NCBI RefSeq assembly: GCF_011634835.1
Contig: NZ_SIRP01000001.1
Span: 1,511,603 to 1,575,602, forward strand
Reading direction: 5' to 3'
From: Isoptericola sp. BMS4
GTDB lineage: Bacteria > Actinomycetota > Actinomycetes > Actinomycetales > Cellulomonadaceae
DNA: 64,000 nt
Shown here in pieces: positions 1 through 64,000 of this stretch. Position 1 is the stretch's first letter. Each line of letters starts with the position of its first letter. The translations under genes were made by a program, and so were the position numbers. The notes under the pieces were generated by a model. It saw nothing but the letters and a program-made list of their open reading frames with translations, was not told the DNA's origin and did not search any database.

Positions 1-441
1 CCGCTGCTCGGGCGGTCCCTGATCGACAGCCTCTGGGCCGTGTGGCTGCCCGCCGGCGCCAGCGCGTTCAACGTGCTGCTCGTGCAGCGGTTCTTCGACA
101 ACCTGCCGCGGGAGGTGTTCGAGGCGGCACGGGTCGACGGGGCCGGTCCCTACCGGCTGTTCTGGTCCGTGGTGCTGCCCATGTCGCGGCCGATCATCGG
201 TGTCGTGTCGGTGTTCGCGGTCATCGCGGCGTGGAAGGACTTCCTGTGGCCGCTGCTCGTGCTCAAGGACCCGGCGATCCAGCCGCTGTCGGTCCGGCTG
301 CCGTCGATCGCGGCGTCCACCGACCTCGGCGTGTTCCTCGCGGCGCTCGCGATCGCCACGGTGATCCCGGTGGCCCTCTTCCTGGCGTTCCAGCGGCTCT
401 TCCTGTCGGGCGCGGGGCTGGGGGGAGCCGTCAAGGGGTGA
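1..441 (+). CDS. Sugar ABC transporter permease, CUT1/MalG type (5' end outside window)
   Basis: The reading frame is open from base 1, so only the last 146 residues are visible. The EAA loop that contacts the ATPase is clear (EAARVDGAG, visible residues 41-49, followed by a VVLPMSRP stretch), flanked by hydrophobic membrane segments. Family knowledge: CUT1 permeases form a heterodimer that imports oligosaccharides delivered by a lipoprotein. The visible part is closely similar to the permease at 9040-10032 (shared WLPAG, AWKDFLWPL/SWKDFLWPL and GAGxxG blocks), so the two are paralogs. Its partner permease and binding protein should lie just upstream of the window. It is probably the last gene of its operon. 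Confidence 0.93.
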   Translation, partial: PLLGRSLIDSLWAVWLPAGASAFNVLLVQRFFDNLPREVFEAARVDGAGPYRLFWSVVLPMSRPIIGVVSVFAVIAAWKDFLWPLLVLKDPAIQPLSVRLPSIAASTDLGVFLAALAIATVIPVALFLAFQRLFLSGAGLGGAVKG

Positions 442-552
442 ATTGTGGGTGAAAATCTCCACACGGGCTCCACGACATCGGCGCACAGCGTTGACTTCCG
501 TGCCCCCGACCTGCTGACATATACCTCTCATCCTGATATTTCGGAGGTCCAC

Positions 553-1920
553 GTGGGGAAGCAGGGCACGGCCGGAGCCGAAGAGGTCGTAGGCCGTCCG
601 AGAGCCCGCTACCGCGGCCGTCACCTCCCGATGGTGGCGGTCGTGCTGGCGGCGTTCATCGCCACCGCGCTGGCGTACAGCGGCATGGTCCTGTTCGGGC
701 TCGAGGTCGCGCACATGACGCCCATCGAGGCGTACGCGCTGGCGGGCTTCCTGGAGGTCAGCCTCGTCGCCGTCGCGCTCATGGCGCGCAACGCCGCGCT
801 CGAGGCACGACCGTACGGCGTCCTGCTGACGCTGACCTGGATCCTGTCGGGCACCTCGGGTCTGTTCGCGGCGCTGCACGAGATCGCGGTGCCCAACGAG
901 AGCACGCCGTACATGGTGGCGTTCCGCTTCGTGCCGCCGCTCGTCGCGGCGCTGATGTGGCACCTGGCGCTCGTGGGGGAGCGGCATCTCGTCACGGGGC
1001 ACACCCTCGACGAGCGCCGACGCGAGAGCCGCGTGCACCAGTACGTCACCGCCCTGGAGATGTGGCGCGACGCACGCCTCGACAGCTCGGGGAGCCGTCG
1101 CGGCATGCGCAAGATCCGCGAGATGCACCGGCGGCAGCGGGCGGCGCGCGACCGCGCTCTCAAGCTGCTCACCGTCGAGGACTTCGAGCGGCGCATGCAG
1201 GTCTGGGTCGAGCGGCTCGAGGCCGCCGAGCGTCACGGCAACCGGCTCGACACCATCGGCGCGAGCTCCGTCAAGCGCGGGGTTGCGCGGGGCGTGGCAG
1301 CCGCGGTCGTCGACGCCCGGGTCGACGAGGCCGTGGAGGCTGCCGCGGAGGCCGAGCGAGCCTCGGTGGTCCGGCGTGCCGAGGGCGAGCCGTTCGCCGA
1401 GACCTTCGAGTCCGCCCTGGCCGCCGACGCGGCGTCCGAGGGCGAGGGCGACGCCGAGGCGACCGAGCGCGACGAGACGGTGGAGGCCGACGACGCCGAC
1501 GTGACCGAGGCGTCCGCCGCCGAGGACACCGACGACGAGCAGGACGACACTGACACGGACGAGGCGGTCGCCGGGACCAGCGCCGCGACCTCCGCCGTCA
1601 TCGGCGACGACCCGATCTCCCGGGCCGAGCCGCTGCCGGAGACCGGGCACACGCGGCGCGTCGAGCTCTTCGACCTGGTCCGCCCCGAGGAGCGGACCTC
1701 GCCCTCCCTGGCCGAGCGGTGGGCCCGGACCGGCCCGAACAAGGCGTCGCGCGACGCGGAGCCCGCCCCGGTCACGTCCGGCGCGGGGACGCCCGCCGTC
1801 GACGAGTCCGGCGAGGAGACCTCCGAGCCCGAGCGGCGGACCGACGGGCTCGCCCGGGCCCGGATGACCCAGCGCGAGATCGCCAACCTGGTCTCGTCGT
1901 CGCGGTCCTCGGGTTCCTGA
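553..1920 (+). CDS. DUF2637-like membrane protein with long acidic tail
   Basis: 455 residues if started at GTG 553, chosen because GGAGG lies 5 nt upstream; a longer in-frame start at 445 has no such site. A basic N-terminus is followed by four hydrophobic segments (about residues 26-47, 58-80, 88-108 and 120-140). A charged, partly helical region and a highly acidic, Ala/Glu/Asp-rich, probably disordered tail (about 220-455) follow. The four-helix layout resembles DUF2637 proteins of actinobacteria, some of which (SpdB-like) occur on conjugative elements; this match is by pattern only. Function unknown. A TTGACT at 491-496 and an AT-rich patch near 515-525 could be its promoter. No plasmid genes are seen nearby. 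Confidence 0.7.
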   Translation: MGKQGTAGAEEVVGRPRARYRGRHLPMVAVVLAAFIATALAYSGMVLFGLEVAHMTPIEAYALAGFLEVSLVAVALMARNAALEARPYGVLLTLTWILSGTSGLFAALHEIAVPNESTPYMVAFRFVPPLVAALMWHLALVGERHLVTGHTLDERRRESRVHQYVTALEMWRDARLDSSGSRRGMRKIREMHRRQRAARDRALKLLTVEDFERRMQVWVERLEAAERHGNRLDTIGASSVKRGVARGVAAAVVDARVDEAVEAAAEAERASVVRRAEGEPFAETFESALAADAASEGEGDAEATERDETVEADDADVTEASAAEDTDDEQDDTDTDEAVAGTSAATSAVIGDDPISRAEPLPETGHTRRVELFDLVRPEERTSPSLAERWARTGPNKASRDAEPAPVTSGAGTPAVDESGEETSEPERRTDGLARARMTQREIANLVSSSRSSGS

Positions 1921-1941
1921 CCCGACCGCACCACGAAGCAC

Positions 1942-1977
1942 CGCTGCCGGGCGTCGCGAGCGCGACGCCCGGCAGCG
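1942..1977. terminator. Bidirectional hairpin terminator
   Basis: Perfect 17-bp inverted repeat (left arm begins CGCTGCCGGGCGTCGCG) separated by 2 nt, between two convergent genes. No clear T-tract, as is common for actinobacterial terminators. Confidence 0.75.
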
Positions 1978-2019
1978 GCGTGTCCGGGACCGGCTCGGCG
2001 GGGGCCGGTCGGCGCTCGT

Positions 2020-3123
2020 TCAACGCACGGTGTCGCGGAAGCGCTCCACGCGGTGGAACGTCAGGAAGTTCGTGTCGTGGAAGCTGGCCGCTCCGCCGGC
2101 GTCGTCGTCGAATGCGGTACGGGAGACGAACAGGATGTCGTCGCCGTCGACGACCCAGTCGACGTACTGGAACGCGTGCACCTGGTCGTCGTCGTGGTGC
2201 AGCAGCACGGGGCCGAGGTCCCAGCGGTCCAGGTCCGGCGAGCTGACGAGCTGAACGGTGTTCCGCGAGCGCAGCCCGACCGACGTCGCGGCCGGGTCGG
2301 GAACGTGGTTGACGAGCGACCAGTACCGGCCGCTGCGCTCGTCCCAGCGCACGGTGAACTTGGTGATGGAGCCCGGCATGGCACGGAACCCGGTCGCCGG
2401 GTCGAAGTCCAGTGTCGTCCCGTCGGCCCCCACGCGGATCACGGCGGCGTAGCAGGGGTCGGGGGTGGGCACGTCGACGCGCAGGAGGTCGACCAGCTCG
2501 CCGTCCGGGGTGACGACGGCGTTCCCCTCGAGCCAGCCCACGACCGTGCCGTCGAGCCAGGAGGGGTCGCTCGCGAGGAACCCGGTGTCCGTCCAGGACC
2601 TGGCGTCGAGCAGGTCGGCGTCGACCGTGGCCGAGAGCATGCCCGCCCGGAAGCTGCGGCCCCAGGTCGCGTCACCGGGACCCTCGAGGTCCTCGAACGC
2701 GCGCCAGAGCCGGCCACGGTGCTCGAGCACGGGGGTCGGCGCGCAGTGGTAGCGGCCCCGGCGCAGCAGCCCGCGGGCCTCGTCGACCGGGTCGGTCCAG
2801 GTCAGGCCGCCGTCGTCGGAGCGACGGATGACGACGTCGCCGTTCTGTCGCGCCGTGCCCAGCAGGTACAGCGCCCCGTCGTGCTGGAAGAGGGTGCTCC
2901 AGAACTGGCCGTGGAGCGTCGCGACCGCCCGCCAGGTGGTCCCGTCGTCCTCGGACCGGTGCACCACGGCGGTGTCGAAGCCGGTGCCGGGCCCGAACAG
3001 GTCGTGGGCGGCGAGCAGGACGCCGTCCCCCAGCGCGAGCAGCGTCGGTGATCCGACGTACTGCTTCTCGGCGGCGGGGACGTGCGCGATGACGCTCCCC
3101 GGTGCGTGCTCCACGGTCTCCAC
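2020..3123 (-). CDS. Sialidase-like (BNR/Asp-box) beta-propeller protein
   Basis: 367 residues from GTG 3123, which follows an AAGGAGG site 10 nt upstream; upstream extension of the frame only runs over the divergent promoter and the neighbouring gene. Two Asp-box motifs are visible, S57-EDDGTT-W64 and S102-DDGGLT-W109, typical of sialidase-fold beta-propellers. No signal peptide is seen, so the protein is probably cytoplasmic. Asp boxes mark the fold, not the substrate: relatives include sialidases, other glycosidases and some lyases. It is divergent from a DapA/NAL-family aldolase and lies in a sulfatase/beta-helix locus, so a role on an imported acidic oligosaccharide is inferred. The catalytic Arg triad of true sialidases could not be assigned. 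Confidence 0.75.
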   Translation of the reverse strand: METVEHAPGSVIAHVPAAEKQYVGSPTLLALGDGVLLAAHDLFGPGTGFDTAVVHRSEDDGTTWRAVATLHGQFWSTLFQHDGALYLLGTARQNGDVVIRRSDDGGLTWTDPVDEARGLLRRGRYHCAPTPVLEHRGRLWRAFEDLEGPGDATWGRSFRAGMLSATVDADLLDARSWTDTGFLASDPSWLDGTVVGWLEGNAVVTPDGELVDLLRVDVPTPDPCYAAVIRVGADGTTLDFDPATGFRAMPGSITKFTVRWDERSGRYWSLVNHVPDPAATSVGLRSRNTVQLVSSPDLDRWDLGPVLLHHDDDQVHAFQYVDWVVDGDDILFVSRTAFDDDAGGAASFHDTNFLTFHRVERFRDTVR

Positions 3124-3182
3124 GGTCAGCGTGCCTCCTTCGGCAGGGTACTCCGGATGGACATCGGGCAACCGGCGACGGG

Positions 3183-3230
3183 ATATCGTCACCAGTGACG
3201 ATTGACGGATAACCGTCATCCGATACAGTA
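3183..3230 (+). promoter_or_regulatory. Divergent promoter region with palindromic operators (GntR candidate)
   Basis: Two palindromes lie back to back: ATCGTCAC-CA-GTGACGAT (3185-3202) and TGACGGATAACCGTCA (3203-3218). The second overlaps a candidate promoter for the aldolase gene, TTGACG (3202-3207) and TACAGT (3224-3229) with 16-bp spacing. Its core CGGATAACCG recurs at 6638-6647, before the sugar-binding protein gene. Confidence 0.65.
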
Positions 3231-3253
3231 GCAGCACGATCGAAGGAGACCCC

Positions 3254-4186
3254 GTGAGCGCACCTACCGCGCCGAGGCGCCCCCGGCTGGGGGGCGTCTT
3301 CTGCCCTGTCATCACCCCGCTCGACGACCGGGGGCGGCTCGACGAGCCCGCGCTGCGGCGCCAGGTGGACCGTGTCGTGGCCGCCGGCGACCAGGTCATG
3401 GTCCTCGGCACCAGCGGCGAGCTGCCGATCCTCCCCGCGGTCGTGGCCGACCGCGTCGTCGAGGTGGCCGCCGACCAGCTCGCCGGCCGCACGACGCTCG
3501 TCTGCGGGGTCGGCGACGTCGGCACCGAGCGCGCGCTGGCCAACGTCGCCCGGGCGGGGGGCGCCGGCGCGGACGCCGTCGCGGTGACGACGCCGTACTA
3601 CTACCCCGTCGACGCGGACGCCGTGCGTCGGCACTACCGGGAGGTCGCCGACCGGTCCGAGGTCCCGGTGGCGCTGTACAACATCCCGGTCAACACGCAC
3701 ACGCCGTTGACCCGCGAGGTCGTCGCCGATCTCGCGCAGCACCCGAACGTCGTCGCGATCAAGGACTCCAGCGGCGACCGGGACTTTTTCGCCTGGCTGC
3801 TGGAGCACCGCGACGCCCACGGCCTGGCGGTGCTCCAGGGCAGTGACGAGAAGCGCGCCCACCACTACTGGCGCGCGGGCATCGACGGCTACGTGTCGGG
3901 GCTCGAGAACGTGCTGCCGGGCACCATGCTCGAGCTCGCCGCCGCCGTGCGGGCCGGCGACGACGGGGCTGTGGCGGCGGCCCAGGCACGCGTGGACGCG
4001 ATCGCCGATCTCACGGCGGAAGGCTTCTGGCTCTCCGTGCTCAAGGCCGGTGCCGCCCTCCAGGGAGTCGGCTCGGGACGTGTGTCCGCGCCACTGCCCG
4101 GGCTCTCGGACGAGCTGCACGGCCGCTTGCGGGAGACCCTGGCCGCGCACGACCTGCTGCCCGGGCTGGCGGGCGCGCCGGGCTGA
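3254..4186 (+). CDS. Dihydrodipicolinate synthase / N-acetylneuraminate lyase family aldolase
   Basis: 310 residues, starting at GTG 3254 after AAGGAG. This is a class I aldolase of the DapA/NAL superfamily (TIM barrel, Schiff-base lysine). Visible hallmarks are GTSGE at 52-56, the catalytic tyrosine in ALYNIPVNT (Y142) and the Schiff-base lysine in VAIKDSSGD (K170). Family members act on pyruvate-derived 2-keto acids: lysine synthesis, sialic acid cleavage, or cleavage/dehydration of 2-keto-3-deoxy-sugar acids. Context (sulfatases, beta-helix proteins, sugar importers, GntR) favours catabolism of a keto-deoxy sugar acid over lysine synthesis. The exact substrate cannot be read from sequence. 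Confidence 0.88.
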   Translation: MSAPTAPRRPRLGGVFCPVITPLDDRGRLDEPALRRQVDRVVAAGDQVMVLGTSGELPILPAVVADRVVEVAADQLAGRTTLVCGVGDVGTERALANVARAGGAGADAVAVTTPYYYPVDADAVRRHYREVADRSEVPVALYNIPVNTHTPLTREVVADLAQHPNVVAIKDSSGDRDFFAWLLEHRDAHGLAVLQGSDEKRAHHYWRAGIDGYVSGLENVLPGTMLELAAAVRAGDDGAVAAAQARVDAIADLTAEGFWLSVLKAGAALQGVGSGRVSAPLPGLSDELHGRLRETLAAHDLLPGLAGAPG

Positions 4187-4210
4187 GAAGGCAGGGTCCA
4201 CGCGCACGAC

Positions 4211-4253
4211 GTCGAGGGCCGGCGTCCCCGGACGGGGGACGCCGGCCCTCGAC
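4211..4253. terminator. Strong bidirectional hairpin terminator
   Basis: Perfect 19-bp stem (left arm GTCGAGGGCCGGCGTCCCC) with a 5-nt loop, between the convergent aldolase and gntR genes. Confidence 0.85.
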
Positions 4254-4279
4254 GCGGACGACGGGTGCGGGGCCGAGCC

Positions 4280-4954
4280 TCAGCGGGACGCGTCGACCAG
4301 CTCGCGCCGGGCCTCGCGCATCCTCCGGCTGGAGCCGTCGAGGTGCGCGGACAGCTCGGTCAGGGCGGGCTCGATCTCCCCGTCCTCGAGCAGCCGCAGG
4401 ATGGCGGCGTGGGACTCGGCCGACGGGTGGAGGTCGGTGTCCCGCGCCGTCGTGATCTGCACCAGTGAGCGGAACGTGGGCTCGTTGTCGCGCCAGATCG
4501 CCATGAGGCGGCGATGCCCGGCGATCTCGTAGAACAGGGAGTGGAAGCGCAGGTCGGCGATGGCGAACTCGGTCGCGTCGCCCGCGTCGGCGGCCGCGCG
4601 CATGTCGTCCAGCGCCGCGTGCAGCCGGGACCAGTCCGCGTCGCCGCGATCGGCGCACAACCGCAGGGCGAACGACTCGAGCGTCGCCCGCAGGGAGAAC
4701 AGCTCGGCGATGTCGCTGTCGGTGAGGCCGACCACATAGGTCCCGCGGCTGCGTGTCTCCACCAGACCCTCGGCCTCGAGCCGGCGCAGCGCGTCGCGGA
4801 TCGGGCCGCGGCTCACCCCGAAGTCGGTCGAGAGCTGGGCCTCGACCAGGTGGGTGTCAGCGGGCAGCTGTCCGCGCACGATGAGGCGGCGCAGTTCTTG
4901 CGCGACGCGCTCGCCGAGTGCGGTCTGCTTCAGGGGGGTCACATCGAGGCTCAT
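4280..4954 (-). CDS. GntR family transcriptional regulator (FCD subfamily)
   Basis: 224 residues from ATG 4954, preferred because ACGGAG sits 6 nt upstream; a longer frame from 5005 has no ribosome site. The N-terminal winged helix-turn-helix (about residues 10-75) contains LSTDFGVSRGPIRDALRRLE and the RGTYV wing. The C-terminal part is an all-helical FCD ligand domain with candidate metal-binding residues in D-LRFHSLFYEIAGH and SHAAIL. FCD regulators usually respond to organic acids or sugar acids, which fits the neighbouring aldolase. It is likely the local repressor: related motifs (TGACGG/CGGATAACCG type) occur upstream of its own gene and before at least three other units of the locus. 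Confidence 0.9.
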   Translation of the reverse strand: MSLDVTPLKQTALGERVAQELRRLIVRGQLPADTHLVEAQLSTDFGVSRGPIRDALRRLEAEGLVETRSRGTYVVGLTDSDIAELFSLRATLESFALRLCADRGDADWSRLHAALDDMRAAADAGDATEFAIADLRFHSLFYEIAGHRRLMAIWRDNEPTFRSLVQITTARDTDLHPSAESHAAILRLLEDGEIEPALTELSAHLDGSSRRMREARRELVDASR

Positions 4955-4999
4955 CACATGCTCCGTGGGTCGGCACCGCTCGGCATCGAGCAGCACTGC

Positions 5000-5014
5000 T
5001 GTCATCCGTCAACC
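5000..5014 (-). promoter_or_regulatory. Operator-like sequence upstream of gntR
   Basis: On the minus strand this reads GGTTGACGGATGACA. It shares the TTGACGGAT and GATGAC elements with the sites at 3203-3218, 6555-6567 and 11113-11125, suggesting autoregulation. A good -10 partner is not obvious. Confidence 0.45.
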
Positions 5015-5045
5015 AAAGACACTGTAGCGGAGGTGGTCCCGAGGG

Positions 5046-6512
5046 TCAGGCCACCGACACCGCCGGCATCCGCTCGCCGCCGCGGGGCCCGGCCCGCCAC
5101 TGGTCGTGCACGGACCAGTCGAGCATCGCCCGCAGCATGCGGTCGCGCCGCTCGCGATGGTCCGGGTCGTGCCAGAGGTTGCGCGACTCGTCCGGGTCCT
5201 GGGCAAGGTCGAAGAGCTGGCCGGTGTCCGGGTCGTCGACGTCGTGGTACGCCACGAGCTTGTACCGCTCGTCGCGCAGCATCGTGGCCAGCAGGGGCGG
5301 GTCGAAGTACCGGCTGCCCTCGCCCACGGCGAGACCGCCGTTGCGGTAGGTGCTCACGGCGTAGGGGCGAGGTGCGGCCTCGCCGCGCGCGAGGGCGACA
5401 AGGTCGCGTGAGTCGGCGCCCGGCCCGAGGGTCGTCGGCGGCAGGCCCGCGGCGGCCACGGCCGTCGCCGCCACGTCGGTCAGCTGGACCGGTGCCGTGA
5501 CGCGGGTCCCGGCCGGGACGCGCGGCCCACGGACGAGCAGCGGGACCCGTGCCACCGCCTCGGTGAAGAATGCTCCCTTCGTCATGAGGCCGCGGTCCCC
5601 GAGCGCCTCGCCATGGTCGGAGGTGAAGACCACGAGCGTGTTCTCGCGCAGGCCGAGCCGATCCAGCTCGGTCAGCACCCGCCCGATCTCGTGATCGGCG
5701 AACGCGACGGCCGCGTGGTAGCCGCGGCGCGCCGTGTCGAGATCGTGCGGGACATGCGCGTCCACGGTCTTGGAGGCGGCCTCGACCTGCAGGCCGCGGG
5801 GCGTCGGCCCGTCCGCGGGCGGCAGCACCGGCGGCAGGGCGCCGACCTTCTCGTCCCATCCTGGCGGGGCGTTGTCGTAGGGGTTGTGCGGGTCGAAGAG
5901 GCTCATCACGCCGAAGAACGGGACGCCGTCGGCCGTCGCGCCGCGCAGGAAGTCCATCGTGCGCTCCGCGGCCCAGTGCGACATGTGCAGGTGCTCCGGG
6001 TGGTGCACGACGCCCCGTCCCTCGGTCACCATGCGTGCGTGGAACTCCGGGTCGGCGACCTCCAGCCAGCGTGAGTAGGCCTGCAGGGGCGAGCCCATGT
6101 CCATCGACATCTCGTTGCACAGCTCGTAGACGTCGAAGCCGTCGTGAGGGTGCCGCCGCTCCGCCTCGTCGACCCGGCTGCTCACGTGCAGCTTGCCGAT
6201 CAGGCCCGTGCGGTAGCCGGCGTCTTGCAGGTGTTCGCCGACGAGCACCTGGTCGCCGGGCAGGGAGTCGTAGAGGCGTGCCACGCCGTGCCCGGCGACG
6301 TGCCGCCCGGTGAGCAGGCTGGCGCGGCTCGGCGTGCACAGGGGCGAGGTGCAGTACGCGGCGTCGAAGACGGCTCCGTCCGCGGCGAGCGCGTCGAGGT
6401 GGGGCGTTGGCGCGGGCGCGGGGCCGTACGCCCCGATCGAGTCCGCGCGTTGCTGGTCGGTCATCACGAGCAGCACGTTCGTCGGCCGTGCCGCCGCGGT
6501 CTCGTCGGGCAT
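5046..6512 (-). CDS. Type I formylglycine-dependent sulfatase
   Basis: 488 residues, ATG 6512 with AGGAGG upstream. The N-terminal VLLVMTDQQRADSIG supplies the metal-binding Asp pair region, and Cys59 lies in the sulfatase signature SPLCTPSRASLLTGR (C-T-P-S-R), where Cys is converted to formylglycine. Later metal/active-site segments are FTSDHGEALGDRG and KGAFFTEA. No signal peptide, so it is probably cytosolic and acts on imported sulfated oligosaccharides. It is divergent from the sugar-binding lipoprotein gene and shares its intergenic operator region. It resembles choline-sulfatase/heparan-sulfatase-like members. The activating enzyme is not in this window. Confidence 0.93.
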   Translation of the reverse strand: MPDETAAARPTNVLLVMTDQQRADSIGAYGPAPAPTPHLDALAADGAVFDAAYCTSPLCTPSRASLLTGRHVAGHGVARLYDSLPGDQVLVGEHLQDAGYRTGLIGKLHVSSRVDEAERRHPHDGFDVYELCNEMSMDMGSPLQAYSRWLEVADPEFHARMVTEGRGVVHHPEHLHMSHWAAERTMDFLRGATADGVPFFGVMSLFDPHNPYDNAPPGWDEKVGALPPVLPPADGPTPRGLQVEAASKTVDAHVPHDLDTARRGYHAAVAFADHEIGRVLTELDRLGLRENTLVVFTSDHGEALGDRGLMTKGAFFTEAVARVPLLVRGPRVPAGTRVTAPVQLTDVAATAVAAAGLPPTTLGPGADSRDLVALARGEAAPRPYAVSTYRNGGLAVGEGSRYFDPPLLATMLRDERYKLVAYHDVDDPDTGQLFDLAQDPDESRNLWHDPDHRERRDRMLRAMLDWSVHDQWRAGPRGGERMPAVSVA

Positions 6513-6554
6513 GCTGGGCGCCCCTCCTGTGTGTCGTCGTCTCTGGCGTCACTC

Positions 6555-6648
6555 GATGACGGTCAACATTACACCGTGAGCCGGTGCCCGATGCCCGAAC
6601 GTTGACAGGGTGGTGGCGGATGGCTTTACTGTGTGATCGGATAACCGA
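6555..6648. promoter_or_regulatory. Divergent promoter/operator region (sulfatase / sugar importer)
   Basis: GATGACGGTCAAC (6555-6567) lies on the sulfatase side. On the importer side a promoter TTGACA (6602-6607) and TTTACT (6625-6630), spacing 17, is followed at once by the palindrome TCGGATAACCGA (6637-6648), positioned to block RNA polymerase. The core matches the site at 3207-3216. Confidence 0.7.
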
Positions 6649-6728
6649 AAACCGGCGACAGCAAACCAGACACCGACGGCGGTGCGGCTGCGCCGGGCGT
6701 GACCATCAACGGTGAAGGGAACGGCGGC

Positions 6729-8090
6729 ATGAGAAGAGTGCAGATCATCGGGGCGTTCGGCGCGGTCGCGGCGCTCGCGGTCGTGGGGGGATGCTCGTCC
6801 TCCGGCGACGACGCGGCGGAGGGTGACGGCGTGACGATCTCCGTGATGGGGCTCCCGCCCGACAGCAAGGCGGAGGAGCGGCAGACGTTCCTCGACGCCG
6901 TCGACGCGTTCGAGGAGGCCAACCCCGACGTCACGGTCGAGCCGTCGGAGTACGAGTTCGACGCGCAGACGTTCTCGGCGCGCCTCGCCGGCGGGAACGT
7001 CGACACGGTCCTGCGGGTGCCGTTCACGGAGTCCCAGGCGCTGATCCGGCGCGGCCAGGTCGCGGACGTGACGGCCGAGGTGGATGAACTCGAGGCGGGG
7101 GCGGCGCTGGAACCGCGCATCCTCGAGCTGATGTCCGACGCCGACGGCGCGGTCTACGGGCTGCCGGAACGGGCGTACGCCGTCGGGCTGCTGTACAACC
7201 GCGACCTGTTCGAGCAGGCGGGCCTCGACCCGGACGCGCCGCCGGCCACCTGGGACGAGCTGCGCGAGGCGGCGACGGCGCTGCAGGGTGTCGTCGACAC
7301 CCCGTACGCCGAGCTCACCACCAACAACCAGGGCGGCTGGCACATCACCATGCAGACGTACTCCTACGGGGGCACGATCGAGGAGCAGCAGGGTGACGAG
7401 TACGTGGCGACGTTCGACAACGACCGGACCGTGGCGGCGCTCGAGAACCTCGCCGAGCTGCGGTGGCAGGACGACGTCATGGGCACGCAGCAGCTGCGCG
7501 AGCAGGCCGACACGCTGCGCGACTTCGCGGCCGGCGACGTCGGCATGTGGCTCGGCTCGCCCGACGTCTTCAACGGGTACGTCAACAACTTCGACGGTGA
7601 CCCGAAGGCCTTCGGGGTCGGGCCGATGCCCCAGGCTGGCGGGGACGCGACCCTCACGGGCGGCTGGGTGACGATGGTCAGCGCCGACGCGACGGACGCC
7701 GAGCGCGCGGCCGCGGTGCGGTGGATGGACTTCAAGAACCTCCGCCAGCGCTATGACGCCGACGTCGCCGCCGAGCAGGCCGAGGCGGACAAGGACGCGG
7801 GCGTCGCCGTGGGCATCCCCGAGGTGCCGCTGTTCGACGCCGAGACCACCCAGGCGGTCCAGGACGCGATCGCCCCGTTCGCGACCTTCCCGGCGGACAA
7901 CGCCGCGAGCTACGTGGCCGGCACGGCCGACCTCGAGTACGTGCCCGAGCCCGCCGTGGCCGGGCAGGAGATCTACTCGGCGCTCGACTCGGTCATCCAG
8001 AGCGTGCTCTCGGAGGAGGGCGCCGACATCCAGGCGCTCCTCGCGGACGCCAAGGAGCAGGCGCAGGCGGCGATCCGGAGGAAGGGATGA
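6729..8090 (+). CDS. Sugar ABC transporter substrate-binding lipoprotein
   Basis: 453 residues from ATG 6729 (AAGGGA upstream; an in-frame ATG at 6699 would put extra residues before the signal). The signal sequence ends in a lipobox VVGGC with Cys22, so the mature protein is a membrane-anchored lipoprotein. The body is an extracellular solute-binding protein family 1 fold. It delivers a sugar or oligosaccharide to the permeases encoded by the next two genes, which overlap it (ATGA at 8087-8090). The ligand is unknown; the locus suggests a sulfated or acidic oligosaccharide. Confidence 0.93.
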   Translation: MRRVQIIGAFGAVAALAVVGGCSSSGDDAAEGDGVTISVMGLPPDSKAEERQTFLDAVDAFEEANPDVTVEPSEYEFDAQTFSARLAGGNVDTVLRVPFTESQALIRRGQVADVTAEVDELEAGAALEPRILELMSDADGAVYGLPERAYAVGLLYNRDLFEQAGLDPDAPPATWDELREAATALQGVVDTPYAELTTNNQGGWHITMQTYSYGGTIEEQQGDEYVATFDNDRTVAALENLAELRWQDDVMGTQQLREQADTLRDFAAGDVGMWLGSPDVFNGYVNNFDGDPKAFGVGPMPQAGGDATLTGGWVTMVSADATDAERAAAVRWMDFKNLRQRYDADVAAEQAEADKDAGVAVGIPEVPLFDAETTQAVQDAIAPFATFPADNAASYVAGTADLEYVPEPAVAGQEIYSALDSVIQSVLSEEGADIQALLADAKEQAQAAIRRKG

Positions 8091-9043
8091 CGTCGGTGGT
8101 CACCGAGCGCACCCCGACGGCGTCGGCGGAGGCGGCCACGGCCGCCCTGCCGCGCCGCCGGCGGTGGCGCCGCGTCGGTCTCGGCCACGCGCTGCAGACG
8201 TTCGCGTTCTTCGTGCCCGGGCTGCTGATCTTCGGCTACTTCGCGTGGTGGCCGATGGTCCGCAGCGTGCTGCTCAGCTTCCAGGACACGAACCTCGTGT
8301 CGGACCCGAGCTGGGTGGGGCTGGAGAACTTCGCCAACATCCTGGCGGACCCGCTGCTGTGGCGAGCAGTGGTCAACACCCTGACGTTCGCCCTCGTGTC
8401 GCTGGTCATCGGGTTCCCGCTCCCGCTGTTCCTCGCCACGGTGATGAACGAGCTGCGCCGGTACGGGGGAGTCTTCCGTGTGCTCGTGTACGTCCCGGCG
8501 GCCGTGCCGCCCGTGGTGGCGGTGCTGCTGTGGAAGTGGTTCTACGAGCCGGGCGGGGACGGTGTCTTCAACCGCATCGCCGGGTTCGTCGGGCTCGGGC
8601 CGTTCCCCTGGCTGGAGGACCCGTCGTGGGCCATCCCCAGCCTGGTCCTCACCGCCACCTGGACGGCGGCCGGCGGGACCGTGCTCATCTACCTCGCCTC
8701 GCTGACCGCCATCCCCACCGAGCTGTACGACGCGGCGGAGGTCGACGGGGCGTCGATCTGGCGGCGCGTCTGGCACGTGACGCTGCCGCAGATGCGCGGG
8801 GTGATGCTCATCCTGCTGCTCGTCCAGATCATCGCCACGATGCAGACCTTCATCGAGCCGTACGTCATGACCGACGGCGGCCCGCAGGACTCCACGGTCA
8901 CCGTGCTGCTGCTGATCTTCCGGTACGCGTTCGTCTACGGCGACTACGGGGGCGCCGCGGCCCTGAGCGTCATGCTCGCGGCCGTGCTCGCCGTCGTCTC
9001 GGCCGTCTACCTCAGGGTCACCCGGACTTGGAGCCAGTCATGA
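8087..9043 (+). CDS. Sugar ABC transporter permease, MalF type
   Basis: 318 residues. Overlaps the binding-protein gene by 4 nt (ATGA), implying translational coupling. After a cytoplasmic basic N-terminus there are six hydrophobic segments, starting near LQTFAFFVPGLLIFGYFAWW. The EAA loop is DAAEVDGASIWRRVWHVTLPQ, split by the membrane segment as expected. It pairs with the following permease to form the channel of a CUT1 importer. No ATPase gene is present; such importers in actinobacteria often share a distant MsiK ATPase. Confidence 0.93.
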   Translation: MTSVVTERTPTASAEAATAALPRRRRWRRVGLGHALQTFAFFVPGLLIFGYFAWWPMVRSVLLSFQDTNLVSDPSWVGLENFANILADPLLWRAVVNTLTFALVSLVIGFPLPLFLATVMNELRRYGGVFRVLVYVPAAVPPVVAVLLWKWFYEPGGDGVFNRIAGFVGLGPFPWLEDPSWAIPSLVLTATWTAAGGTVLIYLASLTAIPTELYDAAEVDGASIWRRVWHVTLPQMRGVMLILLLVQIIATMQTFIEPYVMTDGGPQDSTVTVLLLIFRYAFVYGDYGGAAALSVMLAAVLAVVSAVYLRVTRTWSQS

Positions 9044-10032
9044 CCGTCGACCAGAGCGCACCCTCGGCCGCCGCGCCGGCCGGTCGGGCCGGCGCGGACG
9101 TCCCGCCGTCGCCCCCGCCGCACCGACGCCGTCGGGCGGCAGGCCGGGGCGGTGTGGACGATCGCCGAGGCCTGCTGTCCTCGGCGGACCACCAGCGCCC
9201 CGCGGTTCGCCGAGTGCTGACGCCGCTGCAGCTCGTGATGTTCCTCATCGTGTTCGCGCTGTCCGTGCTGCCGCTGCTGTGGCTCGCGAAGTCCGCGATC
9301 TCGCCGACGCAGGAGATCCTGCGCGAGCCGTTCCGGCTGTGGCCGAGCGACCCGCAGTGGGCGAACTTCGCCTCCGCCTGGAGCGAGCTCGGCGTCGGGC
9401 GGTACCTGTGGAACACGGTCGTGCTCACGGGCGGCTCGGTGTTCTTCCAGATGCTGGTGGCCACGACCCTCGGGTTCGGCATCGCCGTGCTCCGCCCGCG
9501 CTACTCGAAGGCCGTGTACGGCGCCGTGCTGTCCACGCTGCTGCTGCCGCCGACGGTGCTGCTCATCGGCTTGTACCTCACGATCCTCGACGTGCCGCTG
9601 GTGGGCGTGAACCTGCAGAGCACCGTGTGGAGCGTCTGGTTGCCGGCCGGCGTGCACGGGTTCAGCGTGCTGCTGTGCGTGCGGTTCTTCGAGGGGATCC
9701 CGCGCGAGCTGTTCGAGGCCGCGCAGATCGACGGTGCCGGCCCGTGGGCGATCTTCCGGCGGATCGTGCTGCCGATGTCCAAGCCGATCCTCACCGTCGT
9801 CGGGCTGCTCGGCGTCATGGCGTCCTGGAAGGACTTCCTCTGGCCGCTGATCGCCATCCCCGACTCGGGGGCGCAGCCCATCAGCGTGGCGCTGGCCCGC
9901 ATCGCCCCGTTCGTGCAGGAGAACATGCTGTTCGCGGCCCTGTTCATCGCGGCCCTGCCGCCCGTGCTGCTGTTCATCGTCTTCCAGAAGCACATCGTCG
10001 CGGGCGCCGGGTTCTCCGGGCTCAAGGGCTGA
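9040..10032 (+). CDS. Sugar ABC transporter permease, MalG type
   Basis: 330 residues from ATG 9040, overlapping the previous gene by 4 nt (ATGA). The long polar N-terminus (about 60 residues, Pro/Arg rich) is followed by six membrane segments and the EAA loop EAAQIDGAGPWAIFRRIVLP. Strongly similar to the truncated permease at 1-441, pointing to duplication of an importer within the same locus. Last gene of the three-gene import operon; its stop is 15 bp from the convergent esterase gene. Confidence 0.94.
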   Translation: MTVDQSAPSAAAPAGRAGADVPPSPPPHRRRRAAGRGGVDDRRGLLSSADHQRPAVRRVLTPLQLVMFLIVFALSVLPLLWLAKSAISPTQEILREPFRLWPSDPQWANFASAWSELGVGRYLWNTVVLTGGSVFFQMLVATTLGFGIAVLRPRYSKAVYGAVLSTLLLPPTVLLIGLYLTILDVPLVGVNLQSTVWSVWLPAGVHGFSVLLCVRFFEGIPRELFEAAQIDGAGPWAIFRRIVLPMSKPILTVVGLLGVMASWKDFLWPLIAIPDSGAQPISVALARIAPFVQENMLFAALFIAALPPVLLFIVFQKHIVAGAGFSGLKG

Positions 10033-10047
10033 GGGGCGCCGCCCCGC

Positions 10048-11079
10048 TCACCGCACGGCACGTGCGGCGCGCTCCACGGCGCGCCGCACGTGGTCGTGCG
10101 TCGCCGCGTACGCGGCGGCCTCGTCCTCGCGCAGGCCCGGGTACCAGGCGTGGCCCGCCGGGTAGACCTCAAGCTCGAGGCCGCCGTCCGGGGCGTCGTC
10201 GGGGCCGGGAACGGCACTGGCGATGGCCAGCTGGCCCTGCGGCGGGACGTGGGTGTCCCACGCCGCCGCCTCCACGCGCACCGGCACGCGCAGGTGGCGC
10301 GCGGCGACGGACGCGTCGCTGTAGCGCAGCACCTCGCGAGCCTCGGGGTGCTCGGCCACGTACCGCCGCACCGCCTCGCCGCTGCCCAGGCATCGCACGG
10401 CGAGCCGCAGGTCGTGCTGGCCGAAGCTTGGCACGACGAGCGTGGCGCCCACGACGCGGTCGTCCCACGGCGCGGCGAGGGCCGCGATCCCGCCGCCGAA
10501 GCTCTTGCCGACGTGGTACAGCGGGACGTCGTCCGCACCGGTCTCGGCGAGCACCTCGAGCAGCGCCGTGCCGGCGTGCCACAGGTCGACCGCGCAGCGA
10601 CCGAGCGCGTACGTGCCGACGTCGTCGATGCCGTGCACCACGTGCTCGACGTTCACCGGCGGCGCGCCGAGGCCGGCGTTGAGGGCGCCCAGGCCCCGGG
10701 CGACGGGGAAGATCACCGCCGCGTCGGCGGGGACGCGCTCCAGGTCGGGGAAGTCGCGCCCGCCGTACCCGTGACCGTGCACGATCCCGACGCGCGCCAG
10801 GTCTGTAGCAGGCAGCCCGACCCAGCCGCGGAGCCGCAGCCCGTCAGCGGCTGTGAACGTGACGCGCGAGACGTCGTGCGCCCCCGCGCGCCCGAGCGGC
10901 TCGAGCACCGCGTCGGCGGGGGCCGTGCGCGCCGCGGCGTACCACTCCCGCCAGAGCCGTGCGAAGCCCTCGGGCTCGTCCGCCGGGCGCACGGACAACA
11001 GCCCGTCGAGGTCATACCCGAAGGTGCCGTCGATCGGGCTGTCGGGGTACCAGCGGTCGTACGGCGGGCGTGGCGGCAT
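10048..11079 (-). CDS. Alpha/beta hydrolase, acetyl-xylan-esterase (CE7/AXE1)-like
   Basis: 343 residues, ATG 11079 with GAGGAG 7 nt upstream. Alpha/beta-hydrolase features: an oxyanion-type HGHGYGG loop, nucleophile serine in VGKSFGG, candidate acid in AWDTHVPP and histidine in PAGHAWYP. The layout is closest to AXE1/CE7 or dienelactone-hydrolase-like enzymes, which deacetylate sugars. No signal peptide, so an intracellular role on imported acetylated oligosaccharides is inferred. Divergent from the first beta-helix gene and sharing its operator-rich intergenic region. Confidence 0.82.
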   Translation of the reverse strand: MPPRPPYDRWYPDSPIDGTFGYDLDGLLSVRPADEPEGFARLWREWYAAARTAPADAVLEPLGRAGAHDVSRVTFTAADGLRLRGWVGLPATDLARVGIVHGHGYGGRDFPDLERVPADAAVIFPVARGLGALNAGLGAPPVNVEHVVHGIDDVGTYALGRCAVDLWHAGTALLEVLAETGADDVPLYHVGKSFGGGIAALAAPWDDRVVGATLVVPSFGQHDLRLAVRCLGSGEAVRRYVAEHPEAREVLRYSDASVAARHLRVPVRVEAAAWDTHVPPQGQLAIASAVPGPDDAPDGGLELEVYPAGHAWYPGLREDEAAAYAATHDHVRRAVERAARAVR

Positions 11080-11112
11080 GGGGAGGCTCCTCGGCTCGTC
11101 GGTCTGGTGAGA

Positions 11113-11160
11113 TGACGGTTGACAGTAACGGTTGACAGTGACCGGTCATCGGATATCGTA
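11113..11160 (+). promoter_or_regulatory. Promoter with repeated operator motif before beta-helix gene
   Basis: Two direct copies of ACGGTTGACAGT (from about 11115 and 11129) are followed by the palindrome TGACCGGTCA (11139-11148). TTGACA at 11132-11137 with TATCGT at 11154-11159 (16-bp spacing) is a plausible promoter. The TCATCGGATATCGTAG end resembles TCATCCGATACAGTAG before the aldolase gene, linking both to one regulator. Confidence 0.6.
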
Positions 11161-11215
11161 GGCGAACGCAGGGCACCGTGCGGTATCGCACTCCAACGAC
11201 GGAGGGAGCACCACC

Positions 11216-13138
11216 ATGTCCGCCACGCCCACCACGGGTCTCAGTGAGCACGACGGGACCAGCGGGCACCAGAGCCGCCGCCGCATCCTGGGTCTCGGCC
11301 TCACCGGAGCGGCCGCCGGAGCGTTCGCGCTCTCCGGCGCGACACCCGCGACCGCGCTGGAGCGGGGCAGGGGCTACGGTCAGGGGAACGGCCACACGGC
11401 CCCGGTCGTCAGCTGGGTCGACATCCACGAGTACGCCTCGCTCGTCCCGAACCGGCACGCCGCTGAGGCCGACTGGGACTGGACCGCGGCGGTCCAGACG
11501 GCGATCGACGAGAACCAGGGCCGCGTCGTCTACTTCCCGAACACCGCCCCGCGCTACCTGATCAGCGACTATGTCGCGCTGCGCGAGCGCACCACGCTCG
11601 TGGGCGACGGCGACTCGAGGATCTACTTCACGATCTCCCTCCCGGACGCCGGCGACATCCACGAGCGGGGCGGTTTCTTCCGGCTGCGGGAGCAGAAGGT
11701 GATCGACGACCCGACGGGGGCGTTCTCGTACGACATCACCGTGCGCGACCTCACCTTCGAGTCCGTCGAGCAGCAGCGCGCCGGCGCCTTCAAGCTCGTC
11801 AATGCCCGCCGTGTCACCATCACGGGGTGCACGTTCGTCAACTGCGGCGGCGTGTTCGTGTGCCACGAGCTGGAGATGAACGGCGCCTACGACCGCGGCG
11901 ACGCCGGGACCAGCGGCGACCCGGCGGTCGAAGCGGGGTTCTCCCCGGACTCGACGGACGACCTGTGCGAGGACGTCCGATTCACGGACAACCGCGTGGA
12001 GGGGCAGACGTACTTCGTCATGGCGGTCCGGCTCAACTTCGTCAAGCGTGCCGTGGTCACCGGCAACATCTGCCGGTGGGCCTCCATCTCCTGGTGGGGC
12101 GGCGGCGCGCGCAAGGGCGAGGGCGGCGAGCTGAGGTTCCTGCGCCGGTGCCGGCAGTTCACGATCGCGAACAACTACCTGTCCTGGAACAACGGGTCGA
12201 TCTACGGCAACAACGGCACCGACCTCACCATCACCGGCAACGTCTGCGAGTACGCCGTCGACGTCGGCATCGACATGGAGGGCTGCACCCACTACGTCGT
12301 CGACGGCAACGTCTGCCGCTACGCGGGCAACTTCTGCTACGCCGTCCTGTACGCCAGCGACAACGGCGTCTTCAGCAACAACGTCGCGATCCAGGGGCGC
12401 AAGGCCGAGGGCATCGGCGACATCGCCGAGCAGATGGGCAAGCACGTGTTCCGGCGCGTCGCCCAGTTCGAGGACGACCGCCCGCACCAGTTCGCGCTTC
12501 GTGGCAACACGTTCGTGTGGGAGGACGACACCGGCTTCGGCTCCTTCGGCACGGCCAGCGAGGTTCAGGCCGAGGTGACGGGCAACCACTTCGTCAACGT
12601 CGTGGTCGAGGGGTTCGACAAGGACGTCCCCATCGCCCAGAAGTACGACGAGACCTTCCACGACAACGACCTGCGCTTCACCAACGCCAGCAAGGCGGAC
12701 GACGTCTACGTCCAGCTGGGCGACCAGCGGCCCGAGGGGGCCTCCGTCCTCAGCGTGAAGAACAACACGCTCCGCATCGAGAACGCCGACCCCGCGGCCA
12801 TCCCCCTGGTGGTCCAGCAGGGCAACCCGGGCAAGAACAAGCTGACCGTCGTGGCGGGGAACGTCATCGACGCCGCCACCGACATCGCCATCGCCTACGT
12901 CGACTGGGCCGACGCGAGCGAGTCGGGGCACCAGTACTTCGACTTCGCCGACAACAAGGTGCGCGGCGGCGGCATCGTCGCGAACCTGTCGACCCACCCC
13001 GACGACGGCGGCGCGCGGGTCCGCGGCGACCAGGGCCACGCGAACAACACGACCTTCGACCTGACGCCCGTCCGGGTCGACCAGGCGCCTGACCGCGAGC
13101 GGTTCGGCGCGCTCCACTTCGGCCCGGACGTCGGCTGA
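11216..13138 (+). CDS. Tat-exported right-handed parallel beta-helix protein (polysaccharide lyase/hydrolase-like), copy 1
   Basis: 640 residues. Twin-arginine signal SRRRILGLGLTGAAAGAFALS (from residue 20) with a probable cleavage near ATA-LE (about 48). The mature part has a pectate-lyase-like N-terminal segment (TAAVQTAIDENQGRVVYFPN) and many parallel beta-helix rungs rich in GN, TGN and SNNV turns. Such proteins cleave or bind acidic polysaccharides, but no specific PL or GH family can be assigned by eye. ACGGAGGG lies about 11 nt before ATG 11216. The next gene is a close paralog. With two sulfatases and an esterase nearby, an extracellular role on a decorated acidic polysaccharide is inferred. 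Confidence 0.82.
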   Translation: MSATPTTGLSEHDGTSGHQSRRRILGLGLTGAAAGAFALSGATPATALERGRGYGQGNGHTAPVVSWVDIHEYASLVPNRHAAEADWDWTAAVQTAIDENQGRVVYFPNTAPRYLISDYVALRERTTLVGDGDSRIYFTISLPDAGDIHERGGFFRLREQKVIDDPTGAFSYDITVRDLTFESVEQQRAGAFKLVNARRVTITGCTFVNCGGVFVCHELEMNGAYDRGDAGTSGDPAVEAGFSPDSTDDLCEDVRFTDNRVEGQTYFVMAVRLNFVKRAVVTGNICRWASISWWGGGARKGEGGELRFLRRCRQFTIANNYLSWNNGSIYGNNGTDLTITGNVCEYAVDVGIDMEGCTHYVVDGNVCRYAGNFCYAVLYASDNGVFSNNVAIQGRKAEGIGDIAEQMGKHVFRRVAQFEDDRPHQFALRGNTFVWEDDTGFGSFGTASEVQAEVTGNHFVNVVVEGFDKDVPIAQKYDETFHDNDLRFTNASKADDVYVQLGDQRPEGASVLSVKNNTLRIENADPAAIPLVVQQGNPGKNKLTVVAGNVIDAATDIAIAYVDWADASESGHQYFDFADNKVRGGGIVANLSTHPDDGGARVRGDQGHANNTTFDLTPVRVDQAPDRERFGALHFGPDVG

Positions 13139-13253
13139 CGCCTCGCCGACCACCCGGACCCTCGGACCGCTCGAACCGAGCGGCCGATCCCGCAGACGAC
13201 CGCCGACCGTGCGGTTGAGCCACGCCACTCTCCAACGACGGAGGAGCACCATC

Positions 13254-15164
13254 ATGCCCATCACGTCCACCACAGGGACCGCCTCGCCGGCTGAAGGAGC
13301 CGGCCACCAGACCCGTCGCCGGATCCTCGGGCTCGGCCTGACCGGCGCCGCCGCGAGCGCGCTCGCGCTGTCCGGGGGCGCGCCCGCCACAGCCCTGCCA
13401 CGGAGCAAGGGCGACGGGAAGGGACAGGCCGGCGTCGCCGCGGCCGACCCCACCGCGCCGCCCGTGCCGAGCTGGGTCGACATCCACGAGTACGTCTCGC
13501 TCGTGCCGAACCAGAGCGATGCCGAGGCGGACTGGGACTGGACCGCGGCGATCCAGGCGGCGATCGACGAGAACCAGGGCCGGGTGATCTATTTCCCCAA
13601 CACGGCGCCGCGCTACCTGGTGAGCGACTACATCGCGATGCGAGAGCGCACCTCGCTGCGTGGCGACGGGGACTCGCGGATCTATTTCACGATCCCGATC
13701 GAGGACACCGACGACATCCACGTCCGGGGCGGGTTCTTCCGGCTGCGTGAGCAGAAGGTGATGGATGACCCGACGGGGGCGTTCTCGTACGACATCACCG
13801 TGCGTGACCTGACGTTCGAGTCGCTCGAGCAGCAGCGCAACGGCGTCTTCAAGCTGGTCAACGCCCGTCGCGTGACGATCGCCGGATGCACCTTCGTCAA
13901 CTGCGGGGCAGCGTTCGTGTGCCACGAGCTGGAGATGAACGGCGCGTACGACCGCGGCAATCCCGGGACCAGCGGGGACCCGGCGGTCCAGGCCGGCTTC
14001 TCGCCGGACTCGACGGACGACCTGTGCGAGGACGTCTGGTTCACCGACAACCACGTCGACGGCGTCACGTACTTCGTCATGGCACTGCGCCTGAACTTCG
14101 TCAAGCGTGCGGTGATCACCGGCAACATCTGTCGATTCGCTCAGGTCTCCTGGTGGGGCGGCGGCGCGCGCAAGGGGGAGGGCGGCGAGAAGCACTTCCT
14201 GCGCCGGTGCCTGCAGTTCACCATCGCGCACAACTACCTGCACCGGAACAACGGCGCGATCTACGGCAACAACGGCTCGGAGATCTCCGTCGTCGGCAAC
14301 ACGTGCGAGTACTCGATCGACACGGCGATCGACATGGAGGGGTGCCAGAACTTCACCGTGGACGGCAACACGGTGAAGTACGCGGGCAACTTCTGCTACA
14401 GCGTGTTCTACGGCTGCCGCAACGGCGTGTTCAGCAACAACGTCGCGATCCAGGGCCCGGCGGCGGCCGACATGGGGCCGGTCGGCCAGCAGCACGGGCG
14501 GGAGGTGTTCCGGCAGATCGCGAGCTTCGACGACGACGGGGTGCCCGAGCAGTTCGCCGTGCGTGGCAACACGTTCCGCTGGGACGGTGCCGAGGGCTTC
14601 GGTGTGCTACGCCTCGACAACTACGGGGACGTGGCCATCACCGACAACTACTTCGAGAACGTCGTGCTGGACGGACTGGTGGGACACTCGAAGAGCTCCC
14701 AGTCTCTGGTCGGCAACGAGTTCCGGTTCACCAACGCCACTGCGGCCGACGACGTCTACGTCGCGCTCGGCCGCCAGAACGGCCTCGGGCGCTCCTGCGT
14801 GGTGCGGGACAACCGGCTGCAGATCGCGAACGCCGACCCGGCCGCCATCCCGCTGCTGGTGGTCCAGCACCGCGCCGACGCGGCCTCGATGACCACGATC
14901 GACCGGAACACGATCGACGCTGCCACCGACGTCGCGATCGCGTACGGCGACCTGCGCACGGGCGACCGAGCCTCCGGCCAGACGTTCGCCGTGCGGGACA
15001 ACGTCGTGGCGCAGGGGCAGCTCGCCAACCTCAGCCGCGGCGGGCGCACCGACGTGCTGCAGACCGGCAACGTCGACTGGGACCTGGCCGACGTCGCCTG
15101 GGCCGAGCAGCCGGACACCGACCGCTACGCGAACCTCGCCTACGGCCTGGCGATCACGGCGTGA
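13254..15164 (+). CDS. Tat-exported right-handed parallel beta-helix protein, copy 2
   Basis: 636 residues from ATG 13254, chosen because ACGGAGGAG precedes it and the Tat motif TRRRILGLGL then falls at residues 20-29, exactly as in copy 1. Colinear with copy 1 over the whole length, with long identical blocks (for example WGGGARKGEGGE and VRDLTFES). A variable linker after the signal and divergent C-terminal rungs distinguish them. The untranslated leader is also duplicated: CTCCAACGACGGAGG occurs before both genes. A 7-bp hairpin (13167-13183) lies between the copies. Tandem gene duplication followed by specialisation is the simplest reading. Confidence 0.82.
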   Translation: MPITSTTGTASPAEGAGHQTRRRILGLGLTGAAASALALSGGAPATALPRSKGDGKGQAGVAAADPTAPPVPSWVDIHEYVSLVPNQSDAEADWDWTAAIQAAIDENQGRVIYFPNTAPRYLVSDYIAMRERTSLRGDGDSRIYFTIPIEDTDDIHVRGGFFRLREQKVMDDPTGAFSYDITVRDLTFESLEQQRNGVFKLVNARRVTIAGCTFVNCGAAFVCHELEMNGAYDRGNPGTSGDPAVQAGFSPDSTDDLCEDVWFTDNHVDGVTYFVMALRLNFVKRAVITGNICRFAQVSWWGGGARKGEGGEKHFLRRCLQFTIAHNYLHRNNGAIYGNNGSEISVVGNTCEYSIDTAIDMEGCQNFTVDGNTVKYAGNFCYSVFYGCRNGVFSNNVAIQGPAAADMGPVGQQHGREVFRQIASFDDDGVPEQFAVRGNTFRWDGAEGFGVLRLDNYGDVAITDNYFENVVLDGLVGHSKSSQSLVGNEFRFTNATAADDVYVALGRQNGLGRSCVVRDNRLQIANADPAAIPLLVVQHRADAASMTTIDRNTIDAATDVAIAYGDLRTGDRASGQTFAVRDNVVAQGQLANLSRGGRTDVLQTGNVDWDLADVAWAEQPDTDRYANLAYGLAITA

Positions 15165-15181
15165 CGACGACCTGACCACGG

Positions 15182-15215
15182 CGGGCGTGGCGCCGGGTGA
15201 CCGGCGCCACGCCCG
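15182..15215 (+). terminator. Hairpin terminator after beta-helix gene 2
   Basis: Perfect 15-bp stem (left arm CGGGCGTGGCGCCGG) with loop GTGA, 18 nt after the stop codon and before the sulfatase gene. It may reduce read-through into that gene. Confidence 0.75.
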
Positions 15216-15253
15216 TACCTGCCCCCGCGAGATACCCGAACCAGAGGATCGCG

Positions 15254-16576
15254 ATGAACCGCTCCGTGAGACGGCCGAACCTCGTGTACCTGCACTCCCA
15301 CGACACGGGCCGCTACGTGAGCCCCTACGGGTACGCCGCGCCGACGCCGCACCTGCAGCGCCTCGCCGCCGGCGGCGTCGTCTTCCGCGACGCCTACGCG
15401 GCAGCGCCCACGTGCTCGCCGTCCCGCGCGGCGCTCACCACGGGCCGTTACCCGCACGAGGTGGGCATGCTGGGGCTCGCGAACCGCGGCTTCGCCCTGT
15501 CGGACCCGGACGAGCACGTGGCTCGCACGCTGCGGGCGGAGGGCTACACCACGGCGCTCGCGGGCGTGCAGCACGTCAGCACCGACTGGGAGCAGGTCGG
15601 CTACAGCGAGGTGCTCCCGGTCGCCTCGCGCGACGCCCCCGACGTCAGCGCGGCGGCCGTGGAGTTCCTGTCCGGCCAGCGGGACAGCGACGAACCGTTC
15701 TTCCTCGACGTCGGCTTCCGCGAGACGCACCGCGAGTTCGACGCCGCCGAGGCCCAGGACGACGCGCGATACCTGCGCCCGCCCGAGCCCCTGCCCGACA
15801 CGCCGGAGGTGCGCGAGGAGATGGCGCGCTTCCGGGCCAGCCTGCGCCGGCTGGACGACGGCGTCGGTGCCGTCCTGGACGCGCTGGATGCGCACGGCCT
15901 GGCGCAGGACACCGTCGTCGTGTGCACCACGGACCACGGCCTGCCCTTCCCGTCGATGAAGGGACAGCTCACGACCCACGGGCTGGGGGTCATGTTGCTG
16001 GTGCGCGGCCCGGGGTTCCCGGCGGGCGGGGTCGTGGACGCACTCGTCACCCAGCTCGACGTGCTCCCCACGTTATACCGGGCGGCAGGGGTCGAGGTGC
16101 CCGCCCCGCTGCCGGGACGTCCTCTCCAGCCGCTCGCGTCGGGCGAGGTCGACCGGTTGCACGACGCCGTGTTCGGGGAGACGACGTTCCACGTCGCGTA
16201 CGCGCCGCAGCGGTCGGTACGTACCGACCGCTGGTGCTACGTGCGCCGGTTCGACGACCTGGGCAGTGACCCGGTGAGCAACGAGGCGGAATCCCCGGCG
16301 CTGGACGTCCTCCTCGCGGCGGGCTGGGGCTCGCGCCCTCGCGAGCGCGAGCTGCTCTTCGACCGGCTGCTCGACCCGCAGGAGGCGGAGAACGTCGCGG
16401 GCGAGCCGTGGGCCGCCGTGGCGCTGGCCGGTCTGCGGGCCCGCCTCGAGGAGTGGATGGTCGAGACCGACGACCCCGTGCGCCACGGCCCGGTGCCACC
16501 GCCGCCGGGCGCGCGGGTCGACGACCCCAGCCCGAACCCGATCGCGCGCCAGGCGCGGCTGGCCGCGGGCCGGTAG
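15254..16576 (+). CDS. Type I sulfatase, N-sulfoglucosamine sulfohydrolase-like
   Basis: 440 residues from ATG 15254, preferred because AGAGGA lies 5 nt upstream. The N-terminus NLVYLHSHDTGRYVSPYG carries the metal-binding Asp, and Cys54 lies in APTCSPSRAALTTGRYP (C-S-P-S-R), the formylglycine signature. The HSHDTGRY start and TTDHGLPFPSMKGQL segment recall the heparan N-sulfatase-like branch of family S1; this subgroup call is from pattern memory. No signal peptide. Second sulfatase of the locus and clearly different from the one at 5046-6512, so two different sulfate positions may be removed. Confidence 0.92.
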   Translation: MNRSVRRPNLVYLHSHDTGRYVSPYGYAAPTPHLQRLAAGGVVFRDAYAAAPTCSPSRAALTTGRYPHEVGMLGLANRGFALSDPDEHVARTLRAEGYTTALAGVQHVSTDWEQVGYSEVLPVASRDAPDVSAAAVEFLSGQRDSDEPFFLDVGFRETHREFDAAEAQDDARYLRPPEPLPDTPEVREEMARFRASLRRLDDGVGAVLDALDAHGLAQDTVVVCTTDHGLPFPSMKGQLTTHGLGVMLLVRGPGFPAGGVVDALVTQLDVLPTLYRAAGVEVPAPLPGRPLQPLASGEVDRLHDAVFGETTFHVAYAPQRSVRTDRWCYVRRFDDLGSDPVSNEAESPALDVLLAAGWGSRPRERELLFDRLLDPQEAENVAGEPWAAVALAGLRARLEEWMVETDDPVRHGPVPPPPGARVDDPSPNPIARQARLAAGR

Positions 16577-16581
16577 TCGGA

Positions 16582-16616
16582 CGCCCTCTCCCCGGCGGTC
16601 GGGCGGGGAGAGGGCG
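16582..16616. terminator. Bidirectional hairpin terminator
   Basis: 12-bp perfect stem (CGCCCTCTCCCC with its complement) and 11-nt loop between the convergent sulfatase and arabinofuranosidase genes. Confidence 0.8.
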
Positions 16617-16626
16617 GACGCCCGTG

Positions 16627-18198
16627 TCAGGCGCGGGCGAACGTCCCGGCGAACGCGGTCCAGGACTCCGGGGCGAGGCGCACGGTCGTGGTCCCGCCGT
16701 CGGTGGCCGCGACCGCGTCGGCCGTGTCGAGGGCGGACCAGCACGTCTGCGCGACCTTGGCCGCGTGCTCCGGCCCGTGCACGGCCGGCTCGTGGTCGGC
16801 GACCATCCGCCAGCCCTCGGCGAGCTCGAGACCGGCGCCGACGTGGGCCAGCTCGACCTCGACCTCGCGGTCGGACCGGTTGGTGAGGAACAGGCCCAGC
16901 GCCCCGTCGTCGTCCACCGTGGCGGCGGCGGTGACGAGCGGCACATCGCCGTGGCGGTCCGTGGTGGAGGTCGGCGCCTCGACGCGGACGTCGAGCGCGG
17001 TGCCGCGGGCGAGGCGCGCCGTCGTGGCGAACGGGTGGAACGTGGGCTGGCGCCAGGCCTCGCCGCCGGGCTCGGTCATGATCGGCGCGATGACGTTGAC
17101 GAGCTGCGCCAGGCAGGCCACCGGCACGCGGTCGGCGTGGTTGAGGAGCGTGACCATGAGGTCGCCGACGACGACGGCGTCCAGCCCCGAGTAGACGTCC
17201 TCGATGATCCGCGGGGCGTCCCGCTGGATCGGCAGGTTCTCCTCGCCGCCGAAGCGGGTCTCGTTGTACCAGACGTTCCACTCGTCGAAGCTGATCGTGA
17301 TCTTCTTGTCCGAGCGGCGCTCGGCCCCGACGGCGTCGGCGGACGCGACGACGCGGTCGATGAACCGGTCCATCGCGGTGCCGGAGGCCAGGAACGACGC
17401 CCGGTCGCCGCCGATCTCCTCGTAGTACGCGTGCATGGAGATGTGGTCCACCAGGTCGTAGGTGTACGACAGGACGGTCCGCTCCCACTCGCCGAAGGTG
17501 GGCATCTGCATGGAGGACGAGCCGCAGACGATGAGGGAGATCGACGGGTCGACGAGCTTCATCGCCTTGCCCGCCTCGAAGGCGAGCTTGCCGTACTCGT
17601 GCGCGTTCTTCTGCCCGATCTGCCAGGGCCCGTCCATCTCGTTGCCGAGGCACCACAGCTTCACCCCGTAGGGCTCGGTGCGGCCGTTGGCGATGCGCAG
17701 GTCGGCCCACCGGGTGCCGGCCTCGCCGTTGCAGTACTCGACGAGGGCGGCGGCGGCGTCGACGCCGCGGGTGCCGAGGTTGACGGCCATCATCGGCTCG
17801 ATGCCCTCGCGCTCGGCCCACTGGAGGAACTCGTCCGTGCCGACGAGGTTGGGCTCGACGGTGCGCCAGGCCAGGTCGAGGAACGGCTTGCGCTGCTCGA
17901 CGGGCCCGACGGCGTCCTCCCACACGTAGTTGGAGACGAAGTTGCCGCCGGGGTAGCGGACCATCGGGACGCCGAGCTCGTGCACGAGCTCGGCCACGTC
18001 CTTGCGGAAGCCGTGCTCGTCCGCCGTGGGGTGCCCCGGCTCGTGGATGCCGGTGTACACGGCGCGACCGAGGTGCTCGACGAACGAGCCGAACAGGCGG
18101 CGGTCGACGGCGCCGCGGCGGAAGTCGGGGTGGAGCGTGACGCGCGGGCGCGCGGCAGGGTGCCGGTGGTCGGTCGGCGTGGGCTGCTGGTCGGGCAT
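16627..18198 (-). CDS. Alpha-L-arabinofuranosidase, glycoside hydrolase family 51
   Basis: 523 residues from ATG 18198 (AGGGAG upstream; a longer frame to 18279 crosses the operator region). The TIM-barrel catalytic residues are visible: acid/base E187 in CLGNEMDG and nucleophile E306 in SFDEWNVWY. Their 119-residue separation equals that in characterised GH51 enzymes. YPGGNFVSNY and the C-terminal beta domain are also typical. No signal peptide: it removes arabinofuranosyl residues from imported arabino-oligosaccharides in the cytosol. Divergent from the lacI-type gene, with a shared operator between them. Confidence 0.95.
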   Translation of the reverse strand: MPDQQPTPTDHRHPAARPRVTLHPDFRRGAVDRRLFGSFVEHLGRAVYTGIHEPGHPTADEHGFRKDVAELVHELGVPMVRYPGGNFVSNYVWEDAVGPVEQRKPFLDLAWRTVEPNLVGTDEFLQWAEREGIEPMMAVNLGTRGVDAAAALVEYCNGEAGTRWADLRIANGRTEPYGVKLWCLGNEMDGPWQIGQKNAHEYGKLAFEAGKAMKLVDPSISLIVCGSSSMQMPTFGEWERTVLSYTYDLVDHISMHAYYEEIGGDRASFLASGTAMDRFIDRVVASADAVGAERRSDKKITISFDEWNVWYNETRFGGEENLPIQRDAPRIIEDVYSGLDAVVVGDLMVTLLNHADRVPVACLAQLVNVIAPIMTEPGGEAWRQPTFHPFATTARLARGTALDVRVEAPTSTTDRHGDVPLVTAAATVDDDGALGLFLTNRSDREVEVELAHVGAGLELAEGWRMVADHEPAVHGPEHAAKVAQTCWSALDTADAVAATDGGTTTVRLAPESWTAFAGTFARA

Positions 18199-18279
18199 GG
18201 GGCTCGAACTCCCTTGTCGAGATGGGTGCCGGTGCGGCGGTCCAGGGGTCGCCACGCGCCGCGCTGGACGCACCATCAC

Positions 18280-18295
18280 GTTACAACGATGTAGA
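18280..18295. promoter_or_regulatory. LacI-family operator, site 1
   Basis: GTTACAACGATGTAGA, an imperfect palindrome. It matches two further sites at 19481-19496 and 19515-19530 with consensus TCTACAACGNTGTAGA, and lies between the divergent arabinofuranosidase and lacI genes. Confidence 0.75.
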
Positions 18296-18384
18296 GTGAA
18301 TCACGGCACCACCGTCGGTGTCACCTAGGCTGTGGTGGGCTCTGCCCCAGCGGCCACAGGCCGTGCGTCGCTCGAGGAGGTTCG

Positions 18385-19413
18385 ATGCCCGTCACCATGC
18401 ACGACGTGGCTGCCCGTGCCGGTGTGTCCATCAAGACGGTCTCCAACGTCGTCAACGGCTACCCCCACATCCGCCCGGAGACCCGGGCGCGGGTGGAGGA
18501 GGCGATCGAGCACCTCGGGTACACCGTCAACCTCTCGGCGCGGAGCCTGCGCCAGGGGCGGACCGGCATGATCGGCCTCGCGCTGCCCGAGCTCTCCCTG
18601 CCGTACTTCGCCGAGCTCGCGGACGCCGTGATGCGGGCCGCCGAGGCGCGCGGGCTGGTGGTGCTCATCGAGCAGACCGGCGCCACGCGCGAGCGCGAGC
18701 TGCAGGTGCTGACCTCGCCGCACCGGCGCCTCACCGACGGGCTCCTCTTCTCGCCGCTCGCGCTGGAGCCCGAGGAGACCGACCTGCTCGCGGTGGAGTA
18801 CCCGATGGTGCTGCTGGGAGAGCGGATGTTCGGGGGGCCGGTCGACCACGTGACGATGGCGAACGTCGACGCCTCGCGCGCCGCGACGGCGCACCTCGTG
18901 GCACAGGGTCGTCGCCGGGTGGCCGTCCTCGGCGCCCATCCGGGGGAGCGGATGGGCTCCGCCCATCTGCGGCTCGAGGGGTACCGGCAGGCACTGGCCG
19001 ACGCCGGCCTGCCGTTCGACCCGGCGCTCGTCGGGGCGGCGGGGCTGTGGCACCGCTCGACCGGTGCCGAGGCGATGTCGCGGCTGCTCGACTCGGGAGT
19101 CGAGCTGGACGGCGTGTTCGCGATGAACGACGCCCTGGCCCTCGGGGCGCTGCACGTGCTCCACGACCGCGGGGTGAAGGTACCGGGCGACGTGGCCGTC
19201 ATCGGGTTCGACGACGTCGACGACGCCCAGTACGCCGAGCCCCAGCTCTCCTCGGTGGCCCCCGGGCGGGACCAGATCGCCCGCACGGCCGTGGACATGC
19301 TCATCGAGCGGATCGGGGGTTCGCAGGTGCCCCCGAGGCGGGTCGTGGCCGACTTCTCCGTGGTCGAGCGGGCGTCGAGCGGAGGGCCGCGGCGCGCCGC
19401 CGCGGCGTCGTGA
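18385..19413 (+). CDS. LacI family transcriptional regulator of the arabinoside module
   Basis: 342 residues, ATG 18385 after GAGGAGG. N-terminal helix-turn-helix (TMHDVAARAGVSIKTVSNVVNGY, residues 4-26) and hinge helix (ARSLRQGRTG) are followed by a periplasmic-binding-protein-like ligand domain ending in a typical IGFDDVDDAQYAEP segment. The three matching palindromes before abfA/lacI and before the binding-protein gene are the expected LacI-type operators (central CG). It probably represses arabinofuranosidase and importer genes until an arabinose-containing ligand is present. Confidence 0.93.
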   Translation: MPVTMHDVAARAGVSIKTVSNVVNGYPHIRPETRARVEEAIEHLGYTVNLSARSLRQGRTGMIGLALPELSLPYFAELADAVMRAAEARGLVVLIEQTGATRERELQVLTSPHRRLTDGLLFSPLALEPEETDLLAVEYPMVLLGERMFGGPVDHVTMANVDASRAATAHLVAQGRRRVAVLGAHPGERMGSAHLRLEGYRQALADAGLPFDPALVGAAGLWHRSTGAEAMSRLLDSGVELDGVFAMNDALALGALHVLHDRGVKVPGDVAVIGFDDVDDAQYAEPQLSSVAPGRDQIARTAVDMLIERIGGSQVPPRRVVADFSVVERASSGGPRRAAAAS

Positions 19414-19480
19414 CCGGGGGCGTCGCCGGCTCGTCGGGCTCGAACTGATCACGACACCCCGGAAGGGGTTGCGAGCACGC

Positions 19481-19530
19481 TCTACAACGGTGTAGAAAAC
19501 TCACTGTCCGCAGATCTACAACGTTAGAGA
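19481..19530 (+). promoter_or_regulatory. Paired LacI-family operators before sugar importer 2
   Basis: TCTACAACGGTGTAGA (19481-19496) and TCTACAACGTTAGAGA (19515-19530) are two copies of the same 16-bp palindrome family with centres 34 bp apart, about three helical turns, allowing cooperative binding on one DNA face. They lie about 125-175 bp before the binding-protein start in a 241-bp intergenic region. Confidence 0.78.
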
Positions 19531-19654
19531 GCGGGGCGACGGGACTTCTCCGTCACCACCTGCACGGACGCAGGGATCGAGGCGCCGCCACCGCAGGTGG
19601 CACCTCGTGGGGCGCCGTGCCCCACGCGCAGAGATCGACTCAAGGAGGACTCGG

Positions 19655-21022
19655 ATGCGCATCAGGACGTTCCAGCGCGGAGCGGCCGTCGCCGCGGCTC
19701 TCACCGTCGGGCTCGCCCTCACGGGCTGCTCGTCCGGCGGCGGCAGCGACGACGGCGCTGCCTCTGGCGGCGCTGAGGAGAGCTGCACCAACGAGATCGC
19801 GAAACCCGACGCGACCCAGGTCTCCGTCTGGGCCTGGTACCCCGCGTTCGAGAAGATCGTGGACCAGTTCAACGAGTCCCACGACGACGTGCAGGTCTGC
19901 TGGACCAACGCCGGTCAAGGAGCGGACGAGTACAACAAGTTCTCGACGGCCATCGAGGCGGGCTCCGGCGCCCCCGACGTGATCATGCTGGAGTCCGAGG
20001 TCCTGCCCACGTACACGATCCTCGGCTCGCTCGAGGACCTGTCCGCCTACGGCGCGTCCGAGCTCGAGTCCCAGTTCACGCCGGGCTCCTGGTCCGACGT
20101 CAGCAGCGGCGACGCCGTGTACGCCATCCCGGTCGACGGCGGCCCGATGGGCATGCTGTACCGCGCCGACATCTTCGAGAAGTACGGCGTGGAGCCGCCG
20201 ACCACGTGGGACGACTTCGCGAAGGCCGCCCAGGACCTGCGCGACGCGGGCTACGAGGGCTACATCACGAACTACCCGACGAACGGCAACGCCCTCAACT
20301 ACGCGCTGTTCGCGCAGGCGGGCTGGGCGCCGTTCGAGTACGACGCCTCCGCCCCGGAGACGATCGGCATCGACGTGGCGACGCCCGAGTCCGAGCAGGT
20401 CCTGTCGTACTGGAAGGACCTCGTCGACAAGGACCTCGTCTCGACCGACGACGCGTTCACCAGCGACTACAACACCAGCCTGGTGGACGGCACCTACGCC
20501 GTGTACCTGGCGGCGGCGTGGGGCCCGGGCTACCTCCAGGGGCTCTCCGACGCCGACACCGACGCGACGTGGAAGGCCGCCCCGCTGCCCCAATGGGACG
20601 AGGCGAACCCCGTGCAGGTGAACTGGGGCGGCTCCACCTTCGCGGTCACCACGCAGGCGGACGACAAGGAGGCCGCGTACGAGGTCGCGAGCGGCCTGTT
20701 CGGCACGATGGACGCCTGGAAGTCGGGGATCGACGACGCCGCCCTCTTCCCGCAGTGGAACGAGGCGCTGCAGTCCGACTACTTCGTCAACAAGAAGTAC
20801 GACTTCTTCGGCGGGCAGCAGATCAACTCCGACGTCTTCCTCGAGGCGGCGAACGGCTACCAGGGCTTCTCGTTCAGCCCCTTCCAGGTCTACGCGTACG
20901 ACCAGCAGACCCAGGCGCTGTACGACATGGTCGAGAACGACGGCGACGCGGCCACCGCGCTGCAGACCATCCAGGACAGCCTGGTCCAGTACGCCCAGCA
21001 GCAGGGCTTCACCGTCCAGTGA
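19655..21022 (+). CDS. Sugar ABC transporter substrate-binding lipoprotein (arabinoside module)
   Basis: 455 residues from ATG 19655, preceded by AAGGAGG. Lipobox LALTGC with Cys25 and a Gly/Ser linker mark a lipoprotein. The body is an extracellular solute-binding protein family 1 fold with a conserved start (QVSVWAWYPAFEKIVDQFN). First gene of a three-gene importer operon downstream of two LacI operators; it probably binds arabinose-containing oligosaccharides, inferred from the linked GH51 enzyme. Confidence 0.93.
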   Translation: MRIRTFQRGAAVAAALTVGLALTGCSSGGGSDDGAASGGAEESCTNEIAKPDATQVSVWAWYPAFEKIVDQFNESHDDVQVCWTNAGQGADEYNKFSTAIEAGSGAPDVIMLESEVLPTYTILGSLEDLSAYGASELESQFTPGSWSDVSSGDAVYAIPVDGGPMGMLYRADIFEKYGVEPPTTWDDFAKAAQDLRDAGYEGYITNYPTNGNALNYALFAQAGWAPFEYDASAPETIGIDVATPESEQVLSYWKDLVDKDLVSTDDAFTSDYNTSLVDGTYAVYLAAAWGPGYLQGLSDADTDATWKAAPLPQWDEANPVQVNWGGSTFAVTTQADDKEAAYEVASGLFGTMDAWKSGIDDAALFPQWNEALQSDYFVNKKYDFFGGQQINSDVFLEAANGYQGFSFSPFQVYAYDQQTQALYDMVENDGDAATALQTIQDSLVQYAQQQGFTVQ

Positions 21023-21090
21023 CGGTCCGGGTCGCGGGCCGCTGGGCCGGCCCGCGACCCCCGTCGCACAGCATCGCGCAGGGAGTTGAC

Positions 21091-22068
21091 ATGACGACGT
21101 CGTCGACGACGGTCGGTGCGCCCGAGGCGGGCGCCCCCGCCGGCCGGGCGCGGCCCGGCGGCAGGCGGAACGCCTCGACCAGCACCATCGACAGCAAGCG
21201 CCAGTGGTGGGGATGGCTCTACGTCACCCCGTTCACCATCGTGTTCCTGCTCTTCCTCGTCGTACCGCTGGCGTACGCGTTCTGGATGAGCCTGCACAAC
21301 AAGGGCATCGCCACGGGCGGCCAGTCGGTCTTCGTGGGGATCGACAACTACACGCGGGCCTTCACCGACCCGATCTTCCTGGCGGGCCTGGCGCGCGTCG
21401 CGAAGTTCGTCGTCGTCATGGTGCCGATCCAGATCGGGCTGGCGCTGCTGTGCGCACTCGTGCTGGACACGCTCGCCACCCGGCTGAGCAAGGCGTCCCG
21501 CCTGCTGATCTTCGTGCCGTACGCCGTGCCCGCCGTCATCGGCGCGCTGATGTGGGGGTTCCTGTACAGCCCCCGGTTCGGCCCCGCCGGCGACATCTTC
21601 GGGCTGTTCGGCCTCGACGCCCCGGACTTCCTCAGCTCGAGCGCGATCTTCGGGTCCCTGGTCAACATCGTGACCTGGCAGTGGGTCGGCTACTACATGA
21701 TCATCCTGTACTCCGCGCTGCGCACGATCGACCCGTCGGTCTACGAGGCCGCGCGCATCGACGGCGCCAGCGGTCCGCAGATCGCCCTGCGGATCAAGGT
21801 GCCGATGGTGTCGTCGTCGATGGTCATGGTGCTCGTGTTCTCGCTCATCGGCACCCTGCAGTTCTTCACCGAGCCGACCGTGCTGCGGTCCGTCGCCCAG
21901 GGCGCGATCCCCTCGGACTACACGCCGAACATGTACGCGTACTCGCTGGCGTTCTCCTACAGCCAGTTCAACTACGCGTCCACGATCGCGTTCGCGCTCG
22001 GCATCTTCGTGTTCATCGGGTCGTACATCTTCCTGTTCGCGACCCGCAAGCAGAGCGGACTCAAGTGA
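21091..22068 (+). CDS. Sugar ABC transporter permease, MalF type (arabinoside module)
   Basis: 325 residues, ATG 21091 with GGGAG 5 nt upstream. A disordered N-terminus of about 35 residues is followed by WWGWLYVTPFTIVFLLFLVVPLAY as first membrane segment and the EAA loop EAARIDGASGPQIALRIKVP. 68 bp after the binding-protein stop and overlapping the next permease gene by one base (TGATG), consistent with one operon. The CUT1 ATPase is not encoded here. Confidence 0.93.
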   Translation: MTTSSTTVGAPEAGAPAGRARPGGRRNASTSTIDSKRQWWGWLYVTPFTIVFLLFLVVPLAYAFWMSLHNKGIATGGQSVFVGIDNYTRAFTDPIFLAGLARVAKFVVVMVPIQIGLALLCALVLDTLATRLSKASRLLIFVPYAVPAVIGALMWGFLYSPRFGPAGDIFGLFGLDAPDFLSSSAIFGSLVNIVTWQWVGYYMIILYSALRTIDPSVYEAARIDGASGPQIALRIKVPMVSSSMVMVLVFSLIGTLQFFTEPTVLRSVAQGAIPSDYTPNMYAYSLAFSYSQFNYASTIAFALGIFVFIGSYIFLFATRKQSGLK

Positions 22069-22979
22069 TGGCCACGATCACCCGGAACACCTCGTCCACC
22101 GCGAGCGACGCCCGCCGGCCGGCGGGACGCGCCGGCGGCCGCCGCATCGGCTCGCACACGTTCCTGCTCCTCATGGCCCTGTACTTCGTGGTGCCGCTGT
22201 GGTTCCTCGTCGTCGGTTCGACCAAGTCGAACAGCGGGCTGTTCGTCGGGTCGGGGGGCGCGCTGTGGTTCAACTCCGAGTTCTCCCTGGTGGACAACGT
22301 CCGGGGCCTCTTCGAGCACCAGGGCGGCATCTACTGGATCTGGCTGCGGAACTCGTTCGTCTACGCGTTCGCGGGCGGCGTCGGGTCCACGGTGCTGGCG
22401 GTGCTCGCGGGCTACGGCCTGGCCAAGTACCGGTTCAAGGGGCGCAACGCCTACTTCGCCGTGCTGCTCGGCTCCGTCATGGTCCCGCTCACCGCCCTGA
22501 CCATCCCGACGTTCGTGCTGCTGTCCAGCCTCGGGCTCATCAACACGATGTGGGCCGTCGTCCTGCCGTCGCTGCTCAGCCCGATCGGCGTCTACCTCGT
22601 GCGCGTGTACTCGCAGGACGCGATCCCCGACGAGATGCTGGACGCCGGGCGGGTCGACGGGGCCGGCGAGCTGCGGCTCTTCTTCCGCGTGGCGCTGCCG
22701 CTCCTGCGCCCGGCCGTGGTCACTGTGCTCCTGCTGGCGACGGTGTTCAGCTGGAACAACTTCTTCCTCCCGCTGGCGGTGCTGCGCGACACCGACCTGC
22801 TGCCGGTGACGGTGGGCCTGAACCAGTGGCAGGCGCTGTCGAACGCCGGAGCCGGCGGCGAGCAGGTGTGGAACCTCATCGTCACGGGCGCGCTGGTGTC
22901 GATCGTGCCGCTCATCGCGGCGTTCCTCGGCCTGCAGAAGTACTGGCAGGGCGGACTGTCCCTGGGCGCCATCAAGTAG
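22068..22979 (+). CDS. Sugar ABC transporter permease, MalG type (arabinoside module)
   Basis: 303 residues, ATG 22068 overlapping the previous stop. Membrane segments start near HTFLLLMALYFVVPLWFLVVG. The inner-membrane loop carrying the EAA-like motif reads MLDAGRVDGAGELRLFFRVALP, with Asp-Ala-Gly in place of Glu-Ala-Ala, a tolerated variant. Last gene of the operon, followed by a strong terminator. Confidence 0.92.
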   Translation: MATITRNTSSTASDARRPAGRAGGRRIGSHTFLLLMALYFVVPLWFLVVGSTKSNSGLFVGSGGALWFNSEFSLVDNVRGLFEHQGGIYWIWLRNSFVYAFAGGVGSTVLAVLAGYGLAKYRFKGRNAYFAVLLGSVMVPLTALTIPTFVLLSSLGLINTMWAVVLPSLLSPIGVYLVRVYSQDAIPDEMLDAGRVDGAGELRLFFRVALPLLRPAVVTVLLLATVFSWNNFFLPLAVLRDTDLLPVTVGLNQWQALSNAGAGGEQVWNLIVTGALVSIVPLIAAFLGLQKYWQGGLSLGAIK

Positions 22980-22991
22980 CCGTGGGCCCCG

Positions 22992-23038
22992 CCGCCCCGG
23001 GAGGGCCGCCACGCGACGGCGGTGGCCTCCCGGGGCGG
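22992..23038 (+). terminator. Rho-independent-like terminator of importer operon 2
   Basis: 13-bp perfect outer stem (CCGCCCCGGGAGG and complement) plus an inner 5-bp stem, starting 13 nt after the permease stop. GC only, no T-run. Confidence 0.82.
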
Positions 23039-23092
23039 TCGTGCGTCCGGGCGCGGGCCGCCCTGCCCCGCCGGGTGATCGGCTAGGATCAC

Positions 23093-23170
23093 CGTGTCGC
23101 GACTGGCGTACAGGTGGATCACCACCGGGGAGCGACGCGCTGTGCTGACGACGGGTCGTTCGCCTGGGCC
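23093..23170 (+). promoter_or_regulatory. ZTP riboswitch (pfl motif) upstream of glyA
   Basis: The conserved elements of the pfl/ZTP RNA are present in order: P1 CGTGTCGC pairing with GCGACGCG (one G-U), GACTGGCG, the hairpin GGTGG-AT-CACCACC, the signature ACCGGGGAGCG, and the 3' domain with CGCCTGGGC (23161-23169). Family knowledge: this RNA senses ZTP/ZMP, which accumulates when 10-formyl-tetrahydrofolate is short, and turns on one-carbon and purine genes. Placement 100 bp before glyA (followed by folD) is the classic context. A TAGGAT at 23084-23089 is a likely -10 element. Confidence 0.88.
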
Positions 23171-23200
23171 CGTTCGCTCGATGACCCCGTCCGACACCCT

Positions 23201-23226
23201 GGGCGGTCCGAGGGGCCTTGCCGCCC
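23201..23226 (+). terminator. Candidate expression-platform hairpin of the ZTP riboswitch
   Basis: GGGCGG (23201-23206) pairs with CCGCCC (23221-23226) across 14 nt, downstream of the aptamer and before the glyA ribosome site. Followed by a short direct repeat of GACCGCCGTCC. Whether control is by termination or translation cannot be read directly. Confidence 0.45.
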
Positions 23227-23269
23227 GACCGCCGTCCGACCGCCGTCCGACACAGCAGGAGAACGCCGC

Positions 23270-24550
23270 ATGAGCACTGCCGACCCCATGAACGCGCCCC
23301 TGGCCGAGCTCGACCCCGAGATCGCGGCCGTCCTCGAGGAGGAGCTGGCGCGCCAGCGCGACACCCTCGAGATGATCGCGAGCGAGAACTTCGTCCCCCG
23401 CGCGGTGCTGCAGGCGCAGGGCAGCGTCCTGACCAACAAGTACGCCGAGGGCTACCCCGGCCGTCGCTACTACGGCGGCTGCGAGCAGGTCGACATCGCG
23501 GAGAACCTGGCGATCGACCGCGCCAAGGACCTGTTCGGTGCCGAGGCCGTCAACGTGCAGCCGCACTCCGGCGCGCAGGCCAACGCCGCCGTGCTCCACG
23601 CCCTCATCAACGCGGGCGACAAGATCCTCGGCCTCGAGCTGGCCCACGGCGGCCACCTCACGCACGGCATGAAGATCAACTTCTCCGGCAAGCTCTACGA
23701 CGTCGGCGCCTACGGCGTCGACCCCACCACGCACCGCATCGAGATGGACGAGGTGCGCAAGAGGGCGCTGGAGCACCGCCCGGACGTCATCATCGCCGGC
23801 TGGTCGGCCTACCCGCGCCAGCTCGACTTCGCCGCGTTCCGCGAGGTCGCCGACGAGGTCGGGGCCAAGCTCTGGGTGGACATGGCGCACTTCGCCGGGC
23901 TGGTCGCCGCCGGCCTGCACCCCTCCCCTGTCCCGCACGCCGACGTCACCAGCTCCACGGTGCACAAGACCATCGGCGGCCCGCGCTCCGGCTTCATCCT
24001 GAGCAAGGACGAGTACGCCAAGAAGATCAACTCGGCCGTGTTCCCGGGGCAGCAGGGCGGTCCGCTCATGCACGCGATCGCGGCCAAGGCCGTGGCGTTC
24101 AAGGTGGCGGGCACCGAGGCGTTCAAGGACCGCCAGGAGCGCACGCTGCGCGGTGCGCGGATCATCGCCGAGCGCCTGTCGCAGGCCGACGTCGGCGAGC
24201 GGGGCGTGTCCGTGCTCACCGGCGGCACCGACGTGCACCTCGTGCTCGTCGATCTGCGCAACTCCGCGCTCGACGGCCAGCAGACGGAGGACCTCCTGCA
24301 CGACGCGGGCATCACCGTGAACCGCAACGCCGTGCCGTTCGACCCGCGCCCGCCGCGTGTCACCTCCGGCCTGCGGATCGGCACCCCGGCGCTCGCCACG
24401 CGCGGGTTCGGCGACGCCGAGTTCACCGAGGTCGCGGACATCATCGCCACGGCCCTGCGCGACGGCGCGTCCGCCGACGTCGACGCCCTCGCCGCACGCG
24501 TCGCGAAGCTCACCGCGGACTTCCCGCTCTACCCCGGCCTGCAGCAGTAG
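23270..24550 (+). CDS. glyA: Serine hydroxymethyltransferase
   Basis: 426 residues, ATG 23270 with CAGGAGA about 8 nt upstream. PLP enzyme converting serine and tetrahydrofolate to glycine and 5,10-methylene-tetrahydrofolate. Hallmarks: [25 protein letters not shown], the PLP lysine K233 in [13 protein letters not shown], and the C-terminal [14 protein letters not shown]. Normal length for the family. Preceded by a ZTP riboswitch and followed by folD, so it supplies and tunes one-carbon units. A 61-bp palindrome separates it from folD and may set the ratio of the two transcripts. Confidence 0.98.
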
Positions 24551-24571
24551 CCCGCACCGCCCCGGTGGCCT

Positions 24572-24632
24572 GCCGAACATGTGGTTGGTCCGGGATTCGT
24601 ATGCCGAATCCCGGACCAACCACATGTTCGGC
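24572..24632. repeat. Long perfect palindrome, 28-bp stem (family A, copy 1)
   Basis: Arms of 28 nt (left begins GCCGAACATGTGGTTGGTCC, ends GGATTCG) are perfectly complementary around loop TATGC. The same outer sequence recurs at 56040-56100. A partial right-arm repeat (ACATGTTCGGCGCCG) appears again at about 24643. Lies between the codirectional glyA and folD genes; could act as a terminator/attenuator or RNA-stability element. Confidence 0.9.
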
Positions 24633-24702
24633 GCCGAGGAACGACATGTTCGGCGCCGGGACAGCCACGGCGCACCGACGACCCTGAGGTGAGGACGCAC
24701 GG

Positions 24703-25584
24703 ATGACGGCACAGAAGCTGGACGGCAAGGCCACCGCGGCCGAGATCAAGGCGGAGCTGCGCGAGCGCGTGACGGCGCTGCGCGAGCGCGGCGTGACCCC
24801 CGGGCTGGGCACCCTGCTGGTGGGCGACGACCCCGGCTCGCAGTGGTACGTCGCGGGCAAGCACCGCGACTGCGCCGAGGTGGGCATCGAGTCCCTCCGT
24901 GAGGACCTGCCCGCGGACGCGACCCAGGCCGACATCGAGGCCGCCGTGCAGCGGCTCAACGACGACCCCGCCTGCACCGGGTTCATCGTGCAGCTGCCGC
25001 TGCCGCAGGGCATCGACACCAACCGGGTCCTCGAGCTCGTCGACCCGGCCAAGGACGCCGACGGCCTGCACCCGACCAACCTCGGTCGCCTCGTGCTGCG
25101 CGTCAACGAGCCGATCGACTCCCCGCTGCCGTGCACCCCGCGCGGCATCATCGACCTCATGCTGCGGCACGACGTCGACCTGACGGGCAAGGAGGTCGTC
25201 GTCCTCGGTCGCGGCGTCACCGTGGGCCGGCCCATCGGCCTGCTGCTGACGCGCCGAGCGGTCAACGCGACCGTCACGCTCACGCACACCGGCACGCGCG
25301 ACCTGCCGGAGCTCGTGCGGCGCGCCGACGTCGTCGTCGCGGGCGCGGGCGTCAAGGGGCTCGTGACGGCCGACATGGTCAAGCCGGGCGCGGTGCTCAT
25401 CGACGTCGGCGTCTCGCGCGAGACCGACCCGGAGACCGGGAAGTCGCGCGTCGTGGGCGACATCGACCCCGCGGCCCGCGAGGTCGCGTCGTGGTACTCG
25501 CCCAACCCCGGCGGTGTCGGGCCGATGACGCGCGCCATGCTGCTCGCGAACGTCGTCGAGACCGCGGAGCGCCTGGCCGTCTGA
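24703..25584 (+). CDS. folD: Methylenetetrahydrofolate dehydrogenase / cyclohydrolase
   Basis: 293 residues, ATG 24703. Bifunctional NADP-dependent enzyme converting 5,10-methylene- to 10-formyl-tetrahydrofolate. Key features: catalytic lysine K53 in [17 protein letters not shown], the DADGLHPTN loop, the nucleotide-binding [11 protein letters not shown], and the C-terminal [12 protein letters not shown]. Full length. It directly uses the product of glyA, and 10-formyl-tetrahydrofolate is the cofactor whose shortage the upstream ZTP riboswitch reports. Confidence 0.98.
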
Positions 25585-25611
25585 CTCGCCCGGGTCCGCC
25601 ACCATGGACAC

Positions 25612-26475
25612 ATGACCGCGGGAGACGGGAACGGCTGGACGGACGATCCGGGAACCCTGCTCCGGGTGGGGCGGGGGTTCCGGCTCGCCGACGTCGACCC
25701 GGAGGCGACGCCCGGGTACGAGGGGTCCAAGAAGGACGGCCGGACCGACCTCGCGGCTGGTGCACAGCGGCTCGGCGCGCTGCAGGAACGGCTCTTCGCG
25801 CAGAGCCGGGACGACCCGTGCGCGCCCGCCGTCCTGCTCGTCCTGCAGGGCATGGACTCCGCGGGCAAGGGCGGCGTCGTGCGGCACGTGGTCGGCGCTG
25901 CCGACCCGCAGGGGGTCCGCCTGGTGGCGTTCAAGGCGCCGACGCCCGCCGAGCTGGCGCACGATTTCCTCTGGCGCGTCGAGCGGGAGGTGCCCCCGGC
26001 CGGGTACGTCGGCGTCTTCGACCGGTCGCACTACGAGGACGTGCTCATCGGCAGGGTGCGGGGGCTCGCGCCCGCCGACGAGATCGAGCGCCGGTACGGC
26101 GCGATCACGGCGTTCGAGGACCGGCTCGTCGAGCGCGGCGTCCACCTGGTCAAGGTGATGCTGCACATCTCCGCGGACGAGCAGAAGCGGCGTCTCGGCC
26201 GGCGGCTCGCCCGACCGGACAAGCACTGGAAGTACCACCCGGAGGATGTCGACGAGAGGTTGCTGTGGCCGCGGTACATGGACGCGTTCCAGACCGCCCT
26301 CGAGCGGACCTCGACCGTGCGGGCTCCCTGGTTCGTGGTGCCCGCGAACGCGAAGTGGTATGCGCGCCTCGCGGTCCAGGCCCTGCTGGTCGGCACTCTG
26401 GCGGCCGTCGACCCGCGCTGGCCCGCCGCCACCTTCGACGTCGAGGCCGAGCGGGCACGCCTGGAAGCCACGTGA
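25612..26475 (+). CDS. PPK2-family polyphosphate kinase / nucleotide phosphotransferase
   Basis: 287 residues, ATG 25612. Walker A QGMDSAGKGG (around residues 79-88) and Walker B-like VFDRSHYEDVL plus the lid RRLARPDKHWKYHPED define PPK2 proteins, which phosphorylate nucleotides with polyphosphate. One-domain length matches class I/III enzymes; the preferred nucleotide cannot be decided by eye. Starts 27 nt after folD, so it may be cotranscribed. Confidence 0.92.
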   Translation: MTAGDGNGWTDDPGTLLRVGRGFRLADVDPEATPGYEGSKKDGRTDLAAGAQRLGALQERLFAQSRDDPCAPAVLLVLQGMDSAGKGGVVRHVVGAADPQGVRLVAFKAPTPAELAHDFLWRVEREVPPAGYVGVFDRSHYEDVLIGRVRGLAPADEIERRYGAITAFEDRLVERGVHLVKVMLHISADEQKRRLGRRLARPDKHWKYHPEDVDERLLWPRYMDAFQTALERTSTVRAPWFVVPANAKWYARLAVQALLVGTLAAVDPRWPAATFDVEAERARLEAT

Positions 26476-26565
26476 CCCACCGATGAGTCCGCGGCCGGGG
26501 CGCGGTCTCACCCGACACCACCGCCGGCCACCGGGGCCGGCGGGCGACGGCGACGGGAGACGACG

Positions 26566-27048
26566 ATGGTCGACGTCCGTACCCACCTGTGGTTCGGCAA
26601 CGACAAGGCCTACGAGGCCGCCGAGTTCTACGCCGCGCACATCCCGGACTCCTCCGTGGACGCCGTGCAGGTCGCGCCCGAGGGCGTGCCGGGCGTCGAG
26701 CCCGGGGCTCCGTTCGTGGTCGAGTTCACGCTCGCCGGGCACCGGGTGGTCGGGCTCAGCGCCGGTCCGGCGCTCCACCTGGACGAGGCGTTCAGCTTCT
26801 ACCTGCGTCTCGACGGCCAGGACGAGGTCGACCACTACTGGGAGGTCCTCACCTCGGGAGGCGGCGAGCCCGGCCCGTGCGGCTGGTGCAAGGACCGGTT
26901 CGGCGTCTCGTGGCAGGTGATCCCGAAGCAGCTCGAGGACCTGTGCGGCGACTACTCGACGCCGGCGAACCTGCGCGCGATGAACGCGATGCTGCAGATG
27001 GGCAAGATCGACGTCGCCGCGCTGGAGGCCGCCTACGCCGGGGAGTGA
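26566..27048 (+). CDS. VOC superfamily protein, PhnB-like (3-demethylubiquinone methyltransferase-type glyoxalase fold)
   Basis: 160 residues, ATG 26566. One PhnB-type double beta-alpha-beta-beta-beta unit: THLWFGNDKAYEAAEFYAAH at the start, SFYLRLDGQDEVDHYWEVL in the middle, and CGWCKDRFGVSWQVIP near the end. Members of this branch are usually of unknown function despite the methyltransferase name. GACGGGAGACGACG upstream gives only a modest ribosome site. Confidence 0.88.
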   Translation: MVDVRTHLWFGNDKAYEAAEFYAAHIPDSSVDAVQVAPEGVPGVEPGAPFVVEFTLAGHRVVGLSAGPALHLDEAFSFYLRLDGQDEVDHYWEVLTSGGGEPGPCGWCKDRFGVSWQVIPKQLEDLCGDYSTPANLRAMNAMLQMGKIDVAALEAAYAGE

Positions 27049-27110
27049 ACCGGGCGGCTCCCCGGGCACGTCGTCGCGTGTGACGGGGCGTGTCGGCGTC
27101 GTGTGATGGG

Positions 27111-27941
27111 ATGTGCGGCGTGCTGATCGTCGCCACCGCCAACGTCAACGGGATCCGCGCCGCCTTCCGGCGCCGCATGGACGCCTGGATCGCCGACCGG
27201 ACGCCCGACGTCCTCCTGCTGCAGGAGGTACGCGCGCCCGACGAGCTGGTGCGCGAGTACCTCGACGGGTGGCACGTGGCCCACGAGCCGTCCGAGCTCA
27301 AGGGGCGCGCCGGGGTCGCGGTCGCGTCGCGGTTCCCCCTGCGCGAGGTGCGCACCGGGCTGGCGCAGCACGGCCCGGCGGGGGAGCAGGAGCCGCCGGT
27401 GGACACCGGCCGGTGGATCGAGGCCGACGTCGTGCTGCCGGACGGCGGCCTGGTCACCGTCGTCTCCGCCTACCTGCACTCGGGGTCGACGAACCCGGGG
27501 CAGGAGCACACGATGGCGGCCAAGTACGCCCACCTGGACAAGGTGACGGCGCGGCTCGCCGAGCTGGGCGAGGCCGCCCACCCCGTGCTGACGGCGGGCG
27601 ACCTCAACATCGCCCACCGCGAGGTCGACATCGCGAACTGGAAGGGCAACCTGAAGAGCGCGGGGTTCCTGCCGGACGAGCGCGCCTACGTGGACCGGTG
27701 GACGGGTGAGCTCGGCTGGACGGACCTGGGCCGCGCGCACGGTGGGGACGGCCCCGGCCCGTTCACCTGGTGGACGTGGCGCGGCAAGGCGTACGAGAAC
27801 GACCGGGGCTGGCGCATCGACTACCAGCTCGCGAACGCGGCGCTGGCGGAGCGCGCCCTCAAGGTCGAGGTCGACCGGGCGCCGTCGTACGAGGAGCGCT
27901 GGAGCGACCACGCCGCGGTCGTCGCCACCTACGACCTCTGA
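27111..27941 (+). CDS. xth: Exodeoxyribonuclease III / AP endonuclease family
   Basis: 276 residues from ATG 27111; GTG 27120 (giving an MLIVATANVNG start usual for the family) is an equal alternative since neither has a strong ribosome site. The EEP-fold residues are present: ATANVNGIR, the metal-binding Glu in LLLQEVRAP, GDLNIAHREVD, the DYQLAN segment and the catalytic WSDHAAV. Cleaves abasic sites and 3' blocked ends in base-excision repair. Confidence 0.94.
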   Translation: MCGVLIVATANVNGIRAAFRRRMDAWIADRTPDVLLLQEVRAPDELVREYLDGWHVAHEPSELKGRAGVAVASRFPLREVRTGLAQHGPAGEQEPPVDTGRWIEADVVLPDGGLVTVVSAYLHSGSTNPGQEHTMAAKYAHLDKVTARLAELGEAAHPVLTAGDLNIAHREVDIANWKGNLKSAGFLPDERAYVDRWTGELGWTDLGRAHGGDGPGPFTWWTWRGKAYENDRGWRIDYQLANAALAERALKVEVDRAPSYEERWSDHAAVVATYDL

Positions 27942-27953
27942 GCGTCCCCGGAC

Positions 27954-28014
27954 GCTGTGGGTACGAAGAGTGCGGGATTCCAGGCCGGAATCCCGCACTC
28001 TTCGTACCCACAGC
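27954..28014. repeat. Long perfect palindrome, 28-bp stem (family B, copy 1)
   Basis: 28-nt arms (left begins GCTGTGGGTACGAAGAGTGC, ends GGGATTCC), loop AGGCC. The first 13 nt match the palindrome at 42029-42090. 12 nt after the xth stop; likely a terminator. The rest of the 228-bp gap to the next gene holds no ORF. Confidence 0.9.
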
Positions 28015-28169
28015 GGGTGGCCCGGGTGAACGTGTGACGGACACCACGCGAAGTGTTCATCTTCTCGTAACCTTCGATCCCTCGTGACTTCACCCCCCGC
28101 TGGTGTGCTCCTGGTGTCAGGTTCACAGCGGGCGTCGTCCGGCGCCCATCACCCACGGGGAGCCCCCGC

Positions 28170-29420
28170 ATGACCGACGTCGCCACGAGGCCGGCCGGCG
28201 CCACCGAGAACCCGTCCGAGGCCGTCGAGGGCACCGCGGCCACTCGCGCTCGCCTCGTCAGCCCCTTCGAGCGCCTCGGCCTGTCCGGCCGGGCGCTGAG
28301 CTGGGCGAACTGGCTCGGCGTCGTCGCCGGCGTCTACGTGCTGATCACCTCCGTCGAGCTCATCGGGTCCGGCTTCAAGGCCGCCACCGGAGGCACGGCG
28401 GAGTCGCTGTTCGCGTTCGCGTCGAACCCCTTCGTCGCACTGATGGTGGGCGTGCTGTTCACCGCCGCGACGCAGTCGAGCTCCACCACCACCTCGGTGA
28501 CGGTAGGCCTGGTGGCCGGCGGCCTGCCGATCGAGATCGCGATCCCCATGCTCATGGGCGCCAACATCGGCACCACCATGACGAACACGCTCGTGAGCCT
28601 CGGCATGGCGCGGGACCGCGACGACTTCCGCCGGGCGTTCTCCGCCGCGACGGTGCACGACTTCTTCAACCTCGTCGCCGTGGCGATCTTCCTGCCGCTC
28701 GAGCTGATGTTCGGCCTGCTGGAGCGCGCGTCGGGCTGGCTCGCGGACGCGACCGGAGGTTCCGACGGCGGGGTCGTCGCGAGCGTCTTCGCCGCGGCCG
28801 GGACCGTCGTGGACGCGGTGACGGAGCCGCTGGCGAACCTGCTCGAGTCCGGCACGTCGTTCCTGCCGGGCGCCTGGCACGGCATCGTCATGATCGTGCT
28901 CGGGATCGGTCTGATCCTGGCCGTCATCACCTGGCTCGGCAAGCTGCTCAAGGTGCTCCTCGTCGGGCGCGCGGCGCATGTGCTGCACCGGTCCGTCGGC
29001 CGCGGCCCGATGAGCGGCGTGGCCAGCGGCGCCGTCGTGACGATGATGGTGCAGTCCTCGTCGACGACGACCAGCCTCATGATCCCGCTCGCCGGGTCGG
29101 GCACCTTCACCCTGAAGCAGGTCTACCCGTTCACCGTCGGGGCGAACATCGGCACCACCATCACCGCGCTGATCGCGGCGTTCGCGTTCACCGGGGCCGA
29201 GGGCGAGCTGGCGCTGCAGGCGGCGTTCGTCCACGTGCTGTTCAACGTCTTCGCTGCGCTGGTCGTCTTCGGGCTGCCGTTCATGCGCCAGCTCCCGCTG
29301 CGCGGCGCGACCTGGCTCGGTAATCTCGCTGCCACCAACAAGGTGTGGGCGGCCGCGTGGACGCTCGGCGTGTTCGTCGGCATCCCGCTGGCCCTCATCG
29401 GCATCACCGCGGTGCTGTGA
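28170..29420 (+). CDS. Na/phosphate cotransporter family protein
   Basis: 416 residues, ATG 28170, GGGGAG upstream. Two inverted-repeat Na/Pi-cotransport domains, each with the signature QSSSTTTS (starting near residues 102 and 295) and GANIGTT downstream. About eight to nine hydrophobic segments. Lacks the C-terminal PhoU-like domain seen in some relatives. Predicted to import phosphate with sodium at the cytoplasmic membrane. GTTCA-containing sequences upstream hint at a PHO box, but the repeat spacing is not convincing. Confidence 0.92.
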   Translation: MTDVATRPAGATENPSEAVEGTAATRARLVSPFERLGLSGRALSWANWLGVVAGVYVLITSVELIGSGFKAATGGTAESLFAFASNPFVALMVGVLFTAATQSSSTTTSVTVGLVAGGLPIEIAIPMLMGANIGTTMTNTLVSLGMARDRDDFRRAFSAATVHDFFNLVAVAIFLPLELMFGLLERASGWLADATGGSDGGVVASVFAAAGTVVDAVTEPLANLLESGTSFLPGAWHGIVMIVLGIGLILAVITWLGKLLKVLLVGRAAHVLHRSVGRGPMSGVASGAVVTMMVQSSSTTTSLMIPLAGSGTFTLKQVYPFTVGANIGTTITALIAAFAFTGAEGELALQAAFVHVLFNVFAALVVFGLPFMRQLPLRGATWLGNLAATNKVWAAAWTLGVFVGIPLALIGITAVL

Positions 29421-29443
29421 GGCCGTACCGCGAGGGGGACCGG

Positions 29444-29749
29444 ATGACGAGCGAGCGCCCCGAGGACGCGGCCGCCGTCGAGCGCGAGCTCGAACGGATC
29501 GTCGCGGAGGCCGAGACGCGGCTCGCGGAGGTCCGCCGCGAGCTCGCCGAGCGGCGGCGCCGGTCCGCGGAGCACGCCGCCCAGCACGCCGAGATCGACC
29601 GGCTGGAGGAGCACCTCGCCAACGCGACCGTCCGCTGGGGCGAGGTGCGCGACTTCTTCGACGACGTCATCACGCACCTGCGGGCACCCGGCGACCCGCA
29701 GGAGCCTGAGGCCGAGGGCGGCACGGACCGCGACGACCCGCCGGCCTGA
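29444..29749 (+). CDS. Small hypothetical coiled-coil protein
   Basis: 101 residues, ATG 29444 after GAGGGGGA, 23 nt after the Na/Pi gene and probably cotranscribed. Residues 10-65 are charged and heptad-like (ELERIVAEAETRLAEVRREL), predicting a coiled coil. The tail is acidic/Pro rich. No recognised family. Confidence 0.72.
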   Translation: MTSERPEDAAAVERELERIVAEAETRLAEVRRELAERRRRSAEHAAQHAEIDRLEEHLANATVRWGEVRDFFDDVITHLRAPGDPQEPEAEGGTDRDDPPA

Positions 29750-29754
29750 GACGT

Positions 29755-29814
29755 GTTGTGGGCGTGATTTTGGCGCTATTCCGTCAGGAATAGCGCCAAA
29801 ATCACGCCCACAAC
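29755..29814. repeat. Long perfect palindrome, 28-bp stem (family C)
   Basis: 28-nt arms (left begins GTTGTGGGCGTGATTTTGGC, ends GCTATTCC), loop GTCA. Between convergent genes, so a bidirectional terminator is likely. A 12-nt piece of the left arm (GTTGTGGGCGTG) recurs at 53901-53912 without a partner arm. Confidence 0.9.
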
Positions 29815-29830
29815 GCTTCCGGGGAGAGTT

Positions 29831-31060
29831 TCAGAGGGCCGGGGCCGAGGGCGGCGCGAGCAGGAAGCCCGGCGCGGTGAGCCCGGCGTCGTCGAACGCC
29901 GCCTGCACCACCGTGACCACCGTCTCGACGTCCTCCACCCGCACCAGCGCGATGGCCGACCCGCCGAACCCGCCGCCGGTCATGCGGGCCCCCAGCGCCC
30001 CGGCGCCGACGGCGCTGTCCACCACGAGGTCGAGCTCGCGGGCGGACACCTCGTAGTCGTCGCGCAGCGAGGCGTGCGAGGCGTTCATCAGCGGCCCGAC
30101 CTCGGTGACCCGTCCGTCGCGCACCAGCGCGACGAACTGCGCCGTCCGGGCGATCTCCGTCACGACGTGGCGCACGCGGCGGCGCAGCACCCCGTCGGGG
30201 TCGTGGGGCTCCAGGGCCACCAGGGCACCCTCGAGCGCCTCCGGGGCGACGTCGCGCAGCGTCTCGACGCCCAGCAGCGACGCGGCCCGCTCGCACGACG
30301 CTCGCCGCTCGGCGTACTGCCCGTCCACGAGCGCGTGCTCCGCGCGGGTGTCCACGACGAGCAGCGTGAGGCGTGCGGGCTCGAGGTCGAACGGGACGGG
30401 GGTGCCCGACTCCAGGGCGGACAGGCCGGGGCGGCTGTCGACCAGCAACGCGTGCCCGGCGGTGCAGCGCAGCGACGCCGCCTGGTCCATCCCGCCCGTC
30501 GGGGCGCCCGCGACCTCGTTCTCCGCCCGCACGCAGGCGGACACCAGCGCCGCCCGGCCGGCGTCGTCGGCAGCCAGGCCCAGCTGGTGCACCTCGTCGA
30601 GCGCCACCGCCACGGCGCACTCCAGCGCCGCCGAGGACGACAGCCCCGCGCCGAACGGGACGCAGGAGTCCACGACCGCGTCGAAGCCGGAGACGTCGTG
30701 GCCGTCCTTCGCCAGCGCCCAGGCGACGCCCGCGACGTACGCGCCCCAGCCGGTCACGGCCCCGGGAGCCACGTCCGCGAGCCGGGTCTGCCAGAGCTCG
30801 CCCGGCGCTTGCGCGGACGCCAGCCGCACGACGTCGTCGTCGCGCCGGCGCAGCGCGACGTACGTCCGGTGGGGGAGCGCCGTCGGCAGCGCCAGGCCGC
30901 CGTTGTAGTCCGTGTGCTCGCCGATGAGGTTGACCCGCCCCGGCGCGGACCACACGCCGTCCGGCGCGCCGACCGCGGGGAAGGACCTGCCGAACAGGTC
31001 GCGCACGCGCTGCGCGCCGTCGTCGGGGGACCAGGACTCGAGCCAAGCGGGAGACGTCAT
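29831..31060 (-). CDS. galK: Galactokinase
   Basis: 409 residues from ATG 31060; an upstream in-frame start at 31111 would add 17 unlikely residues. GHMP-kinase motifs in order: GRVNLIGEHTDYNGG, PFGAGLSSSAALE (ATP loop), GGMDQAASL and TGGGFGGSAIAL. Phosphorylates galactose to galactose-1-phosphate in the Leloir pathway. No galT or galE next to it, so the pathway genes are dispersed. Confidence 0.96.
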   Translation of the reverse strand: MTSPAWLESWSPDDGAQRVRDLFGRSFPAVGAPDGVWSAPGRVNLIGEHTDYNGGLALPTALPHRTYVALRRRDDDVVRLASAQAPGELWQTRLADVAPGAVTGWGAYVAGVAWALAKDGHDVSGFDAVVDSCVPFGAGLSSSAALECAVAVALDEVHQLGLAADDAGRAALVSACVRAENEVAGAPTGGMDQAASLRCTAGHALLVDSRPGLSALESGTPVPFDLEPARLTLLVVDTRAEHALVDGQYAERRASCERAASLLGVETLRDVAPEALEGALVALEPHDPDGVLRRRVRHVVTEIARTAQFVALVRDGRVTEVGPLMNASHASLRDDYEVSARELDLVVDSAVGAGALGARMTGGGFGGSAIALVRVEDVETVVTVVQAAFDDAGLTAPGFLLAPPSAPAL

Positions 31061-31147
31061 GGCCCCCAGTATCACAGTGCCGGTCGGCGCCCCGGGGGCG
31101 CCGATCGGCACGTGAGAGCGTCGGAGCGTCTGGTCGTGGCGCGGACG

Positions 31148-32308
31148 TCAGCGCGAGACCGGGCTGAGGTTCAGCCGCATCCCCGCGAGCCCCCGCGACC
31201 GGGTCGCCAGCCCGCGGGCGACGTCGCGCAGCACCTGCGCCCCCGGGGCGTCCGGGTCGGACAGCACCACCGGCGTGCCGTCGTCGCCCGCCGCGCGGAC
31301 CGCGACGTCGAGCGGCACCTGGCCGAGCAGCGGCACGTCCGCCCCGAGCGTGTCCGCGAGCCGGTCAGCCACCCGCTGCCCACCGCCGGACCCGAAGACC
31401 TCGAGCCGCGACCCGTCCGGCTGCGTCAGCCACGACATGTTCTCCACGACGCCGACGACGCCCTGGTTGGTCTGCGTGGCGATGGAGCCGGCGCGCTCGG
31501 CAACCTCCGCCGCGGCCGCCTGCGGCGTCGTCACCACGAGGATCTCGCTGCCCGGCAGGAGCTGCGCCACCGAGATCGCGATGTCCCCGGTGCCCGGCGG
31601 CAGGTCGAGCAGCAGCACGTCCAGGTCGCCCCAGAACACGTCCGCGAGGAACTGCTCCAGCGCCCGGTGCAGCATCGGACCGCGCCACACCACCGGCTGC
31701 CCCTCGGGCACGAACATCCCGATCGACACGACCTTCACGCCGTGCTCGACCGGCGGCAGCAGCATCGAGTCCACCCGGGTGGGCTGGCGGTCCACGCCCA
31801 GCATGCGCGGGATCGAGAAGCCGTAGATGTCCGCGTCCACCACGCCGACGCTGAGTCCGTCCGCCGCCATCGCCGCGGCCAGGTTCGCCGTCACCGACGA
31901 CTTGCCGACACCGCCCTTGCCCGACGCGACCGCGTACACCTTCGTCAGCGACCCCGGCTGGGAGAACGGGATCACCGGGTCGCCGGTACCGCCCCGCAGG
32001 CGCGAGCGCAGCGCCGCCCGCTGCTCCGGAGACATCACGCCGAGCTCGACGTCCGCCGACGCCACGCCGTCCACCGCCTCCGTCGCGGCCGTGACCTCCC
32101 GCACGAGCGTGCTCTTCATCGGGCACCCCGCGATCGTCAGGTCGATGCCCACCGTGACCCGCGCGCCGTCCGGCCCCTCGCCGTCGTGCACCTCCACCGA
32201 CCGGACCATGTCCAGCTCCGTGACCGGCCGGCGGATCTCCGGGTCGATCACCGACGCCAGCGCGGAACGGACGCGGTCGGCGAGCGTGGGGCGGTCGTCG
32301 GAGGTCAT
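31148..32308 (-). CDS. mrp: Mrp/NBP35 family P-loop ATPase (iron-sulfur cluster carrier)
   Basis: 386 residues, ATG 32308. The N-terminal MIP18/DUF59 domain (about 1-100, with GCPMK) is fused to a ParA-like ATPase carrying SGKGGVGKSS and LLDLPPGTGD. The CxxC that holds the bridging cluster in many Mrp proteins is absent: ENMSWL is followed by TQPDGSRLEVFG. Actinobacterial members often look this way, so function as a cluster carrier is plausible but not shown. Followed by the DUF1003 gene's end 9 nt away on the same strand. Confidence 0.93.
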   Translation of the reverse strand: MTSDDRPTLADRVRSALASVIDPEIRRPVTELDMVRSVEVHDGEGPDGARVTVGIDLTIAGCPMKSTLVREVTAATEAVDGVASADVELGVMSPEQRAALRSRLRGGTGDPVIPFSQPGSLTKVYAVASGKGGVGKSSVTANLAAAMAADGLSVGVVDADIYGFSIPRMLGVDRQPTRVDSMLLPPVEHGVKVVSIGMFVPEGQPVVWRGPMLHRALEQFLADVFWGDLDVLLLDLPPGTGDIAISVAQLLPGSEILVVTTPQAAAAEVAERAGSIATQTNQGVVGVVENMSWLTQPDGSRLEVFGSGGGQRVADRLADTLGADVPLLGQVPLDVAVRAAGDDGTPVVLSDPDAPGAQVLRDVARGLATRSRGLAGMRLNLSPVSR

Positions 32309-32317
32309 GCCTCGATC

Positions 32318-32830
32318 CTACGAGGACGTCGGGCGCGGCCGGTCACCCGGTGGCCGGTCGCGCTCCTCCAGCTCCTCCAGCAGGCTCCGGATCTCCGACC
32401 GCACGAAGTCGCGCGTGGCGACCTCGCCCAGCGCGAGGCGCAGCGCCGCCATCTCCCGTGCCAGGTACTCCGTGTCGGCGAGGTTGCGCTCGGCGCGCTG
32501 CCGGTCCTGCTCCGCCGTCACACGGTCCCGGTCGTCCTGACGGTTCTGCGCCAGCAGGATCAGCGGGGCGGCGTAGCTCGCCTGCAGGGACAGCATCAGC
32601 GTCAGCGCCGTGAACCCGTTCGCGGCGCTGTCGAACCTCAGCTCCTGAGGACCCCAGGCGTTCCACGCCAGCCAGAGGGCGCAGAAGACCGTCAGATAGA
32701 CCAGGAACCGCGGCGTGCCGAGGAAACGGGCGATCGCCTCGGTGGCCTTGCCCACCGCGTCCTGGTCCATCCGCGGGCGGGGGATGAAGGTGCGCCGGCT
32801 CTCCTTCGGCAGGTCCAGGCGGTCAGTCAC
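32318..32830 (-). CDS. DUF1003 membrane protein
   Basis: 170 residues from GTG 32830, overlapping the upstream gene by 8 nt (GTGACTGA), so translationally coupled. Two hydrophobic segments (RFLVYLTVFCALWLAWN and LTLMLSLQASYAAPLILLAQ) and the NRQDDRDR motif define DUF1003. The C-terminal helix is charged. Function unknown. The pairing with an MgtE-N/CBS protein is a recurring actinobacterial arrangement. Confidence 0.9.
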   Translation of the reverse strand: MTDRLDLPKESRRTFIPRPRMDQDAVGKATEAIARFLGTPRFLVYLTVFCALWLAWNAWGPQELRFDSAANGFTALTLMLSLQASYAAPLILLAQNRQDDRDRVTAEQDRQRAERNLADTEYLAREMAALRLALGEVATRDFVRSEIRSLLEELEERDRPPGDRPRPTSS

Positions 32831-34094
32831 GCGGCACCTCCTCGAGGTCCTCGTCGACCTGCTCTCGCCAGTCGTCCGGGAGGATGTGGTCGAGCACGTC
32901 GTCCACCGACACGGCGCCGAGCAGCCGCCGCTCCGGGTCGAGCACCGGCAGCGCCAGCAGGTCGTACGCGGCGAGCATGCGCGTCACCCGCCCGACCGGG
33001 GCGTCCGGGGTCAGCCACTCCGTGCCCGTGTCCAGCATCGAGCCGATCGCCGCGTGCGGCGGCTCGCGCAGGAGACGCTGGAAGTGCGCCACCCCGAGCA
33101 GCCGCCCCGTCGGCGTCTCCAGCGGCGGGCGCACCACGAACACCATCGACGCCAGCGCCGGCGGCAGGTCCTGCCGGCGGATCTGCGCCAGCGCCGTCGC
33201 GATCGTCGTCTCCGGGCCCAGGATCACCGGGTCCGTCGTCATCAGACCGCCCGCCGTGTCCTCGTCGTACGTGAGCAGACGGCGGACGTCCTCCGCCTCC
33301 TCCGGCTCCATCAGCTCCAGGAGCCGCGTCGCCTGCTGCTCGGGCAGCTCGTTCAGCAGGTCCGCCGCGTCGTCGGGGTCCATCGCCTCCAGGACGTCCG
33401 CCGCACGGTCCACCTCCAGGCGCGACAGGATCGCGACCTGGTCGTCCTCCGGCAGCTCCTCCAGCACGTCCGCCAGCCGCTCGTCGTCCAGAGCGTCCGC
33501 CACCTCCGCCCGCCGCGCGTCACCCAGCTCGTGCAGCGCGTCCGCGAGATCCGCCGGCCGCATGTCCACGTACGCCTCGAGGAGCTTCGTCGCCCCCTGG
33601 TCCCCCGTGGACCCCGCCAGCCCGGTCACGGCGTCCACCGGCACCACCAGCGTCTCGCCCCGACGACGCAGCGACAGCCCGCGCGTCGGCTGCCGGCGCC
33701 GCACGAACAGCTGGTCGACGAGCCAGTCCCCGGTCCGCTGCCGGGTCATCGACAGGTCCTCGACCGACGCCTCGCCCGTCCCGTCCGCCAGCTGCACCGG
33801 ACGGTCCAGCAGGTCGCCCAGCACCAGCGACTCCATCGCCCGCTGCTCGAAACGGCGCATGTTCAGCAGCCCCGTCGAGATGACCTGACCCGCGTCGATC
33901 GCCGTCACCCGCGTCATCGGCAGGAACACGCGCCGCCGGCCCGGGACCTCCACGACCAGGCCCACCGCCCGGGGGAAGCCCTTCGCCCGGATGACGACGA
34001 CGACGTCGCGCACCCGACCCACCTCGTCGCCGATCGGGTCGAAGACCTGGGTGCCGGCCAGGCGCGCCACGAAGACCCTCGTCGCCGTGCTCAC
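32823..34094 (-). CDS. Soluble MgtE N-domain / CBS-pair protein
   Basis: 423 residues from GTG 34094 (GGAGGAGG 4 nt upstream). Domains: PRC-barrel-like N-terminus (about 1-170), an MgtE N-terminal superhelical domain with repeated ADVLEELPEDD / LLNELPEQQ units (about 200-290), then a CBS pair (about 290-410) with MTTDPVILGPETTIATAL. The membrane channel of true MgtE magnesium transporters is missing, so it is likely a cytosolic Mg or nucleotide sensor. Coupled to DUF1003 and mrp in one minus-strand operon. Confidence 0.9.
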   Translation of the reverse strand: MSTATRVFVARLAGTQVFDPIGDEVGRVRDVVVVIRAKGFPRAVGLVVEVPGRRRVFLPMTRVTAIDAGQVISTGLLNMRRFEQRAMESLVLGDLLDRPVQLADGTGEASVEDLSMTRQRTGDWLVDQLFVRRRQPTRGLSLRRRGETLVVPVDAVTGLAGSTGDQGATKLLEAYVDMRPADLADALHELGDARRAEVADALDDERLADVLEELPEDDQVAILSRLEVDRAADVLEAMDPDDAADLLNELPEQQATRLLELMEPEEAEDVRRLLTYDEDTAGGLMTTDPVILGPETTIATALAQIRRQDLPPALASMVFVVRPPLETPTGRLLGVAHFQRLLREPPHAAIGSMLDTGTEWLTPDAPVGRVTRMLAAYDLLALPVLDPERRLLGAVSVDDVLDHILPDDWREQVDEDLEEVPRD

Positions 34095-34130
34095 CGCACC
34101 TCCTCCCCGCGCGACACCCCGACCTTCGGC

Positions 34131-34355
34131 GCTCCTGCGCGGGGGCTCGTCGCGTCCACGGTGTCGTGCTGGCGTGGCCGCTGCGGTGCCTCGCTGTGGC
34201 CGCTGCGGTGCCTCGCTGCGGTGCGCCTCGTACCTCGGCGTCCCTGCGCGGGGGCTCCTCGCGTCCACGGTGTCGTGCTGGCGTGGCCGCTGCGGTGCCT
34301 CGCTCCGGTGCGCCTCGTACCTCGGCGTCCCCGCGCGGGGGCTCCTCGCGTCCAC
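34131..34355. repeat. 87-bp tandem repeat in divergent intergenic region
   Basis: A unit running from TACCTCGGCGTCC through GCGCGGGGGCTCCTCGCGTC to GGTGCGCCTCG is present about 2.5 times: starts at 34231 and 34318 are exactly 87 bp apart. An earlier copy from about 34123 carries an internal 22-bp duplication (GTGGCCGCTGCGGTGCCTCG). It fills most of the 364 bp between the MgtE-like and stress-protein genes. Not coding as far as can be judged. Confidence 0.88.
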
Positions 34356-34458
34356 GCGCGCCAGCCTACGTGGGCGACGCCCCCCGTTCCTGGTGGCAGG
34401 CCAGCGAGGCGCGCGCGATCTGCTGGTGCCGGTGCCGACCGTGGTACAGACTGGGCGA

Positions 34459-35298
34459 ATGAGCTTCAGCCAGAAAGCTGTGCCCCGCGTCCCGACGCTC
34501 CCGGGCGGTGACGAGGTCGCGGCCTACGACACCTACCTCGAGGCCCAGCAGGCGGTCGACTACCTGTCCGACAACAAGTTCCCCGTCGAGCACGTGACGA
34601 TCGTCGGGACGGACCTGCGCATGGTCGAGCGCGTCACCGGCCGCCTCTCCTACGGCCGGGTCGCGCTCGCGGGCGCCCTGTCCGGCGCGTGGTTCGGTTT
34701 CTTCGTCGGGCTGCTGCTCTCGCTCTTCGGCGGAACGGGGGCGACCAGCGTGATCTTCGTCGGCATCGCCCTCGGCGCCGGGTTCGGACTGATGTTCTCC
34801 GTGCTGTCCTACGCCTTCACCGGCGGCCGGCGCGACTTCACCTCGTCGTCGCAGATCGTCGCGTCCTCGTACGCGATCCTGTGCGCCGCGGAGCAGGCCG
34901 GCGACGCGCGCGCGATGCTCATGGAGTCGCCCAGCGGGCTGGGCAAGGCGCGCCGGGGGAGCACCACACGGCAGGCCGCCCCGGCGACGACGACGGCGGC
35001 ACCCGGCGCCGAGGCGCCGCCCGCGCCCCGCACCCCGGACCCGCGCTGGACGACGCCCAGCGGACAACCGCGCTACGGCGCCATGCGGCCCGACCAGCCG
35101 CAGTCGCCCGCCCAGGCGGCTCCGCCCCAGCAGACCACGACGCCGGACCAGGCTCAGCAGCCCGCCCAGCCGCAGGCGCCCGCGCAGCCGGAGCAGACCC
35201 AGCAGCCGGAGCCCCAGCAGCCCGCGCCGCCGCAGTCTCAGCCGGAGGAGCCGCGGGACCCGTACGCGCCGCCGTCGGACGACGACCGCCGCGCCTGA
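34459..35298 (+). CDS. General stress protein 17M/YflT-like domain membrane protein with Pro/Gln-rich tail
   Basis: 279 residues from ATG 34459. TACAGA at 34445-34450 suggests transcription starts at or next to the ATG (leaderless); no ribosome site is present. The N-terminal YflT-like domain (AAYDTYLEAQQAVDYLSD, about 20-70) is followed by two hydrophobic Gly-rich hairpin segments (WFGFFVGLLLSLFGG; SVIFVGIALGAGFGLMFSVL). A long Pro/Gln-rich, presumably disordered tail follows (about 175-279). Divergent from the MgtE-N/CBS gene. Confidence 0.85.
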   Translation: MSFSQKAVPRVPTLPGGDEVAAYDTYLEAQQAVDYLSDNKFPVEHVTIVGTDLRMVERVTGRLSYGRVALAGALSGAWFGFFVGLLLSLFGGTGATSVIFVGIALGAGFGLMFSVLSYAFTGGRRDFTSSSQIVASSYAILCAAEQAGDARAMLMESPSGLGKARRGSTTRQAAPATTTAAPGAEAPPAPRTPDPRWTTPSGQPRYGAMRPDQPQSPAQAAPPQQTTTPDQAQQPAQPQAPAQPEQTQQPEPQQPAPPQSQPEEPRDPYAPPSDDDRRA

Positions 35299-35307
35299 GG
35301 CACCACC

Positions 35308-35375
35308 CCGGGTCGGCAGTTCGTCCCCGGGTCGGCACACAAGTCTGCCGACCCGGGGACGGAGTGCCGACCCGG
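35308..35375. terminator. Nested long hairpin between convergent genes
   Basis: The module CCGGGTCGGCA occurs twice on the left, separated by GTTCGTCC, and its complement TGCCGACCCGG twice on the right, giving a stem of about 30 bp with one small mismatch and an 8-nt loop. Similar in size to the five long palindromes but built by module duplication. Confidence 0.85.
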
Positions 35376-35383
35376 CCCGCGGG

Positions 35384-36967
35384 TCAGCCGCGCAGGCGCG
35401 CCATCCAGGCCTCGATGTCCTCCGGGCGGCGGGGGAGCGCCGCGGAGAGGTTCTCGTTGCCGTCGGCGGTGACGAGCACGTCGTCCTCGATGCGCACGCC
35501 CATGCCGCGGTACTCCTCGGGCACCGCCAGGTCGTCGGCCTTGAAGTACAGGCCCGGCTCGATGGTGAACACCATGCCGGGCTCCAGCACGCCGTCCAGG
35601 TACAGCTCGCGCCGCGCCTGCGCGCAGTCGTGCACGTCCAGGCCCAGGTGGTGGCTGGTGCCGTGCACCATCCAGCGCCGGTGCTGCTGGCCCTCGGCCG
35701 ACAGCGACACCTCGGCGGTGACCCCGTCGGGCAGCAGCCCCCACTCCTCGAGCCGCGCGGCGATGACCTCCATGGCCGCGGCGTGGATGTCGCGGAACTT
35801 CGTGCCGGGCCTCGCGACGGCGAACGCGGCGTCGGCGGCGTCGAGCACGGCGGTGTAGACGCGGCGCTGCACCTCGGTGAACTCGCCGTCCACGGGCAGG
35901 GTGCGGGTGATGTCGGCGGTGTAGAGGGAGTCGACCTCGACGCCCGCGTCGACGAGCACCATCTCCCCGTGGCGCACGACGCCGTCGTTGGTGGTCCAGT
36001 GCAGCGTGGTGGCGTGCTCGCCGGCGGCGGCGATCGTCTCGTAGCCGACCGCGTTGCCCTCCAGGCGGGCGTGCGCGTCGAAGGTGGTCTCGATGACGCG
36101 CTCGCCGCGACGGTGGGCGACCGCCCGCGACAGCGACCCGACCACCTGCTCGAACCCTTCGATCGTGCGCGCGACGGCCTCACGCAGCTGCGCGATCTCC
36201 TGCTCGTCCTTGACCAGCCGCAGCTCGGACGCGGCCTCGACGAGCTGCTCGTCGGTGGCCTCCTCGTCCTCGACCTGCTCGACGCCCGCCTCGGTCCGGA
36301 TGGCCTCGACCAGGGTCTCGACGGACTCGTCCGCGCCCGTGACGACGAGCAGCCGCACGCCGTCCTCCCCGACGTCCTTGGCCAGGGCGTCGCGCAGCTC
36401 GTCGACGTGCCGCGCCTCGATCCCGGTGAGCGTCGTGACGTCGTCCAGCGACGGGCGGGCGCCCACCCAGAACTCGCCGTACCGGGAGTCGGCGTAGAAC
36501 TCCTCGGTGTCGCGCGCCGCCAGCGGGCGCACGTAGAGCACCGCGTGGTGGTCCGTGCCGTGGCCGTCGCCGTCCGGGTCGCCCTCGCCGGAGGCCGTCG
36601 GGTGCAGCACGAGGACGGCGTCGGGCTCCTCGTCGGTGCCCAGGCCGGTGAGGTGCGCGAACGCGGAGTGGGGACGGAACCGGTAGTCGGTGTCGTTCGA
36701 ACGGACCTTCAGCGACCCCGCGGGCACGACCAGCCGGGCACCGGGGAAGCGGGCGGAGAGACCGGCCCGGCGTGCGGGCGTGTACTCCGAGGCCGTGCTC
36801 GCCTCGACGCCGAGGTCGGGGCGCGGGGCCCACCGCGAGGTGATGAACGCCTTGAACGCCTCGGACACCGGGCGCTGGGAACGGTTGTTCACGCGCTCGG
36901 ACACCTCCTCGGGCGTCGCGCTGGGCTCAGCGGGCACGGACTCGTCGACAGGGGTTGCGTCGGTCAT
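35384..36967 (-). CDS. pepP: Xaa-Pro aminopeptidase (aminopeptidase P, M24B)
   Basis: 527 residues, ATG 36967. The N-terminal aminopeptidase P domain (about 50-240, FRPHSAFAHLTGLG) is followed by the pita-bread metallopeptidase domain. Its metal ligands are visible: VDAGVE, ADITRT, VHGTSHHLGLDVHD, FTIEPGLYF and RIEDDVLV. An acidic insertion around VEQVEDEEATDEQ is not typical of shorter homologs. Releases N-terminal residues before proline. Confidence 0.95.
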   Translation of the reverse strand: MTDATPVDESVPAEPSATPEEVSERVNNRSQRPVSEAFKAFITSRWAPRPDLGVEASTASEYTPARRAGLSARFPGARLVVPAGSLKVRSNDTDYRFRPHSAFAHLTGLGTDEEPDAVLVLHPTASGEGDPDGDGHGTDHHAVLYVRPLAARDTEEFYADSRYGEFWVGARPSLDDVTTLTGIEARHVDELRDALAKDVGEDGVRLLVVTGADESVETLVEAIRTEAGVEQVEDEEATDEQLVEAASELRLVKDEQEIAQLREAVARTIEGFEQVVGSLSRAVAHRRGERVIETTFDAHARLEGNAVGYETIAAAGEHATTLHWTTNDGVVRHGEMVLVDAGVEVDSLYTADITRTLPVDGEFTEVQRRVYTAVLDAADAAFAVARPGTKFRDIHAAAMEVIAARLEEWGLLPDGVTAEVSLSAEGQQHRRWMVHGTSHHLGLDVHDCAQARRELYLDGVLEPGMVFTIEPGLYFKADDLAVPEEYRGMGVRIEDDVLVTADGNENLSAALPRRPEDIEAWMARLRG

Positions 36968-37021
36968 GGCACCCAGTGTCGCACCGCGGGGACGGGCACG
37001 GGTGCCCGGCCGGCGGAGGAG

Positions 37022-37894
37022 TCAGGCGCGCGCGAAGTCCGCCAGCGCCCGCGTCAGCACGTGGTTGAAGGCGTCGGGCGCGTCGGAGTTCACGTCGTGA
37101 CCTGCCTGGGGTACCACGACGAGGGCGCCGCGCTCGGCCGCGGCCAGGTGCCGCGACTCCTCGAGGCGCATCTGGTCGCGGGCGCCGTTGACGAGCCACA
37201 CCGGCACCCGGATGGTGCGCAGGTGCGCCACCGACGACGTGCCGGCGAGGTGCGAGAGAGCGTCGGTGACGACGTCCCAGCCCGGTGCGGGGCGTCGCGG
37301 CGGCGCGCCGGGGCCGACGAGGGCGGCCACGTCGGCGCCGCCCGCGCGGGAGCGCCCGCCGGTGAGCGCGGCCCGCCACGCGCGCGCCGCCTCCCCGGCG
37401 GCCCGCCGCACCGCCGTCGCGCCGGCGACGGCGACCCGGGCGACGTCGCGGAACGCGGCCACGGGCTTGCCCTTGGGGTCGGCGGTGCAGGCGGCGGCGA
37501 CGACCCCGGCGAGGCGCGGGTGGGTGCCGTCGCCGCGCCGGTGGCCGTGCTCGACGGCGTGCCGCGCCGCCCACGCCAGCGAGGTGTAGCCGCCCAGCGA
37601 CAACCCCACGACGACCACGGGCGTGCCCGGCCGGAAGGACGCGGCCGCGTCGTCGATGACCTCGAACGCGCGCGCCATGGAGAAGCGCTCGCCGTGCCGG
37701 TCCCCGTGCGCGGGCAGGTCGACGGCCACGACCTCGTGCCCCGCGGTGCGCAGGTGGTCGACCTGGCGCTGCCAGATGGCCGAGGACGTGCGCATCCCGT
37801 GGACGAGGACGACGCCCGCGGGCGCGCCGGCGTCGTGCCCGCCGGCGTCGAGGGTGCGCGGGCGGGTCGGACGGGTGGTGCGCTGCGGTTCCAT
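37022..37894 (-). CDS. Alpha/beta hydrolase fold protein
   Basis: 290 residues from ATG 37894 with AGAGGA upstream. HG oxyanion motif VVLVHGMRTSS, nucleophile serine in VVGLSLGGYTS, acid in NGARDQM, and terminal histidine in PQAGHDVN. Substrate unknown; likely an esterase or lipase-like enzyme. Divergent from the PHP phosphoesterase gene. Confidence 0.9.
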   Translation of the reverse strand: MEPQRTTRPTRPRTLDAGGHDAGAPAGVVLVHGMRTSSAIWQRQVDHLRTAGHEVVAVDLPAHGDRHGERFSMARAFEVIDDAAASFRPGTPVVVVGLSLGGYTSLAWAARHAVEHGHRRGDGTHPRLAGVVAAACTADPKGKPVAAFRDVARVAVAGATAVRRAAGEAARAWRAALTGGRSRAGGADVAALVGPGAPPRRPAPGWDVVTDALSHLAGTSSVAHLRTIRVPVWLVNGARDQMRLEESRHLAAAERGALVVVPQAGHDVNSDAPDAFNHVLTRALADFARA

Positions 37895-37990
37895 CGCCGC
37901 CGATCCTCTCGCGGACACCGGGGCGTTCGGGGCCGGGCCGCGGCGGGACCCGTGGAGAGGTTGTGTGGGTGCGGTCCCTACACTTGCCCC

Positions 37991-38842
37991 GTGATCGATC
38001 TCCACACCCACTCGCGGGCCTCGGACGGCACGGACGACCCGGCGCAGGTGCTGGAGGCGGCCGCGGCCGCCGGTGTGCGCGTCGTGGCGCTGACCGACCA
38101 CGACACGACGGCGGGCTGGCGGCAGGCGGCGGAGGCCGTCGGGCGCACCGGCGTCGCGCTGGTCCGGGGCACGGAGATCTCCACCCGGGCGCGCACGGCC
38201 GACGGCGGGGTCAGCGTGCACCTGTTGAGCTACCTGCACGACCCGGACGACCCGGCGCTGCGCGCGGAGTGGGACCGGACGCGGACCTCGCGGATGGACC
38301 GGGCCCGGCGGATGGTCGACCTGCTGGCGCAGGACTACCCGCTCACGTGGGACGACGTGGTCGAGCAGACGGGCGACGAGGCCACGGTGGGGCGCCCGCA
38401 CCTCGCGGACGCGCTCGTGGTGGCCGGGGTGGTGGCGTCCCGGGACGAGGCGTTCGCCACGATGCTGCACGCCGGGTCGCGGTATTACGTGGGCCACTAC
38501 GCACCGGACGTCGCGGGGGCGGTCCGTGCGGTGGTCGCCGCCGGCGGCGTGCCGGTGATGGCGCACCCGGGCGCGGGGAAGCGGGGGCGGATCGTCGACG
38601 ACGAGACGATCGCCGCGCTCGCCGACGCCGGGCTGGCGGGGCTGGAGGTCGACCACCGCGACCACGACGCCCCCACGCGCGACCGGCTGCGCGCGCTGGC
38701 GCGGGACCTGGGCCTGCTGGTGACCGGGTCGAGCGACTACCACGGCACGGGCAAGCTCAACCGCATCGGGGAGCACACGACGGCGCCCGAGGTGCTCGAG
38801 GAGATCGAGGCGCGCGGCACGCTGGGCGTGGTCCGGCCGTGA
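37991..38842 (+). CDS. PHP-domain phosphoesterase
   Basis: 283 residues from GTG 37991. TACACT (37979-37984) lies 6 nt before the GTG, suggesting a leaderless mRNA. Metal-binding PHP motifs: DLHTHSRASDG, ALTDHDTTAGW, HLLSYL, VMAHPGA and SSDYHGTGK. Similar proteins hydrolyse 3',5'-nucleoside bisphosphates or short RNA 5' ends. Overlaps marC by 4 nt (GTGA). Confidence 0.93.
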   Translation: MIDLHTHSRASDGTDDPAQVLEAAAAAGVRVVALTDHDTTAGWRQAAEAVGRTGVALVRGTEISTRARTADGGVSVHLLSYLHDPDDPALRAEWDRTRTSRMDRARRMVDLLAQDYPLTWDDVVEQTGDEATVGRPHLADALVVAGVVASRDEAFATMLHAGSRYYVGHYAPDVAGAVRAVVAAGGVPVMAHPGAGKRGRIVDDETIAALADAGLAGLEVDHRDHDAPTRDRLRALARDLGLLVTGSSDYHGTGKLNRIGEHTTAPEVLEEIEARGTLGVVRP

Positions 38843-39474
38843 ACCAGGTGCTCGACGTCGCCCTGTTCACCGAGGTCTTCGTCACCCTCTTCGTCATCAT
38901 GGACCCGCCGGGCACGGTGCCGGTCTTCCTCGGACTCACGTCCGCGATGGGGCACAAGCAGCGCAGCCGGGCGGCCCGGCAGGCGATCCTCGTCGCCTTC
39001 GGCGTCATCGTGGTGTTCGCGCTGTTCGGTCAGCAGGTGCTGCACTACATGGGCATCTCGCTGCCGGCCCTGCAGGCGGCCGGCGGTCTGCTGCTGCTCC
39101 TCGTGGCGATGGACCTGCTGACGGGCAAGTACGAGGAGCCCGCGCCGTCGGGCACCGCCGGCGTGAACGTGGCCCTGGTGCCGCTCGGCACGCCGCTGCT
39201 CGCCGGTCCCGGCGCGATCGTCGCGACCATGGTGTTCGTGCAGCAGACCCGGGCGTCCGACGACGGCGGACCGGCGCAGCTCGTCGCCATCGCCGCCGCG
39301 GTCGTGCTGGTGCACGTGAGCCTGTACCTGTCCATGCGGTTCGCGAACGTCATCCACCGCGTGCTCAAGGACTCCGGCGTGACGCTCGTGACCCGGATCT
39401 CCGGCATCCTGCTGGCCGCGATCGCCGTGCAGGGGATCGCGACCGCGATCACGGAGTTCGTGCGGGCTGCTTAG
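38839..39474 (+). CDS. MarC/UPF0056 family membrane protein
   Basis: 211 residues, GTG 38839 overlapping the PHP stop. Six hydrophobic segments and the family marks MDPPGTVPVFLGLT and PLGTPLLAGPGAI. MarC proteins are inner-membrane proteins of unknown transport role; the old antibiotic-resistance label is not supported. Translational coupling to a nucleotide phosphoesterase is the only context clue. Confidence 0.93.
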   Translation: MNQVLDVALFTEVFVTLFVIMDPPGTVPVFLGLTSAMGHKQRSRAARQAILVAFGVIVVFALFGQQVLHYMGISLPALQAAGGLLLLLVAMDLLTGKYEEPAPSGTAGVNVALVPLGTPLLAGPGAIVATMVFVQQTRASDDGGPAQLVAIAAAVVLVHVSLYLSMRFANVIHRVLKDSGVTLVTRISGILLAAIAVQGIATAITEFVRAA

Positions 39475-39508
39475 CTTTCGGCCGGGCCGTGGACTCCGGG
39501 TTCGGGCC

Positions 39509-39620
39509 GCCGCCGGTCGCGGGATGTCGTGTCGCGAGGCACGCCGCTCGGCCGCTCGTTCCTCGCGTCCTCCTGCCAGGCCCAGCCAGCCTCTCGACAC
39601 GACATCCCGTGACCGGCGGC
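39509..39620. repeat. 32-bp inverted repeat with 48-nt loop
   Basis: Left arm 39509-39540 (GCCGCCGGTCGCGGGATGTC...) and right arm 39589-39620 pair over 32 bp with two mismatches. It dominates the 268-bp gap between marC and the gntR gene. Could be a large terminator or a degenerate mobile remnant; no ORF of note inside. Confidence 0.85.
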
Positions 39621-39718
39621 TCGTCGGTGGTGTCGCGGTTCCCGCCCGATCGGCTGGGGAGGGATTGCTTGCTGGCGGCGTCCGGTGACGGGCCGTTCGT
39701 CGGTCGGCGCTTCGCTCA

Positions 39719-39736
39719 AACATGGGATGTTAGGGT
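39719..39736 (+). promoter_or_regulatory. Candidate autoregulatory operator and leaderless promoter of gntR-type gene
   Basis: Perfect palindrome AACATGGGATGTT (39719-39731) abuts TAGGGT (39731-39736), a candidate -10 exactly 6 nt before the GTG start at 39743. Confidence 0.55.
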
Positions 39737-39742
39737 CTTTCG

Positions 39743-40465
39743 GTGTCTCAGCCCGTCGCGCCTTCCGTCGTCCCGCCCCGCCGTGTCTCCGAGCTCGTGG
39801 TCGAGCGGATCGCGGACCTCGTGGAGTCCGGTGCCTGGCCGGTCGGCACCCGTATCCCGGCGGAGCCGGAGCTGGTCACCCAGCTCGGCGTCGGGCGCAA
39901 CACCGTGCGTGAGGCGGTCCGCGCCCTGGAGCACGCGGGCATCCTCGAGCCCCGGCGCGGCGACGGGACGTACGTGCGCGCTGCCACGGGCCTCGACGCC
40001 GCGCTGGTGCGCCGGGCCCGCGCCGTCGACGCGCTGCAGGTGCTGCAGGTGCGCGCCGTGCTGGAGCGGGGCGCCGCCCGCGCCGCGGCCGAGCGGTGCG
40101 ACCCCGCCGCCGTGGACGCGCTGCGCGCCGCGCTGGCAGCCCAGGTCGCCGCACGGGACGCCGCCGACGACGCGTTCCGCGCGGCCGACGTGGCATTCCA
40201 CACCGAGCTCGTGCGGGCGGCGGGCAACCCCCTCCTCGTCGAGCTGTACGACGGCCTCGACCACGTGCTGGTGCGCACGATGGCCACCGACGCGCACGGG
40301 CGCCACCACCGGGACGTGCCGGGCCACGAAGCGGTCGTCGACGCCGTCGCGGACGGCGACGCGGGGGCGGCCGAGCACGCCGTCGACACGACGATCGCCG
40401 CGGTGCGGCACCACCTGACCGAGATCGCCGCCGTGGCGGACCGTGCCGCCCGGGAGGACGCGTGA
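39743..40465 (+). CDS. GntR family regulator, FadR/FCD subfamily
   Basis: 240 residues, GTG 39743, apparently leaderless. Winged helix-turn-helix (about 14-80) with TQLGVGRNTVREAVRALEHAGILEPRRGDGTYV, then an FCD domain with DVAFHTELVRAAGN and GHEAVVDAV. Overlaps the MFS transporter gene by 4 nt (GTGA), so it probably controls that transporter and itself. Confidence 0.93.
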   Translation: MSQPVAPSVVPPRRVSELVVERIADLVESGAWPVGTRIPAEPELVTQLGVGRNTVREAVRALEHAGILEPRRGDGTYVRAATGLDAALVRRARAVDALQVLQVRAVLERGAARAAAERCDPAAVDALRAALAAQVAARDAADDAFRAADVAFHTELVRAAGNPLLVELYDGLDHVLVRTMATDAHGRHHRDVPGHEAVVDAVADGDAGAAEHAVDTTIAAVRHHLTEIAAVADRAAREDA

Positions 40466-41649
40466 CCACGCTGCGCCGCCCGCTCGGGGCCGGCGCCGTG
40501 CTCGCCATCGTTCTCGCGGCCCTCAACCTGCGCCCGGCCGTCGTGGGCGTGTCCCCGCTGCTCGGCGAGATCCTCGCCGACGAGCACCTCAGCGCGACCG
40601 CGGGCGGCGTCCTCACCACCCTGCCGGTGCTGTGCTTCGGCCTGCTCGCCCCGGTCGCGCCGGTGCTGGCCCGCCGGGTCGGGCTCGAGCGGGCGCTGTT
40701 CGGGAGTCTCGTGCTGCTGTGCGTGGGGTTCGCCGTCCGGCTGGTCCCGACGACCGGCGCGCTGTTCGCGGGCACTCTCGCGGTCGGGAGCGCGATCGGC
40801 CTGGGCAACGTGCTGCTGCCGGCCCTCATCAAGCGGGACTTCGCCGACCGGGTCGGGCTGATGACCGGGCTGTACTCGATGGCGCTGTCGGGCGGGGCGG
40901 CGCTGGCCGCGGGCCTCACGGTGCCGATCGCCGCCGCGACCGGGCTCGACTGGCGCGGGACGCTGGCCACCTGGGGCGTGCTCGCCGTGCTCGGCGCGGT
41001 GGTCTGGGCGCCGCGCGCACTGCGCCCCGTGGTGGCGGCACCGGTTCGGCCGGCCGGCGCCACCGGCGCCGACGCGCTGCGGTCCGTCTGGCGCAGCCCG
41101 CTGGCGTGGGCGGTGACCGTGCTGATGGGGACCCAGTCGATGTCGTTCTACTCCGTGAACGCCTGGCTGCCCGAGATCTTCGTGGACACCGGGCGCAGCG
41201 TCGCCGTCGGCGGCTGGCTGCTGGCACTGAGCAACCTCGTCGGGATCGCCGGTTCGTTCGTCACGCCCGTGCTCGCCGGGCGGATGCGGCGCCAGCGCGG
41301 CCTCGGGCTGGTGCTCGTGGGCCTCATCGCCACGGGACTGCTCGGCCTGCTCCTCGCGCCGGGGGCCGCCGTGCTGTGGGTCGCCCTGCTCGGGTACGGC
41401 CAGGGTGGCGGGATCAGCCTGGCGCTGACCCTCATGGCGCTGCGCACCGACACCGCGGCCCGCACGTCGGAGCTGTCCGGGATGGCGCAGAGCGCCGGGT
41501 ACGTGCTGGCGGCCTGCGGCCCGCTCGGCGTCGGGTTCGCCCACGACAGCACCGGGTCGTGGTCCGTGCCGCTGCTGATCCTCGTCGCGGCGGCCGCGGT
41601 GCAGGGCGTCGCCGTGTGGTTCGCCGGCCGGGACGAGACGGTCGGCTGA
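40462..41649 (+). CDS. MFS transporter, CynX/NimT family
   Basis: 395 residues from GTG 40462. Twelve hydrophobic segments; the start LAIVLAALNLRPAVVGVSPLL is the signature of the cyanate/nitroimidazole-type MFS branch. Partners with the preceding GntR gene. Cyanate transport cannot be assumed although a cyanase gene lies 11 kb away; most CynX-like proteins have unknown substrates. Confidence 0.92.
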   Translation: MTTLRRPLGAGAVLAIVLAALNLRPAVVGVSPLLGEILADEHLSATAGGVLTTLPVLCFGLLAPVAPVLARRVGLERALFGSLVLLCVGFAVRLVPTTGALFAGTLAVGSAIGLGNVLLPALIKRDFADRVGLMTGLYSMALSGGAALAAGLTVPIAAATGLDWRGTLATWGVLAVLGAVVWAPRALRPVVAAPVRPAGATGADALRSVWRSPLAWAVTVLMGTQSMSFYSVNAWLPEIFVDTGRSVAVGGWLLALSNLVGIAGSFVTPVLAGRMRRQRGLGLVLVGLIATGLLGLLLAPGAAVLWVALLGYGQGGGISLALTLMALRTDTAARTSELSGMAQSAGYVLAACGPLGVGFAHDSTGSWSVPLLILVAAAAVQGVAVWFAGRDETVG

Positions 41650-41688
41650 GCCGAGGGCGTCAGGTCGAGCGGCTCGGGGTCGAGGGGC

Positions 41689-41988
41689 TCAGGGCAGGCC
41701 GACCGGCTCCAGCGTGACGCGGACGGCATCGCCGGGCCCGATCCCCTCGGCCTGACGGACAGCCTTCTTCATCGGCAGCACATAGCCCTTCTGCTCGTCG
41801 CTCGGGAACACCGACGTCGACCAGGTCGTCCCGCCGACCGTGACCGTCACCTTGATCGAGCCGAAGCCGCGCGGCGGCAGCGGCAGGTCGGCCAGGGCGT
41901 CGGACTCGTCCGGCGGCACGGTGACGAACCACCACGAGTCGCTCCGCACCTGCCACTGCCACAGCGGCGCGGTGAAGGTCAGGTGCAT
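41689..41988 (-). CDS. DUF1905 domain protein
   Basis: 99 residues, ATG 41988. A single small beta-barrel DUF1905 unit: FTAPLWQWQ, WWFVTVP, GFGSIKVTVTVGGTTWSTSVFP and GYVLPMKKAVR. Often found fused to YdeI/OmpD-associated domains; here alone. Function unknown. Confidence 0.9.
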   Translation of the reverse strand: MHLTFTAPLWQWQVRSDSWWFVTVPPDESDALADLPLPPRGFGSIKVTVTVGGTTWSTSVFPSDEQKGYVLPMKKAVRQAEGIGPGDAVRVTLEPVGLP

Positions 41989-42028
41989 GCCGCGAGCCTA
42001 TGGCCGGGCACCGACACGAGCCGGGAGC

Positions 42029-42090
42029 GCTGTGGGTACGAGACACGCCGCCGCCCCATCGAGGGCGGCGGCGTGTCTCGTACCCACAGC
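42029..42090. repeat. Long perfect palindrome, 28-bp stem (family B, copy 2)
   Basis: 28-nt arms (left begins GCTGTGGGTACGAGACACGC), loop CATCGA. First 13 nt equal those of the palindrome at 27954. 19 bp downstream of the rhlE stop (minus strand), so it can terminate rhlE transcripts before the DUF1905 gene. Confidence 0.9.
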
Positions 42091-42109
42091 ACGGGGCCGT
42101 GCGCGGCGG

Positions 42110-43744
42110 TCAGCCCTCCGACGGGGCCGAGGCCGCCGACGACGAGCCGCCGTCGACCGGGCGGCCCCCGCGGGTGCGGCGGCGGTTCCGGCTGCGCCGG
42201 CGACGCTGGCCGCCGTCGCGCTGCTCGGCCGAGCCCGCCGCGTCGGCGTCGCCCCGCCCGTTGCCCTGGCTCTCGCGGGAGCCGCCACGGCCACCGCGCG
42301 AGCGGCCACCGCCGTCGCGTCGCGGGCCGCCGTGGGCGCCGCCACGACCGCCGTCGCGACCACCGGACCCGCCGGACCGCTTGCCGGTCTCGCCGAGGTC
42401 CTCGAGCTCCTCGGCCTCCAGGCCGGCGAGCTTGCGCTTCTCCTTCGGCAGGCGGCCCTTGGTGCCCTCGGGGATGCCGAGGTCGGTGTACAGGTGCGGC
42501 GAGGAGGAGTAGGTCTCCACGGGCTCGGGGAAGCCCAGGTCCAGCGCGCGGTCGATGAGCTGCCAGCGCGGGACGTCGTCCCAGTCGACGAACGTGACGG
42601 CCGTGCCCTTGTTGCCCGCGCGGCCCGTGCGGCCGATGCGGTGCAGGTACGTGCGCTCGTCCTCCGGGCACTGGTAGTTGACGACGTGCGTGACGTCGTC
42701 CACGTCGATGCCGCGCGCCGCGACGTCCGTCGCGACCAAGACGTCGATGTGGCCGTGGCGGAAGGCGCGCAGCGCCTGCTCGCGGGCCCCCTGGCCCAGG
42801 TCGCCGTGGATGGCGCCGGCCGCGAAGCCGCGGTCCCGCAGCTCGTCCGACACCTTCGCGGCGGTCCGCTTCGTGCGGGCGAACACGATCGTGCGCCCGC
42901 GGCCCTCGGCCTGCAGCAGGCGGGAGAGCACCTCGACCTTGTCCAGCGCGTGGGCGCGGTAGACGACCTGGCGCGTGTCCTTCACGGTCGCGCCCTCGTC
43001 GTCGGGCTCGGCCGCGCGGATGTGTGTCGGCTGCGACATGTAGCGACGCGCCATGGAGACGACGGGCCCCGGCATGGTCGCGCTGAACAGCATGGTGTGC
43101 CGGACCGCGGGGGTGCGCGCGAGGATCTTCTCGACGTCGGGCAGGAAGCCGAGGTCGAGCATCTCGTCGGCCTCGTCGAGGACGACCGTGGCCGCGCGCG
43201 TGAGGTTGAGGTGCCCCTGGTTCATGAGGTCGACCATGCGGCCCGGGGTACCGACGACCACCTCGACGCCGGCGTTCAGCGTCTCGATCTGCGGCTCGTA
43301 CGCGCGCCCGCCGTAGATCTGCACGATCCGCACGGAGCGCTTCCTCGACGCTGTCGTGAGGTCGTTGGCGACCTGCACGGCGAGCTCGCGGGTGGGGGCG
43401 ACGACGATCGCCTGCGGCTTGCCCGGGGCGGGCAGCTCGTCGTAGCCGGGCTCGCCCGGCGCGACGACGCGGTGCAGCAGCGGGACGCCGAAGCCCAGCG
43501 TCTTGCCGGTGCCGGTCTTCGCCTGGCCGATGATGTCGTGCCCCTGCAGGGCCACGGGCAGCGTCATTGCCTGGATCGGGAACGGGTGGGTGATGCCCGA
43601 CTCGGAGAGGGCCTCGACGATCTCCGGCCGGACGCCGAAGTCGGCGAAGGAGACGCCCTGCGCCTGGATCGCGGCGGCGGTCGCGTAGTCGGGGCCTTCG
43701 GCGGGGGCCGCGCTCGTGGCGGCGGCGGGTTCGGTAGTGGTCAC
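42110..43744 (-). CDS. rhlE: DEAD-box ATP-dependent RNA helicase, RhlE type
   Basis: 544 residues from GTG 43744 (GAAGG upstream; longer frames lack a ribosome site). Motifs in order: ITHPFPIQ, AKTGTGKT, PTRELAVQ, GTPGRMVDL, DEADEML, SAT, and HRIGRTGRAG. A C-terminal extension of about 100 residues is Arg/Gly rich (GGRGGAHGGPRRDGGGRSRG), a typical RNA-binding tail. It occupies the position of Rv3211 in the conserved block that continues to the window end. Confidence 0.95.
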   Translation of the reverse strand: MTTTEPAAATSAAPAEGPDYATAAAIQAQGVSFADFGVRPEIVEALSESGITHPFPIQAMTLPVALQGHDIIGQAKTGTGKTLGFGVPLLHRVVAPGEPGYDELPAPGKPQAIVVAPTRELAVQVANDLTTASRKRSVRIVQIYGGRAYEPQIETLNAGVEVVVGTPGRMVDLMNQGHLNLTRAATVVLDEADEMLDLGFLPDVEKILARTPAVRHTMLFSATMPGPVVSMARRYMSQPTHIRAAEPDDEGATVKDTRQVVYRAHALDKVEVLSRLLQAEGRGRTIVFARTKRTAAKVSDELRDRGFAAGAIHGDLGQGAREQALRAFRHGHIDVLVATDVAARGIDVDDVTHVVNYQCPEDERTYLHRIGRTGRAGNKGTAVTFVDWDDVPRWQLIDRALDLGFPEPVETYSSSPHLYTDLGIPEGTKGRLPKEKRKLAGLEAEELEDLGETGKRSGGSGGRDGGRGGAHGGPRRDGGGRSRGGRGGSRESQGNGRGDADAAGSAEQRDGGQRRRRSRNRRRTRGGRPVDGGSSSAASAPSEG

Positions 43745-44050
43745 TGGTGCCTTCGCATGCTCGTCGGCGCGCGCGGAGGACCGGGGACTCCCGGCCTGGC
43801 CGGGTGCCGGCGACGATCGCGCGGAGCGCCGAGGTGGTCGGCAGCCGATCGTGGAAAAACGTCGCACGGGCGCCGCGAGGCCGGGCCTCGCGGGCACTGC
43901 GGTCGGGTCAACACGTGACGACCGGGCAACCGAGGTACCCGACCATGGTACGCGACACGCCGCGAACCGTCCCGTGGACGGCAGTCAGGGGCCCGTCCGG
44001 GCGGCAGGCCCTCGCACCGGGGCGGCCCGCCGGGCGCCTATCCTGGCCGC
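43745..44050. other. 306-bp divergent intergenic region, rhlE leader
   Basis: No ORF of note. Contains a hairpin CCGCGAGG-CCGGG-CCTCGCGG (43873-43893) that would lie in a long rhlE 5' leader, and TATCCT (44039-44044), a candidate -10 six nt before the GTG at 44051. A long structured leader would suit a helicase gene, but the rhlE start site of transcription is not evident. Confidence 0.5.
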
Positions 44051-44806
44051 GTGAGCGAGCAGCGCAGCACTCCCGGCCCCGTGGACGCGACGTCCCGAGG
44101 GGGTGGCGCCGACGGCGGGCCGGTCGCGCTGACCGGCCTCGCGGCCTACCTCGAGCTGGCGGCGTTCGGCCTGCTCGCCGGCCGGTCGGTGGACGCACCC
44201 GACCTCGTGACGCGCCAGGCCCTCGCCTCGGCCGCGGGCCGGGTCCTCGGGCGCCAGGAGCGCCTGCTCGCCGTGGCGGCCACCCGGGGCGTGGACGCCA
44301 CGGCGGCGATGACGCCGTTCGACGGCGTGCTCGCGGACTTCGACGCGCGGACGGAGCCGGACAGCTGGTCCGAGGGTCTGCTCAAGGGCGTCGTGGGGCA
44401 CGGCGTCGCGCAGGATCTCTGCCGCGAGCTGACCCGGGGGCTGCCCGCCGACGAGGCCGCCGAGCTGCGCCGCGCCGTCGACGACGGCTGGCCCGAGGAG
44501 GCGGACGGGCCCGCGACCGTGGTCCTCGCGCAGGCCGCCGAGCAGGACCCGGTGCTCGCCTCCCGGCTGGCCCTGTGGGGCCGCCGCGTCGTGGGGGAGG
44601 CGCTCGGGCTCGTGCCGGCGCTGCTGGCCGCGCACCCCGTGCTGGCCGGCCTGGCCGCCGCGGCCCGGCGCGCCGACGCCGCCGAGACGGGGGAGACGGT
44701 GGGCGAGCCCGTCGGCGACGAGGCGGCGGAGGTGCGGTCGTGGCTCATCTCGCGGCTGACCGCCGAGCACACCCGGCGGATGGACCGCATGGGCCTGGCC
44801 GCCTGA
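44051..44806 (+). CDS. Ferritin-like fold protein (Rv3210c family, MiaE-like)
   Basis: 251 residues, GTG 44051, apparently leaderless (TATCCT 6 nt upstream). Mostly helical with ferritin-like features: AYLELAAFGLLAGR, GRQERLLAVAA and a terminal ISRLTAEHTRRMDRMGL helix. The expected di-iron Glu/His set is only partly seen, so metal binding is uncertain. Sits in the same place as Rv3210c relative to rhlE and the DUF3107 gene. Confidence 0.8.
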   Translation: MSEQRSTPGPVDATSRGGGADGGPVALTGLAAYLELAAFGLLAGRSVDAPDLVTRQALASAAGRVLGRQERLLAVAATRGVDATAAMTPFDGVLADFDARTEPDSWSEGLLKGVVGHGVAQDLCRELTRGLPADEAAELRRAVDDGWPEEADGPATVVLAQAAEQDPVLASRLALWGRRVVGEALGLVPALLAAHPVLAGLAAAARRADAAETGETVGEPVGDEAAEVRSWLISRLTAEHTRRMDRMGLAA

Positions 44807-44814
44807 GCCGGAAC

Positions 44815-44861
44815 CGCCGACGGGCGCAGCCGACCGGGCCGGTCGGCTGCGCCCGTCGGCG
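44815..44861. terminator. Strong bidirectional hairpin terminator
   Basis: Perfect 21-bp stem (left arm CGCCGACGGGCGCAGCCGAC...) with a 5-nt loop between convergent genes. Confidence 0.85.
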
Positions 44862-44873
44862 AGGGCCGGGCCG

Positions 44874-45098
44874 TCAGATGGCGCCGAAGCCGACCTTGCG
44901 GGGCTCCTCGGCGCCGAGCTCGACGTAGCCGAGCGCCGCGGTCGGCACCAGCACGCGCCGGCCACGGCTGTCCGTGAGCTCGAGCACCCCGCCGGCGTCG
45001 AGCGCCTCGCGCACGGTGGTGGCGACGGCGTCGGCGGACTCGTCGGTCTCCACCACCAGCTCGCGCGCCTGGTTCTGCACACCGATCGTGATCTCCAC
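44874..45098 (-). CDS. DUF3107 protein (TB9.4/Rv3208A family)
   Basis: 74 residues from GTG 45098, chosen because GAAGGAGA lies 5 nt upstream and the product then begins MEITIGVQNQARELVVE as in the family. A small alpha/beta protein ending VELGAEEPRKVGFG. Function unknown; highly conserved in actinobacteria. Confidence 0.9.
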   Translation of the reverse strand: MEITIGVQNQARELVVETDESADAVATTVREALDAGGVLELTDSRGRRVLVPTAALGYVELGAEEPRKVGFGAI

Positions 45099-45380
45099 GT
45101 TGTCTCCTTCGCGAGCTGCGCCGCCGCGCTCTCGCACGACGACGCGGGTTCACCGGGGCTGCCCGGACGTCGCGACGATCCTAGTCAGGGCGCCGGGCCC
45201 CGGGAGCATCGGCGCGCGCCGTATTGCGCAGGGCGAAAACCGGTGCGCGGCGCCGGGCGTCGCCCCGGTGCCGTCCTGGCGTCTTCCCGTCGTCCTCTCG
45301 GCGCCTTCGCGGCGACCTGCCGGTGCTGGCGCGCGCGGCCGTCATGGTCCCTGTCGGAGGCGCGTGGTCGAATCGTGCCC
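45099..45380. other. 282-bp divergent intergenic region (DUF3107 / adnA)
   Basis: No convincing ORF. On the minus strand TAGGAT (45183-45178) could be the -10 of the DUF3107 gene with a leader of about 70 nt. On the plus strand TCGAAT (45368-45373) lies 7 nt before the chosen adnA GTG. Confidence 0.4.
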
Positions 45381-48300
45381 GTGACGTCAGCAGGACCCGC
45401 CTCGCCGCCCGTGCCGCGCCTCGTGCCGCCGCGCGACCCCGCCGAGTCGGGGGAGCGCACGGACGTCGTCCTCGACCCCACGCAGGAGGCCGCGGTCGCG
45501 GCCGCCGCGGACCAGCCGGTCACCCTGGTGGTCGGGGCCCCCGGCACGGGCCGCACGACGGTCGCGACGACGGTGGCGGTGCGGGCCCTGGCCGCCGGGG
45601 CCGACCCGGCGCGGGTGCTCGTCCTCGCCGCGTCCCGGCGGGCGGCGTCGCGCCTGCGGGACCGGGTGACGGCGCAGGCGGGCCGCACGGTGGGCGCGCC
45701 GATGGTGCGCACGGCGGCGTCGGCGGCGTTCGCGGTGCTGCGCACCCGGGCGGCGGCGCACGGCGACCCCGCCCCGACGCTCGTCTCGGGGCCGGAGCAG
45801 GACCTCGTGCTCGCCGAGCTGCTCGCCGGGCACCTCGAGGGCGAGGGCGCGGACCTGGACCTGCCGCCCGGGCTGCCGGCCGAGTCGCTGGGGCTGCGCG
45901 GCCTGCGCCAGGAGCTGCGCGACCTGCTGATGCGCGCCGCCGAGCGCGGGCTGGGGCCCGTCGACCTCGCCGACCTCGGCCGCCGGTACGACCGCCCGGA
46001 GTGGGAGCTCGCCGCGCGGCTGTACGAGGAGTACCTCGACGTCACCACCCTGCGGCTGGGCACCCCGGACTCCGGTGCCCGGTACGACCCGGCGGGCGTG
46101 ATCGACGAGGCCGCCGCGTGCCTCGACGGGTGGGAGGACGAGCTGCCGGGCGTGCCCCGGCCCACCTGGGACCTCGTGGTGGTGGACGACTACCACGAGG
46201 CGACCGTCGCGACCGCGCGCCTGCTGCACGTGCTGCACGACGCCGGGGCCCGGCTGGTGCTGCTGGCGGACCCCGACTCCGCGGTCCAGGGCTTCCGCGG
46301 CGCGTCGCCGGGGCTCGTGGGCCGTGCCGCCGCGCCGGCCCGGCCCGGCGCGGTGGGCGCCTTCGACGCCGGCACGGTGGTGCTCGGCACGGCGTGGCGG
46401 CAGCCCGCAGAGCTGCGGGAGGTGACCCGGGCCGTGACGTCGCGCGTCGCGACCGTCTCCGGTGCCCTGCACCGGGGGGCGTCGGCGCGCCCCGACACCG
46501 ACGACACCGACGACGCAGGCGCCGACGCGCCCGACGGCGAGACCCCCGCGCCCCGGGGCGTCCAGGTGGCGGTCCTGGCAGGCCAGGCCCAGGAGGCGGC
46601 GTACGTCGCCCGGGAGCTGCGGGCGGAGCACCTGCTGCACGGCACCCCGTGGGACCGCATGGCCGTGGTCGCGCGGAGCGGCGACCGTCTCGCCTCGCTG
46701 CGCCGCGACCTGGTCGCCGCGTCCGTCCCGGTGGCGCTGCTCGGGTCCGACCTGCCGCTGCGCGACGAGCCCGCCGTCGCCCCGCTGCTCGCGGCGCTGG
46801 GCGTGTGCGCGGGCGGCGGCGGCCTCGACCGGCTGCTCGCCGACGAGCTGGGCGACACGACCGACCCGGCGCTCGACGCCGAGACCGCGGCCGGTCTGCT
46901 CACGTCGCCCGTCGGCGGGCTGGACGCCGTGGGCTTGCGGCGCCTGCGCAGGGCCCTGCGCGCCGAGGAGCTGTCGGGAGGCGGCGGCCGGTCGTCGGAC
47001 GCCCTGCTGGTCGAGGTGCTCGCCGACGAGCCCCGCGCCGGCACCCTGCCGTCCCCGGTGCGCCGTGCCCCCGTGGCCGTCGCCCGCGTCCTGGCGGCCG
47101 GCCGGGAGGCAGCGGCCGCCCCCGGGGCGACGGCACAGACCGTGCTGTGGGCCGTCTGGTCGGCGACCGGGCTCGCCGAGCGGTGGCGGGACATGGCGCT
47201 CGCGGGAGGTCCGGCGGGCGTGCGCGCCGACCGCGACCTCGACGCGGTGCTGGCCCTGTTCCGCGCCGCCGAGACGTACGTGGACCGGATGCCGGGCGCG
47301 CCGGTGGCGGCGTTCGTCGACTACCTGGCCTCCCAGGACCTCCCGGCCGACTCGCTCGCCGCCGCGGCGGTGGGCGCCCAGGCGGTGGAGGCGCTGACCC
47401 CGGCGGGCGCGGCGGGCCGCGAGTGGGACGTGGTGGTCGTCGTCGGCGTCCAGGACGGCGTGTGGCCCGACCTGCGCCTGCGCGACTCCCTGCTCGGCTC
47501 CCAGGCCCTGGTCGAGCTGCTCGCGGGCCGGGCCGACGACGCCCACGGCGTCGGGCCGCAGGCGCGCCGGCAGGTGCTGGCCGACGAGCTCCGGTCGTTC
47601 GCCGTCGCCACCTCGCGGGCCGGCCGCCGGCTCGTCGTGACCGCCGTCGAGGACGCCGAGGAGACCCCGTCGGTGTTCCTCGACCTCGTGGCGCCGCCGG
47701 GCGAGGACGGCCCCGGGGGCGAGGGCGCCGACCGCCGGCGTGTGGCCGTCGGGCCCCCGCTCGACCTGCGGGGCGTCGTGGCCGCCGCGCGGGCGGAGCT
47801 GGTGCGCGCCGCGACGGCGTCGGGCGCCGCGCCGCCGGCGGGCCAGGACGGTGAGTCCTCCGACGACCGTGGGCCCGGCGAGGTCCGGGACCGTCCCGCG
47901 GCCGCGGCGGCGCTGCTCGCCCACCTCGCCCGGTCGGGGGTGGCGGAGGCCGACCCGCGGACCTGGTACGGGGTGGCCGCGGCGTCCAGCGACGCCCCGC
48001 TGTGGGGCCCCGACGACACCGTCGCGGTGTCGCCGTCGAAGGTCGAGACCGTCAGCACCTGCGCCCTGCGCTGGGCGTTCGAGGCGGCGGGGGCGACGGC
48101 GCCCGACGCGACGCACCAGACCCTGGGCACCCTCGTGCACGAGATCGCGGAGACGTACCCGCAGGGCTCGCTGACACAGCTGCGGGCCGAGCTCGACCGG
48201 CGCTGGCCCGAGCTCGCGCTGCCCGACGGTTGGCCGGCGCGGCAGCTGCGCCGGCGCGCCGAGCAGATGGTCGAACGGCTCGCGGCGTACACGGCCACGG

Positions 48301-48764
48301 CGAGGCGCCCGGTGCTCGTCGAGCCGGACTTCGAGGTTCCCGTGGGCCGGGCACGCCTGCGCGGCAAGATCGACCGCGTCGAGGAGGCGGGCGACGGCAC
48401 CGTCACGGTGGCGGACCTCAAGACCGGCCGGGCGGCGCCGTCGAAGGCGAAGGCGGCCGAGCACCCCCAGCTGGGGGCCTACCAGCTGGCCGTCGCCGAG
48501 GGCGCGCTGGACCTGCCGCCCGGCACCCGCAGCGCCGGGGCCCAGCTCGTGTACGTCGGCACCCCGACCGTGTCGCCGACGGTCCGCACCCAGCCCGGGC
48601 TCGACGTCGGGGAGGACGGCTCGAGCTGGGCCCGCGCGCTCGTCGAGACCGCCGCCGACACGATGGCGGCGTCCCGGTTCACCGCCCACGAGAACGACCT
48701 GTGCACCGTGTGCCCCGTGCGACGCTCGTGCCCGGTGCAGCCCGAGGGAAGGAACGTCGTCTGA
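45381..48764 (+). CDS. adnA: AdnA: UvrD-like helicase / RecB-family nuclease subunit
   Basis: 1127 residues from GTG 45381 (GTG 45375 also possible). N-terminal UvrD-like motor region, C-terminal RecB-type nuclease. The motor looks degenerate: Walker A is GAPGTGRTT with Arg58 replacing lysine, and the DEYQD position reads DDYHE. The nuclease centre is intact with GKIDRVEEAG and D1012-LK1014 followed by HPQLGAYQ. C894, C1108, C1111 and C1117 give the CxxCx5C pattern of an AddB-type Fe-S cluster. AdnAB resects DNA double-strand breaks in mycobacteria. The gene overlaps adnB by one base. Confidence 0.93.
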   Translation: MTSAGPASPPVPRLVPPRDPAESGERTDVVLDPTQEAAVAAAADQPVTLVVGAPGTGRTTVATTVAVRALAAGADPARVLVLAASRRAASRLRDRVTAQAGRTVGAPMVRTAASAAFAVLRTRAAAHGDPAPTLVSGPEQDLVLAELLAGHLEGEGADLDLPPGLPAESLGLRGLRQELRDLLMRAAERGLGPVDLADLGRRYDRPEWELAARLYEEYLDVTTLRLGTPDSGARYDPAGVIDEAAACLDGWEDELPGVPRPTWDLVVVDDYHEATVATARLLHVLHDAGARLVLLADPDSAVQGFRGASPGLVGRAAAPARPGAVGAFDAGTVVLGTAWRQPAELREVTRAVTSRVATVSGALHRGASARPDTDDTDDAGADAPDGETPAPRGVQVAVLAGQAQEAAYVARELRAEHLLHGTPWDRMAVVARSGDRLASLRRDLVAASVPVALLGSDLPLRDEPAVAPLLAALGVCAGGGGLDRLLADELGDTTDPALDAETAAGLLTSPVGGLDAVGLRRLRRALRAEELSGGGGRSSDALLVEVLADEPRAGTLPSPVRRAPVAVARVLAAGREAAAAPGATAQTVLWAVWSATGLAERWRDMALAGGPAGVRADRDLDAVLALFRAAETYVDRMPGAPVAAFVDYLASQDLPADSLAAAAVGAQAVEALTPAGAAGREWDVVVVVGVQDGVWPDLRLRDSLLGSQALVELLAGRADDAHGVGPQARRQVLADELRSFAVATSRAGRRLVVTAVEDAEETPSVFLDLVAPPGEDGPGGEGADRRRVAVGPPLDLRGVVAAARAELVRAATASGAAPPAGQDGESSDDRGPGEVRDRPAAAAALLAHLARSGVAEADPRTWYGVAAASSDAPLWGPDDTVAVSPSKVETVSTCALRWAFEAAGATAPDATHQTLGTLVHEIAETYPQGSLTQLRAELDRRWPELALPDGWPARQLRRRAEQMVERLAAYTATARRPVLVEPDFEVPVGRARLRGKIDRVEEAGDGTVTVADLKTGRAAPSKAKAAEHPQLGAYQLAVAEGALDLPPGTRSAGAQLVYVGTPTVSPTVRTQPGLDVGEDGSSWARALVETAADTMAASRFTAHENDLCTVCPVRRSCPVQPEGRNVV

Positions 48765-51700
48765 TGACCGGTCAGGCCCCCGGCGAACCGCGCCACGAAC
48801 AAGGCGGCGACCCGCGCCCCGAGCCCGACTGGGCGATCCTCGGCGACGTGCTCGACGGCGCCGGCCGCGACGCCGACCTCGGTTTCCCCGAGCTCGCGGA
48901 CCTCGCCCCGCCCGCGACGGGGCACGCCGTCGCGCCGGGAGACGACGGCCTCGTCGGTGCCGAGGACGCCGCCGTCCCGGCCGCCGCCCCCGCGCCGCGG
49001 CTGTCCGCGCGCGAGATCGCGGAGATGCTGGGCCGGCCGAGCCCGACCGACGAGCAGGTCGCCGTGATCGAGGCGCCCCTCGAGCCGGCGCTCGTCGTCG
49101 CGGGCGCGGGCTCGGGCAAGACGGAGACGATGGCGGCCCGGGTGGTCTGGCTCATCGCGAACGAGCTGGTCGCCCCCGAGGACGTGCTGGGGCTGACGTT
49201 CACGCGCAAGGCGGCGGGCGAGCTCACCACCCGCGTCACCGCCCGGCTGGCGCAGCTCGCCCGCGCCCAGGGCCGCCCGACGTCGGGCCTGGACCTGCTG
49301 GCCCGGCCCACGGTGGCCACGTACAACGCCTACGCGGCCTCGCTCGTGGCCGACCACGGGCTGCGCCTCGGGATCGAGCCGGGGTCGAGGTTGCTCGGTG
49401 AGGCCAACCAGTGGCAGCTCGCGGCCCAGGTCGTCGAGTCCTGGGCGGACGACCTCGGCACCGACAAGGCCGTCAGCACCGTCGTGGGCGCCGTCATCGC
49501 GCTGTCCGGGGCGCTGGGAGAGCACCTCGTAGGCGTCGACGAGGTGCGCGCCGAGCTGGCCGACCTGATGGACCACCTCGACGCCCTGCCGCTGGGCGAG
49601 AAGCAGAAGCGGCGGACCAAGCCGATCCAGCAGCTCATCGACTCGGTGGCCGAGCGCGGGCGCCTGCTCGACCTCGTGGCCGAGTACCGCCGCCGCAAGC
49701 GGGTGGCCGACTCGCTCGACTTCGGCGACCAGATCGCGTTCGCCGCCGAGCTCGCGCGCCAGGTCCCGGCCGTGGGGGCGACCGAGCGGGCGCGGTACCG
49801 GGTGGTGCTGCTCGACGAGTACCAGGACACGTCGTACGCCCAGGTGGAGCTGCTCGCGGGGCTGTTCGCCGACGGCCACGCCGTCACGGCCGTGGGCGAC
49901 CCGCACCAGTCGATCTACGGGTGGCGCGGCGCCTCCGCGTCCGGGCTGGCGCGGTTCCCCGAACGCTTCCGCACCGCGGGCGGGGCGCCCGCGGCCGTGC
50001 GCTACCTGAGCACGTCGTGGCGCAACGATGCCGCGGTGCTGGCCGCCGCGAACGTCACCGCGGCACCCCTGCGCGGGCTGGCGCGGCGGACGGGCACCGG
50101 CGTGGACGTCCCGCCGCTCGACCTGCGTCCCGGTGCCGGTACGGGTGCGGTCACCGCCCACGTCGCGGCCACGATCGAGGAGGAGGCCGAGGCGGCCGCC
50201 AAGTTCGTGGCGTCCCGGTGGCGGCGCGCCACCCGCCCCGACGGCTCGGACCGGGTGACGGCGGCGGTGCTCTGCCGGGCGCGCTCGCAGTTCGTGGCCG
50301 TCGAGGTGGCCCTGCGGCGCCGGGGCCTGCCCGTGGAGGTCGTCGGGCTCGGCGGGCTGCTGTCCACCCCGGAGGTGGTCGACGTCGTCGCGCTGCTGGA
50401 GTCCGTGCACGACCCCTCCCGCGGTGACTCGCTGCTGCGGCTGCTGACCGGGCCGCGGGTGAACCTCGGCGCCGCGGACCTGCACGCCCTCGGGTCGTGG
50501 GCGGCGGACCTCGCCCGCGCCGACGGCGCACGCCCCGGCCGGCCCGGCGACGCCCCGCACGGCGCACCGGGCGACGGGGCGGGGCCGGGCGACGTCACGG
50601 ACCCCGACGACGACGCGCCGCGCGTCGTGGAGGGCGACGTCGTCGACCACCGCTCCATCGTCGACGCCCTGGACGACCTGCCCGAACCCGGCCGCGCGGC
50701 GCGCGACGGGAGGGCCCTCACCCCGGACGGGCACCGCCGGCTCACCGCGCTCGCGCGGCTCCTGCGCGATCTGCGCGGGGTGACGTACCTGTCGCTGCCC
50801 GAGCTCGTCGTCAGCGCCGAGCGCGCCCTGGGGCTCGACGTCGAGGTCGCCACGGCGCAGGTGCTGGCCGACGCGCTGCCGACCGAGGGGGCGGGGCCCG
50901 CAGTGCACTCAGCGCCCGGGCTGCCGTCCGGGGCGGGCGTGAGCCAGCGCGGGCGCGAGCACCTCGACGCGTTCCGGGACGTCGCGGCGAGCTTCGCTCA
51001 GTCGGCGGACGTCGCCACGCTCGGCGCGTTCCTCGCGTGGCTCGGGGTCGCGGGCGACCAGGAGCGCGGCCTGGACATGCCGGTGCGCGAGCCCGACCCG
51101 GATGCCGTGCAGGTCATCACGGCGCACGCCGCCAAGGGCCTCGAGTGGGACGTCGTCGCCGTCCCCGGCCTCGTCGACGGGATCTTCCCGAGCCAGGCCG
51201 AGTCCCAGCAGGGGCGCACGGACAGCGGGTGGCTCACCGACCTCGCCGCGCTGCCGTACCACCTGCGCGGGGACGCGGAGGACCTGCCCGACTTCACGTG
51301 GCGCGACGCCGCCGACACGAAGGACCTCGCGGAGCGCCGCGACGAGTTCCGGGCGGCGTCCGGGGAGCACCGGCTCGCGGAGGAGCGGCGGCTGGCCTAC
51401 GTGGCCTTCACCCGCGCCCGCCGCGAGCTCCACCTCACCGCGCACTGGTGGGGGACGGGCAGCGGCCCCCGGCGTGCGTCGCCGTTCCTGGCCGAGCTCG
51501 CCGAGGCGGGCGTCGTGGACGGCAGGGGCTGGGCCGCGCCCCCCGGCCCGGACGACACGAACCCGCGGGACGCTCTCGAGGTGACGGCCCGCTGGCCGGC
51601 CGACGAGCTGCCCCGCACTCCCGGCGCCCCCGGGCCGGACGGCCCCGCGCCGGAGGACCCCGGACCCGGCAGCCCGCGCGAGGTGCTGCGGGCCACGGCC

Positions 51701-52486
51701 GCGCAGGTGACGGCGGCGGCGCGCGGCGGCGCCGAGCCCCGCCCGGGCGTGCTGCTCGACCCGGGCGGCCGCGACCTCGTGTCGCTGACGCGGGTGCTGC
51801 TCGCGGAGCGGGCCGACCGGGACGCGCACCAGGTCGTCATGCCCGCGCACGTGTCGGCCTCCGGTCTGGTGCGGCTCGCCGCGGACCGGGACGCGTTCGC
51901 CCTGCAGCTGCGCCGGCCGGTACCGACGGAGCCGACGGTGCACGCGCGCCGCGGGACCCGGTTCCACGAGTGGGTGGAGCGGTTCTACACGTCGTCGTCG
52001 CTCGTCGACGTCGACGACCTGCCGGGCGCGGAGGACGGCGAGGTGCCGGCCGACGTGGACCTCGAGACCCTGCGCTCCCGGTTCCTCGACTCGCCCTGGG
52101 CGGCACGCACGCCCCTCGCCGTCGAGGTGGACGTGGAGACGCCCGTCGGCGGTGTCATGCTCCGCTCGCGCATCGACGCCGTGTTCGCCGACCCGGACGC
52201 GCCCGACGCGCGCCCAGGGGAGGCCCCCGCCGTCGTCGTGGTCGACTGGAAGACGGGACGGGAACCGGCCGACGCGGCGGCGCGGGCGGCGCGCGAGGTG
52301 CAGCTCGCCGTCTACCGGCTGGCGTGGGCGCGGTACACCGGCACGCCGGTCGAGCGGGTCTCCGCGGCGTTCTGCTACGTCCCCACCGGCACGACCGTGC
52401 GCCCGGAGCGCCTGCTCGGCGAGGCCGAGCTGGAGGCCCTGGTCCGCGGGGACCGACCCGCGGACCAGGGCCGTCACCAGCGGTAG
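48764..52486 (+). CDS. adnB: AdnB: UvrD-like helicase / RecB-family nuclease subunit
   Basis: 1240 residues, ATG 48764 inside TGATG. Functional-looking motor: GAGSGKTE (K119), FTRKAAGELTTR, LLDEYQDTSYAQ, GDPHQSIYGWRGAS, HAAKGLEWD and VAFTRARREL. C-terminal nuclease with LRSRIDAV and D1161-WK1163-TG followed by EVQLAVYRL. With AdnA it forms the two-motor, two-nuclease machine; here only AdnB seems able to drive translocation. Its last 13 bases overlap the convergent cyanase gene. Confidence 0.95.
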   Translation: MTGQAPGEPRHEQGGDPRPEPDWAILGDVLDGAGRDADLGFPELADLAPPATGHAVAPGDDGLVGAEDAAVPAAAPAPRLSAREIAEMLGRPSPTDEQVAVIEAPLEPALVVAGAGSGKTETMAARVVWLIANELVAPEDVLGLTFTRKAAGELTTRVTARLAQLARAQGRPTSGLDLLARPTVATYNAYAASLVADHGLRLGIEPGSRLLGEANQWQLAAQVVESWADDLGTDKAVSTVVGAVIALSGALGEHLVGVDEVRAELADLMDHLDALPLGEKQKRRTKPIQQLIDSVAERGRLLDLVAEYRRRKRVADSLDFGDQIAFAAELARQVPAVGATERARYRVVLLDEYQDTSYAQVELLAGLFADGHAVTAVGDPHQSIYGWRGASASGLARFPERFRTAGGAPAAVRYLSTSWRNDAAVLAAANVTAAPLRGLARRTGTGVDVPPLDLRPGAGTGAVTAHVAATIEEEAEAAAKFVASRWRRATRPDGSDRVTAAVLCRARSQFVAVEVALRRRGLPVEVVGLGGLLSTPEVVDVVALLESVHDPSRGDSLLRLLTGPRVNLGAADLHALGSWAADLARADGARPGRPGDAPHGAPGDGAGPGDVTDPDDDAPRVVEGDVVDHRSIVDALDDLPEPGRAARDGRALTPDGHRRLTALARLLRDLRGVTYLSLPELVVSAERALGLDVEVATAQVLADALPTEGAGPAVHSAPGLPSGAGVSQRGREHLDAFRDVAASFAQSADVATLGAFLAWLGVAGDQERGLDMPVREPDPDAVQVITAHAAKGLEWDVVAVPGLVDGIFPSQAESQQGRTDSGWLTDLAALPYHLRGDAEDLPDFTWRDAADTKDLAERRDEFRAASGEHRLAEERRLAYVAFTRARRELHLTAHWWGTGSGPRRASPFLAELAEAGVVDGRGWAAPPGPDDTNPRDALEVTARWPADELPRTPGAPGPDGPAPEDPGPGSPREVLRATAAQVTAAARGGAEPRPGVLLDPGGRDLVSLTRVLLAERADRDAHQVVMPAHVSASGLVRLAADRDAFALQLRRPVPTEPTVHARRGTRFHEWVERFYTSSSLVDVDDLPGAEDGEVPADVDLETLRSRFLDSPWAARTPLAVEVDVETPVGGVMLRSRIDAVFADPDAPDARPGEAPAVVVVDWKTGREPADAAARAAREVQLAVYRLAWARYTGTPVERVSAAFCYVPTGTTVRPERLLGEAELEALVRGDRPADQGRHQR

Positions 52487-52923
52487 TCGAGGAACTTGCC
52501 GTCGAACGTCACCACGACGCGGTCGCCGTCCGGGTGCGGGCGCCGGGCGACGTCGACCCGGAAGTTGATCGCCGACATGATGCCGTCGCCGAACTCCTCG
52601 TGGATCAGCTCCTTGAGCGCCGGGCCGTAGACGGCGAGCGCCTCCGTGAAGCGGTAGATCGTCGGGTCGGTCAGGACGGCGTCGTCGCGTGTGCGGGACG
52701 GCTGCACGCACAGCGCCTCCGCGACGTCGTCGCCGAGGCCCAGCAGCGCGCAGGCCTCCTTGGCCTGCTCCGCGCGCATCGGGTGCTGCCCCAGCAGCGC
52801 CGCCGTCGTCCAGACGACGGGGGCGCCCACCGCGTCGGCGATCTCCTGCCAGGTGCGCCCCGAGCGCAGTCGGGCGGTCACCACCTGCTCGGCCGCGGCG
52901 GCCTTCGACATGATCGGGTCCAT
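52474..52923 (-). CDS. cynS: Cyanate hydratase (cyanase)
   Basis: 149 residues, ATG 52923 with GGAGGAGC 4 nt upstream. Converts cyanate and bicarbonate to ammonia and carbon dioxide. Catalytic residues R91, E94 and S117 keep the spacing of E. coli R96, E99 and S122, in DPTIYRFTEAL and EEFGDGIMSAINF. Downstream of the FNT-family transporter gene on the same strand (45 bp gap), so probably one operon that imports and detoxifies or uses cyanate. The 13-bp tail overlap with adnB suggests compact insertion in an otherwise conserved block. Confidence 0.96.
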   Translation of the reverse strand: MDPIMSKAAAAEQVVTARLRSGRTWQEIADAVGAPVVWTTAALLGQHPMRAEQAKEACALLGLGDDVAEALCVQPSRTRDDAVLTDPTIYRFTEALAVYGPALKELIHEEFGDGIMSAINFRVDVARRPHPDGDRVVVTFDGKFLDYRW

Positions 52924-52968
52924 CGATGCTCCTCCTGTCGTGGTGCGGGTGCTGCCGGTCGGCCGCGG

Positions 52969-53829
52969 TCAGGCGACCGGTGCGGCCTCACGCTCGTCCG
53001 CGGCGGGCTCGACGGGGGCGGGGCGCCGGCGTTCGGGCCGCGTGCGGTAGTGCGTGAGGTACAGCGGCAGGCCGACGAACGTCAGACCGCCCACGAGGTT
53101 GCCGAGCACGGTCGGCAGCTCGTTCCACAGCAGGTAGTCGGAGATCGTGAAGTCACCGCCGAGGAGCAGGCCGGAGGGGAACAAGAACATGTTCACCACG
53201 GAGTGCTCGAAGCCCATGTAGAAGAACAGGAACACCGGCATCCACATCACGACGACCTTGCTGACCGTGTCCTTGGACATGAGGAACGCCACCACACCCG
53301 TGGACACCATCCAGTTGCAGAGGACGCCGCGCACGAACAGCGTGAGCATGCCGGCGGCGCCGTGGTCGGCGTACCCGACCGTGCGGCCCTCGCCGATGGT
53401 GCCGATCGCCTGGCCGATCTCGTTCGGCGGGGTGGAGAACCCGTAGGTGAACGTGATCGCCATGAGGATGGCGACGGTGAACGCGCCCGCGAAGTTGCCG
53501 CAGAACACCAGGCCCCAGTTGCGCCACATGCCGCCCCAGGTGGCGCCCGGGCGGCGGGCGATGACGGCGAACGGCACCAGGGTGAACACGCCCGTGAGCA
53601 GGTCGAAGCCCATCAGGTAGAGCATGATGAAGCCGATCGGGAAGAACGCTGCCCCGACCAGCGGGTTGCCGGTGCTGACGGTGATGGTCACGGCCATCGC
53701 CGCGGCGAGCGCGAGGACGGCGCCGCCCATGAACGACCGGATCAGCGTGTCCCGGGTCGACATGAACAGCTTCTTCTCGCCCGTGGCGACCATCTGTTCC
53801 ACGAAGTCCTGCGGTGCGACGTACGACAT
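52969..53829 (-). CDS. Formate/nitrite transporter (FNT) family channel
   Basis: 286 residues, ATG 53829. Six hydrophobic segments with FNT marks: the N-terminal amphipathic stretch, GNFAGAF, VRGVLCNWMVSTGVV and the signature MGFEHSVVNMFLFP with the central histidine. FNT channels conduct small monovalent anions such as formate, nitrite and hydrosulfide. Linkage to cyanase suggests cyanate or bicarbonate as cargo here, which is inference. The C-terminal tail is polar. Confidence 0.93.
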   Translation of the reverse strand: MSYVAPQDFVEQMVATGEKKLFMSTRDTLIRSFMGGAVLALAAAMAVTITVSTGNPLVGAAFFPIGFIMLYLMGFDLLTGVFTLVPFAVIARRPGATWGGMWRNWGLVFCGNFAGAFTVAILMAITFTYGFSTPPNEIGQAIGTIGEGRTVGYADHGAAGMLTLFVRGVLCNWMVSTGVVAFLMSKDTVSKVVVMWMPVFLFFYMGFEHSVVNMFLFPSGLLLGGDFTISDYLLWNELPTVLGNLVGGLTFVGLPLYLTHYRTRPERRRPAPVEPAADEREAAPVA

Positions 53830-53994
53830 GGCGACCCTCCCGGAGTCATGGACGGCGGTCCGTGCTGGGGCCGATCCTCGCCACCGGGCGTTGTGCCCAC
53901 GTTGTGGGCGTGTGAGTTCTGTGTTTCGAGATGCGCACGACGGCGCGGCGACTCCGGTGCGGTGCCGGGACGTCGTCGGCGTCCCGGGGCACCG

Positions 53995-54918
53995 TCAGGC
54001 GGGCGCGTCCTCGCGGGTCGCCTCGTCGAGGTCGGCGAGCATCGCCTCGGCGTCCTCGACGACGTCGGGCAGGCCGCGGCGCACGCCGTGCAGCAGCCAG
54101 CGCGCCAGCGCCAGCTCGCCGACGAGCAGGGCGCGGTCGACCAGCCGGGTGTCGTGCAGCTCGGTGCGGCGCAGCTGGTACGCCTCCATGATCGAGTCCA
54201 CGGCCTCGGGCGGGGCGGCGGCGAGGAGCCAGGCGAGGTCGTCCGCCGGGTCGGCCACCCGGGACTCCGACCAGCCGCTCACGCTCGTCACGCGCCCGCG
54301 CGAGACGAGCATCTGGTCCGGTGCCAGGTCGCCGTGCACCACCACGGGCTGGAAGCGCCACAGCGCGACGTCCTCGAGCGCTGCCTCCCACCGGCGCAGC
54401 AGCGTCGGCGGCACCTTGCCGGTCGCGGCGGCCTCGTCGAGCTCGACCAGGCGGCGCTCGCGGTACTCGGTGGCGGTGTACGAGGGCAGCCCGCACGACT
54501 CGACGACGGACGCGGGCAGCTCGTGAACCGCCGCCAGCGTGCGGCCCAGGTCCGCGGCGAGGCCGGGGCCGGGCCGCAGCGAGTCGAGGTCGAGCGGGTC
54601 GCCCGTGACGTGCTGGTGCACGACGGCGCGGCCGCCCTCGGGCAGCAGCGCGTACCCGGCGACCTGCGGCACGGTGAAGGGCAGGACGCCCGCCTCGACG
54701 TACAGGTGGAGTGCCTCCAGCAGCTCGATCTCCGCCTCGAGCGCGGCGCCGGCCATCGTCGTGCGGGGCGCGCGCACCAGCCAGTCGCGGTCGTCCGCGG
54801 CGGTGACGACGGCGACGTCGTAGTCCCCCGGCACCTCCTCGGGACGGACCGACCGGGCGTCGAGCCCCGGGACGGCGGCCGTCGCGAGCGCGGCGAGGGC
54901 GAGCGGGCTGCGTGGCAC
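53995..54918 (-). CDS. Divergent aminoglycoside/macrolide phosphotransferase-fold protein
   Basis: 307 residues from GTG 54918; TACGGT on the minus strand lies 6 nt upstream, so leaderless. The kinase-like fold is shown by VVVHGDLAPDQMLV and VADPADDLAWLL. Two catalytic positions are changed: the Asn of HGDxxxxN is Gln, and the metal-binding Asp of the usual IDW motif reads SGW. It may be a pseudokinase or have a non-antibiotic role. A resistance function should not be assumed. Divergent from nudC. Confidence 0.85.
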   Translation of the reverse strand: MPRSPLALAALATAAVPGLDARSVRPEEVPGDYDVAVVTAADDRDWLVRAPRTTMAGAALEAEIELLEALHLYVEAGVLPFTVPQVAGYALLPEGGRAVVHQHVTGDPLDLDSLRPGPGLAADLGRTLAAVHELPASVVESCGLPSYTATEYRERRLVELDEAAATGKVPPTLLRRWEAALEDVALWRFQPVVVHGDLAPDQMLVSRGRVTSVSGWSESRVADPADDLAWLLAAAPPEAVDSIMEAYQLRRTELHDTRLVDRALLVGELALARWLLHGVRRGLPDVVEDAEAMLADLDEATREDAPA

Positions 54919-55026
54919 GCGACCACCGTAGCGGTGCCGGGGGCGCCGCCGTCGCACCACGCGCGGGCGGCGGGACAGGTACTGGCAGGTGCCGGGGGCC
55001 GGGCCCGGTGTCGGTACGGTCGTCGG
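54919..55026. promoter_or_regulatory. Back-to-back leaderless promoters (APH-like gene / nudC)
   Basis: TACGGT occurs on the minus strand at 54930-54925 and on the plus strand at 55015-55020, each exactly 6 nt before a GTG start. Neither gene has a ribosome binding site. Confidence 0.65.
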
Positions 55027-56022
55027 GTGACTGCACCCGCCTGGCTCCCCGACCTGTCGTACACGCGCGCGTCGCACGACCGCGCCGCCGCCCGCCGCAC
55101 GGAGCCGGACCTGCTCCCGCGGCTGCTCGGCGATACCCGCACCCGCGTGCTGGTGGTGCACCGCGGGCGCGTCGCGGCCGACGCCGGGGGAGAGCCCCTG
55201 CTGCTGGCCCCGGCCGACGTCGCGGGCCTGCCCGCGGACCCGGACGCCGAGGCGCCGCACGAGGCGGGGCACCGGTGGCTGTTCCTCGGCGAGGACGACG
55301 ACGGCGCGTACCTGGGGCTGGTGCTGCCCGACGCCGCGGACACCGAGGCGGTGGACATCGAGGGCGTCACGCCGTCGTCCCCGGCGGCGCGGCTGGTGCG
55401 GACCCACGCGTGGGCCGGGCTGCGTGCGCTGGGCGGGCACGCCCTCGACGCGCTCGCGGCGGAGACGGTGGCGCTCGCGGGGTGGCATGCCGCCCACCAG
55501 CGGTGCCCGCGGTGCGGCGAGCCGACGGTCGTCGAGCAGGCCGGCTGGGTGCGCCGGTGCGTCGCCCAGGACCTCGAGATCTACCCGCGCACCGACCCCG
55601 CGGTCATCATGGCCGTCGTCGACGACGAGGACCGGCTCCTGCTCGGGCACGCGGCGCACTGGCCCGAGGGCCGGTACTCGACGCTCGCGGGCTACGTCGA
55701 GCCCGGCGAGGGACTGGAGCAGGCGGTGCGCCGCGAGGTCGCCGAGGAGACGGCGGTCGTGGTGGGCGACGGCCCCGGCGACGTGGAGTACCGCGGGAGC
55801 CAGCCGTGGCCCTTCCCCGCGTCCCTGATGCTCGGCTTCCGCGCCCGCGCCACCGGGACCTCGGTGCGGGTCGACGGCGTCGAGGTCACGCAGGCCCGCT
55901 GGTTCACGCGCGACGAGCTCGCCGCCGCGGTCCGCTCGGGGGAGGTGGGGCTGCCGAGCCGCCCGTCCATCGCCCGGGCGCTGGTCGAGGAGTGGTTCGG
56001 CGGTGACCTGCCGGGGGCGTGA
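55027..56022 (+). CDS. nudC: NAD-capped RNA / NADH pyrophosphatase
   Basis: 331 residues, GTG 55027, leaderless. N-terminal domain, zinc-ribbon region (CPRCGEPTVVEQAGWVRRC: only three Cys visible, so zinc binding is doubtful), then a Nudix box GYVEPGEGLEQAVRREVAEET and the NudC-specific SQPWPFPASLMLGF. Hydrolyses NADH and removes NAD caps from RNA. Position next to mycoredoxin and uvrD2 matches Rv3199c. Confidence 0.94.
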   Translation: MTAPAWLPDLSYTRASHDRAAARRTEPDLLPRLLGDTRTRVLVVHRGRVAADAGGEPLLLAPADVAGLPADPDAEAPHEAGHRWLFLGEDDDGAYLGLVLPDAADTEAVDIEGVTPSSPAARLVRTHAWAGLRALGGHALDALAAETVALAGWHAAHQRCPRCGEPTVVEQAGWVRRCVAQDLEIYPRTDPAVIMAVVDDEDRLLLGHAAHWPEGRYSTLAGYVEPGEGLEQAVRREVAEETAVVVGDGPGDVEYRGSQPWPFPASLMLGFRARATGTSVRVDGVEVTQARWFTRDELAAAVRSGEVGLPSRPSIARALVEEWFGGDLPGA

Positions 56023-56039
56023 CCATGCGATCCCCGGGC

Positions 56040-56100
56040 GCCGAACATGGGGTTGGTCCGGGACTCAGCAGCTGAGTCTCGGACCAACCCCATGTTCGGC
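56040..56100. repeat. Long palindrome, 29-bp stem (family A, copy 2)
   Basis: Left arm begins GCCGAACATGGGGTTGGTCC; right arm complementary except one G-T, which is a G-U pair in RNA; loop 3 nt (CAG). Outer sequence nearly the same as at 24572. Between convergent nudC and mycoredoxin genes: bidirectional terminator role likely. Confidence 0.9.
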
Positions 56101-56114
56101 AGGCGGTGGGCGGG

Positions 56115-56384
56115 TCAGTTCGCCAGGCGTGCCCTGACGTCGGCGAGCGACGGGTTCGTCGCGGCGGAGCCGTCGGGAAAGACGACGGTCGGGACGGTGC
56201 GGTTGCCGCCGTTGACCTGCTCGACGAACGCGGCGGTCTCCGGCTGCTCCTCGATGTCCACGACGGTGTACCCGATGCCCTCGGAGTCGAGCTGCGTGCG
56301 CAGCCGGCGGCAGTACCCGCACCAGGCGGTCGAGAACATCGTGACGGTCCCCGCCGCGGGGGTGTGGGTGGCGGCGTCGGTCAT
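56115..56384 (-). CDS. mrx1: Mycoredoxin / glutaredoxin-like protein
   Basis: 89 residues from ATG 56384 (GGAGG 8 nt upstream; longer frames overlap uvrD2). Active site WCGYC and the cis-proline segment RTVPTVVF define the fold. Mycoredoxin-1 reduces mycothiol mixed disulfides in actinobacteria; position beside nudC and uvrD2 matches Rv3198A. Confidence 0.92.
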   Translation of the reverse strand: MTDAATHTPAAGTVTMFSTAWCGYCRRLRTQLDSEGIGYTVVDIEEQPETAAFVEQVNGGNRTVPTVVFPDGSAATNPSLADVRARLAN

Positions 56385-56460
56385 CGGGAGAACCTCCGGT
56401 GGGGGTGGGTCTGGGGACGGCGCCAGCAGGTGTCGGCGCCGGCTGCGACAATCGCAGACG

Positions 56461-58503
56461 ATGTCGATTCCCGCCAGCACCGCTCCCAACTCCCCGACGG
56501 CGCCGCTTCATCCCGACGCGATCCTCGACGCCCTCGACCCCGAGCAGCGCGAGGTCGCGCTCGCGCTCACGGGGCCGGTCTGCGTGCTGGCCGGTGCCGG
56601 CACGGGCAAGACGCGGGCGATCACGCACCGCATCGCCTACGGGGTGCGCACGGGCACCTACCCGCCGACGTCGGTGCTGGCCGTGACGTTCACGGCGCGG
56701 GCCGCGGGGGAGATGCGCACCCGGCTGCGCGAGCTCGGCGTCGCCGGCGTGCAGGCCCGCACGTTCCACGCCGCTGCGCTGCGCCAGCTCGGGTACTTCT
56801 GGCCGCGCATCGTCGGCGGGGCGCCGCCCCGGATCCTCGAGCACAAGGCCCCGGTGGTCGCGGAGGCCGCACGACGGGTCGGTGCGAGCGTCGACCGCGT
56901 CGCGGTGCGCGACCTGTCGAGCGAGGTCGAGTGGGCGAAGGTCTCGCTGGTGACCGCCGAGGACTACGTGCGGGCGGCGCTCGCCGACGACCGTCCCGCG
57001 CCGTCCGGCTACGACCACCAGACGGTGGCCCGCCTCATCACCGCGTACGAGGACGTCAAGACCGAGCGGGGCGTCATCGACTTCGAGGACGTCCTGCTCA
57101 TGCTCGCGGACATGCTCGGCTCGCACCCGCACGTGGCCGACCAGGTGCGCTCCCAGTACCGGCACTTCGTGGTCGACGAATACCAGGACGTCTCGCCGCT
57201 GCAGCAGTTCCTCCTCGACCAGTGGCTGGGCGGGCGCCGCGAGCTGTGCGTCGTCGGCGACCCGTCCCAGACCATCTACTCCTTCACGGGCGCGACGCCG
57301 CACTACCTGCTGGACTTCACCCGGGCCCACGAGGGCGCCCAGGTGATCCGGCTCGTGCGCGACTACCGCTCCACCCCGCAGGTCGTGCACCTGGCCAACG
57401 AGATGCTGCGCCGCGGGCGGGTGGTCGGCGCCCTCGAGCTGCAGGCCCAGCGCCCCGCCGGGCCGCCGGTCGCCTACACCACCTACGACGACGACGAGTC
57501 CGAGGCCGCGGGGATCGCGGCGCGCGCCGCCCGCCTCGTCGCCTCCGGGGTGCGGCCCAGCGAGATCGCCGTCCTCTACCGCACGAACGCGCAGTCGGCC
57601 GCGTTCGAGTCCGCCCTCGCCGACGCCGGGGTGAACTACCTGGTGCGCGGCGGGGAGCGGTTCTTCAGCCGGCGGGACGTGCGCGACGCCGTCGTCCTGC
57701 TGCGGGGCGCCGCCCGGTCGGCGGACCCGGACCAGCCGATGCCCGAGCAGGTGCGGGACGTGCTCACCTCGGCCGGCTGGTCCGAGAAGGCGCCCGCCGC
57801 CCGCGGTGCCGCCCGCGAGCGCTGGGAGGCGATGCAGGCCCTGGTGGCGCTCGCCGACGACGTCGCGGCGGCAGGGACGGCGGAGGCGCCGGCGACGCTC
57901 GCCACCCTGGTCGCGGAGCTCGAGGAGCGGGCCGCGGCTCAGCACGCCCCGACCGTCGAGGGCGTCACCCTGGCCTCGCTGCACGCGGCCAAGGGCCTCG
58001 AGTGGGACGCGGTGTTCCTCGCGGGGGTGAGCGAGGGCCTGATGCCGATCTCGCTCGCCGAGACCGACGACGCCGTGGCGGAGGAGCGCCGCCTGCTGTA
58101 CGTCGGCGTGACGCGTGCCCGCGAGCACCTGGAGATCTCCTACGCCCGCGCGCGGAACCCCGGGGGGCGGGCGACCCGCAAGCCCACCCGGTTCCTGGAC
58201 GGCCTGTGGCCGGGGGCGCCGGCCGGGCGCGGGCGCCAGCGTTCTCGTGGGCAGGTGCGCCAGCAGCTGACCGGCAGCCACGACGTCGCGCTGTTCGACG
58301 CGCTGCGCGAGTGGCGGCTCTCCGTCGCGCGCGAGACGGACAAGCCGGCGTACACGGTGCTCGGCGACGCGACGCTGGCGGCCGTCGCGGAGCTGCGCCC
58401 GTCGTCGGTGGCGCAGCTGGCGCGCATCAACGGGATCGGCCCGGCGAAGATCGACCGGTACGGCGAGACCATCCTCGCGATCGTGGCCGACGGCGTGGGC
58501 TGA
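56461..58503 (+). CDS. uvrD2: UvrD2-type superfamily I DNA helicase with HRDC domain
   Basis: 680 residues from ATG 56461 (GACAAT 8 nt upstream, leaderless or nearly so). Motifs: LAGAGTGKTRAITHRI, VTFTARAAGEM, VVDEYQDVSP, GDPSQTIYSFTGA, HAAKGLEWD, VGVTRARE. C-terminal HRDC domain (about 610-678, FDALREWRLSVARE to RINGIGPAKIDRYG). In mycobacterial UvrD2 a tetracysteine module lies between the motor and HRDC; here the linker is Arg/Gly rich and contains no Cys at all. Confidence 0.95.
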   Translation: MSIPASTAPNSPTAPLHPDAILDALDPEQREVALALTGPVCVLAGAGTGKTRAITHRIAYGVRTGTYPPTSVLAVTFTARAAGEMRTRLRELGVAGVQARTFHAAALRQLGYFWPRIVGGAPPRILEHKAPVVAEAARRVGASVDRVAVRDLSSEVEWAKVSLVTAEDYVRAALADDRPAPSGYDHQTVARLITAYEDVKTERGVIDFEDVLLMLADMLGSHPHVADQVRSQYRHFVVDEYQDVSPLQQFLLDQWLGGRRELCVVGDPSQTIYSFTGATPHYLLDFTRAHEGAQVIRLVRDYRSTPQVVHLANEMLRRGRVVGALELQAQRPAGPPVAYTTYDDDESEAAGIAARAARLVASGVRPSEIAVLYRTNAQSAAFESALADAGVNYLVRGGERFFSRRDVRDAVVLLRGAARSADPDQPMPEQVRDVLTSAGWSEKAPAARGAARERWEAMQALVALADDVAAAGTAEAPATLATLVAELEERAAAQHAPTVEGVTLASLHAAKGLEWDAVFLAGVSEGLMPISLAETDDAVAEERRLLYVGVTRAREHLEISYARARNPGGRATRKPTRFLDGLWPGAPAGRGRQRSRGQVRQQLTGSHDVALFDALREWRLSVARETDKPAYTVLGDATLAAVAELRPSSVAQLARINGIGPAKIDRYGETILAIVADGVG

Positions 58504-58594
58504 TCACACGGGTCACGGGGCGCTCCGGGCGCCCCCGGAGACCGCGGGAGCGAGCGCCCCGGAACGCCCGGCACGACGCGCGAGAAAAACTTCC

Positions 58595-58634
58595 GGAAAA
58601 AAGATGTGGCGCGGCGGCGAGGAACGTCTATGCT
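58595..58634 (+). promoter_or_regulatory. Candidate whiB7 promoter with A-rich WhiB7 site
   Basis: GGAAAAAAGATG (58595-58606) is a rare A-rich island immediately upstream of a weak -35 (near GTGGCG, 58606-58611) with TATGCT (58629-58634) as -10 at 17-bp spacing. WhiB7 with sigma-A is known to need an AT-rich patch just upstream of -35, so autoregulation is expected. Confidence 0.65.
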
Positions 58635-58709
58635 CGTCAATGTCCGCGACGGTAGTGGCGCGCACCGAGAGGTGAGCGCCCGAGATCAGTAAGGAGGTGG
58701 GTGCAGAAG

Positions 58710-58895
58710 ATGGACACGATGAACCAGATCGTGATGGCGAACGCGTGCGTCAACGCTGCGCCGGGGCACAAGTCTGCTCTCGGCTACGCGCTGGACGTCG
58801 TCGTTCCGTTCCGCGTGCGCACGCACGCCGGGGCCGGCATCGCCGATCTCCGCCTCGCACCCGACTCCGCTCCCTGGATGCATCCGGTTCATTGA
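58710..58895 (+). CDS. whiB7 upstream leader peptide (uORF)
   Basis: 61 residues from ATG 58710 (MDTMNQIVMANACVNAAPGH...), preceded by AAGGAGGTG (58691-58699), almost the perfect anti-16S sequence; GTG 58701 is a less well spaced alternative. Stop at 58893-58895 is 8 nt before a terminator-like hairpin. In mycobacteria and Streptomyces a uORF before whiB7/wblC senses stalled or impaired ribosomes; this looks equivalent but is long. Peptide sequence itself is not recognised. Confidence 0.65.
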   Translation: MDTMNQIVMANACVNAAPGHKSALGYALDVVVPFRVRTHAGAGIADLRLAPDSAPWMHPVH

Positions 58896-58903
58896 CCGGT
58901 CCA

Positions 58904-58942
58904 GGCCGCGGAGTCCACCCGGGACCCGCGGCCCTCGTCTTT
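58904..58942 (+). terminator. whiB7 leader attenuator hairpin
   Basis: GGCCGCGG pairs with CCGCGGCC, with an inner GTCC/GGAC stem and one bulged A, followed by TCGTCTTT. This is the best intrinsic-terminator candidate in the leader and directly follows the uORF stop. Confidence 0.7.
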
Positions 58943-58980
58943 CCGCCCAGGGAAGAAGACCTCACCAGGTCGCACGAACC

Positions 58981-59048
58981 GGCCCCCTGACACCAGGGGG
59001 CCACCCGCAGGTCCTGAACACCGACGTTCACATCACACCCAGGACCTG
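58981..59048 (+). promoter_or_regulatory. Second and third hairpins of the whiB7 leader
   Basis: GGCCCCCTG-ACAC-CAGGGGGCC (58981-59002, perfect 9-bp stem) and CAGGTCCTG (59008-59016) with CAGGACCTG (59040-59048) across 23 nt. The last arm ends 2 nt before the whiB7 ribosome site GGAGGA (59051-59056), so folding could also affect translation. Confidence 0.65.
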
Positions 59049-59060
59049 ACGGAGGAACTC

Positions 59061-59444
59061 GTGCGTCTCGCACAGCTGTTGGACGAGCGGCTGCTCGACA
59101 CGATCCCCCAGGGCGGATCCGGCCCCTGGACTCCCCATCAACCCATCGACCCCAGCCCCGCGGCGGCCGCGGCGCAGGTCGCCGAGCTCGACCAGCAGTT
59201 CAGCGCGCTGCTGCCGTGCCGGACCAACGACCCCGAGCTGTGGTTCGCCGAGCACACCGCCCAGGTCGAGCAGGCCAAGGCGCTGTGCCGCTCCTGCCCG
59301 CTCCAGGCCGGCTGCCTCGCCGGCGCCCTGGACCGCCAGGAGCCGTGGGGCGTGTGGGGCGGTGAGGTCTTCGTCGACGGCAAGGTCGTGGCGCGCAAGC
59401 GCGGCCGCGGCCGGCCCCGGAAGTCGGAGACCGCCGCAGCATGA
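59061..59444 (+). CDS. whiB7: WhiB7 transcriptional regulator of intrinsic antibiotic resistance
   Basis: 127 residues, GTG 59061 with GGAGGA 4 nt upstream. Four cluster-binding cysteines (LLPCRTND, then ALCRSCPLQAGC: CxxCx5C), the EPWGVWGGE turn that contacts sigma-A, and a C-terminal AT-hook RGRGRPRK that is diagnostic for WhiB7 among Wbl proteins. Activates resistance genes when translation is inhibited. Gene neighbourhood next to uvrD2 and mrx1 equals that of Rv3197A. Confidence 0.96.
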   Translation: MRLAQLLDERLLDTIPQGGSGPWTPHQPIDPSPAAAAAQVAELDQQFSALLPCRTNDPELWFAEHTAQVEQAKALCRSCPLQAGCLAGALDRQEPWGVWGGEVFVDGKVVARKRGRGRPRKSETAAA

Positions 59445-59481
59445 CCCGCCAGGGCGCAGCACGCCCTGCCGGAGACGAGAA

Positions 59482-59528
59482 CCGCGACCCGCGGGACGGA
59501 GCACCCACCTCGGTCCCGCGGGTCGCGG
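59482..59528. terminator. Bidirectional hairpin terminator
   Basis: 16-bp perfect stem (CCGCGACCCGCGGGAC and complement) with 15-nt loop between convergent whiB7 and the E1-like gene. A smaller hairpin (CAGGGCG/CGCCCTG) lies at 59450-59468. Confidence 0.75.
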
Positions 59529-59561
59529 CCGTTCCCGCCGTCCACGGCCGCGGCCACCGGC

Positions 59562-60617
59562 TCACCGCGGCAGGCGCAGGCAGCCGCACGCGGGGTGCCC
59601 CGCGAGGCGGCGCAGGCGCGGGACGGCGTCGGGCAGGGACGTCTCGAGGACGCCCCCGGCCGTGAGCGGACGGTGGCCGTCCAGGTGGGCGAGCACCTGG
59701 CCGGCCGCGAGAGCCGCCGCGCACGCGGCGAGCGTCGTCTCGTGGGGTGCCGCCCGCCCGCCGGAGCGGCGCAGGGCGGCCGCCGCGGCCGGCCAGCGGT
59801 CGTCGGCGTCGGTCGCGTGGCGCTCGTCGCACCGCACGCACGGCGAGACGCCCGGCAGCACGAAGGGTCCGACGACGACGTCCGCCTCGCGCACGACGAC
59901 GGGCAGGTGCGCCACCCCGGCGCCCAGCAGGTGGTCGTAGCGCCCCGGGTCGGGCGCGTGCGCCTCGACCACCACCACGACCTCGGGCAGCAGGTCGCGG
60001 TCGAGCGTGTGGAACACCTGGGTGGCCGGGTGCCGCGCGCCGAGCCGGGCGCGCAGGGCCCGCTCCCGCGGCCGGCCGACGTCCGGCTGCTCGTACCCGC
60101 CGACGCCGAGGTCGAGGACCTGGACGGGCTCGCGGTCGTCGAGCACGAGGGTGCCGACGCCGGCGGTCGCGAGGTGCTCGGCCAGAGCGGCCCCGAGGCG
60201 CCCGAGCCCGGCGACCCCGACGGCACGCCGGGTCCGCGCCGCCAGGGTCGCCGCGCCGGCGTCGTCGGCACGCAGCGCACCGAGGACGACGGCGTCGCCG
60301 GCGCGTGTGGGCGGCACGTCGGGCCCGGGCGGGGGCTCGGGGACCAGCAGGCCGGACCGGGCGAGGAGGTCCTCGAGCCGGGCGCGCCGGTCGGGGTCGA
60401 GGTCCCAGCGGCGCGCGGTCCGCTCGAGCGTGCGGTGCGGCCGCCCGGACGTCTCCCGGAGCCAGCCGGCCTCGCCGGGCCGCAGCCCGGCGAGGACGAG
60501 GCTCCACCGGGGGTCGGTCCCGAGGAGCACCTCGCCCGCCCCGTGCTCGACGACCGGCGTGCCCCGCCGGAGCCGCCACGACGCACGGGCAAGGTCACGG
60601 GCGGCGGGAGAGGTCAT
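59562..60617 (-). CDS. E1/ThiF-like protein with TOMM-cyclodehydratase-like N-terminus
   Basis: 351 residues from ATG 60617 (GTG 60626 possible). N-terminal part (about 1-95, GTPVVEHGAGEVLLGTDPRW) resembles the leader-peptide-binding region of TOMM/thiazole-oxazole cyclodehydratases. It is followed by a Rossmann E1-like domain (GVAGLGRLGAALAEHLA) and a zinc-type Cys set (CVRCDERH; ACGC at the C-terminus). No YcaO partner or precursor peptide is seen within the window, so it is an orphan. The role is unknown. Confidence 0.82.
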   Translation of the reverse strand: MTSPAARDLARASWRLRRGTPVVEHGAGEVLLGTDPRWSLVLAGLRPGEAGWLRETSGRPHRTLERTARRWDLDPDRRARLEDLLARSGLLVPEPPPGPDVPPTRAGDAVVLGALRADDAGAATLAARTRRAVGVAGLGRLGAALAEHLATAGVGTLVLDDREPVQVLDLGVGGYEQPDVGRPRERALRARLGARHPATQVFHTLDRDLLPEVVVVVEAHAPDPGRYDHLLGAGVAHLPVVVREADVVVGPFVLPGVSPCVRCDERHATDADDRWPAAAAALRRSGGRAAPHETTLAACAAALAAGQVLAHLDGHRPLTAGGVLETSLPDAVPRLRRLAGHPACGCLRLPR

Positions 60618-60736
60618 GACCGTCACCCTGGCACGCGGGCCGGCGGGCCGGCCGGCGTCGTCCACAGGCCCGCGGCGGACCCCGGGAAGGGTGTGTGCTT
60701 CCGCGCCCGCGACGATTCCCCGGTACCGTCGTGCTC

Positions 60737-61255
60737 GTGGCCCACGACACGATGGCGTCGGTGGAGGTCCGCCGCAGCCGTCGGCGGACCGCGACGGTGA
60801 GTGCGTACCGCGACGGTGAGCGGACCGTCGTGGCCATTCCCGCGCGGTTCTCGCGGGCGCAGGAGCGTGAGTGGGTGGCGAAGATGCTCGCCCGGCTGGA
60901 GGACAAGGAGCGTCGGCGCCGGCCCTCGGACGCCGAGCTGGTCGAGCGTGCCCGCGAGCTGTCCGACAAGTATCTCGACGGGCGGGCGCACCCCACGAGC
61001 GTCTCCTGGTCGGCGCAGCAGGGGCGGCGCTGGGGGTCGTGCACGCTGGTGGACGGCTCGATCCGCATCTCCACGCGCGTGCAGGGCATGCCGGAGTGGG
61101 TGCTGGACTACGTGCTGCTGCACGAGCTCGCCCACCTGCTGCACGCCGGCCACGGCCCCGACTTCTGGCGGCTGTTGGAGGCCTATCCGCGCACCGAGCG
61201 CGCCCGCGGGTTCCTCGAGGGCGTCTCGTTCGTGCAGGATGACGCGGCGGGCTGA
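60737..61255 (+). CDS. YgjP/DUF45-type M48-like metallopeptidase
   Basis: 172 residues from GTG 60737; TACCGT (60724-60729) just upstream suggests a leaderless start. RRWGSCT and the zinc motif HELAHLLHAGHGPDFW (HExxH plus third His) define the family. Cytosolic, no signal peptide. Substrate unknown. Divergent from the E1-like gene. Confidence 0.9.
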   Translation: MAHDTMASVEVRRSRRRTATVSAYRDGERTVVAIPARFSRAQEREWVAKMLARLEDKERRRRPSDAELVERARELSDKYLDGRAHPTSVSWSAQQGRRWGSCTLVDGSIRISTRVQGMPEWVLDYVLLHELAHLLHAGHGPDFWRLLEAYPRTERARGFLEGVSFVQDDAAG

Positions 61256-61312
61256 GCCGGCCGCGTCCGCACGGTGTGCGGCCGCCCCTGCGGACGACCC
61301 GCGGGCGCGACG

Positions 61313-62842
61313 TCAGCCGGCGGGCCTCTCGTCGTCGGGCCGGTCGGTCCCCGGCGCGTCCTCGGGCGTCGCTCCGCCGTCCACGTCACCGGCCACGTCA
61401 CCGGCCGTGTCGCCGGTCGTGTCGCCGGTCGCGGGGCCGTCGAAGATCTCCGCGAGCGCCGCGTCGAGGTCGGCGTACTCCTCGGCCTGCTCGGCGCGGC
61501 GGGAGTGGTAGCCGGCGGGGTCGTCGAGGTCGGAGTCGTCGGGGAGCAGGTCGGGGTGCGCCCACACGGCGTCGCGCGCCTGCGGTCCGCCGGCCGCGAG
61601 CAGGTGCGAGAACAGGTCGGTGGCCTCGCGGGAGCGCCGGGGGCGCAGCTCGAGGCCGACGAGGGTGGCGAAGGTCTGCTCGGCGGGGCCGCCCGCGGCC
61701 CGGCGCCGGCGGATCATCTCGCGCAGGGGATAGGTGTGCGGCAGGTGGGGCAGCGCCGCCGTCGCGGCGACCTCGGTCACCCAGCCCTCGACGAGGGCCA
61801 GCGCCGTCTCGAGGCGCAGCAGGGTCGCCTCCTGCTCGGGGGTGTGCTGAAGGCCGAAGACGCCGCCGGTGAGCGCGCCGCGCAGGGCCTCGGGGTCGCT
61901 GGGGTCGATGTCGCGCACCTGGGACTCGAGCACGTCGAGGTCGATCGTGATCCCGCGCGCGTACTGCTCGACGAGGGCGTGCAGGTGGGCGGGGAGCCAC
62001 GGGACGTGCGCGAAGAGCCGGGCGTGCGCCGCCTCGCGCAGGGCGAGGAACAGGCGCACCTCCTCGAGCGGAGCGTCGAGCCCGTCGGCGAAGGCGGCGA
62101 CGTTCGTGGGCAGCAGCGCGGTCGTGGGCTCGTCGAGCAGCGGGACGCCGACGTCGGTCGAGCCGAAGACCTCGCGCGAGAGCGTGCCCGCGGCCTGGCC
62201 CACCTGCATGCCGAAGACGGCGGCACCGAGGCGGCGCATCATCTCGGCCGGGTCGAGCTGGCCGCCGAGCGCGCCGACCGGCAGGCCGGGGAGGGCCGGC
62301 ATCCCGGCGGCGGCGGGGTCGTCGGGGAGCTGGTCGCGCAGCACGGTGGCCAGCGCCTCGGAGACCGACGTGGCGACGGGCGCCACCAGGCGGTGCCACG
62401 ACGGGAGAGTCGCCTCGACCCACTCGGACCGGCTCCACGCGTGGACGCGCCCGCCGGCCGGGGGCAGGTCGGTGACGGCGTCGAGCCACAGCTCGGCGAC
62501 GCCCAGCGCGTCCTTGGCGGCCTTGGCGTCGGCGCCGGTGAGGGACGGGTCGCCCTCGGCGACCGCGACCTGACGGGCGACGTCGTGCGCGACGTCGGCG
62601 TTGACGGGGCCGTCGCCGGGGGCCGACAGGAGCCGCTGGACCTGCTCGAGGATGCGCTGCATGGTGGCGGGGTCCGGCGTCCCGGCGCCGGGCACGCCCG
62701 CGAGCGCGGCGGGGTCGATGCCCTGCGCGCGCATCTGCGCGAGCACCTCGTCGGTGCGGTCGCCGAAGAATCCCTCGAGCATGGAGCGCAGCATGCGCTC
62801 GCGCTCCTCGGCGCCCTCGGGGTCGTCGGGCAGGTTGCTCAT
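61313..62842 (-). CDS. DUF2342 zinc-dependent metalloprotease-like protein (Rv3195 family)
   Basis: 509 residues from ATG 62842 with GAGGAG 6 nt upstream. The family signature REAAHARLFAHVPWL (His-xxx-xxx-His type) lies in the middle, with VEGWVTEV downstream. The C-terminus carries a short repeat (TGDTTGDTAGDVAGDV) and is acidic. Always near whiB7/uvrD2 and the PDZ-Lon gene in actinobacteria. Confidence 0.9.
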   Translation of the reverse strand: MSNLPDDPEGAEERERMLRSMLEGFFGDRTDEVLAQMRAQGIDPAALAGVPGAGTPDPATMQRILEQVQRLLSAPGDGPVNADVAHDVARQVAVAEGDPSLTGADAKAAKDALGVAELWLDAVTDLPPAGGRVHAWSRSEWVEATLPSWHRLVAPVATSVSEALATVLRDQLPDDPAAAGMPALPGLPVGALGGQLDPAEMMRRLGAAVFGMQVGQAAGTLSREVFGSTDVGVPLLDEPTTALLPTNVAAFADGLDAPLEEVRLFLALREAAHARLFAHVPWLPAHLHALVEQYARGITIDLDVLESQVRDIDPSDPEALRGALTGGVFGLQHTPEQEATLLRLETALALVEGWVTEVAATAALPHLPHTYPLREMIRRRRAAGGPAEQTFATLVGLELRPRRSREATDLFSHLLAAGGPQARDAVWAHPDLLPDDSDLDDPAGYHSRRAEQAEEYADLDAALAEIFDGPATGDTTGDTAGDVAGDVDGGATPEDAPGTDRPDDERPAG

Positions 62843-63014
62843 CTCGGGCTCCTCGGCTGGCTGTCGTGACGGGCCGTTCCGGCGGCGGGCCGTGCGGGCC
62901 TGGTGGCGGACCTGGTGCGCCCTCGCGGGCACGGGGGCCATGGCGGGCACCGCTCGATCACCGTAACCACGCCCGACGGCCGGCGGCGGTCCGGCGTTCC
63001 GCGGTTCGCTCTGA

Positions 63015-63083
63015 GCGCAGCGAACCCTGAGAGCCGGGCGTAGCGGACCCTGAGAGCTGGGCGCAGCGGACCCTGGGGACCGG
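63015..63083. repeat. 23-bp tandem repeat, three copies
   Basis: Units at 63015, 63038 and 63061, consensus GCGCAGCGGACCCTGAGAGC plus TGG, differing at few positions. Lies in the 291-bp gap between the DUF2342 and PDZ-Lon genes; no ORF. An 8-bp inverted repeat (GGTTCGCT/AGCGAACC, 63003-63026) overlaps the first copy. Confidence 0.85.
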
Positions 63084-63133
63084 CCGCCGGCCTGCCCGGG
63101 CGGGCCGGCCGGCACGTCGGGGATGATGGGCGG

Positions 63134-64000
63134 GTGACCTTCGACCGCGACGTCTTCGCGCCCGACGACACCTCGACCACAGAGTCCGCCGACACCGCCG
63201 CCGCGTCGGGGGCGTCCGCGCGCAGCGTGACGCTCGGGATCTCGCTGCTGACCACGGCGCTGCTGGCGGCCGTGCTGCTCGTGCTGCCCGCGCCGTACGC
63301 GATCCGTGCGCCCGGCCCCACCGAGGACACCCTCGGGGTGCAGGGGCAGGACGAGGCGGGCGCGGACGACGGCCGGACGGCGACGGCCCTGCCCCTGGTC
63401 GAGATCGACGGCGCCCCGACCCACGAAGTGTCGGGCCAGCTGCGACTGACCACGGTGTCCGTGTACGGCGGGCCGGGCAGCGACGTCCTGCTGGGGGACG
63501 TGCTGTGGGGGTGGGGCTCCGAGCAGCGGTCGGTGCAGCCGGTCGAGGCGATCTTCCCCGAGCAGACCACCCAGGAGGAGCAGCAGCAGGTGGGCCAGGC
63601 GCAGATGGCGAGCTCGGAGCAGAGCGCCACCGTGGCGGCGCTGACGGAGCTGGGCTACGAGGTCCCGGCCACGCTGACGGTGGTGGGGACCGCGGAGGGC
63701 TCCGGCGCGCAGGGGGTCGTGCAGGAGGGCGACGTGGTGCGCAGCCTCGACGGCGAGGAGATCGTCACCCACCAGGACCTGCTGGCCGGCCTCGACGACG
63801 TCACGCCCGGCGACGACGTCGAGCTCGGGGTGCGGCGAGACGGGCAGGACGTCGACCTCACGGTGACCACGAGCGAGGGCGACGGGCGTGCGGCGCTGGG
63901 GATCTACCTGGACCCGCGGTACGAGCTCCCGGTGGACGTGACGATCCGCCCGGGGGACATCGGGGGGCCGAGCGCGGGCACGATCTTCGCCCTCGCCATC
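63134..64000 (+). CDS. PDZ and Lon-type (S16) membrane protease, YlbL family (3' end outside window)
   Basis: 289 codons visible from GTG 63134; GATGAT lies 6 nt upstream, so leaderless. One N-terminal membrane segment (TLGISLLTTALLAAVLLVLPAP), a PDZ domain (about 175-260, VQEGDVVRSLDGEEI), and the start of the Lon protease domain with GGPSAGTIFALAI carrying the catalytic serine. Matches Rv3194c in position. Open to the last base. Confidence 0.94.
   Translation, partial: MTFDRDVFAPDDTSTTESADTAAASGASARSVTLGISLLTTALLAAVLLVLPAPYAIRAPGPTEDTLGVQGQDEAGADDGRTATALPLVEIDGAPTHEVSGQLRLTTVSVYGGPGSDVLLGDVLWGWGSEQRSVQPVEAIFPEQTTQEEQQQVGQAQMASSEQSATVAALTELGYEVPATLTVVGTAEGSGAQGVVQEGDVVRSLDGEEIVTHQDLLAGLDDVTPGDDVELGVRRDGQDVDLTVTTSEGDGRAALGIYLDPRYELPVDVTIRPGDIGGPSAGTIFALAI

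Follow-up and report, generated by a model that had tools for sequence, protein, structure and literature searches.

The 64,000-nucleotide stretch of Isoptericola sp. BMS4 DNA analysed here, hereafter the window, raises the question of why long, nearly perfect palindromes of similar size and differing sequence recur along it. A preliminary description listed five of them, with a fixed stem of 28-29 bp and free sequence; all five are found at the positions it gave, and its sorting by sequence (GCCGAACATG twice, GCTGTGGGTACGA twice and GTTGTGGGCGTG once) is correct. Two elements had been overlooked: one more palindrome of this class, at 35308-35375, and an extra GCCGAACATG arm placed 12 nt beyond the palindrome at 24572. 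In the following list, the partner gene is the putative nuclease gene presented below.

24572..24632, no strand: family-1 palindrome (GCCGAACATG), perfect stem of 28 bp, loop of 5 nt; arm similarity of at least 0.8 to the flank of the same-genome partner gene L321
24645..24654, minus strand: third family-1 arm (CATGTTCGGC on the plus strand), separated by 12 nt from the palindrome at 24572, 22-bp period
27953..28015, no strand: family-2 palindrome (GCTGTGGGTACGA), perfect 29-bp stem; no gene-flank match of at least 0.8
29755..29814, no strand: family-3 palindrome (GTTGTGGGCGTG), perfect 28-bp stem; partner gene G000:C1:3850861-3851784 lies between two family-3 copies
35308..35375, no strand: family-4 palindrome (CGGGTCGGCA twice per arm); arm similarity of 0.86 with a G002 gene flank
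42029..42090, no strand: family-2 palindrome of subtype GAGACACGCCG; arm similarity of 0.81 to the partner-gene flank L318 in relative G008
53901..53912, plus strand: 12-nt match to the family-3 arm, without a partner arm (sequence match)
56040..56100, no strand: family-1 palindrome with one mismatched pair; arm similarity of at least 0.8 to the same-genome gene flank L321

Counted from the outer ends, four of the five palindromes first described are perfect over 28 bp, the stem of 27954-28014 reaching 29 bp when taken as 27953-28015, and the single mismatch of 56040-56100 is the 22nd pair. The loops measure, in coordinate order, 5, 5, 4, 6 and 3 (or 1) nt. Their hairpins score 26-29. When the 64-kb window was simulated 20 times with a first-order Markov model, the best score was 15, and 12 of the simulations contained no hairpin reaching the threshold of 12; the five palindromes are genuine and lie far outside chance expectation. 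The third arm of family 1 is best matched at exactly the 12-nt spacing in 13 of 16 copies, which makes the unit polar. The "solo arm" previously reported at 53901 amounts to the 12-nt match listed above, a remnant or a chance occurrence. No Rfam family is found at gathering scores between positions 24000 and 56500 of the window.

The palindromes are dispersed hairpin-forming repeats of several families in this Isoptericola-like actinobacterium. The fixed stem length holds inside families and not overall, the long palindromes spanning ~54-80 bp over 1.26 Mb of the genome. Nor is the sequence free: each arm has a conserved outer part of ~10-13 bp, while the inner pairs vary with strong compensation. 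Both sides have changed at 16 of 28 pairs in family 2 and at 14 of 28 in family 1, with covariation scores matched by none of 500 shuffles in either family. Cells changed on both sides outnumber those with a one-sided change that keeps the pairing by 79 to 4 in family 2 and by 30 to 5 in family 1, indicating that G-U intermediates are rare. Such compensatory pairs agree with the earlier proposal that a hairpin is selected for or produced. The mismatch types, which bear on selection at the RNA or the DNA level, comprise 18 G-U and 11 A-C on the transcribed strand, an excess that is not significant (p 0.13). Template switching in replication (quasi-palindrome correction) would produce the arm symmetry without selection on the hairpin, and the large surplus of two-sided changes speaks for it. 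However, two family-2 copies that keep 58 bp contain ~18 nt of non-palindromic centre left uncorrected. As the source of the arm symmetry in place of selection, this process is rather unlikely; since it explains symmetry and neither dispersal nor the partner gene, it could operate alongside another explanation instead of competing with it.

Among the intergenic long palindromes, 41 of 53 lie at most 40 nt from a gene 3' end, as compared to 15% of random intergenic positions, in counts that rest on crude gene calls by which 14 of the 67 long palindromes are not clearly intergenic. Short terminator-like hairpins are placed in much the same way (29 of 41). The hairpin just after the stop codon is a feature shared with intrinsic terminators, one of the possibilities raised earlier, and the palindromes are likely to act as transcription terminators. 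Family 2 counts 23 copies here and none in 17 other genomes of the genus. Outside Promicromonosporaceae-type genera, matches to the palindrome pattern are mostly non-palindromic by eye, a few being palindromic (e.g. L153, L172); six matches in viral contigs, inspected likewise, were rejected as long palindromes.

The preliminary description did not anticipate that a gene accompanies these repeats. Its product combines an AbiEi-type N-terminus, of the winged-helix DNA-binding kind, with a DUF559/MTES_1575 nuclease-like C-terminus. The PADLOC AbiEi profile matches all nine seed proteins, Pfam AbiEi_4 scores above its cut-off in two of the nine and below it in four more, DUF559 is above cut-off in one of nine, and MTES_1575 is below cut-off in four of nine. 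Across the nine proteins, the E, D and E-x-D-G columns of the C-terminal domain do not vary; in the L166 protein, D replaces the E of E-x-D-G. A weak profile match (E 0.019) links this domain to PDB 3r3p ("Mobile intron protein"), the Vsr-like homing endonuclease I-Bth0305I of the EDxHD family. The domain is hence a putative nuclease of PD-(D/E)XK/Vsr-like type, by profile matches that mostly fall below curated cut-offs. The gene is under purifying selection, with dN/dS of 0.10-0.56 over 55 pairs from 11 orthologues. Profile matches occur in 144 of 197 genomes of the class (Actinomycetes), this genome harbouring 11. A tblastn search of phage and plasmid collections with one protein (L166) returned no match, and the nine seed proteins have no PHROG match at E<=0.01.

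This gene is associated with the palindromes. Two matching palindromes flank 28 of 51 partner-gene loci versus 3 of 347 control genes (Fisher p 9e-26), and 22 of 42 when the nine seed loci are left out. In the typical layout, one palindrome is located ~70-170 nt upstream of the gene and another at its stop codon. Global alignment identity was dropped as a measure of family membership for these GC-rich palindromes, random pairs averaging 0.56 and 22% of random pairings reaching at least 0.6; arm similarity was adopted in its place, with a match set at 0.8 or more. By this criterion, 32 of 39 left/right flank pairs match, versus 0.9% when 1000 pairs are drawn at random. Among the 58 dispersed palindromes compared from this genome, 24 match a gene flank in the same genome, 14 more match only a relative's, and 20, including 27954 in the window, match none; shuffled arms never do (0 of 290). 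Two of the window's families, 1 and 3, have a partner gene each in this genome: one of the genes between neighbouring family-1 copies is a partner gene, and the genome's only PF04480 match at E<=1e-3 lies between two family-3 copies. The palindromes at 35308 and 42029 match gene flanks of relatives, and none of the family-2 palindromes listed adjoins any of the 11 profile matches. Over 70 partner-gene loci, 8 are devoid of palindromes and 20 have only one; among the best 29 distant loci, matched pairs are found at 7.

These data bear on two conventional accounts. In the first, the repeats are ordinary long terminators kept for termination only; duplication or gene conversion would have given rise to their families, and the nuclease-like genes would simply have terminators of their own. 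Their 3' placement fits, as do ordinary-looking hairpins found at the same sites in several relatives. The restriction of family 2 to one species, the conserved outer arms, the third arm outside the family-1 hairpin, and matched copies standing 5' as well as 3' of a single gene class nevertheless make this account improbable. In the second, MITE-like elements are moved by a conventional transposase encoded elsewhere in the genome, whose terminal repeats their arms resemble, and the nuclease-like gene is a hitch-hiker. TGT...ACA-style termini are the ends of several transposons, two families here begin TGTGGG, and conserved ends with species-specific abundance would be expected; conversely, the genes paired with these families belong to a single class, the conserved arm is longer than TGT, and Y1_Tnp, the only transposase family searched, is absent. 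Such an origin appears very improbable.

The organization most reminiscent of these repeats is that of the REPIN-RAYT systems. In PMC3116915 and PMC8049555, REP/REPIN sequences are described as extragenic palindromes that are dispersed and conserved at their ends, with a hairpin centre of conserved length bearing compensatory changes, and RAYTs as single-copy, vertically inherited genes; PMC3733652 adds that the RAYT gene is flanked by its own repeats. The repeats here are likewise dispersed, extragenic and endowed with a hairpin centre showing compensatory changes, and their partner gene likewise stands between its own repeats and looks mostly inherited in place. The likeness is in form only, the protein being unrelated: the partner is an AbiEi/DUF559-type protein and not a Y1 transposase, the arms are nearly perfect over 28 bp, and visual inspection of the five copies in the window shows starts of GCCG, GCTG or GTTG, with no GTAG or CGTC end. 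REP/RAYT membership was rejected, as the Y1 transposase PF01797 is found in none of 28 genomes, the window's own included, as against 5 of 14 control genomes. By analogy, an enzyme unrelated to RAYTs may move or maintain the repeats within a similar architecture. The CGTC-tagged REPs, palindromic repeats lacking a RAYT of their own, are presented in PMC3733652 as apparently devoid of a dedicated enzyme gene and as reported from five other phyla; the present repeats differ by having a partner gene and, in the window copies, by the absence of a CGTC end.

On the protein side, the AbiE type IV toxin-antitoxin system shares the AbiEi-type N-terminal domain and a long inverted repeat upstream of the gene. 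According to PMC3985639, AbiEi binds such a repeat upstream of its own gene, made of 11-bp inverted repeats spaced by 27 nt and extendable to 23-bp arms with 4 mismatches. The present system differs by its nuclease-like C-terminal domain and by repeats dispersed over the genome; in G000, a single gene almost fills the gap between permease and USP genes (1136 nt), leaving no apparent space there for a second gene of the AbiEii kind. The resemblance of the C-terminal domain to EDxHD/Vsr-like homing endonucleases (I-Bth0305I) is the weak profile match mentioned above; the partner gene differs from these in being palindrome-flanked and was not seen in an intron or intein. In titles and abstract openings of open-licence literature, among the matches listed, no link was found between DUF559, MTES_1575 or AbiEi-nuclease proteins and dispersed palindromes, and the data suggest that an enzyme and the repeats it spreads or maintains form an undescribed partnership.

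Orthologous sites provide a view of how these units come and go. Across relatives, the permease/USP locus contains the gene, a lone palindrome, or neither; 5 of the 11 gene-bearing genomes have no flanking palindrome at the cut-off and one has a single copy, while one of the "lone" palindromes (G005) borders an assembly gap. The gene looks inherited in place at this locus. At the 35308 site, a partner gene is present in G003, G009, G011 and G013, bordered on either side by a palindrome proper to that genome. The preliminary description had held that a broad range of stem lengths, together with orthologous copies in all relatives, would denote ordinary terminators: lengths are broad overall and tight only per family, and orthology in all relatives is absent, no hairpin being detected after the gene that precedes 27953..28015 in G001, G002, G007 and G010. 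Sites without palindromes and species-specific families fit the non-autonomous dispersed element that it had also considered. At site 24572, nine relatives retain both anchors. In six of them the genes almost touch or the gap is free of hairpins, and three (G005, G009, G010) have a palindrome. The insertion is not clean there, and by eye none of the compared orthologous sites displays a clean junction or a target-site duplication. The G009 palindrome has the sequence of that genome's own gene-flank family (arm similarity 1.00); that of G010 is closer to the G009 gene flank (0.90) than to its own (0.86).

These observations lend themselves to a homing-like scheme, in which palindromes lacking the gene are cut by the nuclease and then converted during repair on the template of another copy. 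Lone palindromes would be the targets into which the gene unit homes, and conversion would keep the families of each genome uniform. The same site bearing either a gene with two palindromes or a lone palindrome, the G009 sequence at 24572 and the weak match to 3r3p all point this way. A route to new sites without homology would still be required, and the gene's apparent inheritance in place at the permease/USP locus argues against it; homing as the main process is doubtful.

The best explanation, which we consider fairly probable, is that the families have a past or present AbiEi/nuclease-like partner that spreads or maintains them. Each family would have, or once have had, a partner gene, whose product most likely binds the conserved outer arms, by analogy with AbiEi at the long inverted repeats of its own promoter. 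Cutting of DNA at the arms could then spread or maintain the family, copies settling behind stop codons. Because a hairpin in this position can serve as a transcription terminator, host selection would preserve the stem and let its inner part drift through compensated changes. For the most part the gene looks inherited in place; a lone copy might result when its two palindromes recombine, and orphan families may outlast their gene.

REPIN-RAYT is a well-studied case of a bacterial enzyme living long-term with a population of palindromes. A bolder and more tentative proposal, which we regard as possible without expecting it, is that of a second, independently evolved partnership of this kind: AbiEi-nuclease proteins would drive "selfish terminators" in a sequence-specific manner, each placing copies of its own palindromes at the 3' ends of genes, in a large share of the Actinomycetes. 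Protein and palindrome would co-evolve, one family giving way to another from species to species. If true, enzyme-palindrome partnerships would evolve more than once, the DUF559/MTES_1575 proteins annotated as of unknown function would gain a context, and many natural protein-palindrome pairs would become available for studying how proteins and their DNA sites evolve together. A mobile origin would then account for some of the long hairpins found downstream of genes in GC-rich actinobacteria.

The five palindromes initially recognized in the window (C1:1511603-1575602, G+C content 74%), within a genome of 4.43 Mb in 47 contigs, are indeed present, with stems of 28-29 bp and loops of 3-6 nt. 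They are perfect in four of the five cases and are named below by their start positions.

24572-24632, palindrome of family 1
27954-28014, palindrome of family 2
29755-29814, palindrome of family 3
35308-35375, further palindrome of the same class, family 4
39509-39620, extra long inverted repeat outside the studied families, with 32-nt arms, 94% complementary and 48 nt apart
42029-42090, palindrome of family 2
53901, proposed solo arm, which does match an arm, but over merely 12 nt
56040-56100, palindrome of family 1, with a single mismatched pair

The five initial palindromes score 26-29, and the best hairpin from 20 first-order Markov simulations of the window scores at most 15. Their motifs are abundant in the genome: GCTGTGGGTACGA occurs 27 times, as compared to once for a reversed-pattern control, and GCCGAACATG 98 times versus 6, frequently as inverted pairs with an offset of 51. 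Family-2 pairs (TGTGGGTACG...CGTACCCACA) number 23 in this genome and 0 in the 17 other genomes of the genus searched. Family-1 pairs number 24 here and 3 each in G004, G009 and G011; outside the genus, two further genera contribute four genomes with 1-4 pairs each. Overall, 8 of 221 genomes of the taxonomic family contain them. Abundance is unequal, with 3 long palindromes in 400 kb of G011 versus 59 in 1.26 Mb of the window's genome. Identical family-2 palindromes stand in tandem or close pairs at G000:C1:1019625-1019746 and 1316058-1316273, which suggests local duplication. Palindromes of 55-56 bp sharing the same CCGAACATG ends were observed in Nocardioides alcanivorans and a Sphingomonas (L153, L172), which may reflect chance, convergence or transfer.

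The anatomy of these elements was surveyed over 1.26 Mb (the window and three 400-kb stretches of its genome). By eye, the long palindromes form about 10 or more sequence families of roughly 54-80 bp, set apart from shorter terminator-like hairpins. Palindrome length is a family-specific property: the outer motifs of family 2 are constantly 57-58 bp apart, even in copies 1481941 and 2088537, which possess a non-palindromic centre of ~18 nt. In families 1 and 2, the outer arms are conserved and the inner pairs vary with compensation, the outer pairs being invariant by construction because copies were retrieved via exact outer motifs. Among 17 family-2 copies (of 23 places, only 58-nt copies being kept, minus two duplicates), both sides change in 16 of 28 pairs and 95.6% of cells are paired; the covariation score of 0.477 (shuffled mean 0.123) is matched by none of 500 shuffles. 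The 14 family-1 copies with sequence listed (of 24 places) display both-side changes in 14 of 28 pairs, 97.7% of cells paired and a score of 0.266 (shuffled mean 0.086), again matched by 0 of 500. Family 1 is a polar unit: of its 16 copies spanning 61 bp, 13 have their best third-arm match exactly 12 nt beyond one end, with at most 2 mismatches in 10 for 10 of the 16, as compared to 129 of 3000 random places with any spacing tried. In some families, such as 35308-35375, the arm carries its motif twice, ~20 bp apart, and the third arm of family 1 follows a 22-bp spacing, an arrangement resembling a stack of protein sites along a single face of the DNA.

Crude gene calling places 53 of the 67 long palindromes in intergenic DNA; for 41 of these 53, a gene 3' end is no more than 40 nt away, versus 15% of random intergenic 61-mers (p 1e-23). 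This position makes a function as transcription terminators likely. Short terminator-like hairpins are similarly placed (29 of 41). Where single-strand transcription is expected, the stem mismatches on the transcribed strand comprise 18 G-U versus 11 A-C, a difference that is not significant.

Several families are associated with a partner gene, typically located between two matching palindromes, whose product of ~300-340 amino acids joins an AbiEi-type N-terminus to a nuclease-like DUF559/MTES_1575 C-terminus. Among the nine proteins first aligned (the seeds), the E, D and E-x-D-G columns are invariant. The PADLOC AbiEi profile matches all nine; Pfam AbiEi_4 matches two above and four below cut-off, DUF559 one above and MTES_1575 four below. 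No NCBIfam model matched any of seven partner proteins, and among PDB profiles the best hit is 3r3p, annotated 'Mobile intron protein', with an E value of 0.019. In the window's genome, just one PF04480 match reaches E≤1e-3, and it sits between two family-3 palindromes. The family-1 partner gene (C1:3939637-3940623) has a family-1 palindrome behind its stop codon; an imperfect one stands upstream of the gene, where the hairpin scan skipped it and it was recognized as an exact arm pair. At G000:C1:71378-72416, a frameshifted copy is still flanked by two TGACGTAGCG palindromes.

The partner profile matches all 18 genomes of the genus, with 4-12 matches each. At 51 loci (the 30 first returned, 20 hand-chosen from the remaining matches, and L271), palindromes stand on both sides in 30, 28 of them with identity of at least 0.6, on one side in 18 and on neither in 3; without the seeds, matched pairs amount to 22 of 42. 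Among 347 control genes of 230-420 amino acids in stretches of the window's genome, partner genes being left in, 4 have both sides and 3 reach 0.6, these three being unrelated genes between copies of the high-copy families 1 or 3. Adding 19 loci with a looser hairpin cut gives 42 of 70 with both sides (39 at 0.6 or above), 20 with one and 8 with none, or 32 of 61 without the seeds. Since 22% of random pairings reach 0.6, ungapped similarity over the outer 26 nt was added: 32 of the 39 pairs attain at least 0.8, versus 0.9% of 1000 random pairings. In these 39 loci the 3' palindrome lies -52 to +53 nt from the stop, and in 35 the 5' one lies 68-173 nt ahead of the estimated start. Across the class the profile matches 144 of 197 genomes; the 29 best-scoring loci from other parts of the class comprise 8 with both sides (7 matched), 5 with one and 16 with none.

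Dispersed palindromes often resemble the flanks of these genes. Against the flanks of the fetched loci, 24 of 58 long ones in the window's genome match a flank of their own genome at 0.8 or above, 14 only a relative's and 20 none; shuffled arms match in 0 of 290 cases. Palindromes 24572, 56040 and 29755 match own-genome flanks, 35308 and 42029 match flanks in G002 and G008, respectively, and 27954 matches none of the fetched flanks at 0.8. Of 17 palindromes in the relatives' stretches, 5 match at least one flank and 3 a flank of their own genome, one being the G009 orthologue of site 24572.

Orthologous sites differ among relatives. At site 24572, palindromes of different sequence occur in G005, G009 and G010; the G009 arm is identical to that genome's own gene flank, and the G010 one is slightly nearer the G009 flank (0.90) than its own (0.86). 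The genes nearly abut in G001, G002, G004, G013 and G017, and the gap sequence inspected in G003 contains no palindrome. No hairpin was detected behind the gene preceding 27954 in G001, G002, G007 and G010, while G003, G004 and G006 have different following genes and long hairpins of other sequence. In G004 and G006 (L214, L216; L251:8423, L252:2450), a GGTCGAGCCYGTCGAGACC-type palindrome stands behind the orthologue of that gene; the two G004 copies match no partner-gene flank at 0.8. Sites 29755 and 42029 show, by eye, ordinary-looking hairpins or other families in several relatives. At site 35308, G003, G009, G011 and G013 harbor an extra gene of ~1 kb flanked by two closely similar palindromes of its own, and the larger gaps of G016 and G017 likewise contain partner genes.

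The site of the family-3 partner gene, between permease and universal-stress-protein genes, is occupied in 11 of 17 informative genomes: with both palindromes detected in G000, G002, G007, G011 and G014, with one in G017, and with none at cut-off in G001, G008, G009, G012 and G016. In G006, a single related palindrome stands there without the gene; G010 has an imperfect one seen by eye and overlooked by the scan, and G003, G004 and G013 show other hairpins only. The perfect palindrome of G005 lies beside an assembly gap and may thus stand for any of these states; there (L360), an N run and poly-C/G adjoin it, probably reflecting assembly failure at the repeat, and palindromic repeats may be undercounted in draft genomes. 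The distribution of states fits in-place inheritance with loss via recombination between repeats, although gain of the gene into a lone palindrome may also account for it. Over 55 pairs of the 11 orthologues dN/dS is 0.10-0.56; the G017 copy, divided between two reading frames, entered the comparison with 173 residues only.

According to PMC3985639, the promoter of Streptococcus agalactiae AbiEi contains a perfect inverted repeat of 11 bp, spaced by 27 nt, to which the protein binds; the arms can be lengthened to 23 bp if 4 mismatches are allowed, a geometry close to that of the present palindromes. From this resemblance, we infer that the AbiEi-like domain would read the conserved outer arms, where the nuclease-like domain would act. 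The partner protein may move the copies, by analogy with RAYT moving REPINs as outlined in PMC3116915 and PMC8049555, or palindrome copies may be converted by homing. The protein may also merely regulate its own gene, but the spread of palindromes to gene 3' ends speaks against regulation alone. REPIN-RAYT, a palindrome-partner system that works similarly, is defined by the Y1 transposase PF01797; this enzyme was found in 0 of 28 genomes, and membership was rejected. Among the papers listed by searches of the open-access literature, no title or abstract opening reports the association. We call the partnership of this AbiEi/nuclease-like protein class with dispersed palindromes categorically new, its architecture paralleling that of REPIN-RAYT.
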